Assembly (NCBI GenBank): GCA_949126835.1
Contig: OX421494.1
Coordinates: 56,486,358-56,550,357, forward strand
DNA: 64,000 nt
Source of the DNA: Anisus vortex
Lineage: Eukaryota > Mollusca > Gastropoda > Planorbidae
Direction: 5' to 3'
Shown: positions 1-64,000 of the stretch, in pieces
How the letters are laid out: every line of letters begins with the position of its first letter
Position numbering within the stretch: the first letter of the stretch is position 1
Program-made: the position numbers and the translations under genes
Notes under the pieces: generated by a model
The model's input: only the letters and a program-made list of their open reading frames with translations
The model's database searches: none
Told to the model about the DNA's origin: nothing

Positions 1-255
1 AAATTATTCGGTAATAGAATGTTTGGGTCTCTATTGGGCTATAACTAGGTTACACAAATATTTATTAGGCAAGAAATTCTCAGTGTTGATTGACCATAAA
101 CCTTTATTAAAATTTAACAGTGATAAGTGATAAGGTCAAGAATGGCAGAGTGACCAGATGGGCATTAGCGTTACAGGATTATAAATTTGATATAAAATCG
201 ATAAAAGGAATAAATAATAAGATACCTGATGTTTTATCTAGGTTTACAGTTTAGA
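1..255 (+). pseudogene. Ty3/gypsy-type retrotransposon RNase H fragment
   Basis: Reading the + strand gives a peptide with FSVLIDHKPLLKF (about 75-120) and, after a frame break near 125-140, RVTRWALALQDYKFDIK followed by IPDVLSRF. These match the usual RNase H end of Ty3/gypsy polyproteins (the DHKPL block, then R-x-x-RWALxLxxYxFxI and xDxLSR). The 5' part lies outside the window. A stop follows the LSRF block, and no integrase (HHCC or DDE block) can be read between here and the LTR at 713, so the copy is internally deleted and dead. Family assignment is firm; the clade is not resolved. Confidence 0.8.
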
Positions 256-712
256 ACTTACTAAATGATAATTAGAAACATTAAATGATCAGTTAGCATT
301 GATAGAAAGGAATGTGTATCTAAATAGGTAGAAATGGAAATGTTTGTTTTGCAAACATTAGTTGGAATTGTTTAATTAAATTTGTTTTCTTTTTTGCTGA
401 TGTTTAACAATATGTTTTTTTTATTCCAGAAACAAAGAAGTTAGAGTTTGATTGATTTGATTGAAAGGGTAATAAAGATTTTGAGATGAAGTAAGATGGT
501 TGTAGTTTGGGATGAAAGTATGCATTAGATATTACATTATTATTATGTTATTATTATGTATTGGATTAGAACTGATATTGTGATATGTATGAAAAATGAT
601 AGTTGTTAGTTATAGTTTATAGTAAGGATAGTACTTAATTATAATTAGTTAGTTTACTATAAATGTATGTATAAAATTTTATGTTATGAAATTTTAAAAT
701 ATGGGTGGATGG

Positions 713-1087
713 TGTCACCATATCATTAGATATTATAGAAATTACGCATGTGGTTAGATGAGGAATAAGAAAGGTGTGCATGTTAATATTATGTAAGAGA
801 TTGCACTATGGAATGAAAGGGAAGTGCAAAGAGTATGAATGATATAGCAACGCTGAATTCTAAGGACACTTCAGTTGGGATTCTGTCTGTACATGAACAA
901 GACGTATATGAGATCAGTCTTTGTCCAAGTTGGTAGTTGTACAGACTACGAACTCAAGAATGTTTGTTGAGTAATAGCTGATCTAATTGTTACAGTAGAA
1001 CGGAACTCATGAATTAAAGAAATTCAAGTTGTACTACGCTGCCTTTGTTAAGTTTACACAGTTCTGTGTGGTTTTCATCCTGTGACA
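713..1087 (+). mobile_element. Probable 3' LTR of the gypsy-type element
   Basis: The segment starts TGTCAC and ends GTGACA, an inverted 6-bp terminus with the TG...CA ends of LTRs, 375 bp long. It lies about 460 bp downstream of the RNase H remnant, and a purine-rich stretch (GGGTGGATGG) directly precedes it, where a polypurine tract should be. The second LTR is outside the window, so identity between LTRs cannot be checked. Positions 256-712 are AT-rich non-coding sequence, probably the decayed 3' internal region. Confidence 0.6.
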
Positions 1088-2060
1088 CCTATTCTGTGGT
1101 TAAGCCCAATCTGACTTGTAAAGTAGTTTTTTTTAAATCTCTTAAATAGGCTTCTTCTCTGTCTTTGATTAATTTTTAACCAAAAACTTGTTTACTTGTT
1201 TTAGGAATGTTTAGAGATGGATGAGACAGACTTTGATTTTTTTTAGATTTAGTGGCAAAAATACAGAAGAAGATGAGTAAAGTGATGTAGTAGACCCTCC
1301 TGAGAATCCTACACAAATGTCTCAAAGTCTAAAGATGCAACGAATACCTTTAACTCTTTATAATGCCATTTTAGGTTTTAATAAAAATTAAAAAAACGGT
1401 ATGTATAGTCTATAATATCTGCATTAGAGTTAATTAAGCTTAATTATTATTTTTTTTTATAAAATGATGATTTTGATGGTCTATTGCCAAATGACAACAA
1501 TGTGTTAGTGTTGTAAATTTTATACCCCTTTCCTTAATTAAAGCAAGCTTGTTTCTGGCTAAACATGAAGCAAAGTTGGCAGTGAAAGTTAATGGCAGGT
1601 GGAGATGTAAGGTATTTATATATTTCACAATAGTGGAAACAAGTTGGTCAGAATACTGTATCAGAAGTATCGGCATTTTTAAATTGTATATTCAGTCAAA
1701 GTGAAAGTGTGCTAAAATTCTATCGCTGCAGCTGAGGAATCAAAATTATTGTCCTGTTGATAGGTAAAACAAAGCGTACTGAATAATTTTTTTTTACATT
1801 TGAGCAGGTTACAATCGGTTTGTGAAATGTTACAGCTGCATTGTAAAATGTCAGTACTTGGTGTTACAATCTAAGAGTAGTAAGAGTCTAGCTCATTCTT
1901 AACAAGAAGTTGTCATATCACTTAGTTTTAAGACAATTTAAGTAATCAGTGAGCTAAATACAGAAGAAAGGAATATTATTTTAACTTAATATACTATTGC
2001 CTGGAAAATACAAGTCAGCTGTGTGAATATCTGAAGAAAAGTCCTTATCTGTAAATCTTT
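1088..2060. other. Unassigned AT-rich sequence
   Basis: Homopolymer-rich AT sequence. The one short reverse ORF (1440-1676) has no recognisable domain. No gene, TIR or tandem repeat is evident. Confidence 0.5.
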
Positions 2061-2180
2061 GAAGTTCTTTGAGGCTTAGTGAAATTCTTTGAGGCTTAGT
2101 GAAGTTCTTTGAGGCTTAGTGAAGTTCTTTGAGGCTTAGTGAAGTTCTTTGAGTCTTAGTGAAGTTCTTTAAGGCTTAGT
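2061..2180 (+). repeat. 20-bp tandem repeat, 6 copies
   Basis: Six consecutive units of GAAGTTCTTTGAGGCTTAGT with one or two substitutions in some units. Confidence 0.95.
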
Positions 2181-2272
2181 GGTGTTGTGTCTTGTAACCG
2201 TCAGCAGGGGTAAAACAACATTCTTGGTTCCACATCAGTGAAATGACTGAAAAGAAATTATTTGTGTGAAAA

Positions 2273-2470
2273 CTAATTGAATTAGAGGTAGTCATTGACG
2301 AAAGGGTTAATTGAATATGAGGTAGTCATTGACAAAGGGTTAATTGAATATGAGGTAGTCATTGACAAAGGGTTAATTGAATATGAGGTAGTCATTGACA
2401 AAGGGTTAATTGAATATGAGGTAGTCATTGACTAAAGGTTAATTGAATATGAGGTAGTCATTGACAAAGT
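2273..2470 (+). repeat. 33-bp tandem repeat, about 6 copies
   Basis: Unit begins TTAATTGAATATGAGGTAGT and continues CATTGACAAAGGG. The first and last copies are diverged. It starts about 90 bp after the 20-bp array but is unrelated to it in sequence. Confidence 0.95.
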
Positions 2471-4098
2471 GTAAATTAACCCCTAACTTCCCATTTCACC
2501 CGCTACCTTTATGTCCGGTTTCGCCCACTATATACCCATAGTAAAAAAAAAAGAGGATGTTTTGGACCATAAAATTTGGGATTACAATGATAAGCAGGAA
2601 ATACATGACTGTAGAAATGCTCTACTTCCTGTTTCTTTTTACAGTAACAAAATTAATGGACATTTACTATTTCTTTTGACGTTTAAATAATGTAGTACTT
2701 GTAGGACCAAATGCAGGCCTAATTTAACAAAACAAAAATTTTACCTGTACCGGTAATTTATTTCTCATGCTGTCATTGGACGTTCCGTCATGGCTGTCTT
2801 TCAAGAGCCTAAGAGCTGTACAATTATTTCTTCATCTTTGCTACAGCAAGGTTATCTGACTTCAAAGAGTTCTCTTCTGTCCTGCACATCTTAATCTTAA
2901 GGGCCCGAACATGTAAGAATCTTGCTGCTTTTAATGTAATTTCCTTCTAGTTCCAATGGCAGCAGTAATTTTTTCACAGATGTCAACTTGAACTATCATC
3001 AAGTTATGCTGGTTTAACTGTGTACAAAGCATGAATGTATGAAACCACCAGAGCACTTCTTTCTATTAAAGACTTCATTTTTGATAATGCATTGAACAAT
3101 AGGTTTTCACATTAATTTGCTCTAGTTTGTTTTGAAATTGTTAGTTACCAATAAAAAGTTTTAATTATTGAACCACATGTTATCAACTGAAACTCAACCA
3201 TTTGAAATTTTCATCATACTGATATTTTGTGATTACATAGGCTTTTACAAGTGAAAACATTTAATTTATGGCCTTGGATCTTTGTCCAACAGCAGTACAT
3301 CTTTTTTTGACAGCACGCTGTACAGAATCTGAGGAAAAGCTCCAGAGACAGTCCCTGCCTGGGACACACTGTGGTAAGCATGAGTTGATGTGCCAAATGA
3401 TCTTGTGAGACACTGATGAGATTGTTAAAGCACTGGAAGATATTGTAAATGACATTGTGATCATTGTGGGTTACCAGGCATTACACAGCACAGTCAAATG
3501 CAGTGCCTCGATGCAGACATAATGCTGCTTCATGGCAGAAGAGCATCGTATGATTCTAAGACAAAGCATTCCTTTACAGTTCGAAACAAACATAAAAACT
3601 CTTGCAACACCATGAAAACTAAATCAGACTGATCTCAGCAAGCAAGTATGTAATCAAAATTGCAGATATCTCAGATCAACAATGTTGCATAACTATTAAT
3701 TTTCCCAGCAAACTTGATGAGTAAATAAGACTACTGAGAGAAGTTGGCGCCAAGTGCATTATCCATCAAAGGTAGAACTGTCATTGTAAATATTATACAA
3801 TTTGAGTTTTGAGTGTTTGTCAACTTTTTTTTTTAGTACCGTGATTCATAATTGTTTTCAATAAGTTTCATTCTGCCAATTTAGGGCCTCTGCAGTGCAC
3901 CAGGTCCAGGTGCTAGGGCCTCCCAGTGACAATAAAATACAGATTACAGGTTGCCCATCTCTGGTAGATTCTTCAAAGTAAATTAAATTGACAATATAAG
4001 TTAACTGGGATCTAATTTCATTTGATTGCATTTGAAGACTGGTCCAGTCACTGGATAATCTGAAAAAAATATAATAGTATGAAGTATCAGTATGATTG
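2471..4098. other. Unassigned sequence
   Basis: No tandem repeat, TIR or convincing coding sequence. The two overlapping reverse ORFs at 3214-3464 lie in different frames, are short and show no known motif. It may include old decayed repeats that I cannot assign. Confidence 0.4.
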
Positions 4099-4106
4099 GT
4101 TTATAC

Positions 4107-5328
4107 CAGGGCTGTATAGTCAAAGTCTTTGGTTGAAGTCGTTAGTCGAGATTTTAGAGAAAGTCGATTTCAAAGTCAAAATCTGCATTTAAAAAACAAA
4201 TTACGACTTTACAAAAAGTCGAAGAAAAGTAACAAAATATAGCTTATATATTTACCAAACCACTTCCTTTTTCTTATATTAAAGCATTTTAAATCGTGTT
4301 GTTTAATTTCACTTGTTTGTTGTTTTTTGCTTCACGTTACTGCTATGTATTTGGTATCGTTTTTACCGACATTTTTAGGAGACTCGATATAGTCCAGCAG
4401 TATAAACATTCTTTCTATGAGATTCACACGATAATTTTTTTTGTCAATGAACCCAAAACTAGCGAAGAACTGGGTCGTTCTAATTTTAGTAAATGCGTGT
4501 ACCGACCAATCAGATTTTACGCAACGATCCCATAGTGCTTCAATTCCTAGTAAAGCAAGGTCAAAGTTAAACTTTTCCGCCATGTTTTTACACCTCTATT
4601 TTTTTTTTGTGGCAAACATTTTATTTCAACTGATTTTACATTAAGTAGCACACTGTGAGAATTAAATATTTTATAATGCTTTGTATTAAATGGCAAGGCG
4701 TTTGAAGGAATAGTATGCGTGCTTCAATAGCTAAACGCTAGAGTAGGTCTTAGTCCTAGCCGTAAATAAACCTTCGAAGCTCAACTTGTAACGCTATGCA
4801 AGGTTTGCAAAGACCATAACAGCAAATATCATGTGTATATTATACATCCCAAACAAATTAAAGATAAGCTGGTACCCAAGCTAGAAATCCATGTATGAAA
4901 ATGCAATTAAAAGCTGACGATTCGTCATGGGGATCGAGATAACCAACGTTAAGTGGCAAATTTGGCCCTCTTTTGTGCTCGAGATATTAGGGTTCGGCGA
5001 CATTAAAGAATCGAGATGACCAATGAGAAAATGCTAAGACAAAGAGAGAATTTGGCGATTCCACTTAAAAAATTAATTGATACTGAAGACGCTAATATAA
5101 TAAATAAAGCAAGTTAATACGTTTACCATACGTTTTTAGCATTAGAAATTAGAACCTAAGCATGATCATCTATAATGTTCTAGTGGTTAATTATTACGTA
5201 GTTAGACCTGCAGTCAAATAAGGATAAACTAGCCACTTAACTAAAAGTCGAAAAAAGCAAAAAAGTCGACATTCAAAACCCTGTTTAAAGTCAAAGTCAT
5301 GAGTTTTACCGCCGACTATACAGCCCTG
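4107..5328. mobile_element. Complete non-autonomous hAT-type DNA transposon
   Basis: The left end CAGGGCTGTATAGTC and right end GACTATACAGCCCTG are a perfect 15-bp inverted repeat. Both sides carry the same 8-bp direct repeat GTTTATAC (4099-4106 and 5329-5336). An 8-bp TSD with CAGGG termini is diagnostic of the hAT superfamily. Subterminal AAAGTCGA-like motifs recur near both ends in opposite orientations, as expected for transposase binding sites. The 1222-bp body has only small overlapping ORFs (4296-4644) without a hAT dimerisation or DDE domain, so it must have been moved in trans. Confidence 0.92.
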
Positions 5329-5489
5329 GTTTATACTTATAGTTAATTTGTTCTTACTAACTCTACTCACTCTACAATTGAATTCATCTCATTTTTTTTT
5401 TTTACGAAGTGGCTATTCTGATCAAATAGACTTAGTAAAAGATAGTTAGTATTGGTTAGTTTATATAGGTTAGGGATGGCTTTGTAGTA

Positions 5490-5899
5490 TCTATATATAT
5501 AAAAAGACAGTGTTAAGCCCCGCGAGGATCCCCATTGGTCAATTTGAAAACACGTGTGTCACTGACCTAGCCCAATATACCGTCTAATAATTTTTCTCAT
5601 CGGACATGTGTCTCCGATAGCTCAGTGGTAAATGTAAAGGGCGACCAGGGTTCGATTCTCCAGTTAGACTATACTTTTTTTTTCGACAATTAATTTTTCA
5701 AACTTTTAAAAACAAAAGACATTGTAAATCTATAGGCAATATAGATTTTGTTAAATAAAAATATTGGACTATTTTTTTACCCTATTACAATATTTATTTA
5801 CTTTCCTAAAAGTATTCAGTAAGTGTAGATTATAAATTTGTTATCTGCACCCCAGACAGTCCTTTTTTTTTTCACCCGGGCAACGCCGGGCAATGTAGC
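5490..5899 (+). mobile_element. Helitron-like non-autonomous element
   Basis: The left end TCTATATATATAAAA follows an A. The right end has a GC-rich hairpin CCCGGGCAACGCCGGG (5875-5890) about 9 bp before the terminus, then T. A TC start, a 3' hairpin and insertion between A and T without TSD are Helitron hallmarks. The canonical CTRR end is not exact here (AGC|TTG). The paralogous repeat at 28527-28791 preserves what looks like the empty target (GTAGTA followed by TTGTTT), which places both borders. No Rep/helicase ORF is present. Confidence 0.7.
5610..5658 (+). other. tRNA-like A-box/B-box segment inside the Helitron-like element
   Basis: TAGCTCAGTGG resembles a pol III A box and GGTTCGATTC a B box, about 30 bp apart, as in tRNA genes or SINE heads. 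The spacing is shorter than in an intact tRNA and no acceptor stem closes cleanly, so this is more likely a captured tRNA/SINE remnant than a functional gene. Confidence 0.5.
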
Positions 5900-6021
5900 T
5901 TGTTTTTTATAATAGTTAGTATCCTTTACATTATATTTAACATGTTTTAGAAACTTACTGTCTTACTTATGGGTTGGGGAGATTAATGCTACATTTATTT
6001 GTTTTGTCTTCTTTTTATCAT

Positions 6022-6136
6022 CAATTTAGCTCTGTCACCTGGCCTAGGGTAATATCCGTATTCTTAGTTGTATGTTAAACGCGCTCTGAGCTTACATTAT
6101 GTTTGTTGGCAGAGCTTTACAAATATTATTATTATA
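6022..6136 (+). mobile_element. L2/CR1-like LINE 3' end (family C)
   Basis: 3'-UTR sequence ATCCGTATTCTTAGTTGTAT..., then CGCTCTGAGCTTA... and GTTGGCAGAGCTTTACAAA, ending in ATTATTATTAT. The same 3' UTR follows an RT C-terminus at 57359-57741 and occurs reversed at 38724-38826. The tail microsatellite is typical of CR1/L2 3' ends. Confidence 0.75.
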
Positions 6137-6556
6137 TAGGATAGGGATATATTTGGTGTTTTTTGTGTTATTTCTTATAAAATATGGTAAGAATTACTTT
6201 ATATTTTGTGTTTTTTTCCCTCTTTTTTTTGTATGGTTCTAAGTACTTAGGAATTTTGACTGAAGCTTGGTCTGAATAGCCATTTAATTTTAATTCTAAA
6301 GTCTAAAGGGACCTTGGTCTGAATAGCTACAGTTTTTGTTTTTTTTATTGCATGGCCTTTAATGCTGTACTTGCATAAAGGGCAATATTTGTGTATGGAG
6401 TTTATCAGGACTTGCTTAGGCTAACTAAGCCTTAGCTAATATTCATAAACTTCGATAGTGACAATGTTCAGATAGGCTAGGCCTAGATAGCAGGTCTAGT
6501 TGTTTTTATGGTTATTTACCTACACTTGAATACACTTGTTATCTTATAGGCCTACA

Positions 6557-7401
6557 TTAATAATAATAATAATAGTGCTTGTATACCGCATATATCCCAT
6601 TGATGACAGTTCTAAGTTCTATGCGCTGACGACAACTACAGAGTACAGACAACGAGCAACAGACGAAAATGTATATATGTACACGTGATTACTGCTACTG
6701 ACTATACCGGAATAGGTGAGTCTTCAGTCAGCTCCTGAAGGTGTAAAAAAAAAAGGGCTCTGGCAAAGCTGTAGTGTGTAGTGGCAGTTGATTCCAGGCG
6801 GACGGCCCCGCGTAGGAGAATGCCCTTGGACAGGGGACACTAGCCTCGCACAAGGGATACGAAGAGTCAGCATGCCAGAAGCCGAGCAAAGTGGATGGGA
6901 TTGGGTGTAGAGCTCACTCTATACAGGAGCGAAGGTAATTCGAGGTAGAGTCATTCAGGCACTTGTAGCAGAGAGAAGCCAGCTGATATGAGATCCGGTT
7001 GTTGATGGGTAGCCAGTGCAGAGATCGGAGCAGAAGAGTGATATTATCTGACTTCTTCTTCTTGAGGACTAGTCGGGCAGAACAGTTCTGGATATGTTGG
7101 AGGCCCTGAAGGGAGGAGGCCGAGAGACCAGCCAAGAGCGAATTGCAATAATCCAATAATGAATAAGATAAGAGAGAGAAGACACGCTTCACACAAGCTT
7201 TCTGGTGAGATAGCGATGGATGGCGGCAACAGGCTCAATAGGATGCAGATGGAAGAAGCAGATTTTGGTGAGGAAGGAGATTTGGTACTGCATGGACAGG
7301 GTGGAGTCCAGATAGACGCCAAGGCTCTTGACAGTTGGGGAGAAAGCACAGTCACTCCTTATAAGCCTTATATAAAGAAGATGATTGCCTCTTACGCTCA
7401 T
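6557..7401 (-). pseudogene. L2/CR1-like LINE reverse transcriptase C-terminus, broken
   Basis: On the reverse strand two frames carry consecutive parts of a non-LTR RT C-terminus: LGVYLDSTLSM (near 7320), then LLDYCNSLLAGL, LRSLHWLPINNRISYQLASL and CLNDSTSNYLRS (7192-6914). At least one frameshift separates them. The downstream 3' UTR ends in an (ATT)n tail at 6557-6573. These blocks are the standard thumb/C-terminal signature of CR1/L2-clade LINEs. The 5' end is truncated and endonuclease and RT core are absent, so this is a dead copy. A sister copy lies at 14994-15473 on the opposite strand. Confidence 0.88.
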
Positions 7402-8370
7402 CCGTGGCCGAGTCTAACCTTGCATTTTTTTTAGGCTACGGCTAATGACAGTAATGTTTATTTTTATTTTTTTAAGAGTTTAGTTAGGCCTACTCATTAT
7501 TGGCATATTGGGAATATGTTAATTATAATATTATGTAAATAAAATAGGCCTACTCTTAAAAATAAAAGTCAAAGGCGACACAGTCACTCACACACACACA
7601 AACACTGCTGGTCACAGGCATGTTTCGCTACTCAGTCTACTAGTCATATCATGTGCTGACGGTGACGCCACTGACCGTAGGCAGCGAAAGAAAACCGTTA
7701 TCAGCGCGAAATGGATCTAATCTGTCATTGTTTTTAACGATCGGAGGGGACAGCATGTATTCCTAAATTGGTATCCACGTAAGAGGTTTTCAGATTATAA
7801 ACTTACCCAATAAAATAAAAGTTTAGGCAGCCGACAGATTTGTATACTACTTGTAATTTCACGGTCACATGCCATAATAAGGTTTGTTAGTTGTGTTTTA
7901 AATAAACCGACATGTTGAAATATTGCCAGATTTCCTTAAATAGGTATTACAAAGAAAATAATTAAACATTTAAAACCAACCACAAAGAACAATAGTCGCT
8001 TTTTTTAGTTAATTTATGTTGTTAATCACAAAATAATAAGTTAAAATAAAATAGATCTATATAGATTCTATATTCACTTTAAATGCATTGATGGTTGGTG
8101 TAGTAATTGCTATTTTTTTTAATTTAAACAATTAGCATGATTTTTTTTTTAAGAAATACTTTTAATTGACTTGATTTTTACTAAAATAAGTGTGTCAAAT
8201 ATTTGGCAAAGTTTTAATAAAAGTAGCGTTCGGATCATTCGGAGTCTTGGTACATTTTCAAAATGTCAATCCCTTGAGATGAAAAAAAGTTACTTAATAG
8301 TCAATTTGGCATGGCATGATCTTGTGTGCACTGAACTATTTATAGCCTATATAGGCCTATATATATTGTG
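7402..8370. other. Unassigned AT-rich sequence
   Basis: Contains several TAGGCCTA motifs and a short (CA)n run near 7590. No coding or TIR structure is recognised. Confidence 0.45.
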
Positions 8371-8510
8371 GGTTGGCGTTACCAAAGATCTTGGGTTCGA
8401 ATCCTGGTAAAGGCTATGATTTTTTCCCGGTATGAAGGTGTTCTTGAGTCTATTTATTTGAGGAAAAGTAAAGACGGTTGACATTGTGCTGACCACAAAC
8501 CTAGATCTAA
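8371..8510 (+). mobile_element. SINE-A (tRNA-derived), partial
   Basis: Contains the B-box-like GGGTTCGAATCCTGGTAAAG, then a T-run and CCCGGTATGAAGG, and ends near TGTGCTGACCACA. These are the shared landmarks of the SINE-A family, seen also near 26863, 35338, 43722, 51962, 55278 and 62280. The 5' part is degenerate. Confidence 0.7.
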
Positions 8511-8942
8511 TATGTCCACATCTTTTTTCCAATCTGAAGATATCAACAATATTTCTTGTTGCTTAGGCAAATTATCAGTCGAGAACTTACTTAGGCTACA
8601 ATTATTATTTTTATAGAAATATTTAAATTTTCGGTTATATTTTCATTTTTAATGAAATCATGGGATCTGTAGGCCCCACAGAATAGATATAGAACAGAAT
8701 GCGCTATATTTATTCTGTGGTAGGCCCTACCTAGCACCTCATGCATCTATTGAAAAGTTCAGGCGTTATTTAGAATGGTCTCTGCATAACAAATCCTAAC
8801 ATTTTATCAAAATATAAATTTAAAATTAGTTTCTATTAAATATTTATATAAAATGAAAATATGTCGTATGATGATTTTGCCCTTTAAACTACTATAGGCC
8901 TATACCACCCACCAGTAATGAAGAATCACAAAAGCGCGGTTA
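8511..8942. other. Unassigned AT-rich sequence
   Basis: Nothing recognised apart from one TAGGCCTA and degenerate forms of it. Confidence 0.45.
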
Positions 8943-10313
8943 GGCACTGTCCATAAAGTACGTACGTCACGCTATTTTTTACCAGTTTTAATCCCCTCCC
9001 CCCTCTCTCTGTCACAAACTGTCACAAATCTCGGACCCCCCCCCTCCCCTAAAGTACGCGCGTCACACTTTCGAAATCTTTAAAAAAAATTAACACCTAT
9101 TTAAAATTCAATCTAAAACGCACTTCACTATTAAACAGTAGTCGAGTCTATTAAAATATAAAATTTTCACTTAAAACTTTCAATGTTTTTAATAGTAGAA
9201 TAGTTAATTGTCAACAGTTGTCACAGTTATTCATTGAAGCAGTAACTCAATCTATATTGAATTTGAAAACAAAAATTGCAAAAATTAGACATCATGTATC
9301 TGCTGCTTTTTCATTTAGGTCTACAAATAGGTGAGGTCAAGTTTTAGATAATCTTTCGATTATGCAATCCTTCTTTTTACACAGGATAAGAAGTAGATTA
9401 GCGAAACTTGACATCACCAGTGATTAAATAATAAATAGGAAACTAAAAAAAATTACTAAAACAAAGACAGGATTGACAACTTATGTGACAAGCTCTTGTG
9501 CTATATTGAATCTGTTTATTATGGGTCTGTGATTTAGCCTATGTTTAATTTTAAAAAAAATCACTGGACATCATCCATCCATGGTGAAGTAAAGCGTTCA
9601 TCCATAGTTACGACTGGCATCAATCTTTCACCATCTTCCTTTCCTGGAATGATAATTGCAGACAGATCAACTTCGTCCTCATCTAGCCACTCAACATCCT
9701 CTGAATGTGCATTTTCTCTTCTGTCAATAACTGCCATGAGTTCTCTTTGCCTTCTAGCAGCGATTCTCAAAGGACGGATGCGTTTTAACTGAGTTGATTC
9801 TGGAACAGTTTGGGTTGGCATATTCTCCTTAGCCAGAGCACTATGTGTCCCTGCATATTTCTTTAACATTGTTTGTGAGGCAAAGTATAAGTGACACACT
9901 TTGCGAATTCGATCAAGTAAGCTGGTCTGCAAAGATGGACAATAAAGTTCATATGGTTGTACTTTGAAAACTCCTGTTGATCTCAACATAATGTCATCAA
10001 ATTCGAGAGTTTGTGCCACAAACAATGAAGGAAATTTACGAGAATCTGCATCTACTCTTTCTGACGCTTTGAGTCCATCAGGTGTTTGGTTGATTGGGAC
10101 TGGAGGAGGAAATAATCTCGAAGGAAAATTATTTTTAAAGCTACTAAATTCTACTAAAAATGAATAAATTAGAAATAAAATAAAAAAATAAATAAATGTG
10201 TGACGTCACACATGACCTAACCCCCCTCACCCCCCTGTCACAAACTGTCACACTTTCGTACACCCCCTCCTCCCCCCTGGAGCGTGACGTAGGCCTACTT
10301 TATGGACGGCCCC
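8943..10313. mobile_element. TIR transposon with TTA target duplication (PIF/Harbinger-like?)
   Basis: The left end GGCACTGTCCATAAAGTACG and the right end, read in reverse as GGGGCCGTCCATAAAGTAGG, are inverted repeats that continue into CGTCACGC on both sides. Both ends are flanked by TTA (8940-8942 and 10314-10316). C-rich subterminal blocks with CTGTCACAAACTGTCACA occur near both ends in opposite orientations. A 3-bp TTA TSD fits PIF/Harbinger-related elements, but no DDE transposase is visible, so the superfamily stays tentative. The element carries the reverse-strand ORF at 9561-10153. Confidence 0.8.
9561..10153 (-). CDS. Transposon-borne ORF, likely terminal exon, function unknown
   Basis: A reverse-strand frame is open from about 10165 to a stop at 9561, roughly 197 codons. 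No ATG begins the conserved-looking part; reading starts near a tract ending TTTTTAG (10154-10160 reversed) that looks like a splice acceptor, so this is probably a 3' exon. Landmarks in order: FPPPVPINQTPDG, SLFVAQTLEFDDIMLR, VFKVQPYELYCPSLQ, DRIRKVCHLYF, a basic stretch KRIRPLRIAARRQRE, then an acidic tail EDVEWLDEDEVD. No signal peptide, zinc finger or catalytic triad is seen. The frame lies inside the TIR element and probably encodes an accessory or DNA-binding transposon protein. I do not recognise the family. Confidence 0.6.
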
Positions 10314-10332
10314 TTAACACACAAAAGCAAGG

Positions 10333-12369
10333 GGGACGTCCATTAATTACGTCAACAATTTTTAGGCGATTTTCACCTCCCCCTCTCCCCCATTGCCAAC
10401 AACTATCAAACTTTCAGAGACCCCCTTCCCCCATATAATTACGTCAACAATTTATTACCCCCCCTCCCATATAACAAGTAGGCTAACAATATTTTAGTCG
10501 CTAGCTTTTATGTAGCCTATAGGCCTATAATAGATTTGAATAATAGTTAATTGTAATAAGCTTACATTTTAAAACTTGTTTAAAATATTTTTAATTGACT
10601 ATAACTCTCATAGGCGTAGCCACGAAGGGGTGAAACATGGTTCCTATAGGCCTACCACCCCCCACTCGCCCCTTCCACATTGTTTTTCCAATCCGAGTAT
10701 TTTGACAATATTTCTTTTCTTTTTGTTTACTATTGTTCTTTTCATAGAAATATGTAGGGCTAATCTTTTCTAATTTTACGTTTCACAAATGAGCTTTTGG
10801 GTACATTGTTAATTTTTAACTAGTTTAGGCTTAGGGGAAAATTGTGCACCAGTTGTAAATTAGCACTCTATTTTAACCTTTAGCCTATGTTCACTATTCT
10901 TTCTTGCACACACACATTATACACACAGTATAGGTGCCTTCCCTGTCTAGGGTTGCCAGACGTCCGGCAAAAGGAGGACAATGCCTTCCTCCGTCCGGCA
11001 GGCAAAGCTAAAAACCTAAAAAATGTCCGGCTTTTGTAGTATTTTATGTTTTGTAAGCGTACAGTAGCCTATTAAACATAGGAATAGTATTAACCTCTTA
11101 AGAATATAACTCATACACAAGTGCATGATCATTTGTACAAGAAAAAAGTGATCCGTTTTCTTACAGACTCCTATATTAGCTGTAAAGTTTATTTTTCAAA
11201 GTTACCCAAAATTAAGCAAGCTGCCTTTCAGCCTACAGTGAATTTATATGTTTTTTTTAACAAAACTGTTTCTTGTTCAGTTTACCAATACGCACTTATT
11301 GGCAGCTCTTGTAATAAAATTGTACTGAGTACGGGTTTATTACGAAACTATTGAAACTATTGATTGAAACACAATGTCCTACTTTGTCCTCCTTTTGGTC
11401 TCTCAATATCCTCCTTTTGATACCCATGTGTCTGGCAACCTTATCCTTGTCTACTACCTTTCCTACCTTACACTATTTGCCACCCACACCTTGCAATCCT
11501 GGCAACGCCACTGATACTAATACATTTTTATCTCATACAATTTGTCCAGAAAATTAGAAATAAAAAATAAAAAATTACTAAATAGATCTATGTAGCCTAA
11601 TCGATCTAATTTTAATGTTTCACCTATTATAACGTAGACAGCAACAATAGCCTATATTAGTCTATTTATCAGAATAAAGGATGTTAAAAGGAAAGGTATA
11701 TAAGGGGGCCTAAGTATTTCGGACTTCGTGGCTTCATGTGGTGGGTCACGAATTATTTTTCTGAAGGAAATATTTTAAAATACCCATGTTGGATTTATAC
11801 AATACACAATACACTTCTTTCAATGCTTTGCAATCATTAATTAACGTCTCACAGAGGGCGCCTATTGTTTTTAGTTATATTGCCAATCCCAGCTATCGCT
11901 TAGGCCTACATGGCTTACATAACGAACACCAGTCTCTGGCGCCAAATTTAGATGTACTGAACGCACTCTGCAGACAGTTTGTTGGTGTGTTTGTGTTTCT
12001 TTGTTATACCATCCACCATGTGTCGCTACAATTGATTGGTTGGTCACTTTGCCTTGCTAACAATTGCATTAGTTATTCCACCCATACGTAGGCCCTAGAT
12101 CTACAAACTAACAAGATGAACACAAAAAGTAGGCCTAGGCCTACATGTCATATGTAGTTTCCATAAAACCATGTTTGTAGATGTTTGCTATGTAAGTGGC
12201 GCAGGACAAATGTAGAATTTCGTAATACATTTTTATCATTATTTATTTCATAAAAAGTAACATTGTTGACGTCAACTTTTCTTGACCCCCCCCCTCCCCA
12301 TGTCAACAATGGTGAAACTTTTTCAGACCCCTCTCCCCCCTATTTTGTTGACGTAATTAATGGACGTCC
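10333..12369. mobile_element. TIR transposon with palindromic GGACGTCC ends
   Basis: The left end GGACGTCCATTAATTACGTC and its inverse at 12346-12369 form a TIR of at least 23 bp with no mismatch. The flanks share the direct repeat GCAAGG (10327-10332 and 12370-12375). C-rich subterminal blocks with AACTATCAAACTTTCAGAGACC-like and GTCAACAATGGTGAAACTTT-like motifs lie inside each end. No transposase is recognised. About 1.5 kb remains once the nested hAT at 10948-11443 is removed. The TSD length (6-7 bp) does not match a superfamily that I can name with confidence. Confidence 0.8.
10948..11443. mobile_element. Nested non-autonomous hAT element
   Basis: Ends TAGGGTTGCCAGAC and GTCTGGCAACCTTA are inverted. 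The flanks TCCCTGTC (10940-10947) and TCCTTGTC (11444-11451) are an 8-bp TSD with one mismatch. AAAAGGAGGACA-like motifs repeat near both ends. It sits inside the GGACGTCC element and so inserted later. No transposase ORF. Confidence 0.82.
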
Positions 12370-12489
12370 GCAAGGTATAATCATGTAGGTTTAACAAGAT
12401 TAATTTACCAAAGTGGACGATAAATTGTAGAGAAAAAAGCTTTTAAAGACTGATTTTTGTAACTTGTGGCTGGGGAATTGTTGGCGGTG

Positions 12490-13006
12490 ATATGGATCTA
12501 GGCCTATTCTTCAAGTATTAGGCCTACTTTGGTCAGCGTTTTAGTATTTCTAGGCTATATATTCTTCAAGTAGGCCTATTAGGCCTACTCTAGTCAGCGT
12601 TATAGTATTTCTATATTCTTCAAGTATTAGAAGGCCTACTCTAGTCAGCGTTATAGTATTTCTATATTCTTCAAGTATTATTAGGCCTACTCTAGTCAGC
12701 GTTATAGTATTTCTATATTCTTCAAGTATTATAAGGCCTACTCTAGTCAGCGTTATAGTATTTCTATATTCTTCAAGTATTATTAGGCCTACTCTAGTCA
12801 GCGTTATAGTATTTCTATATTCTTCAAGTATTATTAGGCCTACTCTAGTCAGCGTTATAGTATTTCTATATTCTTCAAGTATTATAAGGCCTACTCTAGT
12901 CAGCGTTATAGTATTTCTATATTCTTCAAGTATTATTAGGCCTACTCTAGTCAGCGTTATAGTATTTCTATATTCTTCAAGTATTATAAGGCCTACTCTA
13001 GTCAGC
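12490..13006. repeat. 51-bp tandem repeat, about 10 copies
   Basis: Unit landmarks are AGGCCTACTCTAGTCAGCG, TTATAGTATTTCTATATTC and TTCAAGTATTATT. Because 51 is a multiple of 3, a spurious 152-codon reverse frame with a 17-residue period runs through it. Early units differ by short insertions, including one exact GGCCTA insertion (see findings). Confidence 0.95.
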
Positions 13007-14127
13007 ATTGAGGCCCTATTTCTATTCCAAAAAGCAGTTACATGGATTAACTTATAGGCCTATAATATTATGATAATCTCGCTTGTAATAAAATAAGAAA
13101 CACGATCTTTAAGAAAGAATATAGCCTACGTCCTGGTTTTAATATTAGGCTATCTTAGAATTAGAAGCAGATTCACAGTAAAAAAAAACAACAACAGCAT
13201 AACATCAACATGTATCGACAGTGACTAGGCCTAAATCAAACCACTTAACCCAATCAGCTTCTAAACTTTTTCACTCACATCACATCATTTTCTCTCATTC
13301 CACACAGGATTTGGATTGAGAAGACCATGCGAGGCGAGCTCTATATTCATTCACGACTGCTACTGTCACAAACACACTATGCAAACACAAAACACATAGA
13401 CACACTTAAATTCACCTTTCCTTTCATTCAAAATAACATTTCATCTCCACTCTCCCACAATCCCGTACCACCAAAAATTCGACTTTCAATAAAATAGCTC
13501 ACAACAGCTGAATATTTGAAAGAATATTTTGCTCAGGGCTTAACGTTTATGTGCCACGTTTCAGATTGACAGGATGACGGGAAGCACTTCAATCAGTCTT
13601 CCGACGTATGCCAACCAGCCAGAAAAAAAAGTTAATATATTAAGGAGGGGGGATATGTCAGTGAGGTGTGTTCAAAAAGGATCTTAAAGTGTAATAAGCA
13701 TATTATAAAAAAACATTTAAAAACGCATTTTAGTGGGTTGACATGTGTGAGATGTTACTAAAGATTGATACCGGATATTTTTGTCATGTAGTAACGTATA
13801 TGTGCTCAGTGTCAGCTTGATAGGATGACTGAATATGGGTCAATTATTAATTTTTAAATGTCTGATCGCCAGAAAAAGGCCTATATATACACAGGTAGAC
13901 TATAAGTAAAGTTAATATAAAATATTTAAAATATATGTAATTGAAACTATACCCAATAAAATATGATTCCAGGTTATGATATAGCATGATATAGCCAACC
14001 ATTGTTAGGGCTAAAAAAAAATATTATTGTATTAAGACATAAATGAATACTGTATGAATGATTAATAAATAAAGGACACGTCTTAATGCTTATGGTCAAC
14101 CTAAAAGTTCATAGTGTACCAACATTT
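13007..14127. other. Unassigned sequence
   Basis: No recognisable gene or TIR. Several TAGGCCTA-type motifs are present. A (TTC)n run at its end belongs to the next element. Confidence 0.4.
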
Positions 14128-14387
14128 CTTCTTCTTCTTCTTCTTCTTCTTCTTCTTCATAATACTGTGGAGACCCCGTTAGAACCGAGGAAAGAGTCCA
14201 CAATTTAACTAAACATAAAATTTAAAAAAACATCACAAATAACAATTATAAACAGATGACAGATGACCAGCCCTTCAGTGACGATTTGAAAGCCGGAACT
14301 GTAGGGGCAGTGATGGAGGCCTGGTCCAGGGTGTTCCACAGCCTAATGGCTGACGGAAAAAAATATTTTCCGGTCCTATTCGTTCAT
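14128..14387 (-). pseudogene. LINE 3' end with RT C-terminus and (GAA)n tail
   Basis: The reverse strand reads KYFFPSAIRLWNTLDQ and then APTVPAFKSSLKGW, the usual extreme C-terminus of non-LTR reverse transcriptases (FFPxAIxxWN). A 3' UTR of about 110 bp follows and ends in (GAA)n, which appears on the + strand as (TTC)n at 14128-14157. The microsatellite is therefore best read as the retrotransposon tail. 5' truncated; clade unresolved. Confidence 0.75.
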
Positions 14388-14598
14388 TTACTAGTAAAAC
14401 ATGCATGTGTGGTGCGTTACTGGTTGTACTGCGAGTGAGAAATAATGTAGGGGATTAAATTTTATTTTATTTCCAAAAGATGTTGCCGAAAGAAAACGAT
14501 GGACTGTGAACGTCAGACGTGAAGAATCACATATTTTTATTCCCATAAGATGCAAAAAAATTTGTGTTTTGTGTTTTTATGTAGTCTATCTATAACTA

Positions 14599-16256
14599 GG
14601 GGAGAGGGGGGCAAGTTAATACAGGGGCAGGTTGATACAAATTATTTTTTACAGCTATTATATTACGTATGCGCAGAAGAGTTAGTACAGGAAATAGCCT
14701 TCTACTTCCCCTACATTCGCTATAAAAATGGCTTCGCTCGTATCAAAATTGTAAAAAATGTAAGGAAAATTAAAATTTGAGCCATTTTTGAAAAATATTG
14801 ACTTACTATTAAGTAAGAGATTTCGCAGACACGGTAAGTACTTTTATTTTATCATATTTTTATTTAGGTTAAATAAGGATTCCTGAATACTTTTATTTAT
14901 ATTAGGATTGTGTTATTTGCGTCTTGTTTTTAATGTAGTCGAATAAATGCAATGTGGTGTGGTTGGGCAAGTTGATACGGACGACTCGGGGCACATTGAA
15001 GAAGAAGAAGTCAAATGATATCAATCCTCTGCTCCGATCTCTGCACTGGCTACCCATCAACAACCGGATCTCATATAAGCTGGCTTCTCTCTGTTATAGG
15101 TGCCTGAATAACTGCGCCCCGGATTATCTTCGCTCTTGTATGGAGCTCTACACCCAGTCCCGCCCACTTCGTTCGGCATCTGACGCGCTTACTCTGCGGA
15201 TCCCTCGTGTGAGGCTAGTGTCCGCTGGCGAACGTTCATTTTCCTACGCAGGACCGTCTGCTTGGAATCACCTCCCACTACAGCTTCGCCAGAGCCCTAG
15301 CTATGACACCTTCAGGAGCCGGCTGAAGACTCACCTATTTCGTCAGCAGAATTAGCGTATTACTACATATTTCGTTGTCTGTCTGTATTCTGTAACTGTC
15401 GTCTGCGCATAGAACTGTCACCAACGGGATATGCGCTATATAAGCACCGTTATTATTATTATTATTTTTATTGATACTATATCCGTTTACCTATTTACCC
15501 CTTTGGAAAAGCATTTAAACAGAGAAGAATATATTTTTGTTTACAAAAATCCATTTATATTTAATTAGATTGTTAGGTTTATTGAGTTTAGCTTACATTT
15601 AAATCATTTTCATTTATTTTTGCTTTACTTTTTATAATGTCTAGCTAGGGTTATTCCTATTTAGAACTTAGCATAGGAATTTCAGTTTAATGCTTAGGTC
15701 TTATAGAGGCATCTAATTAAAAGGTTTTATTATATACATTACTTTTAAACTATTATTTATCTTATTATTCTACGACTATTGTGATTTTAAAATTTAGTTT
15801 AAAAGTATTAAATTACCAGGGATATTAATTTTTTTAATTGCTTGTAATTTCAGTTGGTGCGAAGAAAAGAAAGCCTTAACATGGGGTTACAATAGAAGAT
15901 TTATTGAACAGAATTGTTCAAAGTAATAAAATAAACAATAAAATAAAAGTTGTGCGTTGTTTACTTTATTAACTTGTCATGGTATTAGTGTTATTATTAA
16001 TTCTTATTCAATGTATCAACTTGCCCCATAGTGTGTATCATCTTGCCCCGCCACGGGGCAAGTTGATACAAATTAATTTACATTGCTTTTAGCGCTATAT
16101 TTTTTTTAAATATAGTCTAATGAATAAAATTTGTTGATAAAAAGATGCAGGATACCTAGGGGAACAAATACAAGTATTTATATCCACTCTAAATATAATG
16201 GTTTGCAATTAATGTAAATAAATGTAAAATGTGTATCAACGTGTCCCCCTCTCCCC
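14599..16256. mobile_element. TIR element with TA flanks and repeated GGGGCAAGTTGATAC motifs
   Basis: Left end GGGGAGAGGGGGGCAAGTTA. The right end, read in reverse, is GGGGAGAGGGGGACACGTTG. Both are flanked by TA (14597-14598 and 16257-16258). The motif GGGGCAAGTTGATAC recurs near 14622, 14633 and 14957 and, in both orientations, at 16014-16075, including a local hairpin (CTTGCCCCGCCACGGGGCAAG). No transposase survives. An L2/CR1-like LINE fragment (14994-15473) is nested inside. The TA TSD is suggestive of Tc1/mariner-like or another TA-targeting superfamily. Confidence 0.75.
14994..15473 (+). pseudogene. L2/CR1-like LINE RT C-terminus (5'-truncated)
   Basis: An open frame to the stop at 15353-15355 shows LRSLHWLPINNRISYKLASL, CLNNCAPDYLRSC, YTQSRPLRSASDALTLRIPR, GERSFSYAGPSAWNHLPLQL and FRSRLKTHLF. 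This is the complete C-terminal block of CR1/L2-clade reverse transcriptases. The 3' UTR ends GCGCTATATAAGCACCG followed by (TTA)n. It is nested in the TA-flanked TIR element and has the same family signature as the reverse copy at 6557-7401. The frame is intact but lacks endonuclease and RT core, so it cannot work alone. Confidence 0.9.
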
Positions 16257-16477
16257 TATAGATTATGTTTTTGTTTAATGGGCCTGGAACCGCTACCGGT
16301 ACTCTTGACTATTTATTTTATACAGCAAGCTAAATTTAACTTAATGCGATTAACACTTCGAGTATTAATTATTAATTATTGCATACTAACTTTTGATGTT
16401 AAAAACGGATTTCTCATAGCAAATCTTGTAGTCAGTGTATATTTCTAAAAGACCAGAACTGGCCGTAGAGGTTGAAG

Positions 16478-16660
16478 CCGGCTGATCCAGCGGTTAGTTC
16501 AGCGGACTGTCAACCAAAAACCAACTGACAGGTCGCGAGTTCTAGCCCTGCCACCGACGGATCCCTGTCGCCCTGCAGGAGTTTTGGGCCTAGTGGACGT
16601 AATAATCTTCTATCTAGAAGGAACCTCTGTAAAACTTATAAGATAAATACATTTTCAAAC
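16478..16660 (+). mobile_element. SINE-B (tRNA-derived), copy 1
   Basis: The tRNA-like head has TTAGTTCAGCGG (A box) and GGTCGCGAGTTCTAGCCC (B-box region). The tail CTGCAGGAGTTTTGGGCCTA, then GGACGTAATAATCTTCTATC and ACTTATAAGATAAATAC, is shared with 55119-55256. Confidence 0.78.
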
Positions 16661-16864
16661 ACCAGCAAAAGCAAGTTTCGTGTTGCCGGAAGTACATAGG
16701 AAGTTCATGAACATGATATACCTTGACCTATGGAGAAGGCCAGGCCATAATCTCGAACACGAAAGTAAACTAGAAAAAAAAAAGTAGAGACGTAGTATTA
16801 TGCGTTATAAGTTAGGCTACGACTTAGGGAAGACCTGGATAAAACGTTAGACGAGCTAAGATTG

Positions 16865-18888
16865 TGGAAAAGGTAAAAAGTGTTAGTGTTATCCCGTGTG
16901 GAGTGGTTGTCCTCCCATCGGGCGCCTCCCCAGGAGGCGGATCGGGGAAAGCTCGCCATACTTGTATGGAGGGTACCGGGGAAATAAAATACCTGGGGCG
17001 GACCAAAGACAACAGCCGTGACCTCTTAGCTAAGATCAAGAGGGCATGAGGTTAGCACCCTCATCCTATAGAAAACAACACGCTACACTCCGCTACACTC
17101 CGCAACAGAAACCAATTCAACAGTAGAAAAATCTAGCCCCCGCTCGATTCGGGGAGATGCCTCCATAGAGAGACAGATGACGCAGGCTGGTGAAAGCCTA
17201 ACGGAAACCAGCCTGCCGACGAATCTCCTGACGATGACAGCCAAAACAAAAATATACGATGTATGAAAGTGGCAAAGCAGCCCAGGTAGCAAACGAGATG
17301 AGGAGATACGACATCCAGGTTCTGGGCATCTGTGAGAGCCGCTGGAACGGGTGTGTTATGAAAACATTCAACAGTGGAGAGAAAATTGTATATTCAGGAC
17401 ATGTAGAAGAAAACCATGGGCACTCAGAAGGTGTTGCCATCATGATGTCCCCACTAGCAGCAAAAGCAGTTATAGAATGACAACCAGTCTCATCCAGAAT
17501 CGTGACAGCCAGATTCAAATCCAAGGCGAGAAAAGTCACCTTTATCCAATGTTACTCGCCTACCAACGACGCAAATGAAGAGACAAAACAGAACTTCTAC
17601 GATTCCTACAGACCACAGTAAATGATCTCCCTAAAAGAGATATTATGCTAGTGATGGGAGACTTCAACGCAAAAATAGGAAAAGACAACATAGGTAAAGA
17701 AACGATTATGGGAACCCACGCCCTGGGTATAATGAACGAAAACGGGGAATTCTTTACAGACTTCTGTGCATTTAACGACCTGGTCATTGGTGGCAGCATA
17801 TTCCAGCACAAAAACATACACAAAGAAACCTGGATCTCTCCGGATAGCCGCACCAAAAACCAGATCGACTTTATCAATATCTCTAGAAAATGGAGACGAT
17901 CCCTACAAGACACAAGATCCAAAAGAGGGGCAGATGTAGCATCGGACCACCATTTAGTGATGGGAACCCTCAAAGTCAAGCTTCGAGCCTATAGAGACAC
18001 AGCAAATTGACCCCACATAAAGTTAAATACCCAGCGGTTGAAAGAGAACAACTGCAGAGACACTTTCTCAACTTCCCCAAACAACAGATTTGCAGCTCTT
18101 AGCCTAGTGACAGAAGAAACAGCCCCAGAGGAACACTGAAGCGGTTTAAGAGACACACTGACGGACACATGCCATGAAGTGCTGGGCAGAAAAGAGTTGA
18201 AATCGAAGGAATGGCTCTCTGGTAAAACATGGCAGATGATTAGAAGCAGAAGAGAAATAAAACAAAAAATAAACTGCAGCGAGAATGAAGAGGCAAAGAA
18301 AGCCCTCCGGGATCAGTTTGCACAAACCAACAAAGAAATTAAGAAAAGTGCCAGGAAAGACAAAAGGCTTTTCTATGAAGAGCTTGCAACAGAGTCCGAA
18401 CTAGCAGCAGAAAAAAAGTGACATCAGCACTCTATTCAAGGTTACCAGGACACTTCTAAACAAAAAGACAAACATGTGCAAAATGGTTAAAGACAAAGAA
18501 GGAAACCCCATTAACAAAGAGAAAGGCCAGCGACAAAGATGAGCTGAACACTTTAGGGAACTACTTAACCGCACCCTGCCTTTGGAAAAACCTGACATCC
18601 CACCTGCATACGCACTGCTTAAAGTCAACACTAATCCTCCAACGAAGGCAGAAGTCTTAAAAGCCCTGTAGAGTCTGAAAAATGGGAAAGCAGCTGGCCC
18701 AGATAGAATCCCCCCATAGGCGCTTAAAGTAGACCCCTCTACAACAGCCAATATGTTGCTGCCTTTACTTCAAAAAATTTGGAGGGAAGGCAAAGTACCA
18801 GTTGACTGGAAAAAGTCTCAGTAACAGGTGGCTCGGACGAAGACATCAAAGCCAGAATAGGGAAAGCGAGACATGCCTTCATCAGCCT
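16865..18888 (+). pseudogene. Decayed APE-type non-LTR retrotransposon (endonuclease plus RT remnants)
   Basis: A GC-richer 5' UTR-like stretch (16900-17050) precedes several frames. These include VLGICESRWNG (about 17315), MLVMGDFNAKIGKDNIGKE (17645), WISPDSRTKNQIDFINIS and RGADVASDHHLVMGTLK. They match an apurinic-type endonuclease: E in ICESRW, the GDFNAK block, and the terminal SDHH. A basic linker with KEWLSGKTW follows (18179-18420), then RT onset (AAGPDRIPP and KIWREGKVPVDWKK, near 18690-18815). Sequence then jumps to GGSDEDIKARIGKARHAF, a C-terminal RT motif, so the RT core is deleted. Many stops and frameshifts make it inactive. Clade not assigned. Confidence 0.88.
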
Positions 18889-19409
18889 AAAAGTCAACCT
18901 GCTCTATTATACTTTAAAAAAAAAAAAATTTATTGGACAACTAATTTAACTCCGTAGCAAGACCAAGGCCAAAAGCAAAGGAGATTATTTATAGAGAAAA
19001 TAGCTAAAGCGTTTTATATTTAATAACAAAAATAATTAACGTGCTTCTGCTTATTATCCTTTTTATTTGCATTTATATCAAATACAATATTTTATTAGTT
19101 AACTTACACAATTATGGTAATTATTGTCTAAACATTATGTTGGTATTCAAGATGAAGATCTAACACTAATCTTAATTATAAATCCAACCACTCCATTTCA
19201 GTAATCCTTGTAAATGCAAATTCTACTCACTGAAATGTGTCACTATGTCATTCAAATACATCGGCTTCAACAGTCAGTTCTCCTCATTCAGAACCAGAAA
19301 CTGTTGGTTCTTTTTTTCATCAATAAAAAAAATTCTTGGAGTTCTCTCGCGTGCCATTGAAAATCGATCTGCGTGCCAAGTGGCTTAGGTTGCCGATGCC
19401 TGCTATAGC
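18889..19409 (+). mobile_element. hAT element, left-truncated copy
   Basis: Starts with GTCAACCTGCTCTATTATAC directly after the decayed LINE and aligns by eye over about 300 bp with the reverse-strand copy ending at 22275 (shared TTTAACTCCGTAGCAAGACC and AAAGCGTTTTATATTTAAT). The right end GCGTGCCATTGAAAATCG followed by GGTTGCCGATGCCTG is the hAT terminus used by other copies here. The left terminus is missing. Confidence 0.75.
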
Positions 19410-20261
19410 CTCTGTTATGTAGGTGGCCCAACCTACGCTTTAAACTTTAAAGACTTTTGCAAGCAGAATATGAAAGGCGCAAGAGGCAATGTCCCATTCG
19501 GCAAAAATCAACAACAGACAATGTCTAAAAGCAGTCCTAATCATTCATCGTGTACACTGAACTATCATTCATACATCGGCTGCGCACAAACTAATAGACA
19601 CTATAGGGTGAATTGTCTTTTTGAGACAGTAGGAGCCAAATAACAATGCTCGCGTTGATCATGTATTTATTTATTATTTCTTTTTTCTTTGCTTACAAGA
19701 AGCGAGATGCACAAAAAACTGGCCAGCTTATTGTGTTTGAATAATGTTTCCGTAACCAGATTTAGGGCCTATCGTGTGTCTGATTGATGCTGCGCTATCT
19801 TTGACAAAAGATCGATACGGACTTGTTTGGGCCAGAATTTTCCCCCCATCCTTTCGTATAAATGAAACCCTTTACAGGAGAAAGAAAAAAAAGAAGAAAA
19901 AACAACCGACCCCTTTCATGTACCAAAGCGTAACACAATATTGTTAAACCCGTATGAGATAATAGTGTTAATATTGGCCAAATTGGATTCTTGCATAGAA
20001 CTGGATGATCACATGATCAGGTTGTTTATTTTAATATTATGTGAACGTATAAAGATACAGACTCTAGTTTGATTTGATAAGACTTAATCTGTATTATCAC
20101 AAATAATAATTGCATCGAGGCGAAGATAAACATAACCAGCTCTGTTTCTTCTTAATAGAAGGAGCGTCTGTAATGTATAAGACAAGAAGAAGATAATATT
20201 TCGATAGCATACCCAAAATGATAAGGAATAATACTAGAATTGTATAGAATAATTATTCCAT
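19410..20261. other. Unassigned sequence
   Basis: No recognised element. A LINE-D tail remnant (AGAAGGAGCGTCTGTAATGT) lies near 20157-20176; the rest is unexplained AT-rich DNA. Confidence 0.4.
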
Positions 20262-20475
20262 ATGCAAGAATAAACGCATATAAGTTTTCTTTCTTTCCGG
20301 GTAGCATCCGGCATGGAATGGGTTTCCTGAACAAACCAGGAAAACCAACTTAGCATCATTTAAAATCCTAATTACAATTAAAAAACGCAAGCCTAGACTC
20401 AACCCACGGAAAAGCGTAGGACGCAATAAGCTTATATTTTAGACAAGGAGCGTCATCTGTATCATATAGCATTAG
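20262..20475 (+). mobile_element. LINE-D 3' fragment
   Basis: The sense strand carries GCATGGAATGGGTTTCCTGA (RT C-terminal WNG-LPE region, frame-shifted here), then AACCAGGAAAACCAACTTAG and a 3' UTR with AGCGTAGGACGCAATAA. Landmarks are shared with 23235-23452. Confidence 0.75.
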
Positions 20476-20689
20476 ATGTATTACGTATTCTGTATTTTAG
20501 AAAACAGGAAAGTTTCGTTACACAGACCATGGAATATGTAGTTAGGATGTAATTGAACGTTAAAAATGGATAGAAATTTTAAGCCGTAACGCCGTTGGCG
20601 CATATTCTTTCTAGCTCATACTATAAAAAAGCTTGTTGCGACCAACGCTCAACGGTGGTTTGAGATTTGCATTTGATCAGCGTTTTAAA

Positions 20690-20966
20690 AGATTTTAGGT
20701 TACCAGTACTGGTTTTTAAGTTGTTTTTTTTTTCAGGCAACCCACTCCATGCCCGGATGCCACTCGGGAAGATATTTATGCCCCCTATATGCATTATTAT
20801 TATTTATTTATTTTTTTGCACAAGGGATAAGAAAACTGTTTTTGTTCTTATGTTTAGGCCTATCTGAGCACTATAATATGTTGTCATGCCTATTGTATTA
20901 TATTTCCAAAAGTTAGAATTTAATGCCTAATATATTATTACAACTTTACTCTTTGCTGTTCTAGCC
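20690..20966 (-). mobile_element. LINE-D 3' fragment, reverse
   Basis: Contains CCACTCCATGCCCGGATGCC, AAGGGATAAGAAAACTG and TAGAATTTAATGCCTAATAT, matching reverse copies at 43355-43650 and 49568-49885. It carries a TAGGCCTA insertion at 20844-20851 that the 49.7-kb copy lacks. Confidence 0.8.
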
Positions 20967-21227
20967 TCCGAGGGCGGGGGGAGGGTGCACAGTAAAAGGA
21001 TCGGCTAACCGTGTTGTGGCCCACCGGTCGTCCCATTGCACGGCTTCACTGTCAGTGAACGTCAATCAGCGCCTACAGCATTGACAGAGGTGATGCATTT
21101 GTGTTTAATAGGAAACAATCACAATGGACGCGTGTGTAGAGAAGGGTTGGGTAGTCAGGTCTGAGAAGAACATAGAGGTCCTTGTAGAGTTAACATATTT
21201 AAGATATTTAGTCCTATGTTTTACCAA

Positions 21228-21530
21228 AGACTATAGCCTAATAAGATGGACCGCTTGCTTTGATATTTCTGCTATTTGATAACTTGAAACTGAAACACTT
21301 AGGCCCTAGATCTAGTTTCTCAATTTCCGATCGACTTCAGTAATTCGCTATGATTTTCTCAATGGAAAATTAAGATAAAAAGCGAAAGTTGTATACAGCG
21401 GGAACCTTGAATGCAATCGTAGGAGCATAGAAGTCATTCAAGACAGCCTTATTGGTTGCGCACGGAAAAGAACATAGGCCTATAAGCTCTAAAAAAATAG
21501 AGCAAGCGGTCCATCTTATTATAGTCTTTG
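21228..21530. mobile_element. MITE 'GACCGC', copy 1
   Basis: Ends CAAAGACTATA...ATGGACCGCTTGCT and AGCAAGCGGTCCATCTTATT...AGTCTTTG are inverted. The interior (CTATGATTTTCTCAATGGAA and ACAGCCTTATTGGTTGCGC) is shared with copies at 34978, 35629 and 44837. This copy has two GGCCTA-type insertions not found in sister copies. Confidence 0.85.
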
Positions 21531-21929
21531 TTTCATGTAGCCTACTAAGTAATATTAAAAAAAAAAAAAGGGAGATAATCTAAAGGGAGATAATTAACCC
21601 GTTTTATTTGAGCTAATATTTCTAATATGCTTTTTTTCTTTTAGACTACAAAAGAATAAATGGCTAGATCTAACCATTTATAACTTAGAAATGATCAAAC
21701 TGTAAAAAATATTTGAAAAGTATGTAAATATTATAAGACTAAAGAATTAATATTTATATTTTCAAACATTACATTAAACACCCAGTTTGTATGATTACAA
21801 CGTATCTATTTCGCTTAACGATAATAGGTGCGCTTTACTGACGTGTAAATATAAAAGACATTAATTAACTTCTCAGTTAAACTGAGATAAAAATATAATT
21901 AATTTTTGCAGATTTTAGATCCGCATCTT
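21531..21929. other. Unassigned AT-rich sequence
   Basis: Nothing recognised. The right part may be the far interior of the adjacent reverse hAT copy. Confidence 0.4.
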
Positions 21930-22275
21930 AACTTACCAATGGTAATGTTTAGAGTTCAGACAGTAATGACCATTAATGTGAAAGTTTAATAAAATATTGT
22001 ATTTAATTCAAATGCTAATAAAAAAGGATGATACTCAGTGAATAATCACAAAAACGTAAATTTTGTATTAAATATAAAACGCTTTAACGATTTTCTCTGT
22101 AAATCTCTTTTGCTTTTGTCATTGGTCTTGCTACGGAGTTAAATTAATTGTCATATAAAAATAATTTTTTAAAGTATAATAGAGCAGGTTGACTTTTTGG
22201 CTGTTGGCACGCTGAATGATTTAGAAATCCTAGTTTGGCACACTGATGGCAAAAGGATGCCGACACCTGGTCTAG
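21930..22275 (-). mobile_element. hAT element copy, reverse
   Basis: Reads in reverse from CAGGTGTCGGCATCC through GTCAACCTGCTCTATTATAC. It is the inverted partner of 18889-19409. The inner border is uncertain because similarity fades near 21930. The second TIR and TSD cannot be placed. Confidence 0.75.
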
Positions 22276-23234
22276 CTGACGTTTCTTGGTTTCCTACCGT
22301 CTTCTTGTTATCACCTGGACACGGGTCAAACGAATACACACAAAATGACGACGTCACAAACACAAACTGAGACACTACAGGACAAAACATTTAGCATCCC
22401 TGAAAGCAGACCAAGCTAACAGTATGTCCATACCTAATGGTTTATTACTGTTTATATTTTAAATATTAACGAGGGGAAACGCATCTGCATCTTGATTTTT
22501 TTTTATGTTCTAAGGGCCTCACAGGATGTTAATTTTCTGCTCTGCAAGTTAGACTCGCCTAAATTAAAGGTCATAGGTCACCAACCTTAGCAATCAGACT
22601 TCAGACGACACTGATATTATTTCGCTGACACTGTTAGCTATAAGTTCCATATCATACTTTTATTTTCGACGCCTGCAAAAAGGAGCAAACGTGGTTTAAC
22701 AATTTAAAAAATAACATAGTATAACATCCATTGTGAATGACCCCCCCCCCCCCTCCACAACCCTTTAAAATTTTAATGCATGTAATATATTGGCCTACTC
22801 GAAATCACAATGTCGGTATCGAAGAAGAAGTTCAACCTAGCAAAATGTGTTCGATACAGTCCACATGCAAGCATCATGATCTGTTAAACCGTAGCAGACG
22901 TGACTGGGAATAAATACTTCAAACGGAAGTTTTTTGTTTTTTGTTTTTTTGTACGTAGCATGCAGACATGCGATTTGAGAGAGAAACAAAAAAAAAATAC
23001 CCACACAAAATATTGGGTCAAACAAGACAAGGGACATGATCCAGTTACAGTTATTGACATTGATGCAGCCAATTCCCGCCTTTTATCATGCATCATAGCA
23101 GTTTGAACTGACACTTCCGGTGTCATACAATAGTTCTTACAATCCTTAACCTTTAGCTTAGGCCTACTAAAAAAAAAAGGAATACAATACAATAACAACC
23201 TATACCAGTACTCAGATAAACATAAAGATAAAAA
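22276..23234. other. Unassigned sequence with a poly-C run
   Basis: A run of 13 C lies at 22741-22753. Overlapping short ORFs at 22837-23237 are on opposite strands in homopolymer-rich sequence and show no domain. Confidence 0.4.
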
Positions 23235-23452
23235 CACTTTTCTTATCCCTTATGCGAGAACGAATGCATATAAATACTTTTTTTTCCCGAGTGACACCCG
23301 GGCATGGAACGGGTTGCCTGAACGAACCAGGAAAACCAGCAACTTAACATCAATTAAAACACTGATCAAAAAGCAAGACTATGTCGGATGAGCGTAGGAC
23401 GCAATAATCTTCTTTATAGAAGGAGCGTCCGCAATATATAAGCAAAACTTTA
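23235..23452 (+). pseudogene. LINE-D 3' fragment with RT C-terminus
   Basis: The + strand reads ARTNAYKYFFFPSDTRAWNG, then LPERTRKTSNLTSIKTLIKK and a stop. This is the typical non-LTR RT C-terminal end (NAYKxxFFPxxxxxWNxLP). The 3' UTR has AGCGTAGGACGCAATAATC and a small stem (CTTCTTTATAGAAG). It is the clearest copy of a family found in at least nine fragments in the window, all 3'-anchored. Confidence 0.85.
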
Positions 23453-23934
23453 TTTTAAATTAAGGATGGCAACGTTTAGAATCTATAATAAATATGTTAT
23501 TTACATCTGTATAGGAAACCGTAACAAAAAGCTGAAAGTATGCCATACATGTTCTAGACTATTTGCTTTCAGTGTAATTAAGTAGTTTAGGTAATTTAGC
23601 TTGTATTCAATAGTTATATAGTATATTCCTCACTTGACCCTATTGTAAGGGTTAAACACAGGCCTTCTTTTAATTATTCTGTTTTACACCAGGAATCAGC
23701 AGTCTACCGTACGCGTGTCAGAGCGATGTTAGACGATAGGTGGAAAACCCACAGGAAAGAGATTTCTTTCAATACAGTTCAAAACAACGTACGCCAGGAT
23801 AATTTCTGCTGCATGCAACGGCCGGCAAAAACGAATTATTCATTTCTTTAATTACTCTAATAGACAGTAGTAGATGCATAAATACACGTATTACATTACA
23901 TATTTGGAGAGAAAAAAACAGGAAAGTAGGTTAG
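23453..23934. other. Unassigned sequence
   Basis: No recognised feature. Confidence 0.4.
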
Positions 23935-24354
23935 GCTGTTGAATTGAATTGAATTGTTGAATTTCCGGCCCATCAACATCGATGGTTATATAGGGCCTAT
24001 TTGATAACGTTGTTGTCATTTTTCTCTTGTATCCATTTTATTGTTTAGATTCTGTTGTACAGTTGTATGTCTTTAATATAGTTTATTATATGTTTTGGTT
24101 TAATTTTGCTGAAAAGTTCATGAAGAGTTCTACAGTATTAGAATTTACGTCGAATGTCATCAAATGTATTACATTCCAACAAAATGTGAGACACTGTTAA
24201 GTTGGCATTGCAGAAAGCACACATTGGGGCCATTTCTCGTTTTAAGATAAACGAATGTGTTAGTTTCGTATGTCCTGTATGTAGTCTGCAGAGAATAACT
24301 GCGTCCTTTCGAACAAGTTGGCCTGTATCATGCCAGGTTTTTGAATTTTCCAAA
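23935..24354 (-). pseudogene. LINE C-terminal RNase H fragment with (AATTC)n tail
   Basis: The reverse strand reads LCRLHTGHTKLTHSFILKRE, then MCAFCNANLTVSHILLECN and FDDIRR. The RLxTGHTxLTHSF and CxxC...TVxHxLxEC blocks are the C-terminal zinc-knuckle-like region of I/Jockey-group LINEs. Downstream in the sense direction the sequence ends in repeated AATTC units (23940-23955). The upstream RNase H and RT are missing. Confidence 0.82.
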
Positions 24355-24371
24355 TACTGCAGTTTATTGGT

Positions 24372-24440
24372 TAGGCTGTTGGCACGCTGAGTGAATTAGA
24401 AAACATTGGCTACTTTTGGCACGCAATTATCAGAAAGGTG
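24372..24440 (-). mobile_element. hAT end remnant
   Basis: GGCTGTTGGCACGCTGAGTG, then TTGGCACGCAATTATCAGAA and GGTGGCAACCACTGCA, resembles the right end of the hAT copies at 22195-22275 and 32740-32812. No partner end or TSD is identified. Confidence 0.55.
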
Positions 24441-25681
24441 GCAACCACTGCAAGACGCTACTTAAGCTAAAGCCACACTATATTCAAGAATCAGTGATTC
24501 GCAGCGATTCAAATGTCTGTTTTCTGTTTATTTGTTTGTCTAGATCTATATTCTTTTATGTTATAGCCTATAATACTTCTATAGTCATATATATAGTCTA
24601 TATATTCTATTTATGTATACTTTATTACAGCTTCTATGCATTCTTTCCTTCCTATATTCTTAACGTCTATATTCAACATTTTACTATTCTTAACATCATT
24701 TTTCTTTAATTTCTCGGGCCCCGTTTTTCACCCTACTTGTCCTGGTTTATTTCAAGAATTCTGTTAACAAGTCAAATGCGTTCTTGATCAAGTGTGGAGT
24801 GTCTGAATTTGATGGCTGGCAGAGGGGGGGGGGGAGCTGAGGGCGGAAAAAAATAGGGGAGCGGATGGAAATCAAAGAGGGAGACAGAGAGAAGTGAGGA
24901 GTGGCGTGCTTGCAGACACAACATCTCTCACAGCCCCAGCGTCGTGAGTGGCGCCCCGAGTACACCCCACACACAGTCACACATCAGTGACAACTCTGAG
25001 GTTCACGTGGCATCGTGTTTTTATTTCTCCGAGTTTTAGAAGAGCTGCAAATCGTTTCTCACATTTGTATTTCTTCTCTCTATGTTATTGTCTTAAATTC
25101 CCAGTGAGTTTTGTTAAAGGTTAAGTGACACATTCAAATCTTATACTAAGTTTTAGTACTGCTGTAGTTATTAGACCAGCACTCGTTTGTGGATGTCGAA
25201 ATAATTGTAAATCATTATTAAAGTTATAGAGAAATGATTAAAAAAAATCAAACATTTAAACAACTTGCAGAGCCTAAACCGATGTAATATTTAAGTAATA
25301 TAAATGTAATACACACCACATATTTATATATCATATCATTGGAAAGAAAAATATTGTTTAATTGTCTTAAAATAGTAAAATTGTTGAAATAATAACAAAA
25401 ATAGCATTAAAATCGCCTGGAGAAAATTATTAGTGATATGATTTATAAGTGATCAGAGGAAAATCAATTCATGCGATGAAATAGCCATGGGTCAATGTGA
25501 TAGCCATGTGTCAATGTGATACTGAAGTGTTTTCGGTATGATGTTGTTTAGAGACTTAAGTGATAACTAGAAGTTGTGTGTGCAGGCTGTGACACTTCGT
25601 TCTGGTATTCGGTTAGTTCCTGAGAGCTGAATCGTGGTAAGTTGTGCTGGTCAGATTACCCACACACAGGGGTGTTAGTGA
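24441..25681. other. Unassigned sequence, partly GC-richer
   Basis: A poly-G run lies near 24827 and a GC-richer block at 24880-25010 contains CACGTG. It could be regulatory or an untranslated exon, but no coding sequence or splice pair supports that. Confidence 0.35.
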
Positions 25682-26330
25682 TTGTACTTAAACACAGACT
25701 GTACTTAAACACAGACTGTTCTTAAACACACACTGTACTTAAACACACACTGTACTTAAACACACACTGTACTTAAGCAAACACTGTACTTAAACACAGA
25801 CTGTACTTAAACACAGACTGTACTTAAACACAGAATGTACACATACGGCACTTAAACACAGATTTTTACTTAAAAACAGTTTAGTTGCTCTACTTAAACA
25901 CAGACTGTACTTAAACACAGACTTTACTTAAATAAAGTTTAGTTGTTGTACTTAAAGAACACTGTACTCAAACACAGACTGTCTATAAACACAAGCTTTA
26001 GGCCCTACTTAAATAAAATTCGGAGGTTATACTTAAACAAAGACTGTGTTTAAACACACAGATTGTAATAAAACACACAGATTGTGATTAAACGCAAACT
26101 TTACTTAAACACATAATTTACTTAAACACAAATGATTGGTTCTACTTATGCATTGATTATATTTAAACACGTTCAGTTACTGTATTTCAACATAGTTATC
26201 TGATTGTAGGCCTACTTAAACACTTTTCTGTGATCATAATCAAACACAGATTATGCTGATACACAGTTCAATGATTGTACTTAAACACATATTATACTTA
26301 AACACAGTAACTTTTCGATGATTGTTCTTA
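25682..26330 (+). repeat. Diverged 16-17-bp tandem array (ACTTAAACACAGACTGT)
   Basis: Dozens of units based on TACTTAAACACAGACTG. The array is nearly regular at 25690-25850 and increasingly interrupted towards the right, so it is an old, decaying minisatellite. Two units carry TA-to-TAGGCCTA-type insertions (26004 and 26207). Confidence 0.9.
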
Positions 26331-26862
26331 AAAACCTTAAACGAGATCTTAGACATTTGATGAATGCAAGAAATCAAATAACTGCCACTGTAATTTCTTG
26401 CATTTAAATAACGCGCTAAGGATGGCCCAATCAGTTGTCATTGATAGACAGTTTACGGTTAAAATTCAGTTCATTTTCGGGTCATTGTGACAGCCAATAT
26501 TCATCCCTGACATCATCATCCATCGCGCGGGCGGACGGCTTTGACCTCCTTCACTTCAGATCTATCTGATGTTCTTTTCTTCCAAAACTTTCGCTGAGCC
26601 ATCTCCACATCACCTCCATCCCATCCCTAGGTGTGTCCTTGAGTCCTGTTCTAGTAGGATTCTAGTAATATGTCACCATCACCCGTCTGTTATTTCGCAT
26701 TTACATCTCTAGTCGACCTGTCCAGCTTAGCCAGAACGTTAAAACAATCTTTAGATCTAGTACTTTTACAGGAGCCTGGTGTGCAATTAATTAAACTCTT
26801 TGTTGAAGCAAAGACCATGCATAATAAGATGAAATCATTCACGAAAGTAATTTAAAACAAAT
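26331..26862. other. Unassigned sequence
   Basis: The short forward ORF at 26670-26855 has no domain. The stretch at 26520-26650 is GC-richer but unassigned. Confidence 0.4.
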
Positions 26863-27037
26863 CTTGATAAAGGCTGTGCTTTTTTCCCCCGGGTCTGGAG
26901 GGGATTCCTTAATTGTTTTTCCAGCTCTGGTGGATACCAGGAATTTGCTTAGGAAAATTAAAGGTGGCTAACCTTTGAGTGGCCACACCACATTATTTGG
27001 ATGGCTACTTCATCGGCCATATTGTTCAATCAAGGCC
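26863..27037 (+). mobile_element. SINE-A, 5'-truncated copy
   Basis: GATAAAGGCTGTGCTTTTTT, then CCCGGGTCTGGAGG, GGCCACACCACATTA and GGCTACTTCATCGGCC, matches the body and tail of SINE-A (compare 43722-43915). The tRNA-like head is missing. Confidence 0.7.
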
Positions 27038-27096
27038 GACAGGATTACTTTACTAATTCTAATGCTTTAAATTATTAGGCCTAGCGGCCTACCTAT

Positions 27097-28252
27097 AGAG
27101 CGATTGCAATCACGTGACAAAAAGCGCGTGCTGTTTTGTTTACTTTATCTAATGGTGTTAAATGGCAGCCGTATTACTATAGCCGTAAGAACGTTTTATT
27201 TTTAAATGTGATCATTTCAAAAATATAACGTAAAACATAATATATAAAACACTGTCAAGCGATGTAATTTAACATTCAAAGCTAAAAATTTAAACCATGA
27301 AAAAATCAATGGATAAGGTTCCGTAAGTGCCGAATATTTAATTGAAGATGCCGATTGTCGAAAGTTAGCCTATTTAACTTTCTATCTAAAAGTAAAGCAT
27401 AAAGCTGAATGTACAATGTTTCTAAAGAGCTATTGAAAAACTATAAAAGCCTAAAATATTGTTTATTTCGTGGAGGGACTACTAAGGACTAGTACCACAG
27501 TTAAATATCAAGATTTATGGAAACTAATTCCTTATATTTTGGGTTTAAAATACACATGGACAAGTCTTAATGAGGCGTGAACTTTTGAACCCGAATGTTC
27601 GTGAACTTCCTGTTCTATTTTTAAACTAATAACAAAAAAGCATGCTTTTGCTGGCGTTTGACAATTTATTTCAACCTTGACGGCCAGTTCTAGTCTTTTA
27701 GAATTATACAAAGGATACAATATTAGTTATGAGGAATCCGTTTTTAACATCAAAAGTGAACAGGCGATCATTAATACTCAAGTGTTAGTCGCGTGACGTT
27801 AAATTTGTATTTGTTTACAAAATAAATGAGTCAAGAGTTGCGTTTTCTTGGTTATTGAAAAACAAAATGCGTAAATTCATAAAAACGAATAACAAAAATT
27901 CTTTTGCATTAAGCAATAAGTTTGATATTTTAAAAATGTGATTATTCCCTTCTGACTTTAACAATACATTGTTTTGCTTTGCAAACATCTATTGGAAATG
28001 AAATAAATTTTAATCCCCAACAAATTTGAGTACAACCAGTAAAGTAGCACACAGACATTGTTTCGAATAAAATGATCGAATAAGAACGGAAATGTTTTTG
28101 CACGTGACCTTTTATGCATGCATACACGTTAAGACTTGTCCATGGTAAGGAACAATGTTTATTTCCCATTAATGCCATTATCACCAAGATGGCCGCTATT
28201 TACACAAGTGCCGCACTAAAAAACCCTAAGCCACGCCTATTGCACTCGCTCT
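27097..28252. mobile_element. TIR element with AGAGCGA ends and AT flanks
   Basis: The left end AGAGCGATTGCAATCACGTG and the right end read in reverse, AGAGCGAGTGCAATAGGCGT, are imperfect inverted repeats. Both are flanked by AT (27095-27096 and 28253-28254). A 2-bp AT duplication is reminiscent of ISL2EU-type elements, but no transposase can be read, so this is tentative. Confidence 0.6.
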
Positions 28253-28526
28253 ATTTCTCATTCTGGTGTCAAAGTATTTTTTTCATTTTGCAACTTTAAT
28301 AATATAAATATTCTTTTTTAAACGATTTAATGCCTTCTTTGTTATTACTTTGCCTACTAGTGCAAAGGCATGCGCAAATATACATAGCACCGAATGAGTT
28401 AGCTGTGGAGAGTGTCAAAGGCTTGTGAGCGTTCAGAAAGTGTCTTGTTATTGTTTCCCATGTGTAAAAATGAATATTTCTAATTGGGCTGAGGCTATTT
28501 GCACCCGGGTTTCTTTATAATTAAAT

Positions 28527-28791
28527 AGCTATTCGGACCTATTTTCAGACAAAATTCATTAGAACCCATAAAAATAGAGGAAAAAACAAATTCACATTGC
28601 ACCAAATTCACATTATTACCATTTTTTATAAGAAATAGCACAAAAAAACACCAAACTATTATTACAAACAATACTACAAAGCCATCCCTATCATATAAAC
28701 TAACCGACACTAACTAGTTCTGCCTGTATATTTCATTAAACATTACATTCATTTCATTATCGAATACTAAGCCTATCGGGTCCGAATAGCC
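28527..28791. mobile_element. TIR element 'GGCTATTC', uninterrupted copy
   Basis: Ends AGCTATTCGGACC and GGGTCCGAATAGCC are inverted over 12 bp. In reverse orientation it matches the interrupted copy at 5411-6281 and preserves the target without the Helitron-like insertion. Confidence 0.7.
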
Positions 28792-29039
28792 ATTTCGTTC
28801 TAATTGTCTTCTCTAAAGTGATTTTGAATAGCATTCATTACAGCGATGTATCAACTTAGACCACATCTAATTCAGAATTCTCTTGAGTAGTCACCCTGAG
28901 CTGAAAATTTACTTATTCTGTTCTCTCGTGATTGTTTACTAAATACATTCCTAACCACATATTATAAATCACAGAGAATTGGCATACTATAAATTAAGAT
29001 ATACAGGAAATAAACCCGGCAAGACTTGTGATTATGTAT

Positions 29040-29042
29040 AGG

Positions 29043-29114
<72 letters not shown>
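29040..29114. repeat. (TA)n microsatellite
   Basis: About 70 bp of almost perfect TA dinucleotides. Confidence 0.98.
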
Positions 29115-29118
<4 letters not shown>

Positions 29119-29439
29119 CACAACATGTTCGCTATAATTATACATTCATTAGTAGCCTACAGGGATGACCTTTAGGCGTAGGCTATTTTTCTCCACATTA
29201 AGCGCTCCTTAAAATGCATTGGGAATGAATCATGGAAATGCATGCCATGTAATATAAAAACATGCTGGATAAAAAAAATATATTTTCAAATTAATATATA
29301 AGGGCCTATATTAACACAAGTCAAGCTTTGAAATCCAGAACGTGTTTATTTTTAATGTAGGCCTATATATTATAGGGCCCTAGCAGGCATAGTTATAATA
29401 GCGGAATACCCAGATTTTAAGTCACTGATATATACAAAA

Positions 29440-29760
29440 AAAGAATGCATTGCGCCTGCATAATAAATGTGTGTGTGCAAATAATTGAGGATAGAATTGA
29501 TTACACAGTCTACACTATTCACTTATCCATATAAGCGAGTTATAGGACTAAACCACCTGTAATTAGAACAAACCTATATGATAAAAAGAAAGTCTAAGTC
29601 ACTTGAAAAGTATTTAGAGGTCACTGTTTAGGAAATTTAATTTTATAGGCAAGTGAAAGTCATGTGAAAGCCTATTGATTTTGGCTTCAAGAATAAAGTT
29701 TTCCGGGCCCAATACATTCTTTTTATAAATTAGTGTTTTGGGTACCTTGTGAAAACGACG
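29440..29760 (+). repeat. Dispersed repeat, paralogue of 44430-45205
   Basis: Shared blocks are AATTGAGG, TAAGCGAGTTATAGGA, CTAAGTCACTTGAAA and TCCGGGCCCAAT followed by CATTCTTTTTATAAATYAGTG. This copy lacks both MITEs that interrupt the 44-kb copy and so acts as their empty site. Identity of the underlying repeat is unknown. Confidence 0.75.
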
Positions 29761-31938
<2,178 letters not shown>

Positions 31939-32029
31939 TAGCTGGTTTATCTCTTCCTTATTGTCTTTTTTTTTGGTTGGTGTTGTTGGAAGTCTCTAGT
32001 AATGAACGTCACATCCGCCGTGTCTTGGA

Positions 32030-32115
32030 ATCAACCAATAGAAACCAACTCCATGACACTAGCCGGATTTCACACAGTAATAAGATTCCCCGGATGACGT
32101 CACCACACGTGGGGG
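32030..32115. promoter_or_regulatory. Candidate regulatory cluster (CCAAT, CRE, E-box)
   Basis: Within about 85 bp lie ACCAATAG (CCAAT box), a full palindromic CRE (TGACGTCA, about 32094) and CACGTG (about 32105), in locally GC-richer DNA. No downstream exon is recognised, so this is only a motif cluster. Confidence 0.25.
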
Positions 32116-32602
32116 CAAGGGTAAATGTTAATAGCTCATTAGCCAGATTTAGGAGTGTCTGCACACTTTGATCGAATTGAGTGGCGCGAATCGATGCCGA
32201 CAAACACGGCGGGGGAACACTTGGCACAGGCGTTGGCGCATTAGTTGACTGTCGCTACTTATGCTCAACCTTCTGTCTGTGCTACTTCACAAATATCCGA
32301 TCAGGTGGCGCAAATTGCTAGAAAATTCACGTTTAGGGGAGTGAATGGTTCCTGACTACATCTGTTTTTTAGAAGTATTTACAGTGACAGTATAATTAAG
32401 TTCTGCCTGGCCCAAAAGTCTATATGTCCCATCATGTCCTAAATACTGCCAGACTTATCCTGTTCGAAAGCTAGTTTGTGTCAACATGACTTTAAGCAAG
32501 TCAACGTTTTTTGTTAAAACTTGCACAAAGTCTAGTCTCCTCTTTCTCCAAAGTCTAGTATTTTTATGTATTATTACTACTTTGCCGTTCTGACCTCTAG
32601 TA

Positions 32603-32812
32603 GGCTACAGGTATCGGCAACCTACGGCACGTTTGCCAAACTTGGCACGCCGAGGGATTTTCAATGGCACGCGAAAGACGCATTAAAAGTCTATTCAAGT
32701 CTCTTCTACAAGAAATTGTGTGCTACAGCAGGATGACTTTTAGGCTGTTAGCACGCTGAATGAATTAGAAATCATAATTTGGCACACCGTTATCAAAAGA
32801 TTACTGACCCCG
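32603..32812. mobile_element. hAT-type MITE, about 205 bp
   Basis: CAGGTATCGGCAACC on the left and an inverted-type end (ATTACTGACCCCGG) on the right, with interior GGCTGTTAGCACGCTGAATG as in other hAT copies. CTCTAGTG follows the right end and CTCTAGTA precedes the left end, but GGCTA lies between that and CAGG, best explained by a TA-GGC-TA micro-insertion. Confidence 0.75.
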
Positions 32813-32949
32813 GCTCTAGTGTATCTAGGTTTAATGATTTAACCAATTTCTCCAAAGTCTAGATCTAGTCTTATCTTGACTATTTATATTCTCTCTCTTT
32901 CTCTCTCTCTCTCTCTCTTTATATAGATCTATAAATATATTAGTTTTTA

Positions 32950-33003
32950 ATCTTATCTTATCTTATACATTACAGACGCTCCTCATACAAGTCTGAAAAG
33001 CTA
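32950..33003 (-). mobile_element. LINE-D tail remnant
   Basis: ATCTTATACATTACAGACGC is the reverse of the LINE-D 3' UTR (GCGTCTGCAATGTATAAGAT). Confidence 0.6.
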
Positions 33004-33866
33004 ATTTACTATTATTTGCAAACATTTTCAAATGTTTGAGATAATGAAAAAAAAAAGGACAATTATTTAGGCAGCAAGCGATAACAACTTTTTTTTTGGG
33101 ACCCAGTCTATGATACACGCATTGCTTATATTATATGTATAGGTTAGTGTCAATGTTTACGTTGGAAATAAATCCGGGGTTAATGCCCTTGATCGAGTCG
33201 CAGACGATCAGTAGGCTAATAATAGGTCAGTATTAAATTAAACAGTAAGAAATCAACCTTTAATAATACGATAACAAATCTAAAAAAAAAAAAAAAAAAA
33301 AAGAAACACAGAATAATCCTCCTACATTTGATTTATAAATCGCCAGCTTTCAGATCACGATAATCTGCGCTAGATTTCTCAAAACCTCTTAATTTTTCGT
33401 TGGGCTAAGGCGGCTAAGGTCAAGAGTCAAGGCGAGTCATGGGTACCGGGTATTGGGGTTAAGCCAACAATGCAATAATTATTATTCAACGGCATTTAGA
33501 TTAAAATCATCGTAGGAAAGAAAATAAAAAGTCGGCCTACATTATTAAATATTTGTGTTAATGTAATAGATCTTTTTTTTAATGAGCAATAATTGTCTAA
33601 TGTCTTCTCAATCTTTTTAAACGAGCAACAGACGCTAGTCGTATCGACCTATAATGCCTATATTGGCTATATGATAAATGCCTTCTCATATTTTAATTGA
33701 TTGATTATTAGAAGTAAAATGACTGGGATGGGCTAAAGTAGGCTAAACAATTACTGCTGGACTCTCTAGGCCTATTATTTCATTTATCAAACAAAAAATC
33801 CTGGGCATAAAAATAAAGCGTCTTATACTGACCACAGTGTTTTAATAATTTGTTGCATTGTTATGT
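33004..33866. other. Unassigned AT-rich sequence
   Basis: Includes a run of about 20 A at 33283-33302. No gene or TIR is recognised. Confidence 0.4.
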
Positions 33867-33872
33867 CTATGC

Positions 33873-34190
33873 ATCGGAGTCAAACTCAAGGCCGGTGGGC
33901 CACATTCGGCCTGGCGTAAAATTATATCCAACCCGCGAGAGAATGTTCATCTATACCTATTGCAGTCTATTTTTTTTTTTATTGTTTAAGAAAATAGATT
34001 GAAAGCTGGACAGAATGCATTATTCTACACATGTGCAATGGCTAAGTCCGTAGGGAAAGTCCCTAGTTGAGTTTTCTAACAGATCGAAGAATTCTGTCAG
34101 TTCACGGCCAACGAGATTTTTATAAAAAGGAATGCTAGCTAGCGTTTCAGGGCCATTCTTCTCAGCGTCTTAAACCTTCACGACGGAACC
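33873..34190. mobile_element. hAT-type fragment (one end)
   Basis: GGAGTCAAACTCAAGGCCGG, then GGGCCACATTCGGCCTGG, resembles the end motif of a widespread hAT group (GTCTCAAACTC...GCGGGCC). The opposite end and TSD are not found, so the right border is approximate. Confidence 0.5.
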
Positions 34191-34244
34191 ATTTATTCAT
34201 ATGCAATGTGCGTTGAAGTCATTTTCAAGTGAACCTACGACAGA

Positions 34245-34312
34245 CACGCGTGGAACAGCGTAAGACGCAATAATCTTCTTTATAGAAGGAGCGTCTGCAA
34301 TGTATAAAATAA
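34245..34312 (+). mobile_element. LINE-D tail (3' UTR only)
   Basis: AGCGTAAGACGCAATAATC, then CTTTATAGAAGGAGCGTCTG and CAATGTATAAAAT, matches the end of 23235-23452. Very short 3'-anchored copy. Confidence 0.75.
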
Positions 34313-34709
34313 AAGAACAGGTCCGAAATTGTTTTTTTTTATAGATTTATCTTCCCACGTCTCAGTGAGTATTTATCCATTTCTGCTCGCCATCTCAAGT
34401 GTGATTTTACCCCCCCCCCCTTCCCACTTTCCCCCTGCTATAGTTGATTTGGACACCATTTTGCTAGTGTATCATTGTTTTAAAACTTATTATCACTGAT
34501 TAAAAACCGTCATAAAATATATTTTTTTACAAATTCTTCTAAAAATATCAACAAGCATTTAAAATTACAGTGAAGTAAGCTTTTATTGCTCTAACTGAAA
34601 CATTTTGTTTTTATGGGTTTTAGATACTCTCATAAAATACGATTAGATGTTTGGCGCCAAAAGTGTTTAGTACAGTAATTTTACATTCAGGTTATCACAT
34701 TATAACACA
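34313..34709. other. Unassigned AT-rich sequence
   Basis: A C-run lies near 34411. Nothing else recognised. Confidence 0.4.
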
Positions 34710-34823
34710 AGCGGGCACGCCACGTTATATCGACGGGGAAAAAACGTGAAAATCACGAAGAAACTTGGAAACCACGAATTTTACCACGTTGTTTCCCCGT
34801 CGATATGACGTGATGTGCCCGCT
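34710..34823. mobile_element. Fold-back MITE, 114 bp, copy 1
   Basis: AGCGGGCACGCCACGTTATA, then TCGACGGGGAAA, is mirrored by TTTCCCCGTCGATATGACGT and then GATGTGCCCGCT. About 40 bp pair on each side, so nearly the whole element is a hairpin. The related copy is at 38205-38309. No TSD is obvious. Confidence 0.8.
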
Positions 34824-34977
34824 GGGATATTCCCTGAACCTTTTAAATTGACAGTTAACAGGATATTTTATTTTCCCGTTAAATGTGCATGCCATTGATA
34901 TCAAGTCCATTCAGTTGGGTCTTTAATATTTACTAGATCTAGGTTTAAAAAAAAATACTTATGTTCCTTGGTTTAAG

Positions 34978-35272
34978 CATAGACTATAATACACATGGAC
35001 CGCTTGCTTTAGTATTTCTGCTAGATGATGACTCTAAAGACTGCTTTTCGGAATTCCCGATTCGTATATTACTTTGCACTTCCGTATTATTGAATCGCTT
35101 TGATTTTCTCAATGAAAAATTAAAATTAAAATCGAAAGTTGTATAAAGTGAAAACATTTATGAAACAAGGAGGAGCGTAGAAGTAATTAAGACAGCCTTA
35201 TTGGTTGCGCTCGGAAAAAAAATACATATAATCTCTAAAAATAGAGCAAGCTGTCCATCTTATTATAGTCCT
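34978..35272. mobile_element. MITE 'GACCGC', copy 2
   Basis: CATAGACTATAATACACATG at the left and CCATCTTATTATAGTCCTTG at the right, flanked by the direct repeat GTTTAAG (7 bp) on both sides. The interior is collinear with copies 1 and 4. Confidence 0.85.
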
Positions 35273-35337
35273 TGGTTTAAGAATTTTTTTGAAGAGAGTT
35301 TTGATAGTCAACAAATGCTTAGTAAATTAATGTTCAC

Positions 35338-35551
35338 CATTCACCAGTTTCTGTGGCCACGGCTTAATAGGTGAATGTGTGGCCAGCACTATACACAACC
35401 ACCTTTTTTTTTCCTCATCTAAAGTCAGTTACCCATCCGAGCTGAGTAGACTCGGGGATACCCCCCCTACCCGGAAAAAAAAACCTCCTAGCCTTCACCA
35501 GGATTTGAACCCAGAGACCTTCGATACGCCAGTCGAACGCGGTGCCACCGT
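35338..35551 (-). mobile_element. SINE-A, reverse, near full length
   Basis: Reverse reading gives GCGTTCGACTGGCG, GGGTTCAAATCCTGGTGAAG, a T-run, GAGTCTACTCAGCTCGGATG and GTGGCCACAGAAACTGG. It has a tRNA-like B box and the full SINE-A body. Confidence 0.85.
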
Positions 35552-35628
35552 GATCCTTGAAAGAGTTTCCGTTTTTTTTTAAAGCAACCTTCATGATTTT
35601 AAGTATTAGAATAGAAATGCAAGATAAG

Positions 35629-36452
35629 ACCATAGACTATAATAAGATTGACCGCTTGCTCTATTTTTACTTCCTGAAGTTTCTATTAACTTGTATTTTC
35701 TGTCTGTCTGCTTGGTTGCTTGGATGTTTGTTAGCAAAACTTTGCATCGATTTTTCGACCACTTCCCGTCGTCCAATGGAGCTGAAACTTGGGTCGCAGA
35801 CGTGTCCAGACTAACAATACATTCTATCAAATTTTCAGCCTCATAGCCTTTACAATAGCCACTAATACCTTCGACCAATTAATTTGCGAATCGAAGAAAA
35901 TGGAAACATGGCTGCCTCTACCGGAAGAGACGAAAGTAAATAAACTTTTCGGATATTTTTGTTTTTACGAAATAAATAGAATGAAAACTACACAATATAG
36001 CCGAAACAAAGCGAGTTATCTCTTTATGGTTTTTGCGGGCCAATGCTAGAAAAAAAAAGGATGCGCAAAATTTTAGTGTGGAAATTCACTTATATCACTT
36101 ATATTTATTTTAATCTATCAAAATATAAATTAAAAATAAACTTAGTTTACAAAGAAAGGGAGTATAATAAAAACTATGTTTTTATGGGTTAGTTTATTAT
36201 AGCTTTTATGTTCTTTTTTTCCGTGCGCATTCAATAAGGCTGTCTTAAATTACTTCTACGCACCTACACTTACAGGTTTCCGCTGTATAAAACTTTCGAT
36301 TTTAATTTTGAATTCTCTATTGAGAAAATCATAGCGATTAAATAAAACGGAAGTGTACAGCACAAAAGAGAATCGGGAATTCCGAAAAGAAGTCATTCGA
36401 GTCATCAAATAGCAGAACTATTAAAGCAAGCGGTACATCTTATTATAGTCTT
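35629..36452. mobile_element. Longer relative of MITE 'GACCGC', copy 3
   Basis: Starts CATAGACTATAATAAGATTG and ends CATCTTATTATAGTCTTTG. The right 250 bp match the MITE interior (GAGAAAATCATAGCGATTAA) but about 500 bp of unique central sequence is present. It could be a less deleted version of the parent transposon. Flanks ATAAGAC and TTTAGAC agree at 5 of 7 positions. Overlapping ORFs have no transposase motif. Confidence 0.75.
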
Positions 36453-36477
36453 TGTTTAGACTCAAACCACAGATTAG

Positions 36478-36530
36478 TAGGATGCAATAATCTTCTGTAT
36501 AGCTGGAAAGCCTGTCACGTGTAAGATAAG
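36478..36530 (+). mobile_element. LINE-D tail remnant
   Basis: GATGCAATAATCTTCTGTAT, then GTGTAAGATAAG, resembles the LINE-D 3' UTR. Confidence 0.5.
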
Positions 36531-37614
36531 AAAACCCCTCACTCAAGTAATCAGGTACCTGATTTGTATATACCTTTTACTTTGATATTGATATTTACTT
36601 TACAAAGTGGGTTATTGACGTGTTTCACCGACCTTGATATTTACGTCAAATGAAAGTTGATTTCGTGTTTACGCCTATCTAGATCAGCTATTTTCATGGA
36701 ACTGGTTTGATATTGAATGTTCCCTTACTGCTCACAGGGTATTGATATCAAATTTATCCTGGAAATAGAAACTGTCGCTGTTGCCTTCCTGGCGGGAGAA
36801 GAAAAAGGATAGCGGATAATCACATGGAGGCGGTGCTGAATGGGTGGGTGGGGCGGAGAGAGAGAGGGGGGGGTGGCGTTGCAGACTCCCGCTGCTAATT
36901 ATACAGTCGTTGTTTGCTGCTTAAAATTTCCCGCCACATGTTTTCTTGCAAACACACATAACCCCCTAACACCAAACTAAACTTACGCTCACACAAACAA
37001 ACACACTCAGGCATCGCTCTGTCATTCTCCTTTTGGTGAGCAAAATGTTGAGGGCGCGTTCGGATCGAAGTGCTCGCTCCTCTCTAAGTCTTACGCCTCC
37101 TCTTTTTATATCCTGGTTGTTCCTCCACCTTCTCTCTCTCTCTCTCTCATTCTCACTTTCTTTATTTTCATAGCCATGCACGCATTCAATCAATCTTTGT
37201 CTTTCACTTCTACAAACGATCGCCAAAAGAGTTTTACCTTGCACACACATTCACTCACACACTCTCTCTCTCACACACACACTCTCTCTCTCTCACACAC
37301 ACACACTCTCTCTATCTCACACACACACTCTCTCTCTCCCACACACCTATGTATTGATTTCCTAAGTTCGCTGAACATAAAAAGGTTCCTTGACTAATGT
37401 CATGTTCTTTTAGCTTTTAATACAAATAGTTTATTTCATGTAATTTTAACACATGACACCAAGACCCTGGCCTGCACGGAAACTATATTTTTCCGGAGTT
37501 ATAGGGCCATTTGTATGGTGCTTGTGACTTTGGCTCTCTGGTGATTCCCTATGAGATTTGAGCTTTGTCTTGGAGTCTTCTGGGTGTCTGATTCTATGGT
37601 GTTTCGTGAAACAT
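36531..37614. repeat. Simple-sequence-rich stretch, otherwise unassigned
   Basis: GA/G-rich block at 36857-36875, CT block at 37129-37148, and mixed CA/CT microsatellite at 37236-37345. The ORFs here (36966-37397) are products of these simple repeats. Confidence 0.6.
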
Positions 37615-37925
37615 GTGACCTAATACCTTGACATTTCATGAAACATCGTCATTCGAAATACTTTGACATTCGTTTTAACCTATGATTTTTTTTACTTGGT
37701 ACTTCGACATGGCAAAAAAACGTGTCACTGATCACCTGACCCATTGGAATGTCACTAAATGTGTGACTAGTCACCTGGTACTTCGACATGGCACAAAACA
37801 TGTCACTGATCACCTGACCCTTTGACATGTCACTAAACTTGTGACAGGTCACCTGATACTTTGGCATGTCACAAAACAAATGACTTGTCATCTGACCCTT
37901 TGACATGTCATTAAACATTTGACTC
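37615..37925. repeat. Diverged 39-bp tandem array, about 8 units
   Basis: Units built from TTTGACATGTCACTAAAC and TGTGACAGGTCACCTGA, with alternating subtypes (ACTTCGACATGGCAC and CCTTTGACATGTCAC), suggesting a dimeric 78-bp period. The reverse ORF at 37649-37918 is a by-product. Confidence 0.8.
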
Positions 37926-38204
37926 TCTAATCTCTGACAATATCTTAGAGTGTTACCTTATCTACGTACGCGATACATTTGACGCATAAACATGAAACTG
38001 GAAAAACTGTGTGGGTGTATCATTTCTAATAACAAAAATTAGGTTACCCTGACCTCGTTGTTTACATGTTTAATGTCATATTTGTCATATTTCAGTTGTA
38101 TTTTTTTTTTAATGCATTAATCTGTTGTAGTTTAACGGTTTTGTTTTTTAAACTAGCATTTAAGCCTAGCATAAATTTAACGTGAAAGATCTATTCGGTG
38201 GCCC

Positions 38205-38309
38205 AGCTGGGACACCATGTCGTATCGACGGAAGGAAAAAACGTAATTTATACGTGTTTTCGTGGTTTCCACGTTTTTGTACTCATCGATACGACGTGGT
38301 GCTCCCGCT
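38205..38309. mobile_element. Fold-back MITE, 105 bp, copy 2
   Basis: AGCTGGGACACCATGTCGTA, then TCGACGG, mirrored by CATCGATACGACGTGGTGCT and then CCCGCT. Same family as 34710-34823 with substitutions on both arms. Confidence 0.78.
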
Positions 38310-38723
38310 AGGCGAGAGACATGAAAAAAATTTCACCTTTGTAGTTGTGTTAAAACTATAAGGCTTTTAAAGTCCTTTAGTGTAAACCTGACACCATTTC
38401 CTAGAATTTAATAACCGGCACTCCTGTTGCAATAAAATGTGTAATTATAAACAAAGCGTTTCATATAATATATGTTATGATTTTTTTATGCGCTTCTTTC
38501 CCTTTACAAATTCAACCAACTGGCCCAGAGTTATCAAACCTTAATTTAAAGGGACTTAACAAACTTCTTTTTTTCGTGCGTTTAATATACATGTACCACT
38601 AAATAAATACCTTGTTAAATGTATATATAATAAGATAAATATTTAAACCAATAGATACATTTCTACATTTTATCATATCAATATTTACCACAATAATACA
38701 TGTTCTTCTTTTTTTGTTCTGTA
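38310..38723. other. Unassigned AT-rich sequence
   Basis: No recognised feature. Confidence 0.4.
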
Positions 38724-38826
38724 AATAATAATAATAATATTTGTATAGCGCTGCCAATAAACATAATTAATGTAAGCTCAGAGCGCATTTAACATACAAC
38801 TAACAACACGGATTTAATCTCTAGGC
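38724..38826 (-). mobile_element. L2/CR1-like LINE 3' end (family C), reverse
   Basis: Starts with AATAATAATAATAAT, then TTGTATAGCGCTGCCAATAA and GAGCGCATTTAACATACAAC: the reverse of the 3' UTR at 57660-57741. Confidence 0.78.
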
Positions 38827-38904
38827 TAAACATGAAAATATAAAATAAATATATCAAAGTCAGATTATTATCAGATTAACAGACTTTTTACTTAGAAAAA
38901 TGTT

Positions 38905-39030
38905 TATCTTCTTATCTTATACTTATACATTACAGACGCTTCTTAGAAGCTATAAAGAATATTATTGACGTCCTATGACCATCCGCACTAAGTCATAGTC
39001 TAGTCTTGCATTTTGATCTCTAGTGTTTTT
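38905..39030 (-). mobile_element. LINE-D 3' UTR fragment, reverse
   Basis: CTTATACATTACAGACGCTT, then GACGTCCTATGACCATCCG and TAGTCTTGCATTTTGAT, matches the order at 49575-49650. Confidence 0.7.
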
Positions 39031-39839
39031 TTTTAAATAATGTTACATTACGCAATAATAAAACGTAGAATTAAAAAAAAAACATCGTGGCAAAAGAATG
39101 AACTATTAAAAAGAAACGTGGATTGTATGAGTTAGGCCTACTGATTGTTTGTTTTTTAAAATTCCATTATTTATTCAAGGGACAGCACCGACATCTCATT
39201 AATGGGGACACAACCTGCGAGAAACACAAGCGCCGCCCTCATTAGTAAAGTCTTTCGTCGATATTTTATTGATTGCGTGCGTCCCTTTCTGCACCGCTTG
39301 CCTGCCATCATGTTTACTGTCATTACACACGTTAGTCGTCTGGAAATACAGAAATACATCAGGTTGTGTCTTATGGCGTAATTTTTATATGACGTTCTCG
39401 TACTGACCCTTGGGGATTATGGAATTTTCGCCCCTGGCGCGTGCATGTCGGGCACAGTATGAATGTTGCTGGGTGTGCTCAATCTAGTGCACTAATCGGT
39501 GGAATTTCGTGCCGTGGGGCAGGCGTTCCTAACGACAGGGTCATTAATCCACTGTACAAAGGGGAGTTAATTACAGGGCGTAAAGCTTCGTTGTTGTTTA
39601 CTCTCCATGCAAACGGCAGCACGTCTGCAAATCTCCACATTAATACAGTCAAGAACGCTAATGATGTTCTGGCGACCCCAGGCCATGCCATAGTTTGATT
39701 ACATTTAGACCACCAAGGCAACAAGACGTCACCGATTTAATGTTTCACAAAGGGGGAGGGGAAAAGGTCTATACAATTCATTATAAAGTGTTGGAGGGCA
39801 CAATATCTCAAAAATATATGATTATAAGTTATAAGTTAT
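39031..39839. other. Unassigned sequence
   Basis: 39420-39720 is GC-richer with overlapping ORFs of 81-85 codons on opposite strands. No domain, start context or splice site supports a gene. Confidence 0.4.
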
Positions 39840-40836
39840 AAACTGTTGGGGAGGGGGCAAGGTCTATAGAATAGATCATAAGATGTTGGGGAGGGGCAAA
39901 GTCTATAGAATAGATTATAAGATGTTGGGGAGGGGCAAAGTCTATAGAATAGATTATAAGATGTTGGGGAGGGGCAAAGTCTATAGAATAGATTATAAGA
40001 TTTTGGGGAGGGGCAAAGTCTATAGAATAGATTATAAGATGTTGGGGAGGGGCAAAGTCAATAGAATAGATTATAAGATGTTGGGGAGGGGCAAAGTCTA
40101 TAGAATAGATTATAAGATGTTGGGGAGGGGCAAAGTCTTTAGAATAGATTATAAGATGTTGGGGAGAGGGGAAAGTCTATAGAATAGATTAAGAGGTGTG
40201 GGGAGGGGCAAAGTCTATAGAATAGATTATAAGATGTTGGGGAGGGGCAAAGTCAATAGAATAGATTATAAGATGTTGGGGAGAGGGGAAAGTCTATAGA
40301 ATAGATTATAAGATGTTGGGGAGGGGCAAAGTCTATAGAATAGATTATAAGATGTTGGGGAGAGGGGAAAGTCTATAGAATAGATTATAAGATGTTGGGG
40401 AGGGGCAAAGTCTATAGAATAGATTATAAGATGTTGGGGAGGGGCAAAGTCTATAGAATAGATTATAAGATGTTGGGGAGGGGCAAAGTCTATAGAATAG
40501 ATTATAAGATTTTGGGGAGGGGCAAAGTCTATAGAATAGATTATAAGATGTTGGGGAGGGGCAAAGTCAATAGAATAGATTATAAGATGTTGGGGAGGGG
40601 CAAAGTCTATAGAATAGATTATAAGATGTTGGGGAGGGGCAAAGTCTTTAGAATAGATTATAAGATGTTGGGGAGAGGGGAAAGTCTATAGAATAGATTA
40701 TAAGATGTTGGGGAGGGGCAAAGTCTATAGAATAGATTATAAGATGTTGGGGAGAGGGGAAAGTCTATAGAATAGATTAAAAGGTGTGGGGAGGGGTCAA
40801 GGTCTATTAGATAGATTATAAGGGCTTGATGAGGGG
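39840..40836 (+). repeat. 39-bp satellite, about 25 units, with 509-bp higher-order duplication
   Basis: Unit: GATGTTGGGGAGGGGCAAAG, then TCTATAGAATAGATTATAA. Because 39 is a multiple of 3 the + strand reads a spurious 13-residue repeat. The variant pattern (KILG, VNRI, VFRI, GESL) at 39883-40182 recurs exactly at 40392-40691, a 509-bp shift, so a block of about 13 units was duplicated. Confidence 0.96.
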
Positions 40837-40839
40837 GCT

Positions 40840-41420
40840 TCATCCATAACATTAATGATAACGTGTTTTGTTGAGGGCTACATCTATAACATTAATTATA
40901 ACATGTTTTGTAGGAGCTACATTTATAACATTAATTATAACGTGTTTTGTAGGGGGCTACATCTATAACATTAATTATAGCGTGTTTTAAAGGGAGCTAC
41001 ATCTATAACATTAAATATAGCGTGTTTTAAAGGGAACTACATTTATAACATTAATTATAGCGTGTTTTGTTGAGGGCTACATCTATAACATTAATTATAA
41101 CATGTTTTGTAGGAGCTACATCTATAATATTAGGCCTAATTATAGCGTGTTTTGTAGGGGGCTACATCTATAACATTAACATTAATTATAACGTGTTTTG
41201 TTGAGGGCTACATCTATAACATTAATTATAACATGTTTTGTAGGAGCTACATCTATAACATTAATTATAACGTGTTTTGGAGGGAGCTACATCTATAACA
41301 TTAATTATAACGTGTTTTGCAGGGGGCTACATCAAATAACATTAATTATAACGTGTTTTATAGGGAGCTACATCTATAACATTAAATATAGCGTGTTTTG
41401 GAGAGGGCTAGGCATACAAT
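40840..41420 (+). repeat. About 40-bp tandem array, about 14 units
   Basis: Unit: GGGCTACATCTATAACATTA, then ATTATAACGTGTTTTGTAG, with 1-3-bp length variants. It directly abuts the 39-bp satellite without sequence similarity. One unit (41128-41140) carries TAGGCCTA. Confidence 0.95.
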
Positions 41421-41929
41421 ATAGAATATAAGATTTGGAGTGGGGGGGGGGGGGGTCAAACATAAAGTGTTCAAAAAATGTATACGATAGTCAACAAATT
41501 CAATATCATTGGCGGTGTCTCTTTCCGCCCTTTCCAAACTCCATGTGGGCGGGCACGACTAGATCTGTTCCCTCTTCCCATGAAATTTTGTCCCCGAGAA
41601 TGTTATGTTCACTCGCCGTCTGTTCTGTTGCGCGTTCTCCTTTCTAGTTGTTTGTTTTAAATTAGAAACTGTTTGCTGACGTCAAGTGTGGACATTCCTT
41701 TGAAATACATTTTCTCATCACTGGTCCTAGTGTCTTAGCGGCATGCATTTGTGTTCTGGAGTCTCGAGTTGCCTGCAACGAGCGCTAAGTGTGATCGCAC
41801 GAGCGCAACATCGAGGATTAATTTCATCACGTTTGTTTTGTTTTTCTCATTTTATTTTCAAAGTGGAAGAGAGATGTCTAAAATTTATCTAGTAACATAC
41901 AGTAGAAACTATAAGTTTACTAAGACGCA
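41421..41929. other. Unassigned sequence
   Basis: A poly-G run (41441-41454) follows the array. Short overlapping ORFs at 41435-41660 have no domain. Confidence 0.4.
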
Positions 41930-42301
41930 TGAAAGCATACTAGATCATGTATCTTATTCTCGTGTCTGGACTTGTCAACTAAATAAAATATTAGGTTACC
42001 ATGACATGCCGAAGCAAACTTGATCATGTTACTGTTACCAATTATTGTGTCTCGACTCGTCAACTAAAGAAAACATTAGGTCACCATGATATGTCAAAGT
42101 ATACTAGTTTATACATCTTATGTCTGGGGACACATCAACTAAAGAAAACATTAGGTCACCATGATATGTCAAAGTATACTAGTTTATACATCTTATGTCT
42201 GGGGACACATCAACTAAAGAAAACATTAGGTCACCATGATATGTCAAAGTATACTAGTTTATACATCTTATGTCTGGGGACACATCAACTAAAGAAAACA
42301 T
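41930..42301 (+). repeat. 75-bp tandem array, about 5 units
   Basis: CAACTAAAGAAAACATTAGG recurs at 42061, 42136 and 42211 (75-bp steps), with a truncated unit at 42286. Two more diverged units precede these. The last three are almost identical, so expansion is recent on the right side. Confidence 0.93.
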
Positions 42302-42589
42302 AAAAAAAAATACTAGAACAACTTTTAGAAAGTCACTGTAAAGTTTATGGCATAGCTAACCACTAACAAGTTATCCTCATTAGTGAAATCACTATAACTA
42401 AAACAATTGGTGAGCTAATAAGAAGATTAAAAACTAAAGTGGTAAATTAAACACACATAATATTAACTTATGTCTAGAAATAAAACATAGAAGAAACTAA
42501 TGAGATAGTGAGTAATTCAAAAAGATTAATAAAAAAAACAACACTTTTTTGTACTATTTCACAAGCATAGACTAATTTATAAACATTTT

Positions 42590-42690
42590 CTTTTCTTTTT
42601 TTTAAGTGGCATATAGACATGGAACGGGTGACTTGATATATGAAAAGCAATAACTTTACATCACTTATAACCTTTAATCAGACTGCTAGA
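42590..42690 (+). mobile_element. Degenerate LINE-D fragment
   Basis: GACATGGAACGGGTGACTTG, then AACTTTACATCACTTATAAC, resembles the WNG-LPE region and following sequence of 23290-23370. Confidence 0.45.
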
Positions 42691-42750
42691 ACTAAAATGA
42701 AACCTCGTAATATATGTGTGTATTGCATGTTTAATAATGTTTTTATGTTG

Positions 42751-43206
42751 TTTTTGAAATTGTAGAGTTGTTTATTTACAGTTACTTTTAGTGTGGAGAG
42801 TTTTTGAAATTGTAGAGTTGTTTATTTACAGTTACTTTTAGTGTGGAGAGTTTTTGAAATTGTAGAGTTGTTTATTTACAGTTACTTTTAGTGTGGAGAG
42901 TATTTGAAATTGTAGAGTTGTTTATTTACAGTTACTTTTAGTGTGGAGAGTATTTGAAATTGTAGAGTTGTTTATTTACAGTTACTTGTAGTGCGGAGAG
43001 TATTTGAAATTGTAGAGTTGTTTATTTACAGTTACTTTTAGTGTGGAGAGTATTTGAAATTGTAGAGTTGTTTATTTACAGTTACTTGTAGTGCGGAGAG
43101 TATTTGAAATTGTAGATTTGTTTATTTACAGTTACTTTTAGAGCGGAGAGTATTTGAAATTGTAGAGTTGTTTATTTACAGTTACTTGTAGTGCGGAGAG
43201 TATTTG
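42751..43206 (+). repeat. 50-bp tandem array, about 9 units
   Basis: Unit: TTTGAAATTGTAGAGTTGTT, then TATTTACAGTTACTTTTAGT and GTGGAGAGTA. Two subtypes (TTTTAGTGTGG and TTGTAGTGCGG) alternate in the right half. Confidence 0.96.
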
Positions 43207-43354
43207 CGTAGATAGTTATTTATTATGACGTAATAACACCAATATTTTTTCTCGTAGTCTCTACCACTTGCATTTTGAAAACTTCTGGAAAATCCATTCT
43301 AGCACTTTCTGCAGCTAAAGTATAAAGAACGCAGCTAGTTTTTTTTTCTTAGCT

Positions 43355-43650
43355 GCTATAAAGCTACTTATTATTAACGTCCTTTGCTAATCCGTGGTCT
43401 GAGTCTTGCATTTTATCTGTGTTTAAATGATGTAAAGTTACTGGTTTTCCTGGTTCGTTCAGGCCGCCCATTCCATGCCCGGATGCCACCCGGGGAAAAA
43501 AGTAGGTCTACTTATGTGCATATGTTCTCGCAAAAAGGGATAAGGAAAGTGTTTTTCGTCCTTATTATCTGATCATCGTAACAGATTGTCGTTGTGTTGT
43601 ATTTCTAAATTAGAATTTAATGCCTTATGTATTATTACTACTGATCTAAA
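43355..43650 (-). mobile_element. LINE-D 3' fragment, reverse
   Basis: CCCATTCCATGCCCGGATGC, AAAGGGATAAGGAAAGTG and TAGAATTTAATGCCTTATGT are in the same order as in 49568-49885. It contains AGTAGGTCTACTTATG where the 49.7-kb copy has AGTACTCATATG. Confidence 0.8.
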
Positions 43651-43721
43651 ATATCTAAAATATCTAAAATATTGCACAATTCTCCAGACTTTCATAGAAC
43701 ATCTAAAATAGAATAGCGGAC

Positions 43722-43915
43722 ACGGCTGGCGTACCCGAAGGTCCCGAGTTCGAATCCTGGTAAAGACTAGGATTTTTTTTTCTGGGTCTGGAGGGTGTCC
43801 CTAACCTTAGCTTTGAATAGTGCTGGCCACACAACCACTTAGTATGCTGTAGCCACAGAAACTGTTGAACGCTGCTTCATCGGCCGTATCTATCAGTTTG
43901 GTCCGAATATAAAAT
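43722..43915 (+). mobile_element. SINE-A, near full length
   Basis: GGCTGGCGTACCCGAAGGTC, then GAGTTCGAATCCTGGTAAAG, a T-run, TCTGGGTCTGGAGGGTG, GTGCTGGCCACACAACC, GCCACAGAAACTG and CGCTGCTTCATCGG, ending TTTGGTCCGAA. The 5' A box is degenerate. Confidence 0.85.
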
Positions 43916-44429
43916 AGAATAGAACAATAATGAATGGCTCTATTAATAAATTGTAAAAATGATCGTAGATTTTTTAAACACAATTATTTAACAAACCATG
44001 GATCAAATGCTGAAAATGTAACAAACTATCTCCTCTCTCTCTCCGTGAATCTAAAAATAGTTCACTAACACTCCTCAGCCTTGATGTCAATGGACTTTTT
44101 CCTTCAGTTTTTTAAGTTTATTTTTTAACGAAATAATTTTCGTTCCCTGTCAGTTACACAATTGAATTTTTTTTTCTCCATCCCATTAGAAACTTGAGTA
44201 ATCGAAATTCTAATCAATATTAAATGTTTGTTGTATTCGAGTCTTGTTATCTTTACATTTTTTAACATGTTCGAGGTATCGAATATTTTTGGACTGCTGC
44301 TGTTTTGATTGATTCCTTAAAAGACAAGAGTACTTATATAGATCAGTGACATGATCGAGACCTTTTTTTACGCTGACCCCGGTTGTCTTGGTAACAAGGT
44401 GCGGCTAGGTTGTGTCGGTTGCACTGATC
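43916..44429. other. Unassigned AT-rich sequence
   Basis: No recognised feature. Confidence 0.4.
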
Positions 44430-44508
44430 TATACAAAAAATGGATAGAGCCTCCATAATAAATTTGAATGTGCAAATTAATTGAGGTTAGAAAAATAATT
44501 GACTACAC

Positions 44509-44674
44509 CAGGGGTCGGCAACCGTTTCATTATATTCTGCCAAAGTAGGATTTCTAATTCATTCAGCGTGCCAACATCCTAAATGGCAACCTGTACCGAA
44601 TTTTTATTCCGCGCGCCATTGTAAATCGGTCTGCGTGCCGAGTCTGGCAAGCGTGACGTTGGTGCTCACACCTG
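44509..44674. mobile_element. hAT-type MITE, 166 bp
   Basis: Starts CAGGGGTCGGCAACCG and ends TTGGTGCTCACACCTG. Perfect 8-bp TSD GACTACAC on both sides (44501-44508 and 44675-44682). The paralogous locus near 29505-29520 reads GATTACACAGTCTACACTAT without the element. Confidence 0.92.
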
Positions 44675-44836
44675 GACTACACTATTAAAGTATCATGTAA
44701 GCGAGTTATAGGAATAAACCACATATAGTTAGAACAATTCTATACGTTTAAGAGGAAATCTAAGTCACTTGAAATGTATAAGCTTATAGTCTACAGGTCA
44801 GTGTTTGATAACTCTAGTTTTATTGATACGTGTAAG

Positions 44837-45132
44837 CAAAGACTATAATAAGATGGACCGCTTGCTTTGATATTTCTGCTATTTTATAACTTGAAAAAAC
44901 AACTTAGGTTCAAAATTTCCGATCGCTTTTGGTCCTCTACACTTCCGGTTTAGCAAGTCGCTATGATTTTCTCAATGGAAATTTAAGATTAAAATCGAAA
45001 GTTGTGCAGTGGGAGTCTTTAGATCTAGGTACTTATAGAGTCATTTAGAACAGCGTTATTGGCTGCGCATGGAAACAACAACACTTAAGGTCTAAAAATA
45101 GAACAAGCGGTCCATCTTATTATAGTATTTGG
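44837..45132. mobile_element. MITE 'GACCGC', copy 4
   Basis: CAAAGACTATAATAAGATGG at the left and CCATCTTATTATAGTATTTG at the right. Flanks GTGTAAG and GTGAAAG are a likely 7-bp TSD, and the empty paralogue near 29665 has GTGAAAG. Confidence 0.88.
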
Positions 45133-45205
45133 TGAAAGCTTTTTCATTTTAAGCATCAAGAAAGTTTCCGGGCCCAATCCATTCTTTTTATAAATCAGTG
45201 GTCGG

Positions 45206-45555
45206 TACATGAGCAGCCCAAAGGAGGCAAAGGGCTCCTTAACGAAAATATGAAACCATGTAGGCCTATGTATGGGCCCCCGAAATGTTCATGTAACAAA
45301 GAGCTCATAGCTGTTTCTACTGCGCATGCCTAGAATTTAACCCCGTTTGTTGGAATAAATGAAAAGCTATATATAAAATTCATGCTACAATAAATATTTT
45401 GGTAACAACTATCACACTATAAAATATAAACAAAAAAAAAACTGGGAACACAGCGCTAGTAGTTGAGAAAAGAATGCACGGGTTTTGTGACGGGGGAGCG
45501 AAAGGAGGTCACGGGTTGAAATAGGTAGTGTGTAAGGAGGGTGTGAAAGAAAGGG
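45206..45555. other. Unassigned flank of the satellite
   Basis: No recognised feature. The reverse frame of the satellite simply runs into this sequence. Confidence 0.4.
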
Positions 45556-47790
45556 GTCAGTGACCAGTGTGTATAGAAAGGGGTCAGTGACCAGTGTGTA
45601 TAGAAAGGGGTCAATGACCAGTGTGTATAGAAAGGGGTCAGTGACCAGTGTGTATAGAAAGGGGTCAGTGACCAGTGTGTATAGAAAGGGGTCAGTGACC
45701 AGTGTGTATAGAAAGGGGTCAGTGACCAGTGTGTATAGAAAGGGGTCAGTGACCAGTGTGTATAGAAAGGGGTCAGTGACTAGTTTGTATAGAAAGGGGT
45801 CAGTGACCAGTGTGTATAGAAAGGGGTCAGTGACCAGTGTGTATAGAAAGGGGTCAGTGACCAGTGTGTATAGAAAGGGGTCAATGACCAGTGTGTATAG
45901 AAAGGGGTCAGTGACCAGTGTGTATAGAAAGGGGTCAGTGACCAGTGTGTATAGAAAGGGGTCAGTGACCAGTGTGTATAGAAAGGGGTCAGTGACCAGT
46001 GTGTATAGAAAGGGGTCAGTGACCAGTGTGTATAGAAAGGGGTCAGTGACCAGTGTGTATAGAAAGGGGTCAGTGACCAGTGTGTATAGAAAGGCGTCAG
46101 TGACCAGTGTGTATAGAAAGGGGACAGTTACCAGTGTGTATAGAAAGGGGTCAGTGACCAGTGTGTATAGAAAGGGGTCAGTGACTAGTGTGTATAGAAA
46201 GGCGTCAGTGACCAGTGTGTATAGAAAGGGGTCAGTGACCAGTGTGTATAGAAAGGGGTCAGTGACCAGTGTGTATAGAAAGGGGTCAGTGACCAGTGTG
46301 TATAGAAAGGGGTCAGTGACCAGTGTGTATAGAAAGGGGTCAGTGACCAGTGTGTATAGAAAGGGGTCAGTGACCAGTGTGTATAGAAAGGGGTCAGTGA
46401 CCAGTGTGTATAGAAAGGGGTCAGTGACCAGTGTGTATAGAAAGGGGTCAGTGACCAGTGTGTATAGAAAGGGGTCAGTGACCAGTGTGTATAGAAAGGG
46501 GTCAGTGACCAGTGTGTATAGAAAGGGGTCAGTGACCAGTGTGTATAGAAAGGGGTCAGTGACCAGTGTGTATAGAAAGGGGTCAGTGACCAGTGTGTAT
46601 AGAAAGGGGTCAGTGACCAGTGTGTATAGAAAGGGGTCAGTGACCAGTGTGTATAGAAAGGGGTCAGTGACCAGTGTGTATAGAAAGGGGTCAGTGACCA
46701 GTGTGTATAGAAAGGGGTCAGTGACCAGTGTGTATAGAAAGGGGTCAGTGACCAGTGTGTATAGAAAGGGGTCAGTGACCAGTGTGTATAGAAAGGGGTC
46801 AGTGACCAGTGTGTATAGAAAGGGGTCAGTGACCAGTGTGTATAGAAAGGGGTCAGTGACCAGTGTGTATAGAAAGGGGTCAGTGACCAGTGTGTATAGA
46901 AAGGGGTCAGTGACCAGTGTGTATAGAAAGGGGTCAGTGACCAGTGTGTATAGAAAGGGGTCAGTGACCAGTGTGTATAGAAAGGGGTCAGTGACCAGTG
47001 TGTATAGAAAGGGGTCAGTGACCAGTGTGTATAGAAAGGGGTCAGTGACCAGTGTGTATAGAAAGGCGTCAGTGACCAGTGTGTATAGAAAGGGGACAGT
47101 TACCAGTGTGTATAGAAAGGGGTCAGTGACCAGTGTGTATAGAAAGGGGTCAGTGACTAGTGTGTATAGAAAGGCGTCAGTGACCAGTGTGTATAGAAAG
47201 GGGTCAGTGACCAGTGTGTATAGAAAGGGGTCAGTGACCAGTGTGTATAGAAAGGGGTCAGTGACCAGTGTGTATAGAAAGGGGTCAGTGACCAGTGTGT
47301 ATAGAAAGGGGTCAGTGACCAGTGTGTATAGAAAGGGGTCAGTGACCAGTGTGTATAGAAAGGGGTCAGTGACCAGTGTGTATAGAAAGGGGTCAGTGAC
47401 CAGTGTGTATAGAAAGGGGTCAGTGACCAGTGTGTATAGAAAGGGGTCAGTGACCAGTGTGTATAGAAAGGGGTCAGTGACCAGTGTGTATAGAAAGGGG
47501 TCAGTGACCAGTGTGTATAGAAAGGGGTCAGTGACCAGTGTGTATAGAAAGGGGTCAGTGACCAGTGTGTATAGAAAGGGGTCAGTGACCAGTGTGTATA
47601 GAAAGGGGTCAGTGACCAGTGTGTATAGAAAGGGGTCAGTGACCAGTGTGTATAGAAAGGGGTCAGTGACCAGTGTGTATAGAAAGGGGTCAGTGACCAG
47701 TGTGTATAGAAAGGGGTCAGTGACCAGTGTGTATAGAAAGGGGTCAGTGACCAGTGTGTAACGATGGTGTAAAAGAATGGGGTCAGTGAC
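45556..47790 (+). repeat. 27-bp satellite, about 82 units, 972-bp higher-order repeat
   Basis: Unit: AGAAAGGGGTCAGTGACCAG, then TGTGTAT. GGTCAGTGACC is a palindrome within each unit. Because 27 is a multiple of 3 and no stop occurs, both strands show very long frames (733 and 809 codons), which are artefacts. A four-variant block (AAGGCGTCAG, GGGACAGTTACC, TGACTAG, AAGGCGTCAG) at 46091-46205 recurs at 47063-47177, exactly 972 bp or 36 units later. GTCAATGACC recurs after 270 bp at 45611/45881. Confidence 0.97.
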
Positions 47791-48980
47791 CAGTGTGTAT
47801 AAGATGAAGTCGATGTTTTTGAGAGATATATGATATAGCAATTCTTGTCAGATGTCTCATGAACTGTTTAATGTTTAAGTTGTAATAAAGTAATTCATTT
47901 GATAGAACACAGTATAGAGTGTCAATACTGTTGTCATTGTACTGTTTTGTACAGTCTTGTGGTCCACTTGTTCATTACTGTAAAACGCCTACAAGGATAC
48001 AGAAAATACAGAGTTACAACAGCATATTCATTAACTCTTTCCTACCTATCTTGTTCTTCGAGTAATTGTACATTATGTTCTATTTTCCTCCGTTCTGCAG
48101 AACTATAGAACTCGGTTTTTTTGTTTTTTTTTGCGCATGAATTTGAGCCAGCAATTACCACAGAGGCGTATCTAACTCGAATCTTCCCCCCCCCCCCCAC
48201 ACACACACGCACATCGCCGATCAAACAAGGGACAAGTTAATTGTTTATCCTGAGCAGACGAAATCTCATTATTTAGATGATTCCCCCTGAAGCTCTAGAT
48301 TTTTGTGTTGGCGCTGTTAACTCTTTGGCGTCTATATAGGCATCGTGCAAACAAAATATTATGGACGCAAGAGCAACCGTAGTTTTAATTTAGAATATAT
48401 TTGTTTTTATAAAAATACGTTGCTCGTTTTGTCAGAATGCAACATCTAAAAGTACAATAATAATACATCCAACAAAAGAATAAGAACAAAAAAGAACAAA
48501 CAATACATAATCAAATCATGCATCATAACAATATTAAATTATTTTTAATGCAACAACGTTCATTTATAATATCGCTTCATGTATAGCTCAGACACTTCAG
48601 GGATGGAAGATTTATAGAACGTAAAGTGGTTGATAATACATAGAACTTTTTAAGTTCTGACACGATCATCTAATAACAGACACGTAAATACAAAGTGATA
48701 GAAACCATTAGCAAATTAAAAGCCATATAAGTATTCTTGCAGCATCAAGTTTTTAAAAAATGAAATAATACTAAAAAAACATAGCACCTATTTAATGTCC
48801 TTATATTGACGTTTTATTGACAGAATTTGACGGTAATATTGACGAAAGATAAATAGATTTAAAAAAAATCAATCTATTTTTTTTAATCTCCAATACAGTA
48901 AGTGTGTTTGCAGTCAAAGAAAGGTCCAGAATTCTCGTCCCATACCATACAGCATTGATAAGCTTACGGCAGATATCGCA
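47791..48980. other. Unassigned sequence upstream of the host exon
   Basis: AT-rich with a C-run at 48187-48198. It could hold promoter or intron sequence for the exon at 49048, but no clear core promoter motif is visible. Confidence 0.4.
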
Positions 48981-49034
48981 GGCCATTCAGGAATCAGAGG
49001 CCATTCAGGAATCATAGACCATTCAGGAATCAAG
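48981..49034 (+). repeat. 18-bp triplicate directly upstream of the exon
   Basis: Three copies of GGCCATTCAGGAATCAGA with one or two changes, ending 13 bp before the ATG. An in-frame TAG in the third unit closes the upstream frame. Confidence 0.9.
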
Positions 49035-49047
49035 TTCATCTGCGCGC

Positions 49048-49529
49048 ATGCAGCACAACGCCAAGTTTCAACATATGAATTTTAACCTGGATTCCTCGAA
49101 ATCCGGCGAGGACTTTGAGCGTCTCCAGTTTCACCAGCAGCTATCGCCAGGCGCCACGGACGCCCCCGTCCCGAGCCGGCGCCACCGGGTGTCATGCGGG
49201 AACCTGACCACGGCATCGTCCTCCTCCACTGCGGAGACCACCGGGACTAAGATCATCCGCAGCTGCAGCTCCAGTTTCTCGCACCCCTCCGAGTACCAGA
49301 AGCCTGTGGGTAGATACTACCACCTGCACCAACAGCAAGGTCAACAGCAACTGGGGCAGCACGGCAACCTGCTGGACACGTCAGTTCTGGCAAGTGCCGT
49401 AAGGGTCGCGGCGACCATCGGACTTTCTGTTAGCCATTCCGGGAGTGGCGAGCCGCTTGTGTGTGACCTCAGCCCGACCATGAGTAGTGCAAATTCAGGT
49501 GAACTACCGTACATCCTTCGCTCAGTCAG
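49048..49529 (+). CDS. Host gene, first coding exon (partial), product not recognised
   Basis: A frame opens at ATG 49048, 11 codons after an in-frame TAG, and runs 160 codons to CAG|GTGAGT at 49530, a consensus splice donor leaving 2 nt of a split codon. The exon is strikingly GC-richer than its AT-rich surroundings and uses C/G-ending codons, as real coding sequence would. The peptide is low-complexity: SRRHRVSCGNL, a Ser/Thr-rich run (TTASSSSTAETTG), a Gln/His-rich run (HLHQQQGQQQLGQHG), then ASAVRVAATIGLSVSHSG and SGELPYILRSVR. No signal peptide, membrane segment or catalytic motif. It is probably the disordered N-terminus of a larger multi-exon protein whose other exons lie outside the window or are not recognisable. 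The start context (CGCATGC) is weak, so initiation could lie elsewhere. Confidence 0.75.
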
Positions 49530-49567
49530 GTGAGTTGATTGCTTCCCTCAGTGTATTTAACTGACAT

Positions 49568-49885
49568 TTTATCTTATATATTACAGACGCTCATTCTATT
49601 AAGAAGATTATACGGTGCATCCGTAGTCCAAGTCTAGTCTTGCATTTTTATTAGTGTTTTAATTTATGTTAAGTTTTCCTCGTTTGTTCAGGTAACCCAT
49701 TCCATGTTCGAATGCTACTCGGGAAGAAAGAGTACTCATATGCATTTGTTCTATATATGGGAGCAGAAAACCTGTTTTTTTCTTATGTTTATCTTAATAA
49801 TGCACCAGGTTGTTATTGTGTTGTAATTCTAAATTAGAGTTTAATGCCTTATGTATTATTACTACTTTACTCTTTGCCCTTCTGT
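49568..49885 (-). mobile_element. LINE-D 3' fragment, reverse, in the intron
   Basis: Begins CTTATATATTACAGACGCTC and includes CCATTCCATGTTCGAATGCT, TTCTTATGTTTATCTTAAT and TAGAGTTTAATGCCTTATGT. It lies 40 bp after the exon donor, so it is presumably intronic. Best reference copy lacking TAGGCCTA insertions. Confidence 0.85.
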
Positions 49886-50021
49886 CCATTTAATCAATTG
49901 GGATGTAACATTAGAAAAGAAAATGAATTTGAAGAAACAAATCAAGAGTAATATAATTAAAAACATTTTTGTTCTTGTTAGATTTTCTATTAATTTAATT
50001 AGAATATTTCATTTAGCATTT

Positions 50022-50285
50022 ATAGGGTAGCATTTGTTTATAGGGCAGCATTTATTTATAGGGCACCATTTGTTTATAGGGCAGCATTTGTTTACAGGGC
50101 AGCATTTGTTTATAGGGCACCATTTGTTTATAGGGCACCATTTGTTTATAGGGCAACATTTGTTTATAGGGCAGCATTTGCTTGTAGGGCAGCATTTGTT
50201 TACGAGGCAGTATTTGTTTATAGGGCAGGATTTGTTTATAGGGCATCATTTGTTTATAGGGCAGCTTTTGTTTATTGGGTAGCAT
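50022..50285 (+). repeat. 18-bp tandem array, about 15 units
   Basis: Unit GGGCAGCATTTGTTTATA with CAGC/CACC subtypes. Open on both strands as an artefact of the period. Confidence 0.95.
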
Positions 50286-50470
50286 ATATATTTATAGGTC
50301 TGTATTAGTTTAAAGGGCAGAATTTGTTTACATTCTGACATTGGCGCACATATATTTATAGGTCTGTATTAGTTTAAAGGGCAGAATTTGTTTACATTCT
50401 GACATTGGCGCACATATATTTATAGGTCTGTATTAGTTTAAAGAGCAGCATTTGTTTACATTCTGACAGG
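50286..50470 (+). repeat. 64-65-bp tandem repeat, about 3 units
   Basis: ATATATTTATAGGTCTGTAT, then TAGTTTAAAGGGCAGAATTT and GTTTACATTCTGACATTGGC. It shares GGGCAGMATTTGTTTA with the 18-bp array and probably evolved from it. Confidence 0.92.
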
Positions 50471-51080
50471 GGCGCCATGTATTGACTTTTCTACTCCATA
50501 TCTTACTTCCCTACTCTCGCTCCCTCCCCCCCCCCCCCCGCCGCCCCACTTCCCCCAAATCAACGTTTTTTTTCGTACCCCTTGACTTGTATTGAGATAA
50601 TGTAATCAGGCTGGAATAAATGTAGGAGCAGGGCTGAGAGAGACAGACAGACAGAGAGACAGAGAGACAGAGATAGGAATAGAGAGATAGAGTGAGAGAG
50701 AGAGAGAGAGAGAGAGGGAGGGAGAAAGAGAGAGAATCACAGGAAACAAAAGAACAAAATTAGATTTCCTCTCTGTCTAGGGTTTGTTGGTTTAGGGTCC
50801 AGTTAAAATACTTGACCGCCTGCTCGCTCTGAGTTCACTGTAGGACACTGGAACGGGGGAATCGGCGTAGAAGCTCAGCATGACAAACACACAGAGGTCA
50901 GAGGGCAGCCTTCAGCAAGGGTTAACTTCTTGCAGGTTTACTACAAGGGGCGTATCTGTCTCACTTTGCACCCTCCCCCCTATCCCCCCGCCTTCCCACT
51001 TCCATCGCACTCAATAGGTTGACTTGCTTGAGGCTTGAGACGACAAAAATTCATTTCTTGAATGGGTCACTCTCTCTATA

Positions 51081-51129
<49 letters not shown>

Positions 51130-51600
51130 CCATCTCTCTCTCTCTCTCTCTCTCTCGCTGTGTCTCTCTCTGTGATTCTTCCTTTCGTGATGTTATGGTC
51201 CCAGCATTTTATCACTGAGCTAGGTGTTCAATAATCTGAGAAGAGAAGTTATTCTTGCTAGTTCCTTGGCAACAATTTGATTATCCAATCTTGCAAGAGT
51301 TTAGAGCGGAGGTGACCAGACAACCCGTGTGTGCCCGGACCTTTACAGGTGATGTGTCTACCTTGCATGATGATACTGTTGTGTTTTGATGCACGAGCCC
51401 CTGGGAGACTGGCCTCGGCTCATGTTCTCACCCGAGGGAAGTTGACTTCATCTAGCGCGGCGGTTGTCAATTGTTGGAGGTGGAGATTTCAACACGTTGG
51501 TTGCGCAGTTTCTTTTCTTGTAACAAATTTGAGTGACCCACAGAGAGTTATTTTTATAACTATATGCTCTGTTAGTTGTTGTTTGGGTAAAGTTTTAGAG
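50471..51600. repeat. Simple-sequence-rich region
   Basis: Poly-C (50526-50538), GA-rich (50638-50735) and CT/CTAT-rich (51069-51167) microsatellites. The remainder, including 51240-51590, is unassigned; the ORFs at 51019-51696 come from these repeats or from the hAT MITE. Confidence 0.7.
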
Positions 51601-51811
51601 CAGGGGTCGGCAACCTTTTTTTTAAAGACAGTGTGCCAAAGTAAGATTTCTAATTCATTCAGCGCGCCAAACAGCCTAAAAGTCATTCTGATCTAGTACT
51701 CAATTTCTTGAATAAGAAACTTGAATTGCAATTTGTGGGGTCTTTCGCGTGCCATTGTTTAATTGCTCTGCATGCCATGTCCGGCACGTGTGTATTAGTT
51801 GCCGACACCTC
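51601..51811. mobile_element. hAT-type MITE, 211 bp
   Basis: Starts CAGGGGTCGGCAACC and ends GTTGCCGACACCTC. Perfect 8-bp TSD TTTTAGAG (51593-51600 and 51812-51819). The interior shares TTCTAATTCATTCAGCGCGC with the other hAT copies. Confidence 0.93.
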
Positions 51812-51961
51812 TTTTAGAGTACGTTATAAAACCATGTGTATTCACTCAATCCATGGATTACAATGACTAATTCTCATAATCCAATAAAAAAAATCCCTTA
51901 AATTATCACAGTATAGAATAGATTATAGAACATCAAATTTTAAATAGCACGTTAAATACTC

Positions 51962-52166
51962 TTTGGACCAAACTGATCAAAGGGCCAGTGAAGCGGCATA
52001 CTAGGTGATTGTGGGGTCAGTACAATGCACAGCTTCCTTTATTTTACCCCAACTAAGGTCAGGTACCCATCAGAGCTCATGTCTCGGAAAAATATCTCTA
52101 GACTACACCAGGATTCGAACCTAGAACCTTCGGATCGCCAGTCGAACGCGCTGCCGCTCGGCCACA
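51962..52166 (-). mobile_element. SINE-A, reverse, near full length
   Basis: Reverse reading: GTGGCCGAGCGGCAGCGCG (A box), TAGGTTCGAATCCTGGTGTA (B box), GATGGGTACCTGACCTTAGT, GGGGTAAAATAAAGG and TTGATCAGTTTGGTCC. The A and B boxes are well preserved; this is one of the best heads in the window. Confidence 0.9.
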
Positions 52167-52167
52167 G

Positions 52168-52583
52168 TACAACATCTACTAGATCTATAAGATACTAGAT
52201 CTATAAGATACTAGATCTATAAGATACTAGATCTATAAGATACTAGATCTATAAGATACTAGATCTATAAGATACTAGATCTATAAGATACTAGATCTAT
52301 AAGATACTAGATCTATAAGATACTAGATCTATAATATACTAGATCGATAATATACTAGATCTATAAGATACTAGATCTATAAGATACTAGATCTATAAGA
52401 TACTAGATCTATAAGATACTAGATCTATAAGATACTAGATCTATAAGATACTAGATCTATAATATACTTGATCTATAAGATACTAGATCTATAAGATACT
52501 AGATCTATAAGATACTAGATCTATAAGATACTAGATCTATAAGATACTAGATCTATAAGATACTAGATCTATAAGATACTAGA
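52168..52583. repeat. 16-bp tandem array with AGATCT core, about 26 units
   Basis: Unit TACTAGATCTATAAGA. CTAGATCTA is nearly palindromic. Very homogeneous (rare AATATACT and GATCGATA variants). It starts at the edge of the SINE-A copy. Confidence 0.97.
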
Positions 52584-53361
52584 CTACGAATCATACTTCA
52601 ATAGAAAGGGCGGATCGCTACAACATATATATTATTATGGAAACCATTTGCACAAAATAAATTATTCTCCTGAAATTTGATAGTCTCGGGCATGTGACGG
52701 GTGGCAAAACATTATCGCGCCCCACACACAATGTCTGGCACCCCACACAATGTCTGGCGCCCGAACTAGGACACTCAAAGAAGCAGAAGTGTACTAATAT
52801 TTTTATTTCCCAACATCCGCCAGATCAGAAATCCATTGAGTTCTCTGTAAATGTATGTTTATTTTCTCATGAATCTTCATCTTGTATTTCTTTCCTCTAT
52901 CAGATATTTATACACCTTTTTTCTTCTATTTTTTTACCTATTTCTTTTTTTTTAAATATAAATCTCACGAATGAAACAGTTTTACCACCAATATTGAAAG
53001 AAAAAAAAGTCATTTCGCATACAAATATAGTTCTATACTGTTAGGTGTAAATAACTCTTCAGTCCCCCCCCCCCACCTTTTCCCCCTCCCACACTACATG
53101 CATATTTTAATGACACCGATTCCGTTGGCATGGGTCAACTAGAGTATTATGTATTACGTAAGCTCTCAGGTTGTGGGGGGGGGGGGGGTTGAGGGCAGTT
53201 GTTGTATTCGGGAGATCTTGCTGACCGGTGTGTACAAAGTGTTGTAATGTGTACGAACACACCATAACTTTTTTTCTTTTAAAGAAACGTAGCCGCTCAG
53301 GCCGAAAACTGGTTGAAATCATACACATTGGAGTCGAATACTTTACAATGGACCGCGAGAA
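52584..53361. other. Unassigned sequence
   Basis: C- and G-runs at 53065-53073 and 53175-53188. ORFs at 52694-53385 show no domain. Confidence 0.4.
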
Positions 53362-55099
53362 CTGACCACAGCCTGCAGTCGTCATAAGAACTGATCACAG
53401 CCTGCACTCGTCATAAGAACTGATCACAGCCTGCACTAGTCATAAGAACTGATCACAGCCTGCACTAGTCATAAGAACTGATCACAGCCTGCAGTCGTCA
53501 TAAGAACTGATCACAGCCTGCACTCGTCATAAGAACTGATCACAGCCTGCACTCGTCATAAGAACTGATCACAGCCTGCACTCGTCATAAGAACTGATCA
53601 CAGCCTGCACTAGTCATAAGAACTGTTCACAGCCTGCACTCGTCATAAGAACTGATCACAGCCTGCACTAGTCATAAGAACTGATCACAGCCTGCACTCG
53701 TCATAAGAACTGATCACAGCCTGCACTAGTCATAAGAATTGATCACAGCCTGCACTCGTCATAAGAACTGATCACAGCCTGCACTCGTCATAAGAACTGA
53801 TCACAGCCTGCACTAGTCATAAGAACTGTTCACAGCCTGCACTCGTCATAAGAACTGTTCACAGCCTGCACTCGTCTTAAGAACTGATCACAGCCTGCAC
53901 TCGTCATAAGAACTGATCACAGCCTGCACTTGTCATAAGAACTGATCACAGCCTGCACTAGTCATAAGAACTGTTCACAGCCTGCACTCGTCATAAGAAC
54001 TGATCACAGCCTGCACTCGTCATAAGAACTGATCACAGCCTGCACTAGTCATAAGAACTGTTCACAGCCTGCACTCGTCATAAGAACTGATCACAGCCTG
54101 CACTAGTCATAAGAACTGATCACAGCCTGCACTCGTCATAAGAACTGATCACAGCCTGCACTCGTCATAAGAACTGATCACAGCCTGCACTAGTCATAAG
54201 AACTGTTCACAGCCTGCACTCGTCATAAGAACTGTTCACAGCCTGCACTCGTCATAAGAACTGATCACAGCCTGCACTCGTCATAAGAACTGATCACAGC
54301 CTGCACTCGTCATAAGAACTGATCACAGCCTGCACTAGTCATAAGAACTGATCACAGCCTGCACTCGTCATAAGAACTGATCACAACCTGCACTCGTCAT
54401 AAGAACTGATCACAGCCTGCACTAGTCATAAGAACTGTTCACAGCCTGCACTCGTCATAAGAACTGTTCACAGCCTGCACTCGTCTTAAGAACTGATCAC
54501 AGCCTGCACTCGTCATAAGAACTGATCACAGCCTGCACTCGTCATAAGAACTGATCACAGCCTGCACTAGTCATAAGAACTGTTCACAGCCTGCACTCGT
54601 CATAAGAACTGATCACAGCCTGCACTCGTCATAAGAACTGATCACAGCCTGCACTCGTCATAAGAACTGATCACAGCCTGCACTAGTCATAAGAACTGAT
54701 CACAGCCTGCACTAGTCATAACAACTGATCACAGCCTGCACTCGTCATAAGAACTGATCACAGCCTGCACTAGTCATAAGAACTGTTCACAGCCTGCACT
54801 CGTCATAAGAACTGTTCACAGCCTGCACTCGTCTTAAGAACTGATCACAGCCTGCACTCGTCATAAGAACTGATCACAGCCTGCACTCGTCATAAGAACT
54901 GATCACAGCCTGCACTAGTCATAAGAACTGTTCACAGCCTGCACTCGTCATAAGAACTGATCACAGCCTGCACTCGTCATAAGAACTGATCACAGCCTGC
55001 ACTCGTCATAAGAACTGATCACAGCCTGCACTAGTCATAAGAACTGATCACAGCCTGCACTAGTCATAACAACTGATCACAGCCTGCACTAGTCATAAG
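53362..55099 (+). repeat. 29-bp satellite, about 60 units, with higher-order repeats
   Basis: Unit: CATAAGAACTGATCACAGCC, then TGCACTCGT. Variants: CTCGT/CTAGT and TGATCAC/TGTTCAC. The rare CGTCTTAAG variant occurs at 53872, 54481 and 54829; the spacings 609 and 348 bp are exactly 21 and 12 units, showing block duplication. TGATCA is palindromic in each standard unit. Confidence 0.97.
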
Positions 55100-55118
55100 A
55101 CACATTGAATGTTTATTT

Positions 55119-55256
55119 ACTTCACCTGACTGTCAACCTTCACGTCCCGGGTTCTATCCCTGCCGCCCTGCAGGAGTTTCGGACATAGTGGAAGTAATAA
55201 TATTCTATCTTGAAGAAATGTCTGTAAAAACTTATAAGATGAAATAAATACGGCAA
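55119..55256 (+). mobile_element. SINE-B, copy 2 (partial head)
   Basis: CGTCCCGGGTTCTATCCCTG, CCGCCCTGCAGGAGTTTCGG and CTTATAAGATGAAATAAATA match 16478-16660. The 5' head is truncated at the edge of the satellite. Confidence 0.75.
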
Positions 55257-55277
55257 TTGAATTCGACTGATTCAAGA

Positions 55278-55470
55278 CGGTAAGGAAAGTATCCGTCGTA
55301 CCAAATTGATCATAGGGCCGTGAAGCAGCGTTCAACAGTTTCAATGGCCACGGCATACTGGGTGGTTGTATGGCCAGCACAATGCCCAGCCGCGTTTATT
55401 TTACCCCAGATAACCGTCAGAGCTGGGTAGACTCAGGGAAACCGTCGAGTCCTGGTTAAAAATCCTATAT
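55278..55470 (-). mobile_element. SINE-A, reverse, head missing
   Basis: CAAATTGATCATAGGGCCGT, AAGCAGCGTTCAACAGTTTC, GCCACGGCATACTGGG, TGGCCAGCACAATGCCCAG and GCTGGGTAGACTCAGGG are SINE-A body blocks read in reverse. It ends in a (TA)n run. Confidence 0.8.
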
Positions 55471-56260
55471 ATATATATATATATATATTCTCTATATGAA
55501 AGTAGAGAAGTGCTTCGTTTAATTGACTTAGATGAAGACACATAGAACAATCCGAATGTTTATTTCATTGTTTGGAGACATTTATTCTTGTCTACACGAA
55601 TTAATTTTATATTAGAAAGTACGTTAGACGAGCCTTGAAATTATTTTCTTCATTATTATTAAGACGTTTCGAGTGTTGAAAAAAAAGGTATTTCTGGCTC
55701 TTGTGGTAAATGTCAGGTTTAACGTATTAGTCTAGTCCTCGACATGACTTAATTGAACTTATACAAAAGTCTTGTAATGGAATACACAGGACGAGAGGAG
55801 GCGGGAAGAGGCGGGAATGGAAGAGGACCTCGTGGTTACAGATCGTTTTAAAGTAGTTTTAAAGTAAGGAGTATGTGGCTAATACATCTCAACATTTTCA
55901 AAGATACATACAGAGAGAGAGAGAGTGTGAGAGGAGAGTAAGTGAGAGAGAGAGAGAGACAGAGTGAGAGAGAGAGAGAGAAAGAGAGTGAGAGTGAGAA
56001 ACAGAGAGAGAGGGAGAGTAAGAGAGAGAGATTACAATAAATACAATATAAATAGTCAAAAGTTCTATAGAAGAACAACTGTAAAAGACGAATAGAACAG
56101 AGTGATTTTTTCCCTCCTCTATTTCAGACGGCTTTCCATATCCGCTGAATTCTCTAAACAGCCGCTGTAATTGGTCGGTATCGACTGACCGGAAACAGTT
56201 TGATTCATGGGAATTTCCGATTTTTTTCCTTCGAAAAAGCACTTATTGTTTATGTGTGTA

Positions 56261-56303
<43 letters not shown>

Positions 56304-56690
56304 TCGTGCACGTGTGTGTGTATGTGTGTGTGTGTGTGTGCATGTCTGAAGTGAAATGGAGGTCATTAATTATTCATACAGTTTCGATCAATATAAAAAG
56401 AAGAAAAAAACATATTTGGGAGCAATAAAAAAGAAACGAAACGAAATATTTGGGAGCTTTACAAAAAAAATAAGAAAAAATAAAAATGCCTTAATCTTGA
56501 AAGTAACGGAATAGTTTCAGGAAAAAAATATCGTTTTCAAATATTTTGAAATTATATTATACAAAAAAAAAGAATTGGGTCTTCCAGAGAAGACGTCACG
56601 CAATTGAATCAAGGCAGCGGTCACTAGAGATGCTACTATAGTAAAATGATATTAAGTAATATTAGGTTACAACTTACAGTTGTTTATCCT
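55471..56690. repeat. Simple-sequence-rich region, otherwise unassigned
   Basis: (TA)n at 55468-55488, (GA)n blocks at 55911-56030 and 56267-56296, (GT)n at 56310-56341. The ORFs here are repeat products. Confidence 0.6.
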
Positions 56691-56978
56691 TTACGGGGCC
56701 AGGAAAGCCAAGTAGTGGACATGCCTATTTGTACGATAATCAATCGTTTTCGCATCATTGTTGCAGTTTATTACACAACAGCCTTTGTACCTTTTGCCTG
56801 AAACATTAGCTTTGGGTGTTTGAACTTGTAGATTTGATGAAAAAGACATTGTAAATAAGCATAAATATATATGTCCGTCTAAACAGTATGGCGTCGGTAT
56901 AACTTCCGAAAACAAACAAAAATACGATTGCGCATTCTGTTCTCTATTTATTCTGTGGTAAGGAGTGCCTGCACTCAA
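56691..56978 (-). pseudogene. Possible THAP-like zinc-finger fragment
   Basis: The reverse ORF includes KRYKGCCVINCNND, reminiscent of the start of a C2CH THAP domain (C-x2-4-C near the N-terminus), followed by HYLAFLAP. The second half of the domain is absent and the frame stops. THAP domains occur in P-type transposases and host proteins. Weak evidence. Confidence 0.25.
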
Positions 56979-57358
56979 TGTAGGTCAATTGTAAATCGAA
57001 TTTTTTTTTTCTCTTTTTTTTTTTTGGTTTACAAGACATTTAGATGAACCTTCAACAACGAGATAGATTTAAAAGATTTCTCGACCTGTGTGGAATAAGA
57101 TGGAGTCCAGGAAATCGATAGTCAATGTTCTCATCCGGGGTTTCCGGTAGGGCGCGAGCATAGCTTCAGCACTGGCCTGCATAAAAAAATACATAAAGGT
57201 ATTTGCATTAATGAAACAACAGTACCGACAAAGGCATATGTTGTGTGTGTTGGAGGAGGGTTGAGGTTTCAAACATTTTACCAGTTAACATGTGGGAACT
57301 CTGTTCGAGTCTAGGCTAATTACTTAAGGGGGTTTACTTTGTCGATTTAGGATGTACA
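56979..57358. other. Unassigned sequence
   Basis: T-runs at 57001-57026. No recognised feature. Confidence 0.4.
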
Positions 57359-57741
57359 ATGGAAACATTAAAATTAAAACGTATAGAGTATAGTTTCTCT
57401 CTGACGACCGTTGGCCTGAGAACCTTCTCAATATCTGGTCCAAAGGTGTGGAATCTACTTCCCATTCAACTCAGGCGAACAAGCTCTATTGTTAGTTTCA
57501 AAAAGAATATAAAAACTCATTATTTCAATATTTGCCTTAGAGAATATGCTTTATACCACTACTGTCTTACTTATATGTTAGGTCGGTCAGTGCTTCGTTT
57601 ATTTCATTTGTACAATATTTGTAAAGGTTTAAATCATCAATTAGTTTTATTCTTAGCCTAGAGATTATATCCGTGTTCTTAGTTGTATGTTAAATGCGCT
57701 CTGAACTTATTTTATGTTTGTTGGCAGCGCTATACACATAT
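57359..57741 (+). pseudogene. L2/CR1-like LINE RT C-terminus and 3' UTR (family C)
   Basis: The + frame reads TTVGLRTFSISGPKVWNLLP, then IQLRRTSSIVSFKKNIKTHY, the C-terminal block of CR1/L2-type RTs (GxRxFSxxGPKxWNxLP...SFKxxxKTHxF). The 3' UTR ATCCGTGTTCTTAGTTGTAT...GGCAGCGCTATACA follows. 5' truncated. This copy links the 3' UTR fragments at 6022 and 38724 to an RT. Confidence 0.85.
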
Positions 57742-58418
57742 AGTTCTACATATATACATAAAGAGAGAGACTAAGGAGAGGGGAATAGAGAGAGAGAGAG
57801 TGAGAAAGAAGAGAAAGGGAGGATGAGAAAATGAATGAAAGACAGATATTAAGACAGAGAGAAATAGAGATAAAAATAGATTGATAAATAGATAGATAAA
57901 TAGATAGATGATAGAGCGATAGATAGATAATATTTCTAGTGGCCCTTCTACAACATCCAAACTTTTTATCCAAAGAATAACTACGCTTTCGTAAATGATC
58001 GTTTGACCATTTTGTCCATAGAAGGCTGAGCTAACTCGATTGATTCTCCTATCATCAATTTGAATAGTCAATGTACATCATCTCTTTAAAAGTGACCCAC
58101 TGGTCTACCGTGATCACCAACCCAGAGTGAATCCATTGATCATCCCTAAATACAAAGTTATCCATTGACATCAACCGACCTTCTCCTCCCTCCCTATTCT
58201 CTCTCTCCCTCTCGCTCTCTCTCTCTGTCTCTCCAACTACTTCGTTTGTATCCAGTCAGCCTACATTCAAGGAATACTGATTAGCTACATCAGTTACGCG
58301 CCCCCTCCCCCCGCACCCAGTGCCCATACGTAAATGAAGCGATAGGTTCCAGCCAGTGCAGACCTAGTCCACACATGAAGAATACCAGAACACCATTGAC
58401 TTTTTTTTTAAAACGTTA
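57742..58418. repeat. GA/GATA-rich and unassigned sequence
   Basis: GA-rich 57760-57830, GATA-type 57880-57925 and CT-rich 58195-58230. The rest is unassigned. Confidence 0.55.
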
Positions 58419-58882
58419 CATGTACAACCCTGGCATTACACAATATACATGTACAACCCTGGCATTACACAATATACATGTACAACCCTGGCATTACACA
58501 ATATACATGTACAACCCTGGCATTACACAATATACATGTACAACTTTGGCATTACACAATATACATGTACAACCCTGGCATTACACAATATACATGTACA
58601 CCCCTGGCATTACACAATATACATGTACAACCCTGGCATTACACAATATACATGTACAACCCTGGCATTACACAATATACATGTACAACCCTGGCATTAC
58701 ACAATATACATGTACAACCCTGGCATTACACAATATACATGTACAACCCTGGCATTACACAATATACATGTACAACCCTGGCATTACACAATATACATGT
58801 ACAACCCTGGCATTACACAATATACATGTACAACCCTGGCATTACACAATATACATGTACAACCCTGGCATTACACAATATT
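58419..58882 (+). repeat. 29-bp tandem array, 16 units
   Basis: Unit: CATGTACAACCCTGGCATTA, then CACAATATA. 29 is not a multiple of 3 and no frame contains a stop, so all three forward frames stay open and read the same peptide in shifted register. Nearly identical units indicate recent expansion. Confidence 0.97.
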
Positions 58883-58954
58883 CTTGTCTCTCTGTGGTTT
58901 AAGTCTACTCGCATTCTGATGAGGGTTTTCAATGACGCATTCTTCTTGATTTAC

Positions 58955-59000
58955 CGCATCTAGTTCGGGCAACCCATTTCATGCTTAAACGCCAATCTTG
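58955..59000 (-). mobile_element. LINE-D remnant
   Basis: GTTCGGGCAACCCATTTCAT, then GCTTAAACGCCAATC, resembles the reverse LINE-D block near 43465-43490. Short. Confidence 0.4.
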
Positions 59001-59102
59001 ACTATAAATAACTAAAAGTCTTACCAATGTTCATTGAAGTATTGTCTGAGTACATTTATTCCAAACCATTATTTCGATCTTATAAAGATTTAAAGTACAG
59101 TA

Positions 59103-60650
59103 TAATGTTTCCTTATTGTACACCGTATATAATGTTTCCTTAATGTACACCGTATATAATGTTTCTTTAATGTACACCGTATATAATGTTTCCTTAATGT
59201 ACACCGTATATAATGTTTCTTTAATGTACACCGTATATAATGTTTCCTTAATGTACACCGTACATAATGTTTCCTTAATGTACACCGTATATAATGTTTT
59301 CTTAATGTACACCGTATATAATGTTTCCTTAATGTATACCGTACATAATGTTTCCTTAATGTACACCGTATATAATGTTTTCTTAATGTACACCGTATAT
59401 AATGTTTCTTTAATGTACACCGTATATAATGTTTCCTTAATGTACACCGTATATCATGTTTTCTTAATGTACACCGTACATAATGTTTCCTTAATGTACA
59501 CCGTATATAATGTTTTCTTAATGTACACCGTATATAATGTTTTCTTAATGTACACCGTACATAATGTTTCCTTAATGTACACCGTACATAATGTTTCCTT
59601 AATGTACACCGTATATAATGTTTTCTTAATGTACACCGTATATAATGTTTTCTTAATGTACACCGTACATAATGTTTCCTTAATGTACACCGTACATAAT
59701 GTTTCCTTAATGTACACCGTATATAATGTTTTCTTAATGTACACCGTATATAATGTTTCCTTAATGTGCACCGTACATAATGTTTCCTTAATGTACACCG
59801 TATATAATGTTTCCTTAATGTGCACCGTACATAATGTTTCCTTAATGTACACCGTATATAATGTTTTCTTAATGTACACCGTATATAATGTTTCCTTAAT
59901 GTGCACCGTACATAATGTTTCCTTAATGTACACCGTATATAATGTTTTCTTAATGTACACCGTATATAATGTTTCCTTAATGTGCACCGTATATAATGTT
60001 TTCTTAATGTACACCGTATATAATGTTTCCTTAATGTGCACCGTACATAATGTTTCCTTAATGTACACCGTATATAATGTTTCCTTAATGTGCACCGTAC
60101 ATAATGTTTCCTTAATGTACACCGTATATAATGTTTTCTTAATGTACACCGTATATAATGTTTCCTTAATGTGCACCGTATATAATGTTTCCTTAATGTA
60201 CACCGTATATAATGTTTCCTTAATGTACACCGTATATAATGTTTCCTTAATGTACACCGTATATAATGTTTCCTTAATGTGCACCGTACATAATGTTTCC
60301 TTAATGTACACCGTATATAATGTTTTCTTAATGTACACCGTATATAATGTTTCCTTAATGTACACCGTATATAATGTTTCCTTAATGTGCACCGTACATA
60401 ATGTTTCCTTAATGTACACCGTATATAATGTTTTCTTAATGTACACCGTATATAATGTTTCCTTAATGTACACCGTACATAATGTTTCCTTAATGTACAC
60501 CGTATATAATGTTTCCTTAATGTGCACCGTACATAATGTTTCCTTAATGTACACCGTATATAATGTTTCCTTAATGTACACCGTATATAATGTTTCCTTA
60601 ATGTACACCGTATATAATGTTTCCTTAATGTGCACCGTAGATAATGTTTA
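59103..60650 (+). repeat. 27-bp satellite, about 57 units, mosaic of three biallelic sites
   Basis: Unit: AATGTACACCGTATATAATG, then TTTCCTT. Three positions vary between two states: TGTACACC/TGTGCACC, GTATATAA/GTACATAA and TTTCCTT/TTTTCTT. Recurrent three-unit (81 bp) and four-unit (108 bp) patterns show higher-order structure. Long frames on both strands (519 and 393 codons) are artefacts. Confidence 0.97.
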
Positions 60651-61740
60651 CTGTGTTATGTTGACATTTGTATGAGCTGTGCTATTTATTAGCCCCATCC
60701 AGAAAAGCCCCACATATTATTATTTTATGGTTCCATCTGTTTACCATCTCTCTGTCGTCTGCTTTAACCACATGCACCATTACAAAGGTGTCATGACTTG
60801 CGGTGTGAGGTGTTAAAGAAAAAGTGGTGAGTTCAAGGTGTGTGTGTGTGTGTGTTGGAGAAAAAGGGGGGCGGGGCTAGTTCATAGGACTTCCGTTGAG
60901 ATAAATGAACAAACGGCTGGTGTAGAGGATATTTGTGTAGCCTGTCACGTCATTTTTGTACAACCCAACGGAAAGCGGATTTCTTCCTTTTTATTCTGCC
61001 TGCCTGTGTCTCTTACTTTCTTTTCTTTTTTTTTCTTTCTTTCTTTCTCTCAAGTTTACAATGTTAACTTTTGAACAAACGGCCGGGGAGGTGGGGCGGT
61101 AAGGGGGGCGGGGCGAATTCTGCGATCAAATTAGTTATCGTTGACCCCGCCATGGAACCGGCCTTGACCTTTAGATCCTTAGGACGGCCAAACGATCAAT
61201 CAATATTTATTAGAAAGAAAGAAGAAAAAAGCACAACTACCCCCCCTACCCCCGCCCCCCCAGCCTATCCCCCATTCCCCTCCCCTCCCCCACCAGCATA
61301 TCCCCCATTCCCCTCTCAGTCTCCTATTTCTCCTTGATTACAAATCAGTGTGGTGATATCGTTCATGTAACATAGCCCAAGGTGGGGAGGGTGTCGTCCA
61401 TTAGAAACGTCGATATTTATTGGCCGATGTGCGGTGATTAGGGAGGGGGGGCGGGGGAAGTGGGGAATGTCCCCCCCCTACTCTCTATCTCTCTCTATTC
61501 CCAGCCTTTAAACATTTAGTGAAAACAGGTCAACCAACCAAAGTTATAATCGGAAATTTCCATTTGAACTTACTAAAGAAACATCTCAATCAGCTGATAT
61601 TGTTTACTATATACAGTCAATGAAGCGAAAGTTTATTTAGTGTTACGCCCATAAAAAGTAGTATGTCAAAAAAGCTCTACTAATTTGAATATATTGATGC
61701 ATTTTGATGCCAAACCATGCATGACCTTAGAATATGGCTC
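60651..61740. other. Unassigned, G- and C-run-rich sequence
   Basis: (GT)n at 60838-60855 and poly-C/CCCC clusters at 61232-61312 and 61470-61478. Short ORFs here are simple-sequence products. Confidence 0.45.
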
Positions 61741-61744
61741 ACAC

Positions 61745-62072
61745 AGATTATATAGATCTTACTGAATATAGATCTTACATAATATAGATCTTACAGGATA
61801 TAGATCTTACGGGATATAGATCTTACAGGATATAGATCTTACAGGATATAGATCTTACAGGATATATATTACATGATGTAGATCTTACAGAATATAGATC
61901 TTACAGAATATAGATCTTATAGAATATAGATTTTATAGAATATAGATCTTACAGAATATAGATATTACAGAATATAGATTTTACAGAAAATAGGTATTAC
62001 AGAATATAGATCTTACAGGATATAGATATTACAGAATATACATATTACAGACTATAGATCATACAAAATATA
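61745..62072. repeat. Diverged 16-bp tandem array, about 20 units
   Basis: Unit ATAGATCTTACAGAAT with GGAT/GAAT subtypes. Read in reverse it begins AGATCTATA, as the 52.2-kb 16-bp array also does. Confidence 0.93.
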
Positions 62073-62279
62073 ATTAGGTTTCATACGGGCTGAGAAAGTT
62101 AGTAATTTAAAGTCTCGGAAAATCGAATTGAACTTTCATGTTTAGGAATTTTTGTCAAAACTGAGAAAGGTTTTGGGAAAAGTTTATAAATTTTGCTCAA
62201 TGAACAAAATATCAAGAAAAATATTTTATTTTCAAAAAGAGCATAACTGTGTAGCTGAGGAAGTCTTTAACTCCCGACA

Positions 62280-62541
62280 CCTCAGACCAAATTAATCAAA
62301 GGACCGTTGAAGCAGCGTTCTCCAGTTTCTGTGGCCTCGGCACACTAGGAGATTATGTGGCCAGCACAATGCCCATCCGCATTTACTTTACCCCGACTAA
62401 TGTCAGGTACCCATTAGAGCTGGGTAGACTCAGGGTCACCCTCCAGTCCCGGGGAGCAAATCCAAGCCTTCACCAGGATTCGAACCCAGGACCTTACCGT
62501 ACGCCAGACGAACGCGCTATCGCTCAACCGCCGAGTCCCCC
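62280..62541 (-). mobile_element. SINE-A, reverse, full-length-like
   Basis: Reverse reading: GGCGGTTGAGCGATAGCGCG, TCTGGCGTACGGTAAGGTCC, GGGTTCGAATCCTGGTGAAG, CCCGGGACTGGAGGGTGACC, GATGGGTACCTGACATTAG, TGTGCTGGCCACATAATC and GCCACAGAAACTGG. It has both pol III-type boxes and the complete body, about 260 bp. Confidence 0.9.
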
Positions 62542-64000
62542 GAATACTGTGTCGTAATTAAGGGCAGGGACGGCAGTGAAACTGATCTAAATGCCAGAAA
62601 ATTCAATATTTAAGTTTTTGCCTAAGTTGTATACTTTAACTATTCCTGGATCTAAAACATATAGTTCGAAAATTTTAGTAACATTATTTAAATGTATAAA
62701 TCGCATTTGTAATAGGTATACATCAGAAGTTTATTTTATTTTATTTAAACATATTTACACTACAGTAATATAAAAAATGAGTTCAATTATATATCAATAT
62801 ACATCAAATTAAAGGTTAAAATCTTGTCTTTGTGGGGGAAAAATCTTACAACAAACCATTAAGAAATAGATGAGTAAATTGCATTTTTCAATTTTACTCC
62901 CAAATTATTTTTTTCCCAAAAATTGTCAGTTTTTCCGGTTTTTCTCAAAATACTACTTTTTTTCTTCTTTTTGTATTAACTTCCTTATTTATTAACCAAT
63001 CTTTATGAAATTTTTTACATACACTTATTACATGTTAATAATCATAGTTACAGGATGAATTTTTGATATGAGTTATAGTTTTCCTTAAATTAAATTTTAA
63101 TTTGAAAAAATTGCAATAAAATAATTTTTTTTCATATGTCCTACTAAAAAATTCATATAAATTTTATTTATCAATTTAACCAAATTTCATCCACAAATTT
63201 TATAAAGATATAGCTTATAAATATTTCCGCCAAATTGCAATACATTATCTTGATAAATAATCAAGTTGATACATTTTGTATTGCGTGGTAAATCGTTAAT
63301 TAAAAAATCCAAAATGGCCGCCATTCCCATCACAACCATCAGAAATGATTTTTTTAAGGTATGCTTACTCAGACCTGCTTATACTATCTATATACCAAAA
63401 ATGGTCATGATGCGTGCACAAATAAAAAAAAGAGCTCTCTACTGGCTCCCCTACCCTTAAGGAAATGACACCTTGGGGATTGAAATTGACGCAGATTAAA
63501 CATTTTAGCTTTTATTTATTATGAAGCGTATTTGGAGGTTAAGAAAGTGTCAATATTTGGCGCATATTTTAACTTTGGCGCCTGGGGCGCCCCCAACCCT
63601 GCTCCCTCCTCTAGTTGGTCTACTGTGTCGATAATATTCCTACAGAAAATAAATTGGAATCAAATTTTTCAGGGAATAAATTTGTGTGCGCATTTGAAAG
63701 GGAAGCAGCTCACTGTATCAGTAACATCAGAAAACTTTTTTTTTCTTGTTTAAATCCCTAGAGTTGTCTCTCTTGAACTGATGCTACGTGAGTATTTATG
63801 TGTTCGACTGTGTGGGTGTGTGTGAGTGTGTGTGTGTGTGTGTGAGAGTGGATGGACTATTTGGGTGAAAATGAGGAGAAGAAAAAAAAAAGCGGTTGGA
63901 CTAGAAATTGTAGGGTTGTCGTTATTTCATTCTAGACTATTTATTGATGTGGCGCCCAGTCGAGTTTAGAGGAGGGGTTGGGGTGGAATTACGGTTGAGC
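62542..64000. other. Unassigned AT-rich sequence
   Basis: T-rich low-complexity DNA at 62880-63240. (GT)n lies at 63812-63846. The short ORFs (62591-63753) have no domains. Confidence 0.4.

Follow-up and report, generated by a model that had tools for sequence, protein, structure and literature searches.

Why should one short palindrome, TAGGCCTA, be so frequent in a stretch of the genome of the snail Anisus vortex? In the 64,000 bases that were analysed (hereafter the window), it occurs 38 times, against 0.8-1.5 occurrences expected from order-1 to order-3 Markov models. An order-6 model returns an expectation of 36, a figure that is circular because its 7-mers derive from these very sites. 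The original prediction had placed more than 30 occurrences outside arrays for about one expected; we found 27 of the 38 outside the masked arrays for 0.81 expected, so that its excess holds, with a lower count under this mask. The genome-wide count that it had proposed gives 220,918 copies in the whole 863-Mb genome versus about 12,600 expected. Altogether, the counts in the window, in its unmasked part, in a genome sample and in the genome rule out chance or base composition as the cause of the excess, which, as the prediction required, stands under low-order models; the share lying outside the mask rules out array copying as its origin. The recurrent passage from TA to TAGGCCTA is confirmed and extends well past the window.

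Within the window, the motif first occurs at 6478 and last at 45261, with none in 1-6477 or in 45269-64000. Motif counting places single occurrences at 6478..6485, 6547..6554, 7485..7492, 7545..7552, 8352..8359, 8895..8902, 10290..10297, 10520..10527, 10647..10654, 11901..11908, 13055..13062, 13226..13233, 23159..23166, 27076..27083, 29039..29046 (adjoining a TA microsatellite), 29358..29365, 29875..29882, 30317..30324, 30354..30361, 31314..31321, 31817..31824, 33767..33774, 39133..39140 and 45261..45268, and two overlapping motifs (12130 and 12136) in TAGGCCTAGGCCTA at 12130..12143. A 51-bp array bears the motif at its edge (12499..12506), in one unit (12519..12526) and in five further places within 12580..12944 (12580, 12682, 12784, 12835 and 12937); these five were copied along with the array unit and were excluded as separate gains. 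At the sites, A, G, T and C all occur before the TA, G at -1 being enriched (z 4.0) and T depleted (z -3.2), and the duplicated bases are TA.

Comparison of related copies informs on the direction of change. In array units, in repeat copies and in near-identical duplicates, one copy has a plain TA where another has TAGGCCTA; empty sites hold one TA and filled sites two, the target TA being duplicated on either side of the insert, or scar. In the 51-bp array, TAGGCCTA at 12571..12578 is a gain (3 alignments empty, 4 uncallable) whose empty form lies at 12512, and TAGGCTA at 12551..12557 (plus strand; TTTCTATATTC versus TTTCTAGGCTATATATTC) is empty in 7 alignments with other units. Likewise, one unit of a 40-bp array has gained the motif at 41131..41138 (5 alignments empty, 28 uncallable), as has a 17-bp repeat at 26207..26214, with the empty form GATTGTACTTAAA at 25680 and 26273. 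A copy of repeat family A carries both a TAGGCCTA gain at 21475..21482, empty in the copy at 35224, and TAGCCTA at 21234..21240, a 5-bp gain that is empty in the other 3 window copies and in 9 alignments (1 uncallable). In a copy of family B, site 2 (GTTTATCT) is filled at 20855..20862, with 10 homologous alignments empty and 3 uncallable; a comparison of 43 copies shows the gain as well. The five aligned copy pairs of the original prediction all exist, their starts being off by 0-15 bases (12512/12567, 41050/41129, 26273/26202, 49785/20850 and 35224/21472 after verification), and the gain of GGCC plus a second TA that it described recurs not only in arrays but also in old repeats and in recent duplicates.

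The same holds elsewhere in the genome. Two filled array units (L131:8032 and L131:8532) face 30 and 32 empty alignments; the L123/L124 duplicates, with 21 mismatches over 1,267 positions, differ by GGCCTA and GGGCCTA at TA; L135 has gained GCCTA at a TA that stays empty in a 98% identical copy, and L192 has gained GGCCTA relative to L191, the two being about 96% identical. Activity is recent as well. Among indels between copies at most 15% diverged, 82 are of 3-14 bp and 23 of these have the TA[...TA] form; GGCCTA makes up four of the nine six-base indels. Many alignments spanning TAGGCCTA sites are callable as neither filled nor empty; wherever both states are callable, empty copies outnumber filled ones, and we found no callable site with a filled majority and empty exceptions, the pattern that a filled ancestor would leave. 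Judged from these copies, TAGGCCTA arises by gain and not by loss, through a process that appears long-running yet still recent and that apparently cuts DNA at TA and then repairs it.

The gains are of several kinds. TAGGCTA (45 versus 12.0 expected) and TAGCCTA (47 versus 13.2) are in excess and each have their own empty sites, while TAGCTA is at expectation in the genome sample (36 versus 36.5). The filler between the TAs is of G and C only, 3-5 bases long, with GGCC, GGC and GCC dominant and lengths of 3-4 prevailing. All three forms crowd together at L123, L124 and L125, loci picked for motif pairs, where 19-24 scars lie within 3 kb. When the 256 tetramers that can lie between two TAs are ranked by z-score, A/T-only words excluded, the top four are all palindromes (observed/expected: GGCC 80/3.24, GATC 37/4.16, AGCT 20/4.46, CCGG 8/1.13), as expected from identical ends at both sides. 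Of the dinucleotide frames around GGCC, TA...TA reaches a z of 43 and the runner-up, GTGGCCAC, 8.5 (13/1.75). We found no support for GATC and AGCT as outcomes of the same process: 13 sites of each tetramer that have a spanning homolog yielded a single empty call, an unclean one for GATC. GATC counts show no tendency to follow those of GGCC (r -0.26), and the GATC flank is C.

The original prediction had also described decayed versions. Altered forms do exist, namely TAGGCCCTA, a 5-base form in the 17-bp array (25999..26007), TAGGTCTA, which in one family-B copy fills site 1 in changed form (43503..43510), and the TAGCCTA at 21234; decay fails as the reading of most 3-base forms. Indeed, in the genome sample all 24 single-substitution neighbours of TAGGCCTA total 91 versus 54.8, a smaller excess than that of the two 3-base forms (63 versus 18.9), which, with the empty sites of these forms, excludes decay as their main source. 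In that sample, single substitutions hitting the GGCC core exceed expectation (64/29), unlike those of the flanking TAs (27/26), a pattern that simple ageing predicts poorly and that counts against the scar reading proposed below. In the window alone neither class is in excess, the neighbours numbering 18 versus about 17.6 expected (summed by hand). One TA of family B (site 1, below), refilled many times with the same product mix, points the same way. On this evidence, the 3-base forms are mostly products of the same process as TAGGCCTA.

We propose, with a probability slightly below one half (about 0.48), that TAGGCCTA, TAGGCTA and TAGCCTA are scars left by the repair of breaks at TA, most likely where a cut-and-paste element with GG...CC termini has been excised. 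An enzyme acting at TA would yield two DNA ends, each reading TAGG on its 3′ strand; once filled and joined, these would give TA-GG-CC-TA. A base lost where the ends meet would produce the 3-base forms, and an extra G or C the rare 5-base ones. The likeliest enzyme would be the transposase of an element that duplicates TA and ends in GG...CC, and that would leave its last two bases per side upon excision. The gains of 6 and 5 bp at TA, their recurrence, the mix of products, the abundance across the genome and the recent activity are all observed; the break, its overhangs, their joining and the element itself we infer. Tc1/mariner footprints are of 2-4 bp (PMC7913693), a range that fits the dominant fills GGCC, GGC and GCC, and those of the pogo-type Passer are of 0-4 bp with TA duplications (PMC9976928). 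If the element is scarce and mostly moves instead of multiplying, scars could far outnumber copies.

We searched 288 kb of genome sequence for inverted repeats beginning with GG beside TA. Eight pairs were found, four of which were inspected; several other dinucleotides yield as many pairs as GG or more. The L143 pair was rejected because its inverted match runs outward beyond TA, and the L124 and L128 pairs because they match mainly through the motif itself. At L144:1762-5268, inverted ends GGTACTCAAAACTG with 14 matching bases (end sequence TAGGTACTCAAAACTG) stop exactly at TA on both sides, which makes this segment a weak candidate for a TA-flanked GG...CC element; it holds no transposase-like frame among its 8 frames of at least 60 aa (longest 102 aa), and its ends do not recur within the 288 kb. 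TAGG-led words do recur, and would be putative element ends at most. At the hot TA of family-B site 1, no repeated element end stands among the 100 matches listed of 1,111. As for transposases, the DDE_3 (Tc1-type) profile has 8 matches in the genome, all partial and three with stop codons, with controls that worked; Transposase_1 gave none, its controls being likewise silent. PIF/Harbinger-type (DDE_Tnp_4) transposases are plentiful, with open frames, and the single family with readable ends has a TAA target duplication. Hence, of the TA-targeting GG...CC transposon originally suggested, the shape of the footprint is borne out and the element is not, with one weak candidate in 288 kb. Neither Rfam at gathering scores nor Pfam on 8 ORFs gave a match, and the repeat end of the window has no exact counterpart in the viral and genome contigs searched. 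At least 120 IMG/VR contigs have paired motifs, and a window ORF has its nearest match in Bulinus. A non-LTR-like ORF is also present; a LINE-like piece has its nearest named protein matches in Littorina saxatilis (61 and 63% identity, among 120 listed of 695).

The same scars might arise without a transposon, if staggered breaks at TA, made by a nuclease, a domesticated transposase or abortive integration, were filled in, extended by about two Gs per 3′ end by a template-independent polymerase, and sealed by end joining. The lack of a confirmed matching element and of a full-length TA-type transposase among the DDE_3 matches and in the 288-kb scan speaks for this, as do the G/C-only filler of 3-5 bases and the crowded zones, whose scar density would require many cycles of insertion and excision. 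However, untemplated addition predicts broad lengths and unequal ends, whereas lengths of 3-4 dominate, TAGCTA (1+1) is at expectation and tetramers whose two ends match far outnumber mixed ones, both in the window and in the genome sample (for the mixes there, GG/GA 20/4.8 and GG/AG 15/5.7). We regard this explanation as possible, if rather unlikely. To the same degree doubtful is its corollary, a genome-wide and still recent micro-insertion process, new as a type of mutation, that would convert TA to TAGGCCTA with no mobile element inserted, by symmetric GG addition at TA-staggered breaks, with hot TAs and hot zones, and that would account for several hundred thousand insertions in a single animal genome.

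The remaining explanations are improbable. Old insertions could have multiplied with a few source repeats, or the filled state could be ancestral and have undergone repeated 6-bp losses. In family B, the left-flank pattern of site 1 has 1,111 genome matches, and among the 100 listed 73 carry G/C fills (GGCC 35, GGC 18 and GCC 17 among them) and 27 no clean fill, while 4 of 12 fetched copies sharing a TTGGG variant are filled there (hand count), both of which multiplication would account for. Yet the same TA bears three product types in genome-wide proportions (p 0.82), filled rows are scattered over a poorly resolved 43-copy tree (site 1, 7 changes in 7 rows with 11 unreadable rows left out; site 2, 5 in 5 with 2 left out; site 3, 3 in 4), and the majority of empty copies runs against it. 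Decidedly improbable is an origin in target-primed reverse transcription or telomerase action, in which a nick at TA would be extended by untemplated or telomere-like G and sealed: TAGG|CCTA does resemble two head-to-head telomere-like ends and the non-LTR-like ORF exists, but in the clean cases the bases gained include neither poly-A nor longer telomeric filler, runs of three G are rare, and T before TA is depleted where a telomere-like primer would favour it. Finally, a palindrome for protein binding or methylation, built or kept by point mutation and selection, would explain a perfect palindrome in large excess; aligned copies differ instead by the precise addition of 6 or 5 bp that includes a second TA, and not through point changes, also in minisatellites and diverged repeats, and the 3-base forms are about equally common. 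The empty sites already argue against it, and we hold it to be very improbable indeed.

We found no published account of TA to TAGGCCTA micro-insertions in the literature, in line with the original prediction, which knew of none. If they are footprints, the scars would log every move of a cut-and-paste transposon now present in very few copies, and transposon activity could be counted by scars instead of copies. If there is no element, an animal lineage would possess a so far unrecognised way of gaining bases, defined in both its site and its product. On either reading, each scar serves as a directional marker of a break in the DNA at TA and can help to locate and time germline breaks, and an indel model of this genome must include gains of the TAGGCCTA type.

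Several known systems share part of these features. N-nucleotide addition in V(D)J-type end joining leaves G/C-rich junction filler, and is alike in its symmetric filler; it differs in that the scar is here near fixed in length and sequence and sits at TA. Sleeping Beauty excision footprints are of the same class as those of Tc1/mariner, and Tc1 elements have CA-type ends, unlike the GG...CC of the scar. In the PHIS superfamily (PIF/Harbinger, ISL2EU, Pangu, Nuwa), TIRs often start with GG, usually so in ISL2EU and NuwaII and as AG or GG in Pangu, and target duplications are TWA, AT, ANT, CWG or TNA, that of ISL2EU being AT inside A|AT|T (PMC4482050). The likeness lies in the GG-led TIRs that this source describes and in the abundance of DDE_Tnp_4 transposases with open frames in the snail genome; the scar, however, duplicates TA, whereas the one PIF/Harbinger family read here duplicates TAA. 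Membership of PIF/Harbinger is excluded, since TA with any base before it is duplicated rather than a 3-bp TWA, and so is membership of ISL2EU as that source defines it, since the target is TA and not AT inside A|AT|T. Tc1/mariner and pogo differ in that about 220,000 scars stand here in one genome beside partial Tc1-type transposase matches only and no confirmed element. TA targets and TA duplications are described for the pogo/Tc1-type systems ZB and Passer (PMC9976928, PMC10379824), and Tc1/mariner and pogo footprints are alike in the TA target, its duplication, the short footprint between the TAs, the 3- and 4-base forms and the palindromic junction.

The 64-kb window holds 38 copies of the octamer TAGGCCTA, in which GGCC stands between two TAs; about one copy is expected under Markov models of orders 1 to 3. 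Once the tandem arrays are masked, 27 copies are found in 51,758 bases against 0.81 expected. In the genome containing the window (863,417,759 bases, 159 contigs) we counted 220,918 copies, and 2,972 of the reversed word taken as a control. As the reversed word contains CpG, the order-2 Markov expectation of about 12,600 is the fairer yardstick. The word TATAGGCCTATA was counted 7,651 times genome-wide, versus 18 for its reversed control. A genome sample of twenty 10-kb stretches placed at round coordinates (170,337 bases unmasked) holds 53 copies of TAGGCCTA versus 2.43 expected, making it the top over-represented 8-mer once runs of G or C are set aside; six stretches lack it in their unmasked part. 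Its density is higher in the window (0.59 per kb) than in the genome as a whole (0.26 per kb).

In both the window and the genome sample, no words are more over-represented than runs of eight G or C, as illustrated by GGGGGGGG (116 vs 1.7 in the sample). The octamer seems to be common in some other animal sequences too, and dense clusters were seen on two IMG/VR contigs, L083 (7 in 7.4 kb) and L075 (8 in 7.2 kb). Among the papers listed by full-text searches with the octamer and related phrases, there was no account of the change from TA to TAGGCCTA.

The original prediction was that plain TAs gain GGCC plus a second TA, and the five filled/empty pairs on which it relied were all located in the window. 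Within arrays, TAGGCCTA at 41131 (40-bp unit) is empty in 5 alignments with 28 not callable, and at 12571 (51-bp unit) in 3 with 4 not callable. Among dispersed repeats, the family-B copy with TAGGCCTA at 20855 has ten homologous alignments that are empty, while one family-A copy carries both TAGCCTA at 21234, a plain TA in the other three window copies, and TAGGCCTA at 21475, a plain TA in the copy at 35224. We searched homologs for 159 TAGGCCTA sites from the window, eight 3-kb loci picked for holding two motifs, and the 20 stretches. A homolog spans 66 of these sites; at least one is empty at 7 and at least one filled at 28, the remainder being callable neither way. For the three-base forms, an empty homolog was found at 3 of 16 spanned TAGGCTA sites and 3 of 26 spanned TAGCCTA sites.

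Gains also separate closely related copies. The duplicated segments L123 and L124 of contig 1 have 21 mismatches over 1,267 aligned positions; the indels between them include one of GGCCTA and one of GGGCCTA, at different TAs. L135, a stretch of the genome sample, carries GCCTA where a 98% identical copy has an empty TA, and L192 has GGCCTA and CCGGTA where the TAs of L191 (about 96% identical) are empty. In a survey of indels of 3-14 bases between copies diverged by up to 15%, 23 of 82 fit the form TA[...TA], including six of the nine six-base indels, four of which are GGCCTA. Since gains are found in old repeats and in near-identical copies, the process is therefore recent as well as old. 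Separately, L123:650-1650 and L124 form a zone dense in TAGG...CCTA words, where several TA-bounded indels separate the duplicated copies; it adjoins a possibly coding, 18-bp-based tandem repeat (TGCTCCATCCACCAGTGG-like).

Of the fillers between two TAs, G2C2 predominates, G2C1 and G1C2 roughly match each other in frequency (pooled 45 and 47 vs 12.0 and 13.2 expected), G3C2 and G2C3 are rare yet in excess (8 and 6 vs 0.8 each), and G1C1 is at expectation. The same products recur at a hot TA of family B (site 1), whose left-flank pattern has 1,111 matches versus 42 for the control. Among 100 matches listed, all from contig 1, we read GGCC 35 times, GGC 18, GCC 17, GGCCC twice and GGCCCC once; the 27 others include some that are not fills. 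The GGCC/GGC/GCC mix does not differ from that of the genome (p 0.82). Since a single inherited insertion would not explain all three products here, this TA has been filled many times. Among 43 family-B copies (4 from the window and 39 fetched) with states scored by hand, fills were counted in 7 copies at site 1, 5 at site 2 and 3 or 4 at site 3. Filled copies are scattered on the family tree, which is star-like and poorly resolved, with seven changes for seven filled copies, five for five and three for four, unscorable rows being left out (eleven for site 1, two for site 2). In the genome sample (L129-L148, 170 kb unmasked), the GGCC core shows more substitutions than expected (64 vs 29), unlike the flanking TAs (27 vs 26), a pattern not well explained by simple ageing.

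Among the 256 tetramers between two TAs, A/T-only words aside, the top z-scores belong to the palindromes GGCC, GATC, AGCT and CCGG. Among frames around GGCC, TA...TA is far ahead (80/3.24, z 43), followed by GTGGCCAC (13/1.75). In the window, combinations of unlike ends (GG with GA, for instance) are about as frequent as expected; in the genome sample they show a moderate excess (GG/GA 20 vs 4.8, GG/AG 15 vs 5.7) and may there be aged GGCC. The CCGGTA gain of L192 makes TACCGGTA, a second palindromic tetramer, which is itself in excess (8 vs 1.1). TAGATCTA (37 vs 4.2) and TAAGCTTA (20 vs 4.5) likewise exceed expectation outside arrays, with window examples at 8052, 21307 and 31423. We do not claim them for the same process, because the homolog search gave neither a clean gain nor a clean empty site for GATC or AGCT, and because GATC behaves unlike GGCC in counts and flanks, TAGATCTA preferring C before TA.

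Just outside the TAs (160 flanks), G is enriched (z 4.0) and T depleted (z -3.2). Across 10-kb stretches the counts are overdispersed (variance/mean 3.6); those of GGCC track the three-base forms (r 0.62). The 3-kb loci L125 and L124, selected for motif pairs, hold 15 and 14 copies of TAGGCCTA. None of the first 100 TAGGCCTA positions listed falls in 54-312 kb of contig 1, where three 1-kb samples consist of a GC-rich satellite (21-bp unit, about 94 TA per kb); such blocks are either protected or too quickly homogenised. The window also contains three large minisatellites, with units of 27 bp (45541-47760, containing the inverted repeat GGTCAGTGACC), 29 bp (53358-55100) and 27 bp (59101-60649), and a MITE-like repeat family, about 300 bp long, whose terminal inverted repeats AATAAGATGGACCGCTTGCT are near-perfect (21207-21533, 34971-35287, 36194-36461 and 44830-45144). 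One window ORF shares 70% identity with a Bulinus truncatus protein and 58% with a Plakobranchus ocellatus protein, which makes a heterobranch snail the likely source.

We favour the reading that the scars are excision footprints of a putative element with GG...CC ends, because their forms fit published Tc1/mariner and Passer footprints. A transposon with inverted repeats leaves behind a pair of like ends. The main rival is that G residues would be added at TA-staggered breaks, without any element, and the weak point of the footprint reading is the element itself. Inverted-repeat pairs starting with GG beside TA number 8 in 288 kb, and several other dinucleotides give no fewer. Four were inspected, yielding one candidate, a TA-flanked 3.5-kb stretch (L144:1762-5268) whose inverted ends, 14 identical bases GGTACTCAAAACTG, both break off precisely at TA. 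None of its frames is transposase-like, the longest being 102 aa; its ends have no further copy in the 288 kb, and the candidate is too weak to shift the odds between the two readings. DDE_3 transposases gave 8 genome matches, all partial and three with stops; Transposase_1 gave none in a search whose controls were also silent. We infer that a scarce element that mostly moves could leave this many scars.

PIF/Harbinger-type transposases are common in this genome (152 matches; of the 150 candidates that were scored, many have open frames). In the one family whose ends were read the duplication is TAA; a PIF/Harbinger-type element with this duplication, at 1071-5222 of L195 and L196, is 99.95% identical between two chromosomes and was probably active very recently. 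PHIS elements frequently start with GG, but none of the target duplications given for them is TA (PMC4482050). TA is the classic duplication of Tc1/mariner elements (PMC10379824), for which footprints of 2-4 bp are described (PMC7913693), and the pogo-type Passer leaves footprints of 0-4 bp with TA duplications (PMC9976928). This is the form matched here by TA-GGCC-TA and by TA-GGC/GCC-TA.
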